Position numbers and translations under genes: made by a program. A model generated the notes under the pieces. It was not told the DNA's origin. It did not search any database and saw only the letters and a program-made list of their open reading frames with translations. A stretch of 64,000 nt of DNA from positions 1 to 64,000 of the forward strand of contig CAMWKG010000003.1 of NCBI GenBank assembly GCA_947174785.1. Direction: 5' to 3'. This DNA is from an uncultured Mollicutes bacterium (lineage in GTDB: Bacteria > Bacillota_I > Bacilli_A > Acholeplasmatales > Anaeroplasmataceae). Position 1 is the stretch's first letter. Each line of letters begins with the position of its first letter. Shown one piece after another: positions 1 to 64,000 of this stretch.

Positions 1-48
1 TGACTGTTAATCAAGGTGTCGTAGGTTCGAGTCCTACTGCGGGCGCCA
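1..48 (+). tRNA. tRNA-Asn (GTT), 3' part only
   Basis: This is the 3' part of a tRNA cut by the window start. The anticodon loop CTGTTAA (4-10) is closed by TGA/TCA and carries anticodon GTT, which reads asparagine codons. The T arm is GTAGG / TTCGAGT / CCTAC (21-37). The acceptor 3' strand TGCGGGC (38-44) is followed by discriminator G45, as expected for tRNA-Asn, and an encoded CCA (46-48). The D arm and 5' acceptor strand lie outside the window. Confidence 0.93.
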
Positions 49-66
49 TTTAAATATACCATTATT

Positions 67-90
67 AAGCACTTAGAGGTGCTTTTTTTT
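67..90 (+). terminator. Rho-independent terminator of the tRNA
   Basis: A six-base-pair stem AAGCAC/GTGCTT with loop TTAGAG is followed directly by a run of T residues. It lies 18 bases after the tRNA CCA and would end the tRNA transcript, which separates it from the giant gene downstream. Confidence 0.85.
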
Positions 91-264
91 GTTGCATAAA
101 AATAGTTGATTTCTTGTCTTTTTGCGGACAAAAAAACACTGGTTTTTATTAAATAAATAAAATGTTGGTAACATTTTAAAAAGATTTGCAATATTTAATA
201 AAAATAGTCATTTATCCTCCAAAAATGAGTTTATAAAAAAATTTTAAGTTTTTATATGAAAAAA
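91..264. other. AT-rich intergenic region without a gene
   Basis: This stretch lies between the tRNA terminator and the promoter of the first giant gene. I see no coding potential. Its only clear structure is the dyad at 158-178, listed separately; the rest is A/T-rich spacer. Confidence 0.6.
158..178. promoter_or_regulatory. Perfect 9-bp inverted repeat, possible operator
   Basis: The arms TAAAATGTT and AACATTTTA form a perfect dyad around a 3-bp centre GGT. The centre of the dyad is about 100 bp upstream of the -35 box of the giant gene. It has no following T run, so it is not a typical terminator. A protein-binding operator is the likeliest reading, but I cannot match it to a named regulator family. 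Confidence 0.35.
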
Positions 265-293
265 TTGCATATTTTGAAAAAATATGATATAAT
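265..293 (+). promoter_or_regulatory. Promoter of the 16,336-residue gene
   Basis: A -35 box TTGCAT (265-270) and a perfect -10 box TATAAT (288-293) are 17 bp apart. TG at 285-286 makes this an extended -10 promoter of the main vegetative sigma factor type. Transcription would start near 300 and give a leader of about 100 nucleotides. Confidence 0.75.
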
Positions 294-368
294 AAGCCTG
301 AATTGGAGTAATATAGGCGAAAAATAGGGTTTTATATATAATATAAAAACTTTTCAAGATATGTTTTT

Positions 369-392
369 AAAGCAAAATGTGCTTTGGAGGTG
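369..392 (+). promoter_or_regulatory. Leader hairpin abutting the ribosome binding site of gene 1
   Basis: The ribosome binding site GGAGGTG (386-392) lies 6 bases before the ATG at 399 and fixes the start. Directly before it is a perfect hairpin: AAAGCA (369-374), loop AAATG, TGCTTT (380-385). The stem ends at the base before the Shine-Dalgarno sequence, so it could influence ribosome access or mRNA stability. That role is inference. Confidence 0.55.
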
Positions 393-398
393 TAATTT

Positions 399-3300
399 AT
401 GAGAACAGAAATCATAAACGCAATTTTTAAGAAAGGAAAACGAATATTGTCATTGATGTTTATAGCTACATGCTTCGCTTTGATCTGCAGCTTATTTATC
501 GTTGACAAACAAGGACAGAGTAGTTCTGACATAGAAACTGACTCTTCGGGTAGCAAAAACAATTTGGTGCTTTCTGGAGAATCGGCTAGTCAAGCTGTTC
601 CATTAGCGAATAGACCTACTGATTCTAGCATTGGATATCAGGGCGTTTATTCCATGAGCTACTATGAGGATAAAAATCGTGGTGGAATCATGATAACTCG
701 AATCGTTGTTACAAGCTGGTATGGCGATGGTCTTCGTTCTAATGTCAGGTTATCTATTCCATCTTCATATGCTGGTCAAGCAGTTGTTGGTATTGCTGAT
801 AATTGTTATACCGTAGGACATTGTACTGGTGGTGGATATTATCATGGTTCTCATGATAGTGTTCCTGTTCAAGTAAGTTATCTTAAACTTCCTAGTACAA
901 TCAAATACATCGGTAGTAATTCCTTTGCTGAATCTACAAGTACAGATGGATATAACAGTTACCAAAACGTTAATATTGATTTATCTGCTTGTTCAAAATT
1001 AGAGTACATTGGAAATAATGCATTCTATTCTCCAGGCACAACAAAGAATATCATCGGCTTGCCTGACCAAATGCCTAACTTGACTTATGTAGGCTCAAAT
1101 GCTTTTAGAGAAGCTATTAAGGTTTTCTATGATGATTATGATTTTGCTGTCATTATGCCAAATATTGTAACTGTTGGAGATTATGCTTTCTATGGATGTT
1201 CAACTTTAAAGTTTGTTCAATTTGGTAATAATTTAACCACATTAGGTGTAAGTGCCTTTGAAGGATGTGTAAGAATTGAATCTATTACTCTACCTGTAAG
1301 TATTCACTCTATTGGTAGATATTGCTTTAAGGGTTGTACAATGCTTGCAACTGTAAATGCAGAGTTTACAGATTTCCATGAGGCTGTCTCACAAGGAACC
1401 TTAACAACCTATCAAGAATCTGTGGGTGTGTTTGAAGAGTGTACATCACTTTCTGTTATATCCATTAGTGATGATGTCACTTACATTCCAGATAGAACCT
1501 TCTACGATTGTACCGCTCTTTCTGATTTGAGATTATCTCCAAATGTAACTAAACTTGGTGAATATTCTTTCTATAGTACAAACTTTTTCGAATTTGAACT
1601 ACCAGAACATACTACAGAAGTTGGACAATTTGCATTTGCTAACTGTAAGAGCTTAATTGCATTTGATTTTACAAATGTTGAAACTTTGGGCGCAGGAGTT
1701 TTCTCTGGCTGTCCAGTATTAGAAGAAGTGGTTTTACCAGCAACTCTACAAGAAGTTGGTACACAGTTATTTATCGATTGTGAAAAATTGACAAAGGTAA
1801 CATTCTTATCAGATGTTTTGAATGATAAAATGTTTGAAAATTGTATTTCTTTGACAAGTGTAAAGTTTAAAAATCCAAATGCACTTGCTAAGATTCCTGC
1901 TCGTTGCTTCTATGGTTGTACATCTTTAGCAGAACTAGATGTTATTGATGACAATAAACCAGGATTAGAAGAAATTGGAGAGTATGCATTCTATAAGACT
2001 GCATTCACAAAAATTGAATTAATTAAAAATCAAAATACAATTGGGGATTATGCATTTGCTGAAATGCCTAACTTGACTAGTGTTAAATTAAATGTGGCTA
2101 TGATTTCAGCTCATATGTTTGAAAAATGCCCTGAATTGACTACTTTAGTGATTGGAACAAATGTTGCAAATGGCTCTGGAAAGGATCCAGTCGATACAAC
2201 TGATTGGGCTGTAAAGGATTATGCATTCTATCAATGTCCAAAATTAACTAGTATTGAAATCCATAATGATGTTATCGGTGCTCATATGTTTGATGGATGT
2301 ACAAGTCTTGAAAGAGTTGTAATTCCAGATAGTGTTGATTATGTTGGAATGTATTCTTTTGCAAACTGTACTGAACTTAGTGATGTAACGTTAAATAATG
2401 GCGTTTTAGGAAGCTATATGTTCTACAATGATGAGAATCTTGTTCATATCCAACTTTCAAACAAGTTCAAGTATATTCCAGAATATGCATTCTATGGAAG
2501 CTATTTACTTGATATTGTGATACCTCAAAGCATTATTGGTATAGGAGTATCTGCATTTGAAGCATCTAAGCAATTGACTTCTGTAACGATTTTAAATAAT
2601 TGCATTGGTGAAAGAATGTTTACAGATTGTATTTCATTACCATATGTGGAAATTCCTGCATCTGTTGAACAAGATTTTACTGCTGGTGCAGAGGACAAAG
2701 TTGGAAAATATGCATTCGCAGGTTGTATTGCATTAGCAGAAGTAGATATTCTAAATAATTATATAAGCGAAGGTATGTTTAGTGGATGTACACTTCTTGG
2801 AAATAGCAAACGATATACTTTAGTTATTCCTGAGAGCGTAGAGGATGTTGGTAAATCCGCATTCGGTGCTTGCACTTTTGTGGGTATAGATGGAGTTAAT
2901 AAAACATACTCTGGATGTATTAATCTTCACTTTGTTGACATCGGCAGTAAGAAAATAAGTGAGAGTATGTTCGAAGGCTGCTCTAGTTTGGAAAATGTTA
3001 CTGTAGAAGCAACAGTTGAAACAGTTGATGCTCGTGCTTTTGCAAACTGTACTACTTTATCAACTGTAGTTTTAAATAATACATACACTAGTGCATATAT
3101 GTTTAGCGGTTGTACAAATTTAACTTCCGTAACTTTATCAGAAGAATTTGAGACTATTTCAGCTTATTCCTTTGAGAACTGTATCAATCTAGGTGAATTC
3201 ACCATCGAATCTACTGCATTTAAGGAAATTGGCAATTATGCATTTAAGAATTGTCAATCTTTAGTAGGATTAACTGTACCTTCAACTGCAACAAAAATTG

Positions 3301-6300
3301 GTGAAGGTGCATTCTATGGATGTGCTGATTTATCTGTTTTGACACTACCATATGTAGGTGGAAGAAAAACAGTATCAGGTGCTGCATTAACAGAGGAAGA
3401 TTTATTTGTTTACTTGTTTGGCAAACCTGTTACAACAGACACTGTATATAATGCAGTTAAGGATTCATTCTATTCAGTTACTTCAAAGTGCTCATCTAGT
3501 AAGAGTTATACTGCAAATTTACCTAAGTCTTTGAAAACTGTAAATATTACTGATGAACAAGTTTATGGTTATGGAGCTTTCCAAAACTGTGCTTATATTC
3601 AAAGTATCACAGTTCCTTCATCTGCAGTAGAAATTCAATCTTATGCATTTGAAAATTGTTCTGCATTAAGTTCATTAACAATAGGTGCTAATGTTAGTAA
3701 ATATGGTGATTTTATTGCAAGAAATTGTATCGGCTTAGAGTCTGTGACTATTCACTCTAAGACTATGGGATTAGGAATGTTTGATAGCTGTATTAATTTA
3801 CACTATGTATCAATAGCAAATGTTGAAAATATTCCTGATCGTGCTTTCTACTCTTGTGGTAATAGTAGTAGTTATGATGCTTATGAAGTTCGTTTAGGTA
3901 ATACTAAAACGATAGGTAGCTATGCATTCTATTCCAATAGAAAACTAAATGTCATCACTTTACCAGATAGCATAACAAGCATTGATGAATATGCATTCTA
4001 TAATTGTGAGTTGATTCAATTTATTCAATTCCCATTAGAACTTACAACCTTAGGACAACATGCATTTGAAAAGTGTTATTCATTTGAAAATATCATTTTA
4101 CCAGAAAAACTAACAACAATTTATACAGATGCATTTGTAGAATGTACAAATTTAAAATCTGTTTTATTTGATGGTCATGTTATGGGACCTCATATGTTTA
4201 AGAAATGTACAAGTTTATATTTGGTAAACTTCAACGATATTTCTGTTATTAGGGAATATGGTTTCCAAGGTTGTACAAGTCTTGCTAAATTAGAATTACC
4301 TTCTAATGTGACAACTCTTGAATCTTATGCATTTGATGGTTGTACAAGCTTAACAGAGTTAATTATTCCTTCTACCATTGTTTCTAAGAAAGATAAGGAC
4401 GGAAGAGAAATTGCTGTAGGAGATCATGTATTTTCTAATTGTACAAGTTTGAAGTATGTGAAAATGGAAAATAATGTTCTTGGCACATATATGTTTGAAA
4501 ACGATACTGCTCTAGAACAAATTTATTTAAGTCCAACATTAGTTCGCATTCCAGAATATTGTTTTAATGGTTGTACATCCTTACGCTTCCCTGATATTCC
4601 TGCTTCTATAACAGAAATTGGTTCATTTGCCTTTGCAGGATGTTTATCATTAAGTGAGCTTGTTATTCCTAACACAGTTCAAAGAATGGGAGCTTCCGTA
4701 TTCTACAATGTTAGCCTTACAAAGATTACTTTACCTTTCGTTGGTAATCAAAGAAATGCAACATACAAATATAACATAGGTGGAAGTGGTAATAATACGG
4801 ATTGGAATAACCAATATAGCATATATCATGGATATCCATCTCATATAGGATATATTTTCGGTTCTGGGGATAAACCATATACCATTGGTAATTCTTATTC
4901 TTGTTCAACAAGAGTATTCTATGCCCACTGGGGAAATAATTCTTGTATGACTATGACTGCATATCTTCCTCATAGCTTAAAAGAAGTAGTAGTTACAGAT
5001 GATCCTACGATTACAGGTATGGCCTTCTACGGAGCAAGATTGATTGAAAAATTGACTATTTCTAATGTGACTACATCTATTGAGTCAAGATCATTCTATG
5101 GTATGTATCAGTTAAAAGAACTTACAGTGCCTAGTATATGTAATGGTGGAGATAGTTATTTTGCACATTGGTTCTTATGGATTGATTTCTATGGTAATAC
5201 TTGTTCTTGTACCTCTGCAGATTATTTAAGAGCAATGTGGTATCAAGATGGCAATTATGTTTATTATGTTAATCAAAATAATGCTGTTGGATATGTTCCA
5301 AAAGCATTGAAGAAAATCAACTTCACAAATACTTCAACAGTTATTAATTATGCCTTGTCAGGATTGACAGAACTTGAGGAAGTTAATTTTGCAGATGGTT
5401 TGACTACTATTGGTAATTACGCTTTCTCAAATTCAGGATTAAAGAGCATTACGATACCTTCCACAGTTACCTCTATGGGCGTAAGTATTGTATCTGGAAA
5501 TGCTCGCTTAAAAACTGCTATTATTAATAGTAGTATGATTACAAATGAATCCTTTAAAGGATGTACTACATTGACTGACGTACGAATTAATGGTACTAAT
5601 GTAATTGTAGGAAATAATGTCTTTGAAAATTGTACGGGTTTACGTAGCATAGCATTTGGAAAGAATGTTTTAAGTGTGGGCACTGCAACTTTAGCTGGCT
5701 GTAGCAGCTTAGAATTACTTTCAATAGCTAATCTAGGAATAGAAAGTAATCATAACCTAGCATACTTATTTGGTACAATCGCAGTAACTGGTATGGTATT
5801 AAATACAGGTTTAGATATAAATGATCAAACATTAACAAGATATTTACCTTCTGGTTTATCAGTGAACTTTGTTGGTACAGAAGTTTCTAGCTATGCATTA
5901 AACGGCTTGACTGCTATTTCAGGCTTAAGCATTGAAGAAGGTGTGAATTCAATTGGAGATTATGCATTCGCAAATCTAACAATAGATGAGATTAGATTCC
6001 CTTCTACAGCTAAAGAAATTGGTGAATATGTTTGCTATAATAATGCTGATTTAACAACAGCAATCTTTGGGGAAAAGCTAACCGTTATTCCTGCACATAT
6101 GTTTGAGGAATGTGTTAATTTAGTAAATGTGTTCTTTGAAACAGATATGCAAACTATTACATATGTTTATGTATCTAATAATGTTTATGAGAAATTTATA
6201 GATGGTGTTTCAACCAATAAATTCTATGCTTTGACTACACCAAATCTACAGTTTACAAATGATAGTACAGATTTGACCTTGGCAACTAAAATAAATGGAC

Positions 6301-9300
6301 AATTCTACCTATATAATGAGGAAGATTATAGTTATAAGAGTGTTGGTCCAGATCAGATGCTAGGAACAAATGATGATTTATATGTAACCTTCTTAGATGG
6401 AGATGTTATTCCTTTAAAACTTATCCAAAATGAATTCTATTATGTTTATGGTGATGGAACTTATATTAAAGTTGATTTACAACCAAATGGTGGATATGAA
6501 TTAAGTGCTGGTAGTGTTAGAGTTTGTCTACTTGCTAATGGTACATTAGAAAATGTAATTATGCTGAATGGTAAACCTTATTTGGCAACTTCTAATCCAT
6601 CATTATATAGAGGATATGGTTCTAATACGATTTTAGGAGATTCTAATGATACTTATCTACATTATGGTAGTAGTCAAGATTTCAATACTCCTGATAATAT
6701 AGAAAATGTAATTGAATATAATGGAAAATTATATAAATCATTCTTAAATAATGTTTATCAAGAATTGATTATTACTCCATATAGTCCTGCTTCTGTGGAT
6801 GAAGATGGAAATGATATTCCTGAAATTCCATATAGTGTTTCTTTGGCAGAGCCATTTGGTGCTGGTCCTGATAAGATTATAGGAACTGCAGATGATATTG
6901 TACGTAGGAATGACTATAATGCAGACCATATTATTGTAACAATTGATGATATAAATCGTGGTAAGATTCAAGTTGCATTAGATACTCTATTACCTATATA
7001 TTATAATGCAGAAGATGGTACACACTATTTAGTTACCTATGAAGGCAATTATTTAGGCTATGGTGCTGATGGTTTACTAGGAACTAAAGATGATAAGCTT
7101 TTAGGTGGACCTACAGGAAACATTAAAGAACAGCAGACTACAGAAATTCATATAGATGATCCTGCTCGTCCAACTGTTACATTTGTATCTAAAAATACTT
7201 TAGAAAACAAAATGTACAATACTATTACAGAAATTGGTGAACGTGCATTCTATAATTGTACAAGTTTAGAAGAATTAGAACTATCTGAACGTTTAAAGAC
7301 AATTGAAACAGAAGCATTTAGAAAAGCCGGTTTAACTAGTGTTGTTGTACCAGCAAGTGTTCAAACCTATGGAGAGTATACATTTGCAGAAACAAAGTCA
7401 ATGACTGAAGCGAATGTTAAATCTACTCAAAATGGAGTTTACATGTTCTTTGAAAGCAATATAGAAGATGTAACATTAGCTATTGATACTGCTTATATCG
7501 CCAAAGGAGCATTCAAGAATTGTGTATACTTAAAGACTGTTACATTTGTTACACACTTTATTGAAGAAATCAAGTATAAGCTTCCTTATGGAGAAATTAC
7601 AACTGAAGAATATGATAAGTCTCAGATAGTATCCTATATCCTATTATTCTCTGTATTAAATGGTACAGGATTAGATGGTATAAGTGGTACACTTGATGAC
7701 ACATATACTCAAGATGGAAAAACTTATATTGTTGGTGAGAGCTGTACAATAGGTGGTGGAACTGAAATAGAAGTTGCCATCAATGCTGAGACAGAAGAAA
7801 TTTATAAGGTTTTAGGTGAGAATCTATACATTTTACTTGAACTTGATTATGCAAATAATATAATAAATGAAGTAGGCTCAATTATTTGTGCTGGTCCTTC
7901 ATTAGATATCTTTAATGAAAGTGACAATATTGATGGAATTAATCAAGATTCTGAGGGTAACTATTATTTCGTAATAGATAATGTTAAGCATTATGCAGGA
8001 GCTAACCAAATGCTTGGTACTTCTAATGATAGATTGTATGTTACGATTGGCTCTGAAAATATTGAGGTGACAAGAATTGGAGATGATTATTATTCAATTT
8101 CTCCATTACGTTACACTACAAATGTTTATTATAAGATTGACAATGTTAATTTAACAAAAGAATTAGTTTATGTAAATGAAGACAATCAATATGTTTCAGG
8201 TGTGGTTTACAAAGGCTCATCCTATTATATTAATAATAATGATGGAACTTACTACAATCTTGTTGATGGTTTATTATCAACTAATAATGCTTTAGTTGTA
8301 TTACCAAATGACTTAGAGAAAAATGTATTTAAAACTACAACTGGAAAAATCTTTGAAAAACTAGAATATAGAAATTCTGATAATGAGTTGATTTATGGTA
8401 ATGTTTATAGAGAATGGAAATATGTAAATTCAGCATATAGCTATAAAGATTATTCAGCTGGTCCTTCAAAGGATATTGAAAATGAAGCGGACAATAAAGA
8501 GGCGATTTATTTAGCATCTACTAATAAGTACGTCTTGAGTGTTGAAGGATATAGTGGTTTATATCTAGAAGCTCCAAATGGCTATTTGGGCACTGCAGAT
8601 GATATCTACTATTTAGCTACTCGTGAAATTTCCTTTATCTATGATACATATAGTGAGGTTTGGTACCACGATAATGTAGATAATACATGGACAATCTTAA
8701 CTATTTTAACAGATGATAAGGATTATACTGTTAAAACGGTATGTCTTGGCCCAGACAAATCTTTAAGCTTTGATGCATCTGGAAATATTACTGATTTTGA
8801 TGATCAAGGATATAAAAAGGATAGTTCAGGTCATGATATTATCCTATTAGTTGGTGGAGATGGTCTACATTATCTATATGATCAAAAGGATGGTATTTAC
8901 TATTCTGCAAAAGCAGGCTTATTATCCAATGCTACAAGTGCGTCTATTTCTACAATATCTATTGTTGGATCTACCTCATCTGCATTGATTAACTGTAGTA
9001 ATCCAAACAATTACTTTGATTTAGTGAAATTTAATGGAGCATATTATGTAGATTATGGTGATAATACTTATAGAACAATCAATTATACTGGCTCTGGAGA
9101 AAGAAGAGACCCTAATTTAGGTGCTGATCGTTTTGTGGGTGGTCCTAATGGTCAAATTACACAAGATTCTATAGATAATCCAGTGCTAGTACAAGAAGCT
9201 CCTAACCATTTGATGTATATTGACAATGGTAATGGTAGTTATACTCTTGCTAATCCATCTGGAAAGTTCAATTACAATGGTAGTGTTGGTGTAACTCATA

Positions 9301-12300
9301 TCTATTATCCATTAAATGAAGTCAATACCACAAATACAGTAGTTACAAAGAGTACAAAGAATAACATTTTCTTTGAGTCTCTAGGACATAATGTTTATAA
9401 TGAGTGGACTGTTACAGGAACTAGTGGTAACTATAGTTATACTTCTAGATGGGTTTGTGCCGGCTCAGATTTAAGTCTTGAAACTTCTGATGATATCACA
9501 AACATCGTGTTTGAAGATGGTGTATATCGTTGGTATGAAGTAGTTTCTGGTAGTACTAGAGCTTATCATGGATATGGTTTAGATGGACTACTAGGTACAA
9601 AAGACGATTCTTCCTTTGTTCAAATCAATGGATTAGAAATAGAAATTGTAAAAATTAATAATGAATTATACCATGTAAACGAGGATAATACTTATTCAAA
9701 ATATACTGCAGTAGATGAATCTTCAGCTGTATATACAGAAACTTTGATTTGCTTAGGTGAAGATAAGAAATTTGGAACATCTGATGATCAACCAGCAGTT
9801 TATGGTGAAGATGGTATCCGATACATTGATTTAGAAGATGGTTCTTTCAAAAATGCTGGAACAGATGGATTGTTAGGAACTGCTGATGATGTATTATGTC
9901 ATATTGGTGCAGATGGAAAGATTGGTACATCTGATGACATTATTGATGTGATAAAGGCAGAAGATAACGAATTCTATAAGGAATTAACAAATAATGTTTA
10001 TTATTGGATTAAGAATGGTGTTACAGCAGAATATGTTTCTGCAGGTAAGGACACTATCATTGGAACTACTGATGACCTTAAGGCTGGTTCTTTAGGTGGC
10101 AATGTAATTGCTGTTGTCTTTGATAATAACCAATATTATATTGAATTAAAGTTTAATAATTATTTCTCTTATGGAGAAGATGGAGTACTAGGTACAGCAG
10201 ATGATGTATTATTCTATGCTACTTCCTTAAGTGATTCAAATACTTATAAAGAGATTAAGACTGGTCCAGATGGTAAATATTATACTGCTGATGACTATAT
10301 TATGGTTGATTCAAAGCAAGCAAGATTTGCAGGTGCAGATTATCTTGTTGATTTGACTAATGATTTACTTGCCTATGTTGGTGGTAATCATATGCCATAT
10401 GCATATAATTCTACATTCAATTATTATGAATCATATGAATTAGTAAGTGATGTTTATGTTCTTGATGGTGATAAGTGGTATGTAGCTGCAGATAAGCAAA
10501 TTGGAACTGCTGATGCAGTGCTATTAGAGGAAGTAGTTTACTCTGATCATAGCCACTACTATATCCCACAAGCTGACGGAAGCTATATGACTTATATTTA
10601 TGGTACGAGTGATAAATTAGGTACTGCAAATAATGTTATTGTTTACAAGGGCTTTGATGATGTATTAGGAACATTTGATGATTATTACTATAAGAATGGC
10701 CAATGCTACTTTGCAGGTGCTGATGGTTTAATTGATGGTAATGATTTAGCTGCAGTTCGTGGAGAAGATCAGTTAGCTTACAAGTTAGTTACAAAGGCTG
10801 ATACTACACCAAAAGATTATAATACATATTATCGTTATGATTATTCAAGAAATTATAATACAAGTGTAGATTACTTTGAAACAAGTGGTACAAATAGCAA
10901 AATGATTTCTGCAGGTAATGATGAACTGATTGGAAATGCTGATGATATTGACACTGTATTCGAATGTACTTCAAATGGCGAGTTATATTACTCTACTGGT
11001 ACAACTGGTGTATATATTACTTCTCCAACACATCATTTGGGTGTAAAATTACATAATAAGGTTGTATATGTTGGTTTCGATAATAGCCTAGGAACTGATG
11101 ACGATTATTATATTTCATCTGTTGAAACTTTTGGCGGAACCTTTGCAGGTAAGGATAAGTTATTTGGTACTTCTGATGATTTGATAGCAACAATTGGCGT
11201 TAATCAAAAGCCATATCAAAATCTAGGAGATAATACATACTTCTTGTATGATTTAACTAAGCTTACTGGTAATACTTATGAAACAGTAGGAAATCGTATC
11301 TGTGGTATGGAGGATTGTCGTCCTGGTGATGTTGATGATCAAGAGGTTGAGCTTGGTTCAAATTTACAACCATATCTTTTATATGATGACACTTCATCAA
11401 TCGAATTTGCATATCGTTCAAAGGGAAAAGATGGTTTACTAGGTACTATAGATGATGTAATTGTTTACACTGGAACAAACACACGTCTTGGTGATAAGGA
11501 TGACTATTATTATGTAAATATTGAAGGCTCTGATTATAAGGCATATTCTGGTCCTGATATGATATTCTTTACAGAAGATGATTATTACATTCGTCCAAAA
11601 GAAGTTATTAAGGAAATGGATAATGCTCTTCCAAAGGAAATCAAATATATTTATGAAGAAGCTTTCTATGGTTGTACAAGTCTAAAATCATTTGATTTGT
11701 ATATAGAGGATGATCATTCTACAAATGAAACTCTTGAACTTCTTGGAGATCGTGCATTCTTCGGTTGTACAAGTTTAGAAGAAATTGTGCTTCCGTATAC
11801 TTTAAATGATAAACAAAAGGATTCTTATGGAGAAGCAATTTTTGAAGGCTGTACTTCCTTGAATAAGGTTGTATTTAACGAAGTAGATGAATATCGTGTT
11901 CCTATTATTACAACACGTATGTTCTATGGATGTATTAGTTTGAGCCAAATCTATTATAATTTAGATGGTGTTCTTAGCGATTTAAATGAGCTTCCTGAAA
12001 GAATTGAAATTATTCAAGATGAAGCATTTATGGATACTCGTAGTGATCATGAAGTAGATACTCCTACATATTCAACAAAACTTAAGTTTATCTCTTTACC
12101 TGAAGGCTTAATAACTTTAGGAGATAGAGTATTTAAGAATTCAGATTTAGAGGAAATTGTTATTCTAGATCAAATTGAAGAAGTTGGTGAAGATGTATTT
12201 AAGGATTGTATCTATTTACAAACAGTAGAATATGAGTATGATGATACAAGAGACATTATTATTCCAGAAGGAATGTTTGATGGATGTATTCGTCTATCTG

Positions 12301-15300
12301 AAATTTTCTTTACAAATACAAGCAAAAATCCATATGAATCTTCTGATCCTTGTATTTTCGCAGATAGAGTAGTTGGCATTGAAGCTAAAGCATTTAGAGA
12401 AACTGCAGTTGACAATGTTGTCTTTGGAAATAGACTAACATTCATAGGTGATTATGCATTCTATAATTGTGACAGCTTATCTGCTATAGCACTTCCTGAG
12501 TCTATGAACCCAGATGGCTATGGTGTATATATCTTTGCTGAATCTGAACAACTAGTTTCAGCTGAATTTGGTTATGGTGTAGTCCAAATTCCTGAAGGAA
12601 TCTTTATGAACTGTTCTTCATTATCAGATGTATATTTCTATGATTATGAAGGCAATAAGACTGTAGTTCTAGATTCTATAACAGGTATGCCTACAGAGGT
12701 TATCTTAGGTAATATGGTTACTCCTGTATCTAAGGATAAATTAAAATATCCAGCAGACGAAGAGCCTGTTCTTTTACCTATGAATTATATGGCATCTACT
12801 GTAGAAGTGGTTGGTGCATATGCATTCTATGGTACAGCAATCAATAATATGGTATTTACAGAAGGATTGACTGAATTAGGAACAAGCAGCTTCGCAAAAT
12901 CTGAATTAGAGACAATTACAATCACTAAGAATGTTACTAAGATTTGGGATGGAATATTCGCTGAATGTAAAAATTTGAAGGAAGTTATTTTCCAAAATGA
13001 TGGTTTAGGTAATCAGATGTTTATTGATTGTACAGGTCTTACATCTATCACTTTACCTTATGGTGTAACAGAAATTGGTGAATATGCATTCCAAAATTGT
13101 GAGAATTTAGCTGAGGTAAGTGTACCTACTTCTGTTCAAACGATAAAAGAAGGAGCTTTTGCAAACTGTGTTAAGATTCAAGATTTAACATTACCATTTA
13201 TTGGTAAGGCTCGTGGAACAACAGGTCCAGAAGGCTTATTTGGTTGGATTTTTGGTAAATCATATGAAGAGGCTTTAGATGAGAATGGTGAAGTTGTTTC
13301 TAGAACACAAATCAATCCTGTTAAGCAATATTATGCAGGAGATGTGACAGATGAAAAGAATAATAATTATGAAATTTATTCTATTCCTGACACATTAAGA
13401 ACAATTAAGATTACTGATGAAAGATTAGTAAGCTTTGGTGCATTTATGAACACTTCATTAGATCGTATTGTCTTACCAGATGTAATGGATGATTTGGATA
13501 TGCCTGATGAAGATGATACTGCTAAAGCAAATTATTCTAATGTTTCTCAATTAACATCTATTGGGGATTATGCATTCTATAATTGTCAAGGATTGACAGA
13601 AGCAGAAATTCCTACTCAAATTTTAAATATAGGTAATTATGCATTTGCATATTGTCAGCAAGTTGATACTTTGGCATTACCTAAGCCAATTGTTATTAGT
13701 GAATTAACAAATGAAAAGTTAAAAGCTCAATTACAGAAAGAATATGGTTCAAGAGAAGAAATCTATGGACTTCAAGGTTTAGGAAACTATTCATTCTATC
13801 ATTGTGAATCCTTACCAACAATCACTATTCCTAAAACTGTAATTGGAAATAAGATTGGTTCTTATGTATTTGCACATTGTCATGACTTAGAAGAATTAAT
13901 CTTTGAAAATGATTCTCTAGGAGTTAAGATGTTCTCTAACTGCTATTCCTTAAAGGATATTGTGTTACCAGAACAAATAACTAGAGTAGACTCTGGTACA
14001 TTCGAAGTTTGTACATCTCTACGCTATGTTTATATTCCTAAGAGTGTTACTTATATTGGTCAAGCTGCATTCGACCGTTGTCCAAGTCTTGTGAAGTTAG
14101 TATTACCATTTATTGGTTCTTCAAATGCTACAACTAATACTGAAAAGGCAGAGTCTGTCTTTGGCTGGATTTTTGGTTCTACACCTTTCAATTATGGTGA
14201 TGATCCATTGACAGAAGAAAAAGAAGGAACACCTGCTTCAGCTATTACGCAATACTATAGTGATACTGGTAGATTAACAGTTTATATTCCTAAGACATTA
14301 GAGCAGGTATTTATTACAAACGAAAATATTATTGCATATGGTGCATTTAGTAGTTCATTAGATAGTTCTAAGGCTGTAACGAATACATTAGGTATAGATT
14401 TGATTGTTATATCACATGATTATGTACCTACTAAGGTATTTGCTACTGAGGGTGATCCTTCATTACAAACTGCTATTGTACAAAATGGTATGTATAAATA
14501 CCGTAATGATGTAAGTATTTTAGGTGATGGAACTCCTGCAGAAGAAACATATACTTTAGGTGAAATGTATACATTCTATAATCTATTTGTAGATGAAAAT
14601 ATTTCTAGACTTGGTGCATATGCTTTCTTCAATGAGGATTCTATTGAGCATGCATATTTGAATTTTACAGATATATCTAGTGGTGTGTTTGCATTTGGCG
14701 ATTGTACAAATTTGAAATTTGCATACTTCCCTAATGCAGCTGGTGCGCTTCCATCTCATTTCTTCAGATTCTGTACGAAATTAGAAAGAAGTATTGTACC
14801 TGATGCAATTACTTCTATGGGAAGATATTCTTATAGCTGGTGTCCACGTATTACCTATTTACATATTCCATTTATAGGCTATCAAAACTATAGTGGAGAT
14901 GTTGCAGGAGGATCTAGATATAATGCATCATTCGCATATATCTTTAACGGAAGAGAAATCTATGGTGGTAATGATCCTCAATTCCAAAATATTTATTCTG
15001 ATAACCTAAGTTATTTTGAACGTACTATGTACTATGATGGTAATTGGAGTGGTTGGTATTATACTCCAAGATCCTATGTATTAACATTAACTCAGGATGT
15101 TCATATCGGTTATACTTCTACAGTTCAAACTTATGGTTTAAAGAGACTTTATCTTTCAGATAAATTAGTAACAGTAGGTGTAGAAGCATTTACTTATGCT
15201 ACAAATTTAACTGCAATTGCTATTTGGTCTACTACAGACAATATGAGATATGAAGACTATGATGGTCATGCTCATTTCAATGAAACAAACTTTAGATCAA

Positions 15301-18300
15301 TTGGCGCTAGTGCATTTGGACGTTGTCAAGGCTTAAGTGAAATTTACATTCCAAATTGTGTTACTTATATTGGTAATTCCGCATTTGTTAATACAAGAAT
15401 TAGCAAGCTCGTTGTACCATTCATTGGATTAGAACGTGGTTCTACTGGTGTAAATGCTATTTTAGGTATCTGGTTCTATGATAATGGTTATAACTGGATT
15501 AATGATACATGGTATTGGTCAAATAATATTTTATATGATGGCTTAGGCTTTGGTTCTTGGTCTAGAATGTACTATAATAGTTCAAGCTATTTAGATGCAA
15601 TTATTCCAAATAATTTAGCAACAGTAGTAGTAACTGATGCAGCTACAATTGGAGCAGGTGCATTCTATGATTGTAATAATATTAAAACAATCATCTTACC
15701 ATTTGGTCAGGATGCTCAAGCAGATAATTTAGTTGGTATGCCTGATGAATATTCAGATCCATTAGTATTGATGGGTGATGCATCAGATGATCCAACATTA
15801 GCATGGGGTACAAGACGTTTGACTTCTATTGGTTGGAGAGCGTTCTACCATATGGGCAATTTAAGAACAATTTATATTCCAAACACTGTGGCTTCTATTG
15901 CTGTTGAAGCATTTAGATATGATACAGCATTAACTAAGGCTGTGTTAAATAACAGTATTACTGGAAACTATATGTTTGCAGATTGTACTAACCTTGTTGA
16001 TGTTTCTATAGATAAGGTTGAAGTAATTGAAGATTACTGCTTCTATAACTGTAGTAAGCTTGAGAAGATTAACGACACTGTGATTGATGTTACATTGAAT
16101 AATGGTAATATTGTTCATGCTGGCGCAAACATTTTTGAAGATATTGTAACTTCTATTAATAGTTATGCATTCTATCAATGTTCTAGATTTGCATATCCAT
16201 TAGATCAAGCTTCAGCTGAAAATTCAAGAATCACATATATTGGTGCGTATGCATTCTATAATGATGATCGCTTAGGTGGCTATGAATATGTGACTGAGGA
16301 TGTAGAAGATGAAGATGGAAATACGACTCAAGTATCTAAAGAAACTATACGTCCACTTGATCTATATTTACCTCGTGAATTAGTTACTCTAGGAAATAGT
16401 GCATTTGAATACTCTGATAATATTGTTAAGATTCATAGCTTCAATAAGGTTGTATTTATGAATGGTACTTATACAGTTGATGCTGCTCATCAATTGGCTT
16501 CTGGTGGATATACATTTGCACATATTCCATCATTAGAAGAAGCTTACATTTATGGAGATAACATTAGTAAAACTATTTTCTATGATGATGCTAAGCTTCG
16601 TAAGGTACAAATGGATAATGTTACTGTAATTTCATCTGGTGCATTCTATAATTGTGATAGTTTAGTTGCAATTGAATTAACAGAATATGAAAAGACACAA
16701 GTAATGACAGATGTTAATGGAATAACTCAAACAAGAACAGATATTCCAGCTGGATCAAATATTTTCGAGTATTTTGTAACAGATATTGATTCTTATGCAT
16801 TCTATGACTGTGCACGTTTTATGTATCCATTAGCTAATGAAGAGGCTGCATTAAAGACACTAATAACAAATATTGGTGCATATGCATTCTATAATTGTGA
16901 TCGTCTAGGTGGTACATCTTCAAACACTGTAGATGGAAATACGGTTGAGTCTATTGAACCATTTGAATTATATATGCCTTATAGATTAGTTACTTTAGGC
17001 GCTTCTGCATTTGAAAATTGTAACAACGTGGTTAAGGTTAGAATTTATGAAAATGTAGAAACTGTTGGTGCTAAAGCATTCTATAAGAATACTCAAAATG
17101 AAATGGTAGTCTTCGGATCTGAGGATACTGCAGCTACTCATACACCAACCCTAGGTGCTTCAATTTTCGAAGATAATACAAGCCTTACACAAATTCTTCT
17201 ATATACTACATCAACAGGTGTGGCAATGTTTAAGGGCTGTACATCTTTAGTAAATGCAGATGGTGAGCTAATTAAAACAGACACAATTACTTATATTGCT
17301 GATGAAATGTTTAGTGGTGCTACAAAGCTACAGAATTATAAGATTCCTACAACAGTTCAAACAATTGGTAATTATGCTTTCTTACGCAATAGATCTTTAG
17401 ATAACCGTTTATATGAATATACAATGCTTATTCCAAGTAGTGTAACAAGCATTGGAAACTGGGCATTCTATGAAAACTTCTTAATGCGTCACTTCGTAGT
17501 TGAAGAAGAGCAGACAGAAGATGGAGAAGTTATTGAATCTCTAACTTATATGGGTAGAGGTGTACTTGCTGGATGTAGCAGTTTAGAGGATATGGTTATT
17601 CCTTATATTGGTGAAACAAGTACTAGTGCAAGTGGCAACCAAAGTTCTATGATATGGTATTTTGTAGACCTAGAGACAACAACTTATACATATTTGGATG
17701 CTACAAACTATACAACATGGTTATATAGCGTATCCTTTGGCTGGTGGCATGTTATGGCTCCTTATGCATTAAGAGAGGTAACAGTTACAAGAGCAACTAC
17801 AATTATGCCACATGCATTTAGAGCATTCACTTCTCTAGAAGAAGTTCATCTTCCAGGAACTACTGAAGAATATCCTGTGAATACAGTAACTTCTATTCAA
17901 AATTATGCATTCTATGATTGTTGTTCATTACAAAATCTAATTATACCTGAAAGTGTTACTTCAATTGGACAACAGGCATTCTGGAATTGTTTAACCTTCA
18001 CGGATATTGTTGTTCCAACAGGAGTACAATCTATAGGTCAGCATGCCTTTGGATATTGTTCAAATTTAACAAATTTATCACTACCATTTATTGGTAATAC
18101 AGATGCTTCAACTGGTACAAATGCAACTCTTGATTATATTTTCTATAATGGAGGACGTGCTGCTGGTACACATTCTTATAAATCTGTAGAATTTGCAGAA
18201 GAAGAGAATGGTGATGTTACACGTACTAAAGTAACAAAAACAGTACCTTATGGTGCATTGGTTAGTGTTACTCAATACACATCACTTGGTGTGTCTGATG

Positions 18301-21300
18301 TAAAGGTTAATGTAAATAAACATACAATTCATACTTATAAGGTTCCAGAAGATATTTTTGAGGAAACTTATACAACTACAAGAAGCTTTGGTGCTCCTAT
18401 TACAAGCTGTCTTCCAGAAACTTTAAGAAAACTTGCAATAACCAATGCATCAAAGATTGCTGCTGGTGCATTAATGAATGTACCAATGCTTGATACTTTA
18501 GAGTTAGTTGATAATTCTTTAGCTGAGGATTCATCTCTTCGTCTTCTAACTTCCATTGGAAATGGTGCATTCTATCAAATGGGTACAATTACAGATTTGG
18601 TTATCCCATCTACTGTAACAACATTAGGTCATTTCTTAACCTATGGTTCTTCATTTGAAAACCTAAGTGTACCTGCCGCTTTGAGAAGTGTTGCAGATCA
18701 TGCATTTGAGGATTCTGATTCTTTAAAGAATGTTATATTACATGGTGAATATCATTCAGCTGATGATTTCACAGCTATGGGCGCATTTATGTTCCGTGAT
18801 TGTGACCAACTTGAGAAGGTTACTCAGGAAGGACCTATGGAAATCATTCGTACATATGCATTCTATGAATGTCCTAATTTGAAGTGGTTCAATGCTACTG
18901 AAGATGAAATTGAAAATGATATTCATATTATACGTATTGTTGGTGCTGAAACCTTAGAGGATGGTACTAGAGTTCCAGGAACTCAGATCATTGAGCCATA
19001 TGCATTTAGCTTTAATCCAAATTCTACAGTCACTCCACAAATTCAAAGAATTGAAATCAACAAGAGTGTTGTTGCTGAAATTGGTAAATTTGCATTTGCA
19101 TATCAAACAGGTGTAACTGGTCCTGATGGATTAAAATTAAATACAAATGTATTAGGTGCATTTGCATTTAAGGGTTGTACAGGCTTAACAAATGTTTCCT
19201 TCCCTAAAGCAATTCATGTTGTCAGTGCTGGTGCATTCTATAATTGTATTAATTTAGAGATTGTAAACTTTGCTGATGATACAGAAGCATGTAAGTTGAT
19301 TGATGACTATGCATTCTATAACTGCTCTAAACTAAGAGTATTAATCATGCCTGATACAATTGAGGAGCTTGGTCAAAATGTATTTGCAAAATGTTATGAG
19401 TTATTCTATGTAAAATTCTCTAATAATATTTATAATATCAATGACTATGCATTCTATCAGTGTGTTAAGCTAGCTGCAGTTATTTTACCGAAGGAATTAA
19501 GAGCAATTGGTGCTTATGCCTTTGCTGAATGTGTACATTTAGGTTACTTAGATGATGAACAAAAGGAATTCTTAGATATAAATCATATTGTATATGATGA
19601 AGAAAAGGTTAAGAATTTTGTGATTCCTTCTAAGGTGGGAGACCCATTCCCTGATGATTATAGATTGGAAGGCAACGAAATAGGTATTCGTCCATATGCC
19701 TTTGCATATTGTACAGGTTTAACCTATGTTGATGTTCAATCTAAGATTTTAGGTGACTACATCTTCGATCATTGTACTAGCTTAGAAACTGCAAATCTTG
19801 CAGAAGGTTTAACAACAATTAATATTGCAGCATTTAACCATTGTGAATCATTGGTTAATATGAATAACAATAATGCGGATGGAAATCCAACATTAACAAT
19901 CCCAACCACTGTAGAGGTTATTAAGGATTATGCCTTCAATTACTGTTTGAGTGCAGAAGAAGTTATAGTTCCTGAGAATGTTAATGAAATAGGTAAATAT
20001 GTATTTGCATATAATAAGCATTTATTAAAGGCAACTGTTAAGTGTGATATCTTAGGTCCATTTATGTTTGCTTACGATGAGGATTTTGAAGATATTGCAA
20101 TTAGTAAGAATATTCGTATCATACCAGAAGGCTGCTTCTATAAGTGCAGTAGCTTAAATAGTATGACTAATATTGGTGAAAGTGATTCTACTGATGCAAA
20201 TACAGTAAGTCTACCTATAAGTGTACGTGTAATTGAGAAGGAAGCCTTCCGTTACTGTACTTCAATGGAAAGATTAATTACACCTAATACTTTAGGTGCA
20301 ACAGAAACAGGATTCACTTATGATGGACCTTATTTGGCTGACCATATTTTCGCTGATTGTGAAGGCTTAATTGAGGTTGATTTACAAGGTGCATATCTTG
20401 GAAATTATATGTTTGCAAACTGCTATAGCTTAGAAAGAATTACTATTGGCGGTGTTGCAGATGATCCAGATCAAGTAATTACTACTATTCCAGTAGGTGC
20501 ATTCTATCGTTGTTCAAGCTTGACAACAGTGAACACTGAAGGAGAATTGAATCTAAATGCAAGTGTTCAATCTATTGATGAATTTGCATTTGCACAATGT
20601 GGTTCAATTACAGATTTATATTTACCAAAATCTTTACAATACATTGCAGGTTCTGCATTTAGTGGATGTAAATCATTAGAATCAGTTCATATCCCATTTG
20701 TTGGTTCAAGTCGTGGAGATGAATCTGAATATGCAGAGCTAGAAGGCTTATTTGGCTGGATTTTTGGTGATACAGAATATTATATCTTAGAAAATTCTAC
20801 AGCAACTGCGTTTGTTGAGTCTTTAGATAGTTTAACAGAAGAGGAAAAGAATGATGAAATTGCATCATGGATTGAAAATGCAATGAAGGCATACTTCCTT
20901 GGTGTTGTTGGCTTTGATGCCACAAGTACGCCTACTGTTACTACAAAGAATAATGTAACTACATATGAATTGGTATACAATGAATATAAGGTTACAGCTA
21001 CTGCAACTCAAGTTGTTTCTGGTAGAAAGACAACAATTACGGTAGTGATTGCTGGAACTAAGACAATTGATGAAGAAATAACTGAATTTATTCCATCTGA
21101 TGTTACGACAAAGCTTGTCTTTGCTGCAACTTCTTTTGATGTTGCTGTAGAACCAGAAAATGAGACAGATCCAGTTATTACAACAACATATTATAAGTTG
21201 GATGTATATGAAACAGTTCGTACAGAATCTAATTTAACTTATTCTATGATTGATATTGAAGACTATATTAAGGTAGAAGCATTTGATATGATGTATGCTT

Positions 21301-24300
21301 ATATACCAAATATTAGTGCTTCTGAAATTAGTACTCTTCCTGAAGTAAAAGATGCAGATGGATTGGTAACAAGATACGGTATATCTACTCGAAATAAAGC
21401 TGCTGAAGTTGCTATTGTTGATTACTATGAATTATTTGCTAATATCACTCGTGTAATTGATGAGAATAGCAAGACAGTTTATGTGAAGATTGTGATTACT
21501 TCTAAGCATCATTATCAACGTCTTGATGAAGGTGATTTGGAAGAAAAAGTTACAGACTTCTATCCTGTAGGTGTTATGACACAATATGAGTTATCTTATG
21601 TATTAGATGAATCCTATACTTCAACAGAAGCATACTACAAGGAAGATGAAACAATGTCATATCGTATTCCAAATACGATTGTTTCAATCACTATTTTCGA
21701 TGAGAATGTTATTGACTATGGTGCATTTATGAATATGAATAAAGTAATCTCTATGTCTCTAAACCCTGAGGTTACTCAAATAAGAGATTATGCATTCTAC
21801 TTAGATTATAGCTTGAAGGAATTCAATGGTAACTATGTATATGCTTCCACTACTTCATATTCTTTAACAGCTCCATCATTAGAAGCAACAATGCCAAGAG
21901 ACTTAAAGTTCATTGGAGATTATGCATTCTATAATGATCCAGAGAAGTATGAAAGCAACTTCTTGTATCTAACATTTAATGATGTGATTGAGCATATAGG
22001 AGATTATGCATTCTATGGATGGAATTCTATCACTACTTTAGAAATTCCTGAATCAGTTAATGAGATTGGTACACATGTATTTGCATATAATACAAGTCTT
22101 GTCAAAGTAACAAATGAAAGTATTCATTTCGGTGCTTATATGTTCTCTCATGATGACAAGTTGACTACATTCAACTCTGATATTGATGATACAGTTGTTA
22201 TTGGAACACAATATTTAGAAGAAAATATGCCTGAACATATCTTTGAATACAATACAAGCATTACAGCAGTTGATATTCGAAATGCATATATAGCTAATTA
22301 CATGTTCTATCAATGTAGAAATATTCCTGAAATCTATATTCGTCCTAATGTTACAATTATTGGAGAAGGAGCCTTTGCTAAGTGTGTATCCTTAACAGAT
22401 GTTTATTATACTGATGCATTTAATTATGACACTTATCGTGCTCCACAAACTGATGATGAAGGTAAGCTTGTTCGTATCCTAGATGTTGATAGAATTAAGG
22501 CTGATAATTTATTGACTTACTATACAATAGATGATACGACATTCGTTCTTGAGGGCTATAAAACATATACCTATGGTGGTATTGCTCAAAATACAGATAA
22601 ATCTAATGTTGAATTAATTGGTGCATTTGCATTCCAAGAAACATTAATATCTAACCTTGATGTTCCTCAAATTGCTACATATTTAGGTGAAGGTATAATT
22701 AAGGGTTGTAAGAATATCAACTTCGTATATATTCCATTTATTGGTAGTGGTGTTGGAAACCAAAATGTTATTGATGCAACATTTGGTTGGATCTTTGGAC
22801 GTATGTTCTTAGATGGAACAACATTATCTCACCCTAAGGGAACAAATGTAGCAGAAGGTATTGATCATGGATATGATGATAAAGAAACATTTGATTTATT
22901 AACAGATACATCTTTATTCTATCCAATCACTCAATCCTATACAAATGTTCATACTGCAACTTACTTCCTACCTGTTGATTTAAAAGTTGTAATTATTACA
23001 CATGAAACTATTGTAGGCCGTGGTGCATTCTATGATTGTACAGAATTAGAGCATATTTGGTTACCACAGGATACTTTAAGACAAATTCAGCATGAGGCAT
23101 TCTATAATTGTACAAATCTAAAAGAAATGCTAATTCCAAATCAGATTAGCTCTATTTTGGAAAACACATTTGCTAAGTGTGCTTCATTAGAATTTATTCA
23201 AGTTCCATATGTTGGTAAATCTGCTAGTGCAAATGGTATTGATAGTGTATTTGGTGTACTGTTTGGTACAGAAGAATACGCTGGAAGCTACCCTGCATTA
23301 CAGTTATATGAAAAAGAAGATAAGCATGAACAGTCTACTGAATATGAATATGGTGTAATTCGTTACTATATTCCTCATTCATTAAAGATGGTTATCATTC
23401 CTGATACAAGAATGAATACAATACCATTTGGTGCTTTCAGTAACTGTAGTGAAATTGAAAGAATTGAAATTACTGGTAATGTTCGTTATGTTGGAGCATA
23501 TGCATTCTTTAATTGTTCTAGCTTATCAGACTATAAGAAAATTGAAGATGAAAATCATCCACTTGGTTTCCCTGAAACAATCATTGAAATTGGTGAATTT
23601 GCATTTAGTGGATGTGTTGCTATGCCAGATATGATCTTATCACCAGTTCTTCAAAGAATTGGAAGATATGCATTCCAGGATATGACAATTACAGAACTTT
23701 ATGTTCCAAATACTACTGTTGAAATTGGAGAAAATATCTTAAAGGGTTGCTACAATCTTGAAACATTATCTGTTCCATTTATTGCAGATCGTTTAACTGA
23801 ACCAACTGCAGGAACAGAGGTATTAGGACATTTCTTTGGTACAAGCAAAGAGTATATTGAAAATCTTTATAAATATCAGCAATTCCATCAATATCTATAC
23901 TTTAATGTATTTGATAGATCATTGACAGAAACTGAAATTGCAGCATTATTTGGTATTCCAACAGATGTTGATGCAGTTGCATTCAATAACTATATGACAG
24001 CAGATGTTAAGTATAGAAGATATGTGAAGATTTTATTATCAGGTGTTTATGAAGAAGAATTCTTTGATGAATATTACTATTTCGCAGAGGAATTAGGTAT
24101 TGAGTATGCTCTACCTAAAGCCTTAAAGAATCTATATGTTACAAATGCTCCACACATTGCTGAAGAAGCATGTGCAAATGCAAAAGAGATTCTAAATGTA
24201 GATTTATCTTATTCAAATGATTTGATTTATATAGGAAGAGCTGCATTTATGAATTGTACAGGTTTGGAAAATGTATATTTACCTGCTGATGTAACAATGG

Positions 24301-27300
24301 ATGAAGATGGCGAAAGATATGCACTTAATAAGGAAGATAATCCAAAAACAGTTCTTGATTGGATTGGTGATGATGCATTCAGAAATTGTACAAATTTAAC
24401 ACATATTCAATTAGATACATGTATCGTTCTTGAAAGCATTGGATCTTATGCATTTGCAGGTTCTGATGAAGTTAGAAGTACACTTGCATATGTAACAATT
24501 CCTGAATCAATAACTGAAGTAGGATCTTATGCATTTGCATACAATGGTCTAAAGGATATAGAAATTTTGAATAACTATATTGGCGATCATATGTTCTATG
24601 AGAATGACTCATTAGTAGATTTGGTTGTGCCAACACTTCAAATTCCAGGCCGTGTTTCCTATATTGGTGATTACGCATTTGCTGAGTGTGATTTATTAGA
24701 AAACTTAACATTAACCGAAGGACTTGATCGTCTAGGCAATTATATGTTCTATAATGATGACTCTTTAATTGAGGTTGTTGTTCCACAATCTATTAATAAG
24801 GATAGTGGTAGTTGTGCAGATTATGTATTTGCTGAATGTAGTGGTCTAGAAAAAGCTACTATCTTAAATAACAAGATTGGTAACTATATGTTTGCTCATG
24901 CTGCAGAACCAGGTGAAGAATTGACTGATGAAGATTCTCATTTAAGAGTTGTAATTTGGGATGTTGATGCTATTGAGCAATTGGGTACAGGTGCATTTAT
25001 GAACTGTACATTGTTAGACTATCTAGCATCTGTAGGCGATGGTGAAGGAGAATTAGATGAATCTAAGAGAGGCATTCTAAAAGCTCCAACAAATAGTATG
25101 GTTGATGCAATTGGGGATAAGACATTCTACAATTGTAAGGCATTTACATCTATCGTTATTCCAGGAAATATTGCAACAATTGGTATTTCTGCATTCGAAG
25201 GATGTAGAGGCGTGTTGACTATAACATTTGATGAAAATGGTCAATTGACAGATATTAAGCAAAATGCATTTAAGGATAACTGGTTGGTGAAGGACCTTGT
25301 TATTCCAGGAACTGTTGAACATATTGGTTATGGTGCATTAAATGGAGAAAGTATGCTTGAAAACTTAACTCTTCCATTTATTGGTGCTAAGGAAAGTATC
25401 AATGTAACAACAGAAGGATTATTCGGTTATATCTTTGCTGGACCAGAATACTATAACAGCTATGAAAGTAGACAACACTTCATTAATAGTGAAGGTGATT
25501 TAGATGATTCTATTGTTGTAACCTATATTCCTAAGGGATTAAAGAAAATTACAATTAATGAAGATGAAATTATTTCCTATGGTGCATTTAATGGTTGTGC
25601 ATCCTTAGAAGAGGTTGTTTTACCTGATAATTTGAAGCATATTTATAAGAATGCATTCTTAGACTGTGCTGGATTAAAGCACATTGAAATTCCAGCAACA
25701 GTTGAGACAATTGGAGACTCAGCATTTGAAAATTGTTACGACTTAGAACGTATCACCTTCTTGACAGAAGCTGATGGCGATACTGCCTTAGAGTCTATGG
25801 GTAATCGTGTATTTGCAAACTGTCGTACAATTACTGAATTAACTATTCCAAATACGCTTGAGACATTTGGTTATCAAGATGAAAATACTGTTGGTGGCGA
25901 AATGTTCAGTGGCTGTATTAATCTTCAAGTATTAACTATGCCATTCATTGGTAGTAAAGCAGGTAATTCTGGTTCAGAAGATGCTTTATTCGGATGGATG
26001 TTTGGTACTACTCCAATTCCATTCTATAAGGATGTTCAAAATCAATGGGTATATAATGAGCTAGACACTCCTTATGATACTCAGGAAGAAGCAATTGAGG
26101 CAGCTACTCTTGTCGGATTGACTTCTGAAAATGTCTTTGAAAATAATGGTAAATATTATGTTCAGGGTTATCAAACTCGTTCTTTAGCTGAATTTATGTT
26201 AGAAACAGCGGGTGTATATAAAGACTTATCAACAGGTACAATTTATGCATATCGTAAAGATTTAGCATATGATTCTGTTGAGGAATTGAGAGCCGCTTGG
26301 GGTAATCGTCTATATCTAGAAATAGATGGTAAGTATTATGCTCGTTATGTAGTTCAAATGGAGACATCAGATATTTCATTTGATACCTTGGCTGAATTAC
26401 AACAAAGCTATGGTGAGGATGCAATGTATGTTTATGAAGATGGTAAGTATTATGTACAATATCCAACTTCCTTAAACTTCTTATCAGATCATTGTTATAT
26501 CATCAACCAATATAAGATGGATAACTATCTACAAATTACAGGAGCAAACGCAGACTATATTAATTTCTATATTGCTTCTCAAAGATTTGGCGATGATGTA
26601 GAAGAAAAGAACTACATTCTTCCTACAGCTTTAACTCAGTTAAATATTACAATGGAGACTGTAGTTGGTTATGGTGCGTTAATGCGTTGCTATGGACTTA
26701 CAACAGTGAACTTCTATGAAACAGTAACTAAGGCTTATGTTGATGAATCTGGTAATATTATTACATTATTATTAGATGCTGATGGAAATGAAATCACAGA
26801 GACTAACCCTGTTCATAAAACAAACTTATTAGAAATCCATGATTATGGTTTCTATGAAGATAAGCAACAAGTAATTCGTTATGTTGAAAATGGTACAGAA
26901 ATGACTAAGACCTTAAGTGGTTTAACTTACATAAATTCTATACCAGTTCAATATGAAGGAGAAATGGTTTCTGTTAATGTTTGTATTCCAGAGAATGTAT
27001 TCTTCATTGGAAATCATGCATTTGATCAATGTGATTCTGTTGAATCATTGTATATTCCAGTAGCAGTATTAGATATTGAAACCTATGCCTTCGCAAATGA
27101 AGATGGTTTAAGACTTATTGTTTTAGACAATGCATTGCTAGGAGAATATCAATTCTTCAACTGTGATGGTTTAGAGGAAGTTATTGTTCCATCAAATATC
27201 ACAGAAATTAGAACTCATGCATTCTACGATTGTGATGCATTAATCGATATTACAATTCGTACTCGTTATTTAGGTCAATATATGTTTGCACACTGTGATG

Positions 27301-30300
27301 ACTTGGAAACAATTGTTATCCCAGCATGTGTGAAGGTTAGTACGCTTGATGGTTCTCCAATCGGTGAATATGCATTTGCATATAATCATAAGTTACATGA
27401 TATCACGATTGAAAATACATTCATTACAAATTATATGTTCTATGATTGTACTAACCTTAAGTATATGGATACAACCAATAATAGTACAAATGAATTGACA
27501 AGCATTGGTTATGCTGCCTTTGGTTCTTGTGATATCTTAGAAACAATAATTGTTCCATTTGTTGGATCTCATGTTTATACAGGTGATTCTAAAGAGTCTT
27601 TATTTGGTTGGATTTTTGGTGAAGATCCTAAGAATAATCATGGTATGATTAAAGACAGCTATTTAGTTGATACTTTAAATCCATACGATGAAGATCAAGA
27701 TAGTGAAGAAAATGAGAAGAGTATTCTTGTTCGTCAAGGATTTAAGCATGTTGAATCAGTTATAGATGAAGAAGAAACTATTCCTACAGGAACTTACTAT
27801 GACTTCTATATTCCAAGATCCTTAAGAAATGTTAAGATTATAAATAATAACAAGATTAAGGAAACTATTATTGGAACAGGAGCTATGATGAACTTAAAAC
27901 AAATTGAAAATGTTTGGTTCGAACAAATTGTTGAGGTTAAGGACTATGGCTTCTATGGATGTCTTGACCTTGTAAATGCAAACCATGGTACTCTAACTCA
28001 AGATGGATTTGATTCAACATCAGTATTAGAGAATGCCTTTGATTTTGAAACAGTCATCAATAAGATTGGTCACTATGGCTTTGCAAGATGTATTTCTTTA
28101 GAAAACTTAATTATTCCAAAGAATGTACGTTCTATAGGAACATATGCATTTGCATATGATAAGGAATTATCTAATATCGTATTTAAGGATGCTGCAAATA
28201 TTCGTGATGGTATTGAAATTTCTGATTACATGTTCTATTTCGATTACTCATTAGTGAATGTTGATTGTACAGAATATGTATCTAAGATTGGTTATGCAGC
28301 ATTTGGTAGATGTTTAGAGTTAACTGAGCTTTCTATTCCATTTGTTGGTGCACATCGTTTTGCAACTAACTGTAAGGAATCCTTATATGGTTATATTTTC
28401 GGTGAGGAATTATTAACACTTGATAAGGATGAAGAAGGAAATTATCTTGTTCTTGAAGAATTTGATGAGGCATATGCTGATTACTTAATTGACTATGCTG
28501 AACAAATTGCTGATTTAACAGATGATCAAAAGAGAGTATATGGTATTATTGATATCGTTCAGTCTTATGATAATGGTGTACATAATTACACATTCTATAT
28601 TCCTTCTAAGTTAGCTACAGTTAATATTTTAGTAGATTCAACAATTGGTGTTGGTGCATTTATGAATACATCAATGCTAAGAAATGTTAACTTTACAACT
28701 GTAGAAAGAATCCTAGATTATGCATTCATGAATAGTGGAATTGAAAATATCAATTATACATCTGATGTTAAATTAAGCTATTCTGAAGATCCAATTGCTT
28801 CTGCAATTCACTTTGGTGATTCAGTATACTATGTTGGAAATTATGCATTCTACAACTGTGATAATATTGTAAATGTTATTATTCCTGAATCTATTGATAG
28901 AGCTAATTCAGAAAACTTAGGTACTCATGTATTTGCTAATAGTTCAAGTGTTGAAAATGTTGACTTCTTGAATAATTTAATTGGTGCATATATGTTTGCT
29001 CAAGATGAATTTGAGACACAAGATTCTGCTCTTACAAATTTAACAATTAATTCTAGTGTTTCTGCAAGCGCAAGCTATACAGCAATTCGTCCATATGCAT
29101 TTGCTAATAATGACAACTTAAAGAATATAACCTTCTTAAATGATGTTATTGGTGAGCATATGTTCTATGACTGTGATGGTTTAGAAACTGTAGATACTAC
29201 AAATAACAAGACAAATGCAATGAAGGAAATTAATTATGGTGCATTTGGTTCTTGTGATACTCTTGATACAATCTATATTCCATTTGTTGGTAAGCATGCA
29301 TATGAGGGTGATTCTAAAGAATCTCTATTTGGATGGATCTTCGGTGAAGAATTAGATTCTATTGAGGTTTTAGCTGAGGCAATCTATAAGACTCTATACG
29401 AAAAAGAAATTGAGGAAATATTAATTCCACAATTAAGAGAAGAATTTGAAGGAGTTATTACAGATATTGCTCAGTTAAGAGCTGTTGCAATCAGCCGTTT
29501 AGATAGAGATGCTACAAGATTGGCAGAATTAAGAGAACAAAGTAAGAAGGATGTTGTATTTGATGATAACTCATTAACTAGAGCTCATCAAACATACAAT
29601 GGAACTCAATACTATGATTTCTATATTCCAACATCATTAAAGCATGTTATCTTAACAGGTGATACAACAATTGGCTTTGGTGCTTTCATGGATTGTACTA
29701 CATTAGAAAGTGTATTACTTCCAGAATCATTAGAAGTGATTATGCCTTATGCATTCGATGGATGTACTTCATTACTTGGAATTGTTGTTCCTGGAAACGT
29801 ATATGAAATCGGTCAATATGCATTTAATAATAATATTAGTATGTTAACTGCAACAATTGAAGCAGCTAAGGCTGATCAACAAAAATTATTACAAATTATT
29901 AATCGTGGAACATTTAGAAACTGTTATAAGTTAGATGGATTTATTATTCCAGAAACAATTAAGACAGTAGGACGTTACGCATTTGAAAATTGTATTTCCT
30001 TGAGTTCAATTGAATTCCCAGAAAGCGTAGCAACAATTGACGATGATGCGTTCTATGGATGTCGTAGCTTAACAGAAGTCGTTGTTCCAAATACGGTTAC
30101 TAAGATTGGTTATGCTGCATTTGGTCAATGTACTGGCTTAACAGCTATGTCATTACCATTTGTCGGTTCTTATCAATATCAAGTTGGACATGACAGATTT
30201 GAAAATCTATATGGATATATCTTTGGTGATGGATCTAATAGAGAAACAAATTTAGATGGTTCAATTGCAACAGAAGTAAAGAACTTTACTCCAGCTGGTA

Positions 30301-33300
30301 AGAGTGTTGCTTACTCTTATGAAAATGGTTTAGATGAGACTTTAGGAACTCCAGTTATGATGACTGAAACAGAACTTAAGTCATTTATCGCTGCAAATAC
30401 AAATGCTGAGCTAGATGGTTTAACAGATGTATATAGTGACACTAATCTATTCCGTATTCCTACAGCATTAGTTAAAGTTACTGTAACATTAGATACAACT
30501 ATTGCAGATTATGCATTTGAAAATGTATCAATGCTTACCACATTTGATTCAGATACTGTAACAAGTATTCATAATTATGCATTCCATAACTGTACTTCCT
30601 TAGTATCTATGAATGCAAATGATGCAAAGGTTATCAATATCCATGATGGCTTAACTGAAATTAAGGATCATGCATTTGATGGCTGTAGCTCAATCGTATC
30701 TTTGGTAATTCCACAATCTGTTGGCAATGGAACAGAGATTGGTTCATATATCTTTGCATATTGTACTGGCTTAAGGGAAATTGACTTCCAGAATGCTATT
30801 ATAGGAGAATGTATGTTTAGCCATTGTACTGGCTTAGAGCATTTAACTATTCCAAATACAATTGAAACTGTAGAAGATTATGCATTTGAATATTGTACTG
30901 GTTTAGGTACAAAGGATTATGGCGATGATGACTTCTTAGATGATAAGTTAATTTGGGAAAATGGTGAGGATGGAAGAGCAACTGATTCTGTTTATAAGAA
31001 GTGTTCTATTAAGCTAGAAAATAAGGTAATTGGTACTGGTATGTTCAGACATTGCTATGGCATTAAGGTAATGAACATTCCTGATAACATTGAAGAGGTT
31101 GGCTATGGTGCATTTGATGCATGTATGAGCTTACTATCTATGCGTATTCCATTTGCCGGTAAGCAAAGATTAACTGTTACAACAAGTCTTAACTCTGATG
31201 GTGAAACTTATACAGCAGTTCAAAATTCAATGGGTAAAGAATATTTATTCGGTTGGATTTTCGGTGAAACTCTTGAAAATGCTGATACATTAGAATATCA
31301 ACAGACAGATACAGAATACATTGTTAAGCAATGCTATTACATGACTACTAAGACAGGAAATCTTACTGCTGATGAAATTCCATTTACATCAGAATGTAAG
31401 AAGGATCAAGGTGTAGATGAAAATGGATTCTTCACATTCCGTATTCCTAACTGCTTAAAGCAAATCTACATTTCAGATGACTGTGATGTAATCGGACATG
31501 GTGCATTTATGTTCAATAAGAACGTTGAAACCTTCCATGTTCCAAAGGGTAATGTATATATTGGTATGTATGCATTCTATATGAGTGGTATTAACAGTGT
31601 TGATTTACCAGAGTCTAATATTAGTATTGGTGATGGTGCATTCCAAGGAACTGATTTAGTTGAAATTATCATCAAGAATGGTATCATTTCTCCATATCAG
31701 TTTGCAGATAGTACTAAGCTAAGAAAGGTAACTATTCTTTCTAAGATTATCAATATTGGTGAAGGTGCATTTGCTGGATGTACTGCTATGGAAGAGTTAG
31801 TATTACCATTCGTAGGTAAGAACTATAATGATAGAGCAGGATTGTCTGCAACAGATAAGCATTTAGGATATCTATTTGGTTCTATCACAGAAGCAGATGG
31901 TTCTCCAGTTGAAGGAACTTATAAGGTTGAACAGCATTATAGTACAACTCAAACAAGAGCATACTATATTCCAAAGACCTTGAAGAAGGTTGAAATAACA
32001 AATGATACTCAAATTAGTATGGGTGCATTTGAAGGATGCGAATCTCTTGAATGTGTTATTTTACCTGAGTATAGAGTACTTAATGGACAAAAGTTACCAT
32101 TTACAACAATTGGTGCATATGCTTTCGCAAATTGTCTAAAGCTTAAGGGTGCACATTATCGTAACCATGATAATGAAAATGGTGTAGCTGGTACTATTGT
32201 AAATCATTATGATTACTATGCTAGATATAATAATTTAATTGAATTAGCTGCTGCATATCGAGTATTTACTTATGTTGATGTAGTAGATGAAAAGTATCAT
32301 GTTAGAGGTCCTGAGATTGTCTTGAATCCAGGTGAAGAAACACCATCTGTTTCTGAATATGTTCAGGTTGAACAATCTGATGGTACATACAAGTTCTATG
32401 AAACTACTGAAACAGCTTATGAATCTTTAGAGGCTTTACTTGCTGCACAAGAAAAGACTAAGGATGTTGTAACTGATGTTCATGTTGAAGATGGTATAGA
32501 ATACATTTATGAGCCTTCTAGAAAATATACAACATTATATGATCTACAGGTTGCTTATGGTGAACAAGTAGTATACTTCCGTGTTGTTAATGAGGAATTA
32601 TTTGATGAGAATACAATTCAATATCTAAGAATTCCTACATACACAAGCACTATTGGAAACTATGCATTTGCAAACTGTAAGGCATTAGAAACTGTATTAT
32701 TTATGGGAACTTCAACACTTCCTACAAATGATATGGGCAATAAGTGGATTTTTGAAGACACAGAAGTAGATATGCTTACTTCTATGTCAAATAGTGTATT
32801 TAGACATTGTAGTTCTTTAGCAAATCTTGTTTGGGGTTATGATAATCTTGAATATAATAAGGGATTTGTAAATAACTCTTATGGAATTAAGTTTGATGAT
32901 CATATTACATCATTAGGTGAATATTCTTTCTATAATACAGGTGGAACAATTGTTACAATTCATGATGGTATTGAAACTATTGCAACACATGCATTTGCAA
33001 GTAGTGCAAAGATTCAAGATATCATTTTAGAAAACACTTTAATTGGTGCACATATGTTTGACAACTGTGATACATTAGAGGAAGTAACTATTCCTTCTCA
33101 AATTACTACAGTTGGTAACTTTGCATTTGCTGAGTGTGATAGTTTGGTTAGAGTAGATGTACAGAATGCTATTATTGGCAACTATATGTTCTACAAGTGC
33201 TTACGCTTAGAAAATGTTGGAGTAGAATATAATCAAAATAACAACGGTGTAATGTATCATGATAATCTAGAAGAAATTGGCTATGGTGCATTTGGTGGCT

Positions 33301-36300
33301 GCAATAAGCTTGCAAGTATGACATTACCATTTATTGGTAAGAGTGCATCTGCTGCTGATTCATTCGAAGGATTATTTGGTTATATCTTTGGCCATATTCA
33401 AAATACTGGTTCATATGTTGCATATCAAACTTATACATTAGGTGCTGTATCTAAGACAGTTCCTGTATGTAGAAACGATATCTGTACTACAGAAACTATT
33501 TCAGCTTCTGGTGTTAAGAATAATGGTGGATTTGCATTCTATATTCCATCAAGCTTACAAAAATTACATATTACAGATGCAACTGCAATAGGATTCGGTT
33601 CATTAATGGATGTACAAATTGCTAAGATTTCTTGGGATGCTGTTACAGAAGTTGGTGACTATGCGTTCTATGATGCTGATGGTGTTAAGACAATCAATAG
33701 TGATGGACTAATTAATGAGATTATTATTGAAGATGTAACATCAGTTGGTAACTATGCATTTGCAGAAATGGATAGAATTGATAGAGTTACATTACCTGTC
33801 AGTCTATCTGATGCAACACAAATTGGCGATTATGTATTTGCATACAATAATCAATTAGATACCATTATCATTGAGAATACAATTCTTGGTGATCATATGT
33901 TTGATAGCTGTAATACATTAGAGGAAATTAATATTCCTGAATATGTAGATACTATTGGTACACATGCATTCGCAAATTGTGAAAAATTAAGTGAATTGAA
34001 TTTAAATAATCACTTAATTGGAGAATATATGTTCTTCAATTGCGATTCCTTAAATACTGTTGAAATTCCTAATAATATTACAACCATTGGCTATGGTGCA
34101 TTTGGTGCATCTAATAATATTACATCTATGAAGTTGCCATTTACTGGTAAACATGCTTATGATGCAGATGCTAATAAGTTTGAACATTTATTCGGATATA
34201 TCTTCGGTCATAAGGATGATGCAAAAGAACCTATGTATTTGATTACTCAAAACTATGGTCCACTTTCAGCTCAACAGAAAGTAAATGTGGATGTAGATTC
34301 AACAACTACATTAAATCCTCAATATCCATTCTATTTACCTAAGGGATTAGCATCTGTTGAAATTACAGATAGCACAATTATAGGTGAGTATGCATTTGTT
34401 AATGTAGATGTTCATAGTGATGATGAGGAGACTAAGCTAGATACAATTATCCTTCCAGAAGGATTACTAGAAATTAAGGAATATGCATTTGATAATTGTA
34501 ATTTACTAGCTAGTATCAATATTCCTAAGTCTGTTGGTTCAATTGAAAGATATGCATTCAAGGACTGCTTGTCTATGAAGACAATCACATATAATCCTCA
34601 GACTGCAGGACAAGAAGATTATAAGTTAACTTCAATTTCTGAAGGTACATTCTATAACTGCTATAGCTTAGAAGAATTAAAAATTTTACCTACAATTCGT
34701 GTGATTGGTGACTATGCATTCTACAATTGTAAGAATGAAATGGTAACTGATGTTGAAGTTCATGAATTAGTAGAAGAAATTGGCTATGGTGCATTTGGTG
34801 GATGTATCAATATTGAAAATATCACTCTACCATTTGTAGGTAAACGTGCTTATACTGAGAATAAGACAGAAAAAGAAGAATTATTTGGATGGATTTTTGG
34901 TGAAAAGAGAACTAACTTCCCTATCCTATATACTTCAAATTCTAATAGTTATCCTGAGTACAATGTTGTTACCCAAAATGATAGTGACTTCAATCGTTAT
35001 GCATTCTATATTCCTAAGAAATTAAAGACTGTAACCTTAACTAATGCAGAAACAATTGGTGCATTTGCATTTATCAATGTTTCTCAATTGACAAATGTTT
35101 ATCTTCCAGATAATTTAGTTAAGATTAAGGAACATGCATTTGAGAATTGTACAGGATTATTAGAAATTACAATTCCTTCTAATGTAGAAACAATTTTACT
35201 AGAAGCATTCAAGAATTGTACTTCTTTAGGTACTGTAAACTTTGAAACAAATGTATTAGAAGAGATTTCTGACCGTCTATTCTATAACTGTACATCTTTA
35301 ACAACAGTAAATAGTGTAGATACAAATGGAAATACTCTTAAACAACAGTTCCCACAAAGTGTAACAAAGATTAGTGAACAAGCATTGTTTAACTGTAAGT
35401 CTTTACCTAACTTTATTGTTGGTGAGCATATTGAGTCTTTAGAGTCTGGTATTTTTGGTGGATGTATTGAATTAACTGAACTTACTCTTCCATTTATTGG
35501 TGCAACTAGAACAGCTGCTCCTAAGAATGGAGAACCTACTGATGAAACATTTGGATATATCTTCGGATATTATGTTACTGAATTAGGTGAATTAAATAAC
35601 TTTACAAATATTCAAAATTATACAAGCCTATATGTTGCTAACCAAAATGCTAGTGCTTACTATATTCCTACTAAGCTTGCTAAGGTTACTGTGACAGATG
35701 ATTGTGATATTCGTGCTTATGGCTTTGCAAATGTTAATAAATTACAAACTATTGTATTACCAGATGAAGGATATCATTCTGTTTCAGGTAAAGAACAAGC
35801 CTTCACAGAAATCGGAGCACATGCTTTTGATAGCTGTAGTGAGCTAGTACGTGTTGTAAATACAAATTCAGATTTAACGGTAGATGAAATTGATTTACCA
35901 GAAACAATTACAACAATTTGTGAGTATGCATTTAATGATTGTGTAAAATTACCTTATATGATTTTCCCTGAGGCAATTGAAACTGTAGAACGTTATGCAT
36001 TTAGAAATTGTGTAGAATTACAAGAAGCAATTTTTGAAGGAAATAATATTGATACATTATCAGAAGGTGTCTTCTATAATTGTATTGAGTTAAATGAATT
36101 CAACTTCCCAACAAGTGTTCTATATGTTGAATCCTATGCATTCTACAATTGTATTGATTTGGATGAAATCACAGTACCAAAGAATGTAGTAACTATTGAT
36201 TATGCGGCTTTCGGTGGATGTCATAATCTTGCTGAAATGACTTTACCATTTGTTGGTCAAGGTAGAGAGATTACACATAATAATAATGCAACAACCTTTG

Positions 36301-39300
36301 GTTGGATTTTCGGTGGTGTAGTCACTGGACATACAATTAATACACCTAGTGCCTTCTATGAAGTTAAACAGAATACTAGAACCTACTTAGTACCTACTAA
36401 GTTAACAAAGGTTACACTTACAGATGTTCTAATGGTAGTTGATTATGCATTTATTAATGTGACAAAATTAGAAACTGTAATTCTTCCTGAAGGTTATGGT
36501 TATGCGCCTCATCCAGTAATAACAGATGAAGGTGATCAAGTACCATTTATTAGAGTAGGTGTATCTGCATTTGAAAACTGTACATCTCTAACAACAGTAA
36601 CTGATGGTACAACAAAGGCAGATGGAAGCTACATCAACCAATTCCCTGTTACAACACAAGTAATTAAAGAAAATGCATTCAAGAATTGTACTTCTTTACC
36701 TACTATCATTATTACAGAGGAAGTAGAAGAAATCGGTAATTATGCGTTTGAAAAGTGTTCTGTATTAGATAATGTATTATTTAAGACAAGAGAACTTGAA
36801 GCAATTAATGAAGGTGTATTCTATGATTGTACATCTCTAACTACTATGACTTATTTAAATGAAAATGGTCTAGAAATTGGTGATGATAATAGTATTACAA
36901 TATTAGATACTGTAACTAGCCTAGGTACTGTTGCATTCTATAATTGTTCAAGTGCTACAACTATTGTAGTACCTGAAAATGTAGAACAGATTGGTTATAA
37001 GGTATTTGGTAGATGTATCAACCTAAATAGTTTAACAATTCCATTTGTAGGTAATGTGAATACTCATCCTTGTGATTATACAGATAAGGCACTTACATAT
37101 GATGGTTCTAATAAGGTATTAGGTTACTTATTTGGATTTACTTCTGAAGCTCAAGAAGGTATGAAGGAAGTAAGACAATACTATAATGCAACTCAATATA
37201 TCGATGCATATATTCCAACAACATTAACAGATATGGTATTAACAAATACAGAAGTAATCCATTATGGTACTTTCTATAATGTTGATACAATTACAACAAT
37301 TACTCTTCCAAGCAACTTGAAAGTAATTGAAGGCTATGCATTCTATAATGATAATGAAGAACATATCAGTAAGTTGACTACTGTAGTTGGCGATATGAAC
37401 AACTCATTAACTACTATTGGAGAGCATGCATTTGAAAATAATGTTGTATTAAATCAATTCAATTCAAATGAAGAAAGAGTTATTATTCCTTCTCATGTTG
37501 TTGCATTGAATGATTATGCATTCAACAACTGTAATGCAATTACTTATCTTGAAATTCCAGAGTTTGTAGGTACTACAGATGATGGAAATGTAGGTGAGTA
37601 TGTATTTGCAGGTACAGATAGCTTATCTGATTTAGTGATTCGCAACCATTGGATTGGTGCTCATATGTTTGATAACTTAGATAATTTCCCTGAAGATTTC
37701 AGATATGAAAATGTCTATGAGTATCCAAAACTTGCAGAAGTAACAATCCCTGCTTGTGTAACAAGAATCGATGAATATGCCTTTGCAAATAATGAAAAAC
37801 TATCTAAGGTAAATATTTACAATAAGGTTCTTGGTGATTATCAGTTCTATAACTGTCCAAGATTAACCTCTATTCATATTCCTGATGATGTTGAACATAT
37901 TGGTGAAGGTGCATTAGGAGACTGTATTAGTCTAGTTGAAATTTGGATTCCATTTGTTGGTGAGCATGCATACACAGCTGATGGTAGAAATGCTGTATTA
38001 GGCTATATCTTTGGTACTAAGTCTAAATATAGTGATGCCGTATCAGAACAAGGTGCATATGTTGTTGCAACTGAACAAATGATTGGTTCAAATTCAACAG
38101 AAACATTCTATATCCCAACTGCTTTAAAGATTGTTCATGTAACAAATGATAAGGCAATTGGATATGGTGCATTCAGTAACTGTTCAGGTTTAACTACAAT
38201 TACATTAAGTGAAGAGCGTGTTGCTGATGATGCAACATCAGGAAGATTTGCATCTATTGGTGATTATGCATTTGCAAATTGCTTAAGCTTAGGTAAGAAA
38301 GAATTAGATCCTGCAGAATATACTGAATTAGGATATTTTGAAATTCCAAGCTCTACTACCTACTTAGGTGCCTATGCATTCAAAGATGCACAAGCATTAC
38401 CTATGGTTGTATATGGTGGTAGTACAATAAAGGATATCTTCGAAGGTACATTCTACAATGCTTACAGCTTAGATACTCTAGCAACGAATACTACAGCTAA
38501 TCCACAAATAGTAAATGTTTGGGATTCAGTAGAAAATATTGGTGCTAAGGCATTCTTCAACTGTGAATCTATAACAGAAATTATTGTTGGTATTAAGAAT
38601 GTTGAACATCTTCAAACTATAGGCAATGCTGCCTTTGGTGGATGTACTAAGCTACAAACCTTAACTATACCATTTGTTGGTAAGCAGAGAATACCAGTAG
38701 AAGAAAGTGCTCACAGTGAAGAAACAATCTTAGGATGGGTATTTGGTTCAACTTCTATTGTTGCGGAATTGAAAAATAAAATTGTTCCTGTAACTCAACA
38801 TTATAGTGAGGTTGGAACATATAACGCGTATATTCCAACGTCTTTACAACATGTAGTGATTACAAATTCTCAAATTATTCACTATGGTGCATTCTATGAT
38901 ATTGATTCTATTAAAACGGTAACTTTACCATCAAATATTAGACGTATCGATGCATATGCATTCTATGGTATGAATAAATTGGAAAATGTTTACTATGGTG
39001 ATGATATTGTTGCAAAATTACTTGCTTACATTGGTGATTATGCATTCTCTAGATGTATTAGTTTGAAAGGATTTACACTTCCACAAGCTCTTGAATATCT
39101 AGGTGAAGGCGCATTTGCTGATGACAGCAAATTGGCTTATGCTAACTTTGAAGATTATGATAATGTGTTATTGACTGCTATTCAGGATAAAACATTCTAT
39201 AGATGTACTTCATTAAATGAAATGAACTCTAATTCAGAATATACAGTTCGTATTCCTGAAACAATAAAGTCTATTGGAGATTCAGCATTTGAAAGATGTA

Positions 39301-42300
39301 CATCAATGAAGAGTCTACATATCAGTTCAACAGAGCATATCTATGATCGTGCATTCTATGAATGTACTGGTATGGAAAAATTAACTTTAACAGAAGATAT
39401 GGATAATCCTGTTCTATATGGAATTGGTGATGAGGCATTTAGATATTGTACTTCCTTAAAGTCAGTAATTATTCCATCTAGTGTAGGTGATGACACAGCT
39501 GAACTTTCATTCACAGGAGATTATGCATTTGCTAATAATACAAGTCTTACATATTTAGAGTTACATAACTATGAATTAAGTAATCATATGTTTGACACGG
39601 CTTCTAGCTTGACCCATATTATGATTCCTGAGTCAATTATTAGAGTTGGAACACATGTATTTGCTAATAGTGGTATTACAGATATTCTATATGAGGATCT
39701 AAGAAATACAGTTATTGGAGAATATATGTTCTACAATAATAATGATTTAGTATCTGTAGAGGTAGCAGCAAATATTACATCTATTGGCTATGGTGCCTTT
39801 GGTGGATGTGCTGCAATTGAAACTATGGGATTACCATTTGTTGGTGCTCATGCTTATAGAGGCGATTCAATTGAAAGCTTATTCGGTTATATCTTTGGAC
39901 ATAATGTAGAAGATGATATGCTACTTGTATATCAAAATCATTCAGACAAGTCTCGTGTAAAGGCAACAGTACGTGATAAGAATTCAAAGTCTGTTGACAT
40001 CTTAAGTGCTTATGGTTTCTATCTACCATTTGGATTAAAGAGTGTTACTCTTCTAAATACAGTAGATATAATTGGCTATGGTGCATTCCAAAACTTAACA
40101 ATGCTTGAAAATGTTACATTCAGTGAATTAGGTGCTACAGCGAAGGTTGGAATTATCCTTTCTCAAATAAAGGATAAGGCATTTAAGAATACAGGATTAT
40201 TATCTGTAATCTTACCTGAAACTGTTGCTGAATTAGGTGCTGAAGCATTTATGAATTGTTATGATCTTGAGACAGTAACCTTTGAAGGTAATGATATTAC
40301 TGAAATTAAGGATTCAACTTTTGAAAACTGTACATCTTTGAAATATTGTGATGGTACAAATGCATTTGTATTACATGATGAGATTACAAGTTTAGGAAAT
40401 AAAGCATTTAAGAATACGGGCTTAGAAACAATTGTGGTTCCAGCAAGTGTAACAACAGTTGGAGAATCTGTATTTGAGCATTGTGTTGATTTAGTATCAG
40501 CAACTATGCTAAATGATGTTAATGGTAAAGCAATGTTTAAGGATTGTATCAGCTTAGATACAGTTGTCTTCCATGATGCTACTACAGTAGATATCATTAG
40601 TGAAGAAATGTTTATGAATTGTGAATCATTAACAGAAATTACAATTCCAGAAACAGTTGAAACAATTGCATCCTATGCATTCTATGGTGCAAGCCTTAAG
40701 ACTCTTGATATTCCAGCAAGTGTTGAGACAATTGATTCTTATGCATTAGGTTATAATGATTTCAAAGAATTAACTATTCCTACAACCGTTAAGAAGATTG
40801 GATATTCTGCATTAACAGGTTGTGGAGATCTATTAAAGCTAAAACTTCCATTCATTGGAACAAATGCTCCAGATACAGATGCTTATAGCACACAATCTGG
40901 TTCAGAGTCTCTATTCGGCTATATCTTTGGTAGAACTCCTTATGATAAGGGTGTTATGGTTCATCAATTCATGGAAAGATATGTTGAGGCTTCTTTAAAT
41001 GACCCAGCTGGTCATACAGAAAGAATTCCATTCTTAAATGAATTTGGCCAAACTCCAACCTATGAGGAAAATGGTTCAACCATTTATGGTGAAACATTCT
41101 ATATTCCAGAGGGATTAGCTAAGATTGAGTTCTTTGATAATTTTGATAAGATAACGAATGGTGCTATGTCTGGCTTAACAACTGTATATGATGTTAAGTT
41201 ACCATATCATATTAAAGAAATTGAAACTGCTGCATTTAGCGGTGGAATCAACTTAAGATATATTGATATGCCAAAACCTGCAATTATCCTTCACGAAGCA
41301 GTATTTGAAAATATGTATGAAAACCCTGCAGAAAACGAAGAGTTCTTCATTACAGCAAGCTATGATGTGAATGGTGATGCATTCCCTGAGGGATGGGTAA
41401 CTGGTAAACAAATTCCTGTTCCTAAGAGATGGCATACTAAGTATATGGTAATCTATGAAGAGTTTGCTGATATCTTTACATATGATTATGATTATGACAA
41501 TAGAACCTTCCGTATCACAGGATATACTGAGAATATGCCTGAACATGTATTAACTCATCGTGAATTAGGTACAGGTAGATTTATCTTACGTATTCCTGAA
41601 ATGAAGAATTTACGTCCTATTGTAGAAATTACGGATGAAGCATTCATCGAATACTCTAAGAACATTCAAGCTTACTATGAAGAATTCAGTAGTAAGTATC
41701 CAAATGATAATATTACACCAGATAAATTCATAATGAATGGTATTATGATTGCAAGAAATGTTTCTAAGATTGGTGATAATATTATTGATGGTAGTTTAGT
41801 TCCTGGATTCCAAGTATTTGTATGTAGATCTTCTGAAACAATTATTACAGATGGCGAAAAAGAATTAGGTATTTCACAAGAAAATAACTATATCGGTGAT
41901 GAAGTACGTTGGATGAAGCAAGGTCTTGTTTACTATGGTGATGGTAAGACATGGACTCTTGGCGATAGAACTGTATTCCAAATCTTATTAAGCTCAACAA
42001 AGATTAGCTTAGATCAAGACTCTTTAGCTGGCTTAGAATATGATGAGGATACTGATGAATACTATATTATCTATGGTGGAGAAGAATTTAAACCAAATCC
42101 TGTAATTGAATTTGATGAAAATAATCCAAATACAGTACGTGTTGGTAATGCAGTGCTTCCAGACTATGCATTAACTACAGCAACTGTATATGGTGACTTC
42201 CGTTCATACTATTGGAACAATGAAAATGTTTCTTATAATGAACAGGGTGAGGTTATCTCTAATGCATGGGTATATGTATTTACTAATAACACAACAATAT

Positions 42301-45300
42301 TTACTAATAAACCAGTAGCTAGTCTAGATGTTGATGCTGACCTATGGTGTTCAGATGTTATGAACTATGATTGGGGCTTTGGATATCTAGAGGATGGTGC
42401 AAAGATTTCCTTCAAGATTATTAGAAGAGAATTGATTGTCAGTGTAACTGATGAGCAAGTCTTTGAAGAAGGAGAAATTTGGGAAAACACTGACTGGTCA
42501 AGCAATAATTCAACTGTTGATATTAGAAACTTTGCTACTGTTGGTGAAGCATTTAATGGTGATATGCGTCTAAATGCTCTTAACCCAACTAAGTCAGAAG
42601 TATTAGTTGATGAAGAAACAGGCGATATTATCGCATACACAGATGCAGAAACTCAATTTACTTGGGGTGAAGCATATACAATCACTAAGGGTGGTATTGA
42701 TATAACAAGTAACTATTATGTTACATTCAATATGAACATAACAATCACTCCTAAGACTGTCATGGTTTCATGGGCAAGAATGAGTACTGAATATGATCAA
42801 AATCATAGATTCAGCTTACCTATTGCTTCAGTAACCTTAAAGGCAGGCTATGACCCTTATGTTCTATGTCCACTTAATGTTGACATTATGCTTCGTGGAG
42901 AAACAATTTACTCCTACATTTGTAATTCAAACTTCTTATCAGCAGAGATTGATTTTGTTTCTTCAGGTAGTTATCTAGTTGTTGCTTCAACTACTTCAAG
43001 AAATTATGTATTAATCAATGAGAAGAATGTCTTCACTATTGAATTAATTACTGTTCCAACACCTATTGTTCAAAATGAATTAATCTTTAATAGATTTAAT
43101 TTCATTGATGTTACTATCAGTAATCTATTTGATTATTATTCTGAAAAGGACTGCATCAATAAGATTGCATATTTAGATGGCAATGTTCCAGAAGAAGAAT
43201 GGGTAGAGAACTTCCGCAATTCAATTTATGAATTTATATTAGGAGACAAGGAAAGAATTGAAGTTGGTGTCTATGTAATTTACGCTAAGCTAAGAGATGA
43301 GAATAATTATCAATGGCGTGACTATCGTTCTCCATTATATAGAGAAGATGTATACGAAATGAAGATTAGAATCGTTGAAGAGCCAGTTAACGTTGACTTG
43401 ACAGGTACTGAATTAATTTATGATCCAACTGTTGATTCATTATCATATCACATTGATGGTGAATATGATGGACACAATGTCGTTCTAGATTTGAAGGTTC
43501 CTAATGTAAAAGGCATGTATACTTATAAGGAATTCTTAAGCATTATAGGAACCATTGATGATGAAGTCCTAGAATTAAGAGAAGATGGAAATTATTATTC
43601 AAGTAATTATCAACTTGTACTAGGTGGTATTCTTCATGTTATCTATCCATCATTAGTTGGTACAACTGTAGCAGATACAACTGGTGCAGAATATGTAAGT
43701 GATGTAGCAATTACTGAAGATGCTGAGATAGAAACAGGTACAATTGTAGATGTTTATGATGCTTCTAAGGCTCATGATATTCAAATTACTACTGGCAATC
43801 CAATAGCAGAAATTCAATTCAGCTTAGATGGTCAGATCTGGACATCTCCAGTTGCAAACGAAGCTACAACAAATTATGGCTTCACAAATGCTGGAACTTA
43901 TAAAGTTTACTTCAAGATTACTTGTCCAAGCTACAAGGATCGTCTTGGTACAATTACTTTACAAATTAAGAGAGCTCAAACTTCTATTGAAATTGAAAAT
44001 AGAGATGAGTTATCTAAGGGCTATGATGGATATAATGTTACACCTGAATATAGTGTAACAGGAAGCAGTAACCAAGCTGTAATTAGCTATCATAAGGAAA
44101 CAACTGCTGGTGATACTTCTGGTTCAGTTGTTTATGATGGAAGATATTATAGTCTAACTGGATATGCTGAAGCAGCAAATGCAGGAAGTTGGTTAGTAAG
44201 AATTGTAGTTACTGGCGATGAAAATTATGAAGGTGCAATTGCATATGCTCCATTTGTAATTGATAGACAGTCACTTCAAATTACAATCAATGAAACTTAT
44301 TCTTACAGCTTATTCAATTTATATACTTATAGTACAACATTCAATATTGGCGAAAAAGAAGCTGTTTATACCTTCACATTTGGTGTAACACCAAATACTG
44401 CTGGAAACACTTATTCATTAGCTGATGAAACATTATTCATTAATTCAGAAGGTCGTACAATCACTTTAGATGACTTAAAGTTGAATATAGAAAACTTCGA
44501 TATTGAATATGATATTACAGTTACTATTGAAAAGTCAGAAGCAGAAATTACGCTTGTATCTAATGATGAGGCAAAGGATAAGGAATACGATGGTAATCCA
44601 TATGTTAATCCAACTGTCAATACAAATGCTGATACTAAACCATCTTATGCATATTATTTAGTAGGCGAAAATGGTGTTAGAGCATTAGCTGATGGTAATC
44701 CAGTTGATGCTGGAAACTATGTATTAGTTGTTTCAGTTGATGAAACTGCAAATACTTTAGCAGCTAGCAAGGAATATGAATTTGCAATTACTCCTAAGCA
44801 GCTATATGTTCAAAGTGGTTCTTTAAGATTAGAATACACAGGCGATATCGTAGTTCCTGAATTTAAGATTACTGGTGATGCTGCAGATCAATATGAAATT
44901 GTATATGAATTTGCAGATGATTATGATGGTAAATCTGTTGGAAAACAAATCGTTTTAATCAATCTAAAAGAAAATGCTACAAATTACATCTTAAATTACT
45001 ATTCAAGAGAATATGAGATTATTGCTACAGATATTAGAATTAAATACACTGAACGTGTTCCTGTAAGTGATAATCCATGGCATAAGGATTTAGAAGATTT
45101 CAATAGTCTATTACCTGAGGGTATGAGCTTTGTTGGATACTTAGAAACACTTAATAGTACTGTTGGTACTTATACAAGAGTTCCTAACCACATTCAAGTA
45201 GTTGATTTTGATATCGTAGATTCATTAGGAAACAGTGTAAAAGATAACTTCAATATTAGTTATTCATTAGCAATTTATATTACTAATCCATTAATTGAAC

Positions 45301-48300
45301 ATGAAGTTAAGGATGCTACACTTGTTGATGGTGTATGGGAGATTTCTGTTCCTTACGATAAAGAATTACATTATGCAATAGTTGAACCTGCTATTGAAGG
45401 AGCAACTGTAAATTATGTAGTTCAAGGTATTAAAACTAAACAACCTGCTTCATATAGAAATGTTGTTGATACAGAAATCACTTATAGCATTACAGCTCCA
45501 AATTATGAAACTACAACTGGTACAATTCACTTTGTAATTTCTAAGGTTCAGCTTGAATTAGAATTCTTAGATGTTGAAGTGGATGAGAATGGAAATCCAA
45601 CAGGTAGAGTATTTGATGGATATAATACACGTTTCGATTATGAGATTACTCCATTTGCGGTACCTTCTACAATTCATTTCTATAGAAATGATATAGAAGT
45701 ATTCAGTGCAATGTCAGTTGGTGTCTACACAGTTGAAATTGTTGTGGCAGACTCATTGAATTACTATGGATTTGTAAGAACATTTGAATATGAAATTTTA
45801 AGAAGTGAAAGACCACTTGCAATTCTTGCAGATTATATTAAGCAACCATATACAGGTAGTCCTGTGGAGAATCCTGCGGTAGTATCTCCTCTTCCAATTA
45901 CAGAAGAGAATGCAACATTCACTTACTATGACGCTGAAGGTAATCTATTACTTGATCGTCCAGTAAATGTTGGTAAGTATACAGTAGTAATATCTGTGGA
46001 TGAAAATGAATACTATGTTGCTACAACTAAGAGTTTCGAATTTGAAATTCTAGAATCAGCATTAATTGTATTCTGGGAGAATGTAGAAAATTATTATTAT
46101 GATGGTCTACAGCATGAGCCAACAGCTTATACAATTGACCTAGATAATAATATCATTCCACTAGAACTTTCTTATGAAGATGGAATTCTACCTATCCTTG
46201 CTGGTAAGTATGTTGCAACTGCAGTACTTCCAGAAGGATATAAGAACTACAAGGTTGTAAATAACACTTGTGAATTCACAATCTTTGCCCGTAATCTAGA
46301 TGTAATTATCTATAATGATTACATATTAGTAGGTGAAGACGATTTCGTTGAAGAGATTGCAGAAGCTAATAATTTAGCTGAAGGTGATCAATTCTATCTA
46401 CAATATCGTTTACCAGCTTATAAGCGTGTTCGTGGTAGTATATATAATGATGCTTCAGACATCTTTGTTGATGAGGTATCTATTATATCTGCTTTAGGTG
46501 ATGTTACTGACTCATACAATATCAGAATCAGTGTACATCTAGAAGTATATCTACCAAGAATTGAATATGAATTCATAGATGCTGAACTTGTTGGTTCTGA
46601 GTATGTATATCACAAGGTATATGATGGAGAGCTTATTTCTCCAGTACTAAATGTAATTACTGAACCAGGTGAGGGTGAGCAACTTGTTAAAGAGTTTGAT
46701 GAAACTCAAGCCTTCGTAGATGCAGGAACTTATACTCTTCCATATCGTATTATGATAGGATATTATGAGGAAGATGGTAGATTTGTTCCTACACATGAAC
46801 CAGTAATTGGTACAGTACGTGTTGTAATTGATCGTGCTGAATATACAATTGTTGTTGAAGAAGAATTATCTAAGCCTTATGATAAGGTTCAGGTATTCCC
46901 AGTAGTTTCTGTAAATGGCATTTTAAGAAGTGATGCATTATTCAACTTCCCATGCTACATTGAATTCTATCAAGATGGTGAAACTCTAATGTCTAACCCT
47001 GTTAATGCAGGAACTTATACAATAGAAATCACAGTTTACACATCTGGAAATTATAAGACAACAAAATATACAGAAGAATTTGAAATCACAAAAGCTGAGA
47101 GCAATATTACCGTAAATAACTATGGTATAACAGTTGGTGAAAAATATGACTTCTCTAAGGTATATGATGGACAGCCAGTTACTCATGCATTGAAGGGTGA
47201 GGATAGCTCTGCAAAGATTCAATATGAAGTTGTTGGTGATGGAAAGGTTCAAGTTCGTTATTATGATGCAAACAAGAAGCCTATTTCAAATCCAGTAAAT
47301 GCAGGTCTATATTATATCCAATTTGAAGTTTCAGAAACTGTAAGCTACAAGGCATTTACTTCTCCAATGTATTCTATCAATATTATTAAAGCATATATCT
47401 TTGTTGGTAATTTTGATGTTCATGAACAGAAGTATTTTGATGGTACTAAATTTGAATTAGATGCATCTATATTTACTATCTTAAAGCAAGAATATATTAA
47501 GCAACAATTAGGTGATACAGGCTTCGAAAATATCGTTGGTGCATCTCTAGTTGAGGATTCAGCTTCTCGCTTTACAATTTCAGGTAAGATTTATACTGCA
47601 TCTGAGCATCCAGGTCAATATGGCTTTGGACCAGATTTCGATGTAAACTATGTAATTATTACAGACATTGAAACAGGTGAAGATGTTTCAGGCAACTATG
47701 AAATCTATGCGTTCTGTGATGTGTTAATTAAGCCAGAACAAGTAGGAGTAACTTGTAAAGATGTTGTAGTAGATTATGATGGTGAGGCTCATACTATTGA
47801 TCCAAGACCAGAAAAGAATATCACTAATTACACAGTTCAATATAGTAAAGATGGTGAATTATATCAATATACACCAATCACTTATACAGATTGTGGTACT
47901 TATACAATCTTCTATAAGATACTATTTGAAGATTATGATGAAGTAGATGGCTCTGCAACCTTAACAATTAATAAGGTAGCTGCTGCTAGAATAGATATTA
48001 TTCAATCCTTATCAGGTGTTTATACTGGATTTGCAGTTCATGAACCATTATATAGTTCTAACACTTTAGGTGATGTAACTTGTACTTGGTATATGCTTGT
48101 TGATGGTGAATATCAAGAAGTAGAATCTGCAATTCATGTTGGTAGCTATAAGGTAAAGGTATCTATGGCAGAAGGTAAAAACTTCTTTGCTGGAGAAGCA
48201 GAAGCAACATTCGAAATCACTCCAAAGAAGGTTTCTATTGGTTGGGTAAACACAGAGTTAACTTATACTGGTACAGCACAACAGCCAATTCCTTACTTCG

Positions 48301-49409: not shown

Positions 49410-49496
49410 TATTTCTTAGGGTTAAAAATAGAGTTTAGAACATTGTTTTAAGAATCTATTTCTTAAGGAAAAACTTCTTGTAAATTTAATATAATT
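49410..49496 (+). other. 3' untranslated region of gene 1 with an A/T-rich hairpin
   Basis: TTAAGAA (49448-49454) and TTCTTAA (49460-49466) form a seven-base-pair hairpin with loop TCTAT. It is not followed by a T run, so it is more likely an mRNA 3' structure than the terminator. Confidence 0.4.
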
Positions 49497-49530
49497 GGCA
49501 TGATATCTAGCATGGTATCATGCCTTTTAT
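49497..49530 (+). terminator. Rho-independent terminator of gene 1
   Basis: GGCATGATATC (49497-49507) pairs with GGTATCATGCC (49514-49524) over 11 base pairs with one G-U, around loop TAGCAT. TTTTAT follows. It lies 88 bases after the stop codon and separates the two giant genes into independent transcripts. Confidence 0.8.
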
Positions 49531-49728
49531 ATTGCCAAAAAAAGGAAAAAATCGTAATCATTTGATGGGGTTAGAAGGAAAGTGTCAAACAAAAAAGAAG
49601 TAAAAGTTTTTTTTGAAAAACTGGTATGTTTTGGAAGCGTTTTTAGAAAACAACTATTTTTTTGAATGAAAAATAACTCAAAACTAGTAAAAATATTCAA
49701 TTTTATGCGATTTTTGGTGAAAAGTTTA
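49531..49728. other. AT-rich intergenic region upstream of gene 2
   Basis: No gene is visible here. It holds a possible cre site (49632-49645) and an A/T hairpin, AGTTTTT/AAAAACT with loop TTTG (49605-49622). The rest is A/T-rich spacer. Confidence 0.5.
49632..49645. promoter_or_regulatory. Candidate cre (CcpA) site
   Basis: TGGAAGCGTTTTTA matches the catabolite-responsive element consensus TGNAANCGNTTNCA at all fixed positions but one (T for C at position 13). It lies about 85 bp upstream of the -35 box of gene 2, a position more typical of activation than of simple repression. One such match in AT-rich DNA could be chance. Confidence 0.35.
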
Positions 49729-49757
49729 TTGAATTGCTTTACAAAATAAAGTATAAT
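49729..49757 (+). promoter_or_regulatory. Promoter of the second giant gene
   Basis: A -35 box TTGAAT (49729-49734) and a perfect -10 box TATAAT (49752-49757) are 17 bp apart. The leader would be about 95 nucleotides. This promoter plus the terminator before it argue against an operon with gene 1. Confidence 0.75.
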
Positions 49758-49842
49758 TAAAGATGGACTAGTATGCCCAAAAAGTTTTTAATATGCTTTA
49801 AAATGATTATAGATGTAAAAAAGTGAGTAAATAAATTAAGAC

Positions 49843-49850
49843 AAGGAGGA
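49843..49850 (+). promoter_or_regulatory. Ribosome binding site of gene 2
   Basis: AAGGAGGA is a near-perfect Shine-Dalgarno sequence eight bases before the ATG at 49859, and it decides the start of the second giant gene. Confidence 0.85.
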
Positions 49851-49858
49851 CTTGTAAT

Positions 49859-52800
49859 ATGAAAAAAATATGGAAAGGATTAATACTCGGTAAAACAAAA
49901 ATTTTATCAATTGTTTTTGCTGCTGTCTCTGTGGTTTGTTTAACAGCAACATTGGCATTAAATATGACCATGAAACCAAGAGAAGACACGCCTGGTGGAA
50001 CGGTAGTGAAAACAGAAGCAGATTATCAAAGTATGGGAGCAATTGACGAAGGTTATTTGCTTTTCAAGTCATGCACTGCTGCTGATGCTCCAGATCATAC
50101 GACGGCAGGTCTGTGGTGTATAGGTATAGACTTACCAGCTATTGCTGCCGCTCATAGCAATGCATGGGATACCTATCTTCGTAATCATCCTGCTTTAGTT
50201 ATTCCAAGTAAAGTTGGTTCTGATGATGTTGTCGGAATTGACTTCTCTGGCATTGGATATAATAATCCTATTGTATCCGGATCACATAACTCAGGAAATA
50301 GCTTTTTGACAGCTGCTGCTTTGATAGAAAAAGTAGTTATACCTAAGTCAGTTAAATATATTACAGAATATTCCTTCAACAGTTTTTCTAAGTTGGGGTA
50401 TTTTGAGACGCCATTTATTGGTACATCACGTGGGTCCTCAGCACGTGGTATCAATATGACATTAATTGAAGTTAGTCAATGGGAAGTATTACATCCAAAT
50501 CAGCCAACAAGTGATTCTTTTGCTACAATGTTTGGTAAACCCATTCCACTAAATAGCTCAGGTATATTCAGCCCTAGACTAAATCAAGGAGATACGGATT
50601 ATTGGTATACAGATAATAGTGAAGGTATTGATTATTCTCCAAGACAAATAAAGTGGAGAGAAATTGATGATAATCAAAACAACTCTACATATTTCTATTT
50701 CAATGCTCCAGATAAGATTGATTATTTAAAAATTACAGATGAAACAGCATTAGGTAATTATGCTATGGTTGGATGTTCTGCAAGACATGTAGAAATCACT
50801 GCCCAAGGATCAGTATTTTCATTTGGTTCTTACACCTTTGCTGAGAGTGGTAATCTTGGAGATGCACTGACAGGACAAGAACCTAGTCAAGGTCTTGAAT
50901 CAATCGAATTAAGAATGAGTGGTTCTATTTCTATGAGAGTAGGAACCTTCAATAAGTGTGAAACTTTAAAGAGTTTGATTTTACCTTATGTGTCATCTTC
51001 TTTTGAAATTCCAGAAGGCTTTATCAGCTCTGCAGTAAACCTAGAGCAAATTTATATACCTAGTACAGTTAGAAGTATAGGTAATGGAGCTTTTAAGGGT
51101 TGTGAAAAATTAGCAAGAATTGCTGTTTATAGTTGTAATGGTAACTACTTAACAGTAGATAAGAAGTTGAAATTTACTGGAGATTTTGAAGAAGATTCAA
51201 AGTTGATTTTGACAGTAGATGGTGTTCAAATCAATAAAAACACAGTTACAAAGTTTGATTTGCCTACTGCATTAGAGACTATAGGCGTTGATGCATTCGC
51301 AGGTTGTAAGTCTTTTGATGTTATTTATGTTCCAAATAATGTAACAAGCATAGGCTATGGTGCATATGATGGCTGTACAAGTGTAAAGAAAGCTACTCTA
51401 CCTTTCGTAGGTGCACATGCTGGAAGATGTACAAGTAATTGTACAGATGATATTAAAAATTCTGGCTCATCTGGTGGTAAGAAAGAACAACATGGATTAT
51501 TTGGTTGGATTTTTGGTGATTCCTCTGGTTCTACAAATTGCTATTCTGCAACTCAAGCTTATGTTAATAAAGATGGTCAATTGACAACAAAGTCTTTCTT
51601 TATTCCAAGTCTTTTAACAGAATTGACAATTGAAAAGGAAACTTACCTATATCGTGGTGCATTCCAAGGCTTGAAATCTTTAGTTAGTATAAGTGTAAAT
51701 CCAGCTGTCGGTGGTAATATTGAGATTGGCTGTTTTGATCAATGTGCTAACTTGGTTAGTTTAACGATTTCATCTATTCCTGGAAATTTAGGTGCATTGT
51801 TTGCTGGTAATGGTTCTTTCATTGAGGCAACCTCTACAAGAATTTCTAACTATCGTGTACCAAATACATTAAGGAATGTTAAAGTTACGAATATGCCTAC
51901 GGCAGCAGGTGCTTTATTCCACAATTGTTATACAATTGAAACTGTAGAATTTAGTAATGCTACTACCGAATTTGGTAATGCAATTTTCTATAATACTTCT
52001 AATTTGACAAGTCTTATTGTTCCTATTGTCGGGCAGTTGCAAGGAAAAAATCCATACACTATTTATATGTGGTGGAGAGATGTAGATTATAGAAACTCAT
52101 TGATGTGGTTGTTTAGCTTTGGTGAACAAACAGATCATTATAGAAATACTTCTCAAAAATATTATGAGTCTTATGCTCCATATATTCCTAGTAAATTAGT
52201 CAGCTTGACTGTTACGAACGAGAGTGAACTTGATTATTATTCTTTAAGAGGCTTTTATAGTTTAAAGAATATATCCATCACCAATATACCAGGCAATATT
52301 GCAGAAGGTTCTTTTGGTGGATGTACTGGTTTAACTTCACTTCAACTTCCATATATCGGTCAAAATATTAATGAACGTGGATATGCTGGACGTAATCATG
52401 TATTGGGTTGGATATTTGGTAGAGGTAATTATGGAAATTCATATGCTGCATATCAATATGATACTACTTATTACATTCCAAATGGCTTGGAAATTGTTGA
52501 AATAGGTACTGACGATAGATCTCCTTCTGATTTATCAAATGAAATATTTGAACATGCTTTTAAGGATTGTAAATCTATTACAACAATTGACTTTAATCAA
52601 GCAAGAATTATCGGTTTAGGTTCTTATGCCTTTGCAAATTGTACAAAGCTTGAAGATTTACATTATGATAATGCAGCGTATACACATGTTGGTAATTATG
52701 CGTTCTATAATTGTAAAACTGTAAAGAGAATGAAGAAGGTTGGTACATCTGAGCAGCAGAAGTGGTTTATACCTAGTACTGTAAGAACTATTGGTAATTA

Positions 52801-55800
52801 TGCCTTTGCTGGTACATCTGTAGGATATCTAGATAATGATGTTTATGCAGATAATAGATTAGATTTAACAAGCTATACTTCAGTAGGAGCTTATGCTTTT
52901 GCAAACTGTTTACAAATTGATAAGGTAGTTATTCCAGAAAATTTAAGTTTTGGTGCTGGTTTATTTGCAAACTGCTCTTATTTAGAGGAAGTAACTTTAC
53001 CTACACATAACAAGGTTGTAACACCTTATATGTTCCAAAATTGTATTAGTTTACCTGGTGTTGATATTTCAGGTATTAGTAGTATCCCAGAAGGATTATT
53101 CTATGGATGCTCTAGATTATCTCAAGAAACAGGCTTAATTTTGAACCAAACAGTAAATACTTATGGACCTTACTGTTTTGCAAAATGTAGTTCTTTAGGA
53201 CACTTTGAGTTCCCTGCAACAGAACAAAATGTACCTCTAAGAATAGAAACTGGTGCATTCCAAGGCTGTACAGGTATGGACTATATGACAATTCCACAGG
53301 AAACTCTAGTTATTAATCCTTATGGTTGGATTGGCTGTGATGACAATTTCTTCTTCTATGTATATGATTTTGAAGAAGATTGGCCTAACACTTGGGTAAA
53401 TAACTGGAACTGTGATTATCCAGTTTATGTATTAAGTGATGCAAGAGAAGATATATTTACTTATTATTATTCTCTTACAGAAAAGAAGTATTATATAACT
53501 GGTATTACAAAATCAGCTTATGATTTAGGCTTATTTGATACGATTTCTATTCCTGCAACTCACAATGGTCTTGCTGTAGTTGGTATTGATGAAAGCATGA
53601 TGACTACAGAAGATAGGGCAGCAGGTGCTCAATCTATTACTACTCAAGCAGGTATTACACGAATTATCTTACCTAAGGGTGTAACTAAGATTGTTGGTGA
53701 ACCATTTAAGACAGGTCAACGTGTTGATATTTATACAAATTATACTAAGGCAGAGATTGCAAAAATTTATGCTGATAGTAAGGCTGCGATTGATAAGGAA
53801 TTAAATGATTGGGCTCAAAGTCAAACTCCTAAAATTCCTGAAGATTCTTTGGAATATGCAAATAAGAAGACAGAATTATATCAGAAGATAAAAGGCTGGG
53901 TTCCTTTTGGCGCAGATGGCGATGGAAATTGCATTGCTGATGGAACAGGCTTGGATGCTCGTAACTGGACTTCTGGAGGTATATTATATTATAAGGATTA
54001 CTGGCAATATGCTGCTGGTACAACCTCTCCATGCTTAAATATTGATACATTTAAGTATACATTTGATGAGTATGCCTTAGAAACAGCATCTTATGATCAA
54101 GGCAATCCAGTTATAGTCCCTGTTGTTAAAATTCAATTACCAGGTGAAATCTTTGTTAATCCAAGCTTAGGTGTAACTGTTGATGAATTATTATATTTAT
54201 ATGATGTTGATATTTTAAACTATAAATATACAAATAATGTTAATGTTGGTACAGCTAACGTTACTGTAACTGTAAACAATGACAGCTTAGATTATTATAA
54301 TAAGTATATTAATTCTTTTGGTGAGGATTATCCACTTAAATTGACTGGATCAACTACACTTCATTTTCAAGTTCTTCCAATAGAAATTTATTTAAGTGCT
54401 TCTGCAAATGAAGGATTATACTATACAAAAGAATATGATAGAAATAAATTTACATTCAATCAATGGCAAACTGGTCAAATGACTGGTCTAGAGAGCTATC
54501 CGACTGCTGTATTTAGTGGTACTATTGCTACAAATGCTGCAGATGCTGGTTTCTACTTTGCTGAAGATATGTATTGGTCTACTCCATGGCGTGTAACAAT
54601 TAATGGTGTAGATGTAACAAAGAACTTTAGACTAACTATTGGCTTCTGGGTTGAAATTGAAAAGATGGAAGTAGAGGTCGTTTGGGCTAAATCTAGTCAG
54701 CCAGTAAATGGTGTATATCAATTGGCTGAATTATCTGGTGAAAAGAAGAATGGTAAGGACATCTATCTATATCCATACATTGGTGGTGAAATTACACCTA
54801 GTGCTATTGCTAAACGCTATGGTACTGAAAGTGATTATGTTCCATATTGCCAGGTTAATGTATATCATATAAGTAACCCTGGTATTTACACCTATGAAAA
54901 GGTTAGAGATACTTATCATGTTTATGCTAGATTAGCAGATGAAGCTAACTTTATACTTTATGAAAATGTAGATGGTGAAAAGGTTGTTCCAGAGGTAATC
55001 CTTGGCGCTACACAAAGAGTTGTGGCAGTAGAGGGTTGGTATCGTGTATCTAAGGGTAGAATTGTAATTACTATCGATTTATCTGGTGATAACGCATATT
55101 TGATTTCTCCATACGAAAACGAATGGTCTAAGTCTTGGGGCTCAGAGCCTAAGGGTGATGGAACACATCGTCCAATTAATGACCGTACTTACATTACAGG
55201 TTTAGGTGCTAATTCACGTTTCGTTGGTAAGCTAGCAACTTCCTCAGATGTAAAATCAACTTATAATTATCATAGTTTAGAGGATGGAATCCGCTTTAAG
55301 GCTGAAGCATCTCCAAGTTCATATGTAATTAGCTGGCAAGATATTAGCTTTAATTATTCTTGGGATACAGATCAACCACATTCAATTACATTTACCGCTA
55401 AGGAAGAAATGCCATTCTTAGTTTGGAATCCTGTTCTTGGTGAGGAAAATGAAAATGATTGCTATGATGTAGTAGTAGATGCACGTGTTAAGATTAATTA
55501 CAATGAATTTGTTCCAACTTTCTTTATTGGATTAAATTCAGGTGATTATCCAACAATAAAGAATCCAACATACATTAATAGAGATTATACACTCCTACCT
55601 AGAGATGTACAGGACGAAAATGGAAATATTGTTGGCACACGTACTTACTATTATTGGGAATATGCAGTAGATGGTAAGGAATATCGTTTCTCTGCAGAAG
55701 ACTTAGATGTATTAGCAAAGAAATATCCTGGATATCAGGTTACTTATCACAAGGGTAATGGTACTGAATTAATTAGTGAAGATCCTACATTTACTCAATT

Positions 55801-58800
55801 AGGAGATCATGTATTCTCTGTAACACTTAGTGCCCGCCATTATGATGAAATTCAATATGATATTTGGATTAAAGCTGTTAGAAGTAATGTTCAAATTGGG
55901 GAACTAAGTAAGTATTATGACCGTGAACCAGTTGACATTTTAGATAAGATTATTAAAATTGGTGAGGATCAAGTTCCAAATATTACTTATATTTATATGG
56001 ATCAATATGGTACAGAGCTTCATCAACCACCTGTTGATGCTGGTAAGTATAAGGTTCGTATCATAGTTCCTCAAGGAGAATTCTTTAATGCATTTGATCA
56101 AGTGATTAGCTATGAGATATATCCACGTAATATTACGATTGATGTATCAAAGCCACTTCCAGGTAAAGATTTCGATAATTTAGTTTATACTCTTGATTTA
56201 TCTACTTTAACTGATTTAGGTGCTACAAGTGTACCTGGTGAAGGTTTATTGAGTGGTGATCGTCTTCAAGGTATCATTCAAACTTCTGATTTTGTTCCAG
56301 CAAAATACTATGCAAATTCAAGTGCTGCATATCATTTTGTTTGGGCAGCAGATTGGAATGTTACATATTTAGGAGATTATACAGATGTAAGCCGTAACTA
56401 TAGAGTTAATTTGGTAGGCGAATATGAAATTAGACCTCTACAATTCCAATACAATGTAAGGGATAATTTAGGTACTTTAATTACTGAAAGAGATGAGTCT
56501 GATCATTTATATAAGGATTATATTTATGATTCAGCTTACCATTCTATTAAGGTAAATGTTACATATCCTACTCCTACAAATTATTATCCAGCACCTACTC
56601 CAAAGTATGAAGTGTACTATAGTGACTCTCCTCTAAGCGAGTATTCAAGTGCTTGGAGTGTAAGCTGTCCTCCTTGTATTGCCCCAGGACAACATAAGAT
56701 TTACTATATGATTAAGGCTGATTACTTCAAGACAATTATAGATTATGTTGTTATTGATATAAAAGAATTACCTATTGTCTATGATGATCCAGCTTGGAAT
56801 GATGGAGATGGGGATGATGCTCGTTATACAATTGAGTATAATGGTAGCAACCAAACCTATGAAATTGAAGTCATTGATCCAAAGTATAGTGCAACTGTTT
56901 ACTATAGTGTAAATGGTGGTCGTGAGACATTAGAAGCACCTATGTTTAAGGAAGTTGGAGAATATACAGTACATTATCGTATTACAGCTCCAAACTATGA
57001 AGAGGTTAATGTAACTGTTATTGTACATGTTACAGAACCAGGAGAAGAGCTTCCTACAACAGCGTTTGAATATAACTTCTTCAGTGGAGTTTATGATGGA
57101 AATCCACATTCTGTAAGTGGTAGATTCTTACCAAGCTTTATTAATTCTCAAACAGAAGGATTCTGGTATGAGGTAACATATTCAGTTGATGATGGTCAAA
57201 ACTGGACTACTGTAGCTCCTTCTTATACAGAAATTGGCAAGTATCCAGTTAAGATTAAATTCCGTTCTAGAGGATATCAAACACTTATTATTCCTGGACA
57301 AATTCAGATTACTGGTAAACCAATGTATTTAGAGACTGTTCCAGTTACTGTTGTCTTTGATGGACAGTATCATAATATTGGACTTACTACAAATCAGTCA
57401 GGATGTTCTGTAGCCTTAGATACTACTACAAATAAATTTATGTATACAGATGCAACAGGAACTGTAGAATTAACAATTCTATATTCTCTTGATGCTAACG
57501 TTGCAGCTTCTGATAGTGGCTGGATTGATGGCCCTGGATATAAGAATGTTGGTCAATATCCTGTTTATGCAAAGATAGTGGCAGAAAACTATGAACCAGT
57601 TATCTTCACTACATATACACCATTAGAAATTCAATTCTTAGAAAATCCATTTGCAGATATGGAAGATCAAAAGTTTGAATATAGCAAGTCACCAATTGAA
57701 ACAAGTCAAATTGAAATTGATACTGTTGCAGATGGTGTTAGAACAGCTTATTGGTATACTGCACACTATGCTCCAGGCAATATTCCAACTCAGGATATTC
57801 CAGAGGAAAGAATTAGCGCTCCACAAGAGCTTGGTCTTTACTATGTAGTAATTAAGATTGCACCTACTAGAAATACAGGTGCTGCAGAAGTATCAGGATT
57901 TATTGAAATTATCCCTCGTACTATTCATGTTGAATGGGAAACTCCTCAATATTATGATGGAAACATTAAAGAGCCACATGCAAAAGCAGAAACAGGAACA
58001 TCAGACAGTGTTTCCTTAATGTATGAGGTTATTGGTGGTGTTTCTCCAATTGAGGTTGGTACTTATGACTTCAATGTATGGATGGCTACACCAAATCCTA
58101 ACTATGTATTAGATACAAATATTATTACTTTAGAAATTCTTAAGCGTAGTGTTCTATTTAGCTTCAAAGAAGAGATGGAAGTTAAGGATGGCTATGTAAA
58201 ATGGAATCATACCGATTCTGTATACTATGATAATTCTGAACAGTGTCCTGGAGATGACCATTGGCATCTTTTAGGTGACCTTCAAGGAACTGCTGAAAAA
58301 TATCAAGGTACAGAATTAGTTGAAATTACATATTCAGGCTTAAGTCCAAATCATATGTTCTATGCTGAATTAGAGACATCTTCAGGATTACGTGGTCAAT
58401 ATTTCTATTCAACAGTTAAGAATGATTACTATATTAATAGTGTCAAGGTGTTGAAATGGGATATTTATGAAAAAGATGAAAACAATCGTATTAAAACAAT
58501 AGGTGGTGTTCCAGTTTCAGCTAAGGACTACTATGATGTTGATTTTGATATAGTTGTTTCTATAATTAACCCTAGAATTGATTTATCTAGTCTAGAAATT
58601 ATTACAGATTATGTATATGATGGTCTTCCTCATACCATTTACATTAATGTACCTGCAGCTAAGTATAGTGGTGCATATGTATATTATAAGGATGATTCTG
58701 GTAGATACTCTACAGTACCACCAAGACGTACGTTTGTTGGTGAGTATCCAGTAGACTACTATGTATCAGCTCCTGGCTTTGAGGATACTTATGGAAGTGC

Positions 58801-61800
58801 TACATTAAAGATAACACCTGCTGATTTACAGATTGCAATTAGCGATCTTCATAAGAAAGCAGATCCGACTAAGACACTTCATGAAAAGTATGATGCTACG
58901 CCACATATCAATTCATATGAACTTACAAATATTTCAGGTCCTGTTCCAGATGCAACACATATGAAATATTATGATGCAACAGAATTTAAGGAAGAAGAAA
59001 TCATTGCGTTATATCAAAACTTTGATGCAAATAGTGCTATCTATAAGTCAGGTATTAATGAATTAGTTGATGCTGGTAAATATTACTGTGTTGTATATTA
59101 TGAAGAGGATATAAATAGATGGCATGAATCCTTTGCAATGATGTATGTGGAATTAAAGCCAAGAGATATTTTGATTGAATTCCCTATAGGCTCAATTGCA
59201 GATATTCGTAGAACCTATAATGGTGATCCAGTTGTTATTCCACTAGCAAATGCAATTATTGATACGGATATGCATGGTGATGATGGTCTTTTGGATATTC
59301 ATACCCTTAATACTACACCACAAGTTCAGAAGCAATATTTTGTTCAAACAAATAGTGCAAATGCTGGAGTATATCCATTAGATACTGGATTTGAATTTGC
59401 AGCAATTGATATTCGTGAAAAAGTAGGTATGAAGAAGGTTAAAATGTCTAACTATCATCCATACCTAATTGGTGATTTCTATGTTGAAATCTTAAAGAAA
59501 TATCTGGAAGACTTTGAATTCGAACTTTTATTAGATGAATATAGCAAGATTTATGATGGTTATGTACATACTCCTGAATATTTTGCAAAAGACGTTTATA
59601 CTTGCGTTTCAGATGGTGAGTTAAATATGACCTTCTTTGAGATTTTGGAAGATGATACTGAGGTATTATGCTCTGGAAATCAAAAGAATGCAGGTAAATA
59701 TCGTGTTGTATTAGGTATTGAAGAAGGAACAAACTATTATTCATCCTATGATTCACATGCTGCGTTGAAGAGCGACAATACACCATTCTTGTCCTATGCG
59801 ACAGTAGAATATCGTGTAAATTGTGCTCAAAAGCTTGTTGATGTCATTTGGAAGGATTTAGTACAAACCTTTAATGGTGAGGTTCTTGCTCCAAAGCCTA
59901 TCTTCATTGATGCTGAAACAGATCATACACAAGAGATTGAAGCACAATTAAAGACAATCTATTATGATAATGAATCAAGACAGTTCATCCCTATGAATAT
60001 TGTGAATGCAGGAAGCTATATGGTTGCTGCTGTATTTGATGAATCTACATTCGTTGGCAGAACTTATGCAAAGAACTATATTTTAAATACTAGAACAAAT
60101 ATGGACACATTCTTTGTTAATAAGCTTACCCTTGCAATTCAATTAGGTGATGGTGGTTCTACAAATAATATTATTTATTATTCATCACAAGCACCATGGT
60201 CAACAAAACTATATACAAAGCCAACTCCTGGTGCAGCAGAATTTGTTTCTCTAGGAAATGCTGAAATCCAAAAGTGGATTGATAATATGACCATTTCTTT
60301 AGGCTCTGATGATTATCAAGATGCGATGGTTTCTACAATAGGATTTGAAGAAACTGTATATACAGATAGTGCTGATTTTGTTGTGGATATTAAGATTTTG
60401 AATCGTTTTGGTGTTGATGTAACATCCTCTATTGATTTTGATATCATTGGTACTGTTAGAATTGTTGCAGATGAGATTGTTTATGAGCTTACAGATACAG
60501 TTACAGTAACCTACCGTGAATCTAAGGATCAGAGTGGTGCTACAGGTTATACTTTGGCAGAATTAAATTGTTTAAAGGTTCTTAATCCTAGACAATATGA
60601 AATCGCTCACTATAAGATTAATGGTGAACTTAAAAATGTTAATGACCGTATTTCACAGGCTGGTGAATATGAGTTAGAATTTGATATTACAGCAACTGAC
60701 AAGATTCCAGTTCATTGTGTTGTTCATGTTACAATTGAAAAGCATAGTGCATATATGATTTTCACTGGAAGCTTGAATAAGACTTATGATGGAGCTACAG
60801 TAAATATTTCTAATTTAATTAACTATAATTTATCTGGCTTTAATGGCAATATGTCCGATTTAGAGTTTAGATATGTTGAAATCGATCCTAATGCAGGTGA
60901 GATTCCACTTACTGAAGCACCTAAGGATGCAGGACAGTATAAGGTTTATGTAACTTCTAGAGCTGATTCAGATCCTAATGTTCATAAGAATTATACAACC
61001 TTAGAGGTTGAACAACTCTTTAAGATTAGTCCTAAGACAATTAATTTATCGTATGATAGAGATTTAGAGCTTGAAAATGATGACTTACTAGGACAACCAT
61101 GGGAGGATAAGCGTTCTGCTTTAGCTGGTGATGTTGTTGATGTCGTTACCGGTGATAGATTGGTTTACTCTATTAGCGTTGATCCACTTGCTAGAGGAAA
61201 TTATTATGCAAAGAAGACTTTCACTCAAAGCAATGGTGGTGCATACCAAGACTTTACATCAGATAATCACACACCATTTAATTTCTCATGGTATGTAAAT
61301 GCAACTGATGATGCTGGTAATGATCGTTTAGAAACAATTTGGGATGGAACTCAATATGTTGATATCCCTATTGATAATTCAAAGAACTATACTGTAAATC
61401 TTACTTTCAAATTATTAGTACATTATCCTTATATTCCAGTTGAGTTTACTGGAGTAGAGGTAGAATATGATGGTAACTCTTATCATGGAACAGTAACGTT
61501 CAGTAATGATAAGGCTGGCCGTCATGATGCGGGTTGGTATTTAGATAATGTTATCCAGAATTATTCTGAAAATGCTATTGGTATTGAGTCATCTTCTATT
61601 CATACAATAGATGATCCAAATATTACCTATACAGAACCTGGTGAACATGTTGTATACTATTACTTGGCAGTAAACCCTGCAGCTACTGATATGAAGTATG
61701 AAGAGGCTAGAGGCTCCTTTATCATTAACATTAAGAAGTTGACTCGTCAAATTACGGTAACACCTCCTAATAAGCAGTATGATAAAGATCCTGCTGGACA

Positions 61801-64000
61801 CATCGTTACAGGTACGACTACACAAAGATGGTTCCCTGAATATGAAATCACTCGTGATACATCTATTCCAGATGTATATGATATGGATGATGTAACGATG
61901 TCTTATTTCTCAGGTACAACACCAATTGATGCATCAGTAGGATGTATTGAAGCGGGTACATATTATTTCAGTATGGAATTCCCAGAAACTGATTATTATT
62001 ATGCTACAGTAGTACCTAGAACAAGATTTGTGATTGACAGAATTAAGATATTTATCAAGGATGCTTCAGAATTGGGTGGAGAAAGCTTTGTTTATGATAA
62101 TTTAGTTAAGACCTATGATATCAATTATAATAAAGCTACTCAAACACAATATGACCATGATTCTTATAGCATTTATGTTCTTAATGAAGATGGTGATCCA
62201 GAGAGCATTGAACTTGCTGGATTGCTATTGAGAGCTACTTTGATTACAAGAAATAAAGAAGTAGGTACATATTTTGGTAGTGATGGTTCTTTGACATTAT
62301 TTGCATATGAATTTGAAGTTTATGATGTAAATGATGATCAAGATGCAACAAATAACTATGTCGTTGACTATGCTCAGGCAACTGTCGAAATTCAAAATGA
62401 TGAAATGAGATGGACTGCAAATAGCCCTGAATATATCTATGATGGTGAATTACATGGATTTAGTGTTTCTTTTGGTTCACCACACAAGAGTCAGGTAACT
62501 ATTGAGTATTATAATGAGCAAACTGGTCAATGGCAGGTTACACCAATTGAATACAGAAATGTTGGTGTTCATACAGTGGATGTACGCTTCAAGGCTAAGA
62601 ACTATAATGATGTAACAACTACATTATCTATGGAAATTAAGCGTGCTCCAACGATATTCAATTATGTATCTTATATGGGTAAGATATATGATGGTGCTGA
62701 GGTAACAATTCCTACAAATATTCAAACGAACCGTGAAACGGCTAACGAAGAGAATATGAGATTGACTTATACTTATGAGTACTATGTATATGATAGTATG
62801 GATTCAGATCATGCTGTAATTAAGTATACGCAGTGGTTTACAGGCTATGATGCTCATGGTAAGGCTCAGTATGCATTTGAAGGTACAAGACCTATTGATG
62901 TAGGTAAATATATGATAAGAATAACTATTCCTGAAGCTCAAAACTATGAGGAAGGTGTATATGAATCTATTTTCTATATCAGTAAACGTGATGCAATTGT
63001 AAACTGGGCAGGTTCAGAATTCGAATATGATGGTACACCAAAGTCTCCTGCAGCTTATATGATATTGACAGACGAAGATATCAAGAATAAAGTAGTTATT
63101 AAGTTGAATTTGATTATTACACCTTCAGCTGAAACTACTGATCCTGAGCATAAATCTGTTGGTTTCTATATTGCAAAGGCAGAAATCGACTATACAAATA
63201 GTTCTGATAAGGCAGCAAACTATAATATTGATGCATTGACTGAGGCATATCCATTTAAGATTACTCCACGTCATGTTACAGTTCGTTTTGCTAAGAATGG
63301 TATATTGGATTTAGAGCCTCATGACTTTAATCTAAAGCATGAATCTTCAACTGAAGCTAATCCAAGTACAAAGTATTTATTTGAAGTAACTCACATTGTT
63401 CCAGGTCATGTTGTCAAGGATTACTTACATTTGAACTGGGCAGGCGCTAAGGTTTATAATACTGTTGATGACTTCCAGTGGAGAGATTATCAAACTGATC
63501 AACAGCTTGTTGGAAATCCTAGAATCTTTGACGACAATGGAAATGATGTAACAAGCAACTATATCTATGATGCATTTAATTATCTATTCGGCTTAACTCT
63601 AGATGCAAATGCTATTGAGCGTACTGTTTTAGGAGAAAGAGTAGAATATGATGGAGAAGCTCATACATTTACTTTTGAAATGGATGAGAAAGAAAAGTAC
63701 AACATCTTATATAAATACACTGGTACAGGTAATAACTATGTAAATGCAAATGACTTACCAAATGGTCAGCCAGAATTTACAGAGGTTGGTTTCTATAATG
63801 TTGAAATTCAAATTTGTGACAAGGACAACAATGTATTAGTTACAGAAAATACATATGTTGAAATTTATCGTGCTAATCCTAATTTAAAACCTGCATCATT
63901 AGACTTTAAACTAGGAAAGGTATATGATGGTATTCCTGTAGAAAATCCACAAATGACTTATGCGGGTATAGATAAGAATCCTGTAACATTAAAGTACAAG
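49859..64000 (+). CDS. Second giant secreted LRR / MBG surface protein, 3' end beyond the window (at least 4,714 aa)
   Basis: I translated this frame by eye from the ATG at 49859 to the last base and met no stop; 64000 ends exactly on a codon (Lys). Residues 1-13 are basic (KKIWKGLILGKTK) and about 14-35 hydrophobic, much like the gene 1 N-terminus (KILS/RILS followed by an aliphatic stretch), so it is exported. Residues about 112-1160 are BspA/LRR_5 repeats with four PF[IV]G-type modules, one keeping the exact LFGWIFG motif. A degenerate LRR follows (about 1230-1295), then a linker with one Asp-rich loop, and from about 1422 to the window end an MBG/YDG Ig-like array of more than 20 units. 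The domain order matches gene 1, so the two are architectural paralogues. By analogy a dockerin or other anchor may lie beyond the window. Its own promoter and ribosome binding site suggest independent expression. Confidence 0.92.
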   Translation, partial: MKKIWKGLILGKTKILSIVFAAVSVVCLTATLALNMTMKPREDTPGGTVVKTEADYQSMGAIDEGYLLFKSCTAADAPDHTTAGLWCIGIDLPAIAAAHSNAWDTYLRNHPALVIPSKVGSDDVVGIDFSGIGYNNPIVSGSHNSGNSFLTAAALIEKVVIPKSVKYITEYSFNSFSKLGYFETPFIGTSRGSSARGINMTLIEVSQWEVLHPNQPTSDSFATMFGKPIPLNSSGIFSPRLNQGDTDYWYTDNSEGIDYSPRQIKWREIDDNQNNSTYFYFNAPDKIDYLKITDETALGNYAMVGCSARHVEITAQGSVFSFGSYTFAESGNLGDALTGQEPSQGLESIELRMSGSISMRVGTFNKCETLKSLILPYVSSSFEIPEGFISSAVNLEQIYIPSTVRSIGNGAFKGCEKLARIAVYSCNGNYLTVDKKLKFTGDFEEDSKLILTVDGVQINKNTVTKFDLPTALETIGVDAFAGCKSFDVIYVPNNVTSIGYGAYDGCTSVKKATLPFVGAHAGRCTSNCTDDIKNSGSSGGKKEQHGLFGWIFGDSSGSTNCYSATQAYVNKDGQLTTKSFFIPSLLTELTIEKETYLYRGAFQGLKSLVSISVNPAVGGNIEIGCFDQCANLVSLTISSIPGNLGALFAGNGSFIEATSTRISNYRVPNTLRNVKVTNMPTAAGALFHNCYTIETVEFSNATTEFGNAIFYNTSNLTSLIVPIVGQLQGKNPYTIYMWWRDVDYRNSLMWLFSFGEQTDHYRNTSQKYYESYAPYIPSKLVSLTVTNESELDYYSLRGFYSLKNISITNIPGNIAEGSFGGCTGLTSLQLPYIGQNINERGYAGRNHVLGWIFGRGNYGNSYAAYQYDTTYYIPNGLEIVEIGTDDRSPSDLSNEIFEHAFKDCKSITTIDFNQARIIGLGSYAFANCTKLEDLHYDNAAYTHVGNYAFYNCKTVKRMKKVGTSEQQKWFIPSTVRTIGNYAFAGTSVGYLDNDVYADNRLDLTSYTSVGAYAFANCLQIDKVVIPENLSFGAGLFANCSYLEEVTLPTHNKVVTPYMFQNCISLPGVDISGISSIPEGLFYGCSRLSQETGLILNQTVNTYGPYCFAKCSSLGHFEFPATEQNVPLRIETGAFQGCTGMDYMTIPQETLVINPYGWIGCDDNFFFYVYDFEEDWPNTWVNNWNCDYPVYVLSDAREDIFTYYYSLTEKKYYITGITKSAYDLGLFDTISIPATHNGLAVVGIDESMMTTEDRAAGAQSITTQAGITRIILPKGVTKIVGEPFKTGQRVDIYTNYTKAEIAKIYADSKAAIDKELNDWAQSQTPKIPEDSLEYANKKTELYQKIKGWVPFGADGDGNCIADGTGLDARNWTSGGILYYKDYWQYAAGTTSPCLNIDTFKYTFDEYALETASYDQGNPVIVPVVKIQLPGEIFVNPSLGVTVDELLYLYDVDILNYKYTNNVNVGTANVTVTVNNDSLDYYNKYINSFGEDYPLKLTGSTTLHFQVLPIEIYLSASANEGLYYTKEYDRNKFTFNQWQTGQMTGLESYPTAVFSGTIATNAADAGFYFAEDMYWSTPWRVTINGVDVTKNFRLTIGFWVEIEKMEVEVVWAKSSQPVNGVYQLAELSGEKKNGKDIYLYPYIGGEITPSAIAKRYGTESDYVPYCQVNVYHISNPGIYTYEKVRDTYHVYARLADEANFILYENVDGEKVVPEVILGATQRVVAVEGWYRVSKGRIVITIDLSGDNAYLISPYENEWSKSWGSEPKGDGTHRPINDRTYITGLGANSRFVGKLATSSDVKSTYNYHSLEDGIRFKAEASPSSYVISWQDISFNYSWDTDQPHSITFTAKEEMPFLVWNPVLGEENENDCYDVVVDARVKINYNEFVPTFFIGLNSGDYPTIKNPTYINRDYTLLPRDVQDENGNIVGTRTYYYWEYAVDGKEYRFSAEDLDVLAKKYPGYQVTYHKGNGTELISEDPTFTQLGDHVFSVTLSARHYDEIQYDIWIKAVRSNVQIGELSKYYDREPVDILDKIIKIGEDQVPNITYIYMDQYGTELHQPPVDAGKYKVRIIVPQGEFFNAFDQVISYEIYPRNITIDVSKPLPGKDFDNLVYTLDLSTLTDLGATSVPGEGLLSGDRLQGIIQTSDFVPAKYYANSSAAYHFVWAADWNVTYLGDYTDVSRNYRVNLVGEYEIRPLQFQYNVRDNLGTLITERDESDHLYKDYIYDSAYHSIKVNVTYPTPTNYYPAPTPKYEVYYSDSPLSEYSSAWSVSCPPCIAPGQHKIYYMIKADYFKTIIDYVVIDIKELPIVYDDPAWNDGDGDDARYTIEYNGSNQTYEIEVIDPKYSATVYYSVNGGRETLEAPMFKEVGEYTVHYRITAPNYEEVNVTVIVHVTEPGEELPTTAFEYNFFSGVYDGNPHSVSGRFLPSFINSQTEGFWYEVTYSVDDGQNWTTVAPSYTEIGKYPVKIKFRSRGYQTLIIPGQIQITGKPMYLETVPVTVVFDGQYHNIGLTTNQSGCSVALDTTTNKFMYTDATGTVELTILYSLDANVAASDSGWIDGPGYKNVGQYPVYAKIVAENYEPVIFTTYTPLEIQFLENPFADMEDQKFEYSKSPIETSQIEIDTVADGVRTAYWYTAHYAPGNIPTQDIPEERISAPQELGLYYVVIKIAPTRNTGAAEVSGFIEIIPRTIHVEWETPQYYDGNIKEPHAKAETGTSDSVSLMYEVIGGVSPIEVGTYDFNVWMATPNPNYVLDTNIITLEILKRSVLFSFKEEMEVKDGYVKWNHTDSVYYDNSEQCPGDDHWHLLGDLQGTAEKYQGTELVEITYSGLSPNHMFYAELETSSGLRGQYFYSTVKNDYYINSVKVLKWDIYEKDENNRIKTIGGVPVSAKDYYDVDFDIVVSIINPRIDLSSLEIITDYVYDGLPHTIYINVPAAKYSGAYVYYKDDSGRYSTVPPRRTFVGEYPVDYYVSAPGFEDTYGSATLKITPADLQIAISDLHKKADPTKTLHEKYDATPHINSYELTNISGPVPDATHMKYYDATEFKEEEIIALYQNFDANSAIYKSGINELVDAGKYYCVVYYEEDINRWHESFAMMYVELKPRDILIEFPIGSIADIRRTYNGDPVVIPLANAIIDTDMHGDDGLLDIHTLNTTPQVQKQYFVQTNSANAGVYPLDTGFEFAAIDIREKVGMKKVKMSNYHPYLIGDFYVEILKKYLEDFEFELLLDEYSKIYDGYVHTPEYFAKDVYTCVSDGELNMTFFEILEDDTEVLCSGNQKNAGKYRVVLGIEEGTNYYSSYDSHAALKSDNTPFLSYATVEYRVNCAQKLVDVIWKDLVQTFNGEVLAPKPIFIDAETDHTQEIEAQLKTIYYDNESRQFIPMNIVNAGSYMVAAVFDESTFVGRTYAKNYILNTRTNMDTFFVNKLTLAIQLGDGGSTNNIIYYSSQAPWSTKLYTKPTPGAAEFVSLGNAEIQKWIDNMTISLGSDDYQDAMVSTIGFEETVYTDSADFVVDIKILNRFGVDVTSSIDFDIIGTVRIVADEIVYELTDTVTVTYRESKDQSGATGYTLAELNCLKVLNPRQYEIAHYKINGELKNVNDRISQAGEYELEFDITATDKIPVHCVVHVTIEKHSAYMIFTGSLNKTYDGATVNISNLINYNLSGFNGNMSDLEFRYVEIDPNAGEIPLTEAPKDAGQYKVYVTSRADSDPNVHKNYTTLEVEQLFKISPKTINLSYDRDLELENDDLLGQPWEDKRSALAGDVVDVVTGDRLVYSISVDPLARGNYYAKKTFTQSNGGAYQDFTSDNHTPFNFSWYVNATDDAGNDRLETIWDGTQYVDIPIDNSKNYTVNLTFKLLVHYPYIPVEFTGVEVEYDGNSYHGTVTFSNDKAGRHDAGWYLDNVIQNYSENAIGIESSSIHTIDDPNITYTEPGEHVVYYYLAVNPAATDMKYEEARGSFIINIKKLTRQITVTPPNKQYDKDPAGHIVTGTTTQRWFPEYEITRDTSIPDVYDMDDVTMSYFSGTTPIDASVGCIEAGTYYFSMEFPETDYYYATVVPRTRFVIDRIKIFIKDASELGGESFVYDNLVKTYDINYNKATQTQYDHDSYSIYVLNEDGDPESIELAGLLLRATLITRNKEVGTYFGSDGSLTLFAYEFEVYDVNDDQDATNNYVVDYAQATVEIQNDEMRWTANSPEYIYDGELHGFSVSFGSPHKSQVTIEYYNEQTGQWQVTPIEYRNVGVHTVDVRFKAKNYNDVTTTLSMEIKRAPTIFNYVSYMGKIYDGAEVTIPTNIQTNRETANEENMRLTYTYEYYVYDSMDSDHAVIKYTQWFTGYDAHGKAQYAFEGTRPIDVGKYMIRITIPEAQNYEEGVYESIFYISKRDAIVNWAGSEFEYDGTPKSPAAYMILTDEDIKNKVVIKLNLIITPSAETTDPEHKSVGFYIAKAEIDYTNSSDKAANYNIDALTEAYPFKITPRHVTVRFAKNGILDLEPHDFNLKHESSTEANPSTKYLFEVTHIVPGHVVKDYLHLNWAGAKVYNTVDDFQWRDYQTDQQLVGNPRIFDDNGNDVTSNYIYDAFNYLFGLTLDANAIERTVLGERVEYDGEAHTFTFEMDEKEKYNILYKYTGTGNNYVNANDLPNGQPEFTEVGFYNVEIQICDKDNNVLVTENTYVEIYRANPNLKPASLDFKLGKVYDGIPVENPQMTYAGIDKNPVTLKYK
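50192..53740 (+). repeat. BspA/LRR_5 repeats of gene 2
   Basis: Tandem LRRs such as IPSTVRSIGNGAFKGCEKL, VPNNVTSIGYGAYDGCTSV and FIPSTVRTIGNYAFAGTSV run to about 53338. A diverged terminal unit (ISIPATHNGLAVVGIDESM ... IILPKGVTKIVGEPF) lies at about 53545-53740. PF[IV]G-type modules lie near 50.41, 51.39, 52.02 and 52.33 kb. The array is about nine times shorter than block 2 of gene 1. Confidence 0.88.
53741..54121 (+). other. Linker between LRR and MBG regions of gene 2
   Basis: About 127 residues form a charged, probably helical stretch (YTKAEIAKIYADSKAAIDKE and following), then a single acidic loop ADGDGNCIADG at about 53912-53944. The spacing of Asp and Asn resembles calcium-binding loops, but only one copy is present. 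No named domain is recognised. Confidence 0.5.
54122..64000 (+). repeat. MBG/YDG-type Ig-like array of gene 2 (more than 20 units, continues past the window)
   Basis: From residue about 1422 onward the protein is tandem Ig-like units. Landmarks include GVYDGNPHSVSG (57.1 kb), VVFDGQYHNIGL (57.35 kb), QYYDGNIKEPHAKA (57.95 kb), YVYDGLPHTIYI (58.6 kb), KIYDGYVHTPEYF (59.55 kb), KTYDGATVNISNL (60.8 kb), VEYDGNSYHGTVTF (61.5 kb), YIYDGELHGFSVSF (62.4 kb), FEYDGTPKSPAAYM (63.0 kb) and KVYDGIPVENPQM (63.9 kb). Each is followed by a V[GD]xGxYxVxxxI strand. Units are longer and more diverged than in gene 1. Confidence 0.8.

Follow-up and report, generated by a model that had tools for sequence, protein, structure and literature searches.

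A giant dockerin-terminated leucine-rich repeat protein and its conserved gene block in an uncultured member of the Anaeroplasmataceae

BspA-type leucine-rich repeat (LRR) proteins form a 26-member surface family (TpLRR, LRR_5) in 'Candidatus Mycoplasma girerdii', with lengths of 136-1,481 aa and mostly with a C-terminal transmembrane (TM) segment (PMC4206474). The giant gene described here, ORF1, resembles these in its LRR family and in belonging to a low-GC lineage classed with the mollicutes (PMC4206474), and it differs from them in placing 16,336 aa in one chain with a putative beta-domain stalk and a dockerin. In Apilactobacillus kunkeei, which has a 1.5 Mb genome, the consecutive genes Giant1-5 encode proteins of 3,000-8,000 aa made of beta-solenoids, and they have in common with ORF1 the occurrence as consecutive giants, an N-terminal signal, repeats, a conserved C-terminus, and purifying selection (PMC12863079). 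Neither leucine repeats nor cohesin turned up in a term search of the text of that paper (PMC12863079). Among the giant ORFs of the Omnitrophota, one has nine non-cellulosomal dockerins that have been proposed as adhesins, and the best-known example is unlike ORF1 in its 39,678 aa, its 42 TM helices, and its unrelated lineage (PMC10066038). With such giant surface proteins already described (PMC12863079; PMC10066038; survey PMC11573180), reading ORF1 as a giant secreted adhesin is ordinary in kind. In the open-licence literature, we did not find LRR content at such a size described together with a dockerin, an anchor, and an EAL block, and we found nothing on point about LRRs in Anaeroplasma or about cohesins in Mollicutes.

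Cellulosomes and anchoring scaffoldins place a dockerin on the secreted partner and a cohesin on the cell-anchored partner. ORF1 and ORF3, which lies two genes downstream, are similar in that the secreted partner has a dockerin and the cell-anchored partner may have a cohesin. They are dissimilar in that no catalytic domain was found by Pfam in ORF1-ORF3, which sets them apart from cellulosome components, in that any cohesin is unrecognised by sequence, and in that the anchor is a membrane anchor rather than an SLH or sortase anchor. The Lap system consists of the giant adhesin LapA, the degenerate GGDEF-EAL receptor LapD, and the protease LapG. Here too, a giant (by inference an adhesin) is genetically linked to ORF4, a membrane-tethered protein that combines an EAL domain with a degenerate GGDEF and that the NCBIfam LapD model matches weakly (58.5 of 1020 bits). 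In contrast to LapD, ORF4 belongs to a different envelope and has no apparent periplasmic output or HAMP part, and its EAL motif residues look intact in its own species.

The window analyzed here, meaning the whole stretch of 64,000 nucleotides, begins at the contig end (G000:C3:1) and comes from a genome of 1.84 Mb in 53 contigs that is 96% complete. An earlier note on this DNA had described one frame running from a clean ribosome binding site to TAG, with an export signal at the N-terminus and a complete dockerin at the C-terminus, and a very large product built mainly from BspA-type LRRs; all of this was borne out. The frame is open over 396-49409, its earliest ATG is at 399, a GGAGGT ribosome binding site lies 7 bases upstream of this ATG (386-391, + strand), and the frame ends in TAG. 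As read from the sequence, ORF1 (399-49409, + strand) is thus a single open frame of 16,336 aa. The remaining five frames over the same DNA hold 1,001-2,282 stops each, which excludes a chance open frame. All along the gene, GC is low at third codon positions (0.16-0.20) and high at first positions (0.41-0.49), a pattern expected when a single gene of 33% GC is coding throughout. The product has a mass of 1,821 kDa (1.82 MDa), a pI of 4.4, and 272 cysteines, and the gene takes up 2.7% of the assembled genome.

A basic N-terminus is followed by a hydrophobic segment at residues 14-38 (438-512, + strand), a predicted export signal by hydropathy scan that is also present in the N-terminally intact ORF1 orthologues. 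From there, Pfam LRR_5 matches span residues ~160-13,640 with two interruptions, so that LRR territory makes up ~72% of the protein and the final ~2,600 residues are non-LRR. LRR block A covers residues ~160-1965 (876-6293, + strand) and the much longer block B covers residues ~3740-13640 (11616-41318, + strand; Pfam LRR_5, PDB relatives, and motif scan), with an additional short LRR piece near residues 2,260-2,400. Both are of the BspA type: whole-piece scores for PF13306 (LRR_5) are 491-1297 bits against a curated cut-off of 27.7, and the closest PDB sequences to the ORF1 LRRs are the solved BspA-type proteins 4fs7, 4gt6, and 4h09. A repeat HMM built from ORF1 itself found 199 LRR units, a rough minimum, with a modal spacing of 23. 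Block B is interrupted by a recurrent insert, PFVG...LFGWIFG...YIPxSLKxVxIT, identified by motif scan. A 1,221-aa BspA-type lipoprotein-like gene further along the same contig (L011, G000:C3:101380-105045) has an insert of the same kind, PFVG...FGAIFG...PQNLKEV, and the insert is therefore a module common to BspA proteins of the group. A weak match of the NCBIfam model for Gli349, the mycoplasma gliding leg protein, to residues 349-437 in segment 399-1998 (38 of 1750 bits) probably reflects shared LRR-like repeats.

Between the LRR blocks, LGTxDD repeats were located by motif scan and by reading the sequence in a first stretch at residues ~1970-2240 (6306-7118, + strand) and a second at residues ~2405-3735 (7611-11603, + strand). 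The second, longer stretch (~1,330 residues) matched no Pfam family or PDB sequence; it is acidic and has collinear counterparts in the G004 and G006 orthologues, and its LGTxDD motifs are possibly calcium-binding. Beyond block B, a tandem row of beta domains of the YDG/MBG type, a putative stalk, occupies residues ~13650-16270 (41346-49208, + strand), with ~18 YDG...xGxY motifs and only sub-threshold Pfam matches, e.g., to MBG_3. A phage origin of the C-terminal region was rejected, with one weak match among 50,697 records. The protein ends in a type I dockerin at residues 16,280-16,331 (49236-49391, + strand; PF00404, 51.1 bits against a cut-off of 22.9, E 3.1e-13), and no other dockerin was found in the genome. 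A Dockerin_1 match above the Pfam cut-off closes each of the five ORF1 proteins that were compared.

The earlier note had also taken the gene to be complete and not an artefact of fusion, and support for this comes from two full-length collinear orthologues, from purifying selection, and from the shortness of the exact repeats. The longest exact direct repeat inside ORF1 is 31 bp, and with no exact repeat longer than this, short-read assembly of the gene is unambiguous. In the G006 orthologue, one exact repeat reaches 777 bp, perhaps through gene conversion or a local fault of assembly. Orthologues at the same locus measure 16,497 aa in G006, 16,204 aa in G004, and 12,479 aa in G005; the G009 copy, truncated because its contig begins within the gene, extends over at least 10,680 aa. 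The frames are stop-free in all four of these other genomes of the genus. When ORF1 was cut into 55 tiles of 300 residues and a match no more than 700 residues away from the corresponding position was counted as syntenic, 54 of 55 tiles were at their syntenic position in G006 and 54 of 55 in G004, which are two independent assemblies; the G005 relative is shorter, and many tiles are non-collinear in it. Likewise, the orthologue gives 54 of the 55 tiles a higher score than any other region of ORF1 does, from which it follows that the repeats expanded before the species split and that the giant size is old within the group. ORF1 and its G009 orthologue share 79% protein identity over ~10,700 aligned codons, and dN/dS, estimated by a simple counting method with dS at ~0.35-0.95, is 0.10-0.36 per 1,000-codon block over the testable two thirds of the gene, i.e., the gene is under purifying selection. 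Since sister species carry this giant in the same gene neighbourhood, ORF1 is a real gene, and it stands as a well-supported megadalton-scale bacterial protein that has been kept giant across species, collinear along 16 kaa, and under selection.

ORF1 is directly followed by a second giant, ORF2 (49859-64000 in the window and on to contig position 67213, + strand), of 5,784 aa with a Pfam LRR_5 block and YDG-type beta domains. The C-terminus of ORF2 resembles half a dockerin by eye, with one dockerin-like loop, and PF00404 does not match it in G000, G006, or G009. ORF3 (2,570 aa) has a signal-like N-terminus, Cadherin-like domains, and a strong C-terminal TM segment with a basic tail. ORF4 (1,004 aa) has a TM segment at 3-37, an EAL domain (182 bits), and a GGDEF match of 18 bits, below the cut-off of 23.8. 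Downstream of ORF4 are two lipoprotein-like genes and then a gene that by eye is isoleucyl-tRNA-synthetase-like. The order ORF1-ORF4 is identical in G004, G005, G006, and G009. The ORF1-ORF2 spacing is 327-450 bases except in G005, where one extra small frame separates the two, and ORF2, ORF3, and ORF4 overlap or are separated by short gaps, an operon-like spacing. Within the genus, this is an accessory block: G001, G003, and G008, each at least 92% complete, are without a match to the C-terminal part of ORF1 and without a close ORF4. Within the bacterium's own family, the EAL motif residues of ORF4 appear intact (GGEILCRW, VNLSR, DDFG, KLD, EGV, and QGY), with G005 deviating partly. Further GGDEF proteins above cut-off are present in the genus, making cyclic-di-GMP signalling plausible there. 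The earlier note did not include the tandem second giant, the gene block and its EAL protein and membrane anchor, the parts of the architecture outside the LRRs, or the lack of a Pfam cohesin partner for the dockerin.

The same gene order recurs across families. In other genera of the order, we found dockerin-ended giants of 4.4-6.2 kaa, in five genomes (G049, G045, G054, G050, and G056) directly followed by a gene of the Cadherin-like, membrane-anchored type. In G049, G045, and G054, this gene begins with a signal-like segment and has a C-terminal TM segment where complete; the Pfam scan covered the G049 and G054 copies, with 14 Cadherin-like stretches, and the G045 copy is cut by a contig end. 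A downstream Cadherin-like anchor was predicted beforehand for G050 and G056 and was present in both (14 and 17 stretches). In G050 and G049, the next gene, which is short, matches both GGDEF and EAL above cut-off, and in G054 and G056 it is weakly EAL-like. The EAL motif residues are mostly lost in these order-level homologues of ORF4, so any cyclic-di-GMP role may be a different one, or missing, in those lineages. The order-level loci continue with three conserved genes (L090 10385-14968; L091 13683-18289), encoding a GGDEF/EAL-like protein, a membrane protein of 498-499 aa with a weak AAA match, and a lysine-rich, probably coiled-coil protein of 581-600 aa; together, the three might form a module for assembly or control.

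No sortase was found in any genome of the genus, and sortase anchoring is thus unavailable to ORF1. All 11 genomes of the genus encode penicillin-binding transpeptidases (PBPs), and all 11 encode Mur ligases; the genus should accordingly not be called wall-less, and these genes argue against reading the bacteria as wall-less Mollicutes.

No match to the Pfam cohesin family (PF00963) was found anywhere in the genome. The candidate partner of the dockerin is the N-terminus of ORF3, in which a cohesin was first suspected on reading the sequence, before any modelling. Sequence methods did not recognise one there, whether Pfam at loose thresholds, a PDB sequence search, or an order-specific cohesin HMM, and an hhalign profile-profile comparison with the cohesins of the order also failed (prob 0.1). 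A joint alignment of ORF3-type N-termini across several families was of too poor quality for use. For the G009 ORF3 N-terminus (L044), an AlphaFold model made from a four-sequence alignment (pLDDT 54) retrieved cohesins in the first eight places of a Foldseek comparison (lowest E 1.4e-4, prob 1.00). The G005 ORF3 N-terminus (L050), folded alone (pLDDT 50), resembles carbohydrate-binding modules with no cohesin match, so poor beta-sandwich models do not automatically yield cohesins. One of the two models thus suggests that the N-terminal module of ORF3 may act as a cohesin. In another genome of the same family, G139 (L081 5704-14678), a TM-anchored protein with two or three Pfam cohesins adjoins a lipoprotein-like gene whose product terminates in a dockerin-like stretch; the two make up a compact, naturally occurring cohesin-dockerin pair that is not part of a cellulosome. 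With cohesins on a TM protein in G139, this type of interaction is available to these bacteria.

We find most plausible, though tentatively, that ORF1 is a conserved secreted giant adhesin whose dockerin is clipped to ORF3 and which ORF4 couples to cyclic-di-GMP. The chain would be exported, its LRR superhelix and inserts would present a long binding surface, and the ~2.6-kaa beta-domain row would serve as a stalk, the whole forming a very long fibre on the cell surface. Adhesion is suggested by domain type only. The C-terminal dockerin would fix ORF1 to ORF3, its likeliest partner, which would expose, from its membrane anchor, a tandem row of Cadherin-like domains and, at the N-terminus, a module that may be cohesin-like. 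ORF4, presumed to be tethered at the inner face of the membrane, with its degenerate GGDEF and its EAL domain, would probably couple display or production to cyclic-di-GMP; dockerin-ORF3 binding and cyclic-di-GMP control are both inferred. The gene block makes the retention of the giant testable, with ORF3 as the candidate anchor, ORF4 as the candidate controller, and the dockerin-ORF3 N-terminus interaction as a defined target.

The strongest alternative, which we nevertheless regard as unlikely, is that ORF1 is retained as a coat or matrix protein and that its dockerin serves self-assembly or folding stability rather than ORF3 binding. The lack of a sequence-recognisable cohesin in the genome speaks for it, but a membrane-anchored Cadherin-like gene lies downstream of the dockerin giant in every locus examined, and the N-terminus of one orthologous ORF3 gave cohesin fold hits. 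It is improbable that the polypeptide is cut into several mature proteins, the 16-kaa chain being a precursor rather than a fibre: the great length of the chain and its division into separate zones of LRRs, LGTxDD repeats, and beta domains could suit processing, but Pfam found no protease domain within the ORF1 frame, and the terminal dockerin would hold the last fragment only. Docking onto cohesins of the cellulosomes or surfaces of fibre-degrading gut neighbours is a poor prospect as well, since the same arrangement is found in order-level relatives of other families and the locus has its own membrane-anchored candidate partner, despite the single dockerin, the lack of a Pfam cohesin in the genome, and a likely gut or rumen setting. 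An assembly artefact or a decaying relic resembling one gene is scarcely credible and was rejected computationally, for although the assembly is a draft in 53 contigs with a contig end 398 bases upstream of the start codon, the repeat lengths, the two independent collinear orthologues, the dN/dS values, and the open frames in four other genomes all speak against it.

Returning to the adhesin reading, its fullest form is one that we consider doubtful: a cyclic-di-GMP-linked display of giant adhesins in a low-GC, sortase-free lineage, in which the dockerin would sit non-covalently on a co-encoded membrane anchor with a divergent cohesin and the membrane-tethered GGDEF-EAL protein would control capture or release from the inner side. 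If true, this would amount to a system that parallels Lap in function, assembled from cohesin and dockerin modules and distributed through an order.

The contig start itself lies within a tRNA gene, of which the 3' part remains (1-45, + strand; Rfam RF00005, 31 bits, 5' end cut off). No riboswitch was found in the 398 bases upstream of ORF1, where this tRNA end stands alone. The G004 contig likewise opens with a tRNA-like translated stretch, 9 kb ahead of its ORF1, and in G006 and G005, too, a contig end lies ~0.2-0.5 kb ahead of the giant gene. A shared upstream repeat or a tRNA/rRNA cluster may break the assemblies at this point.
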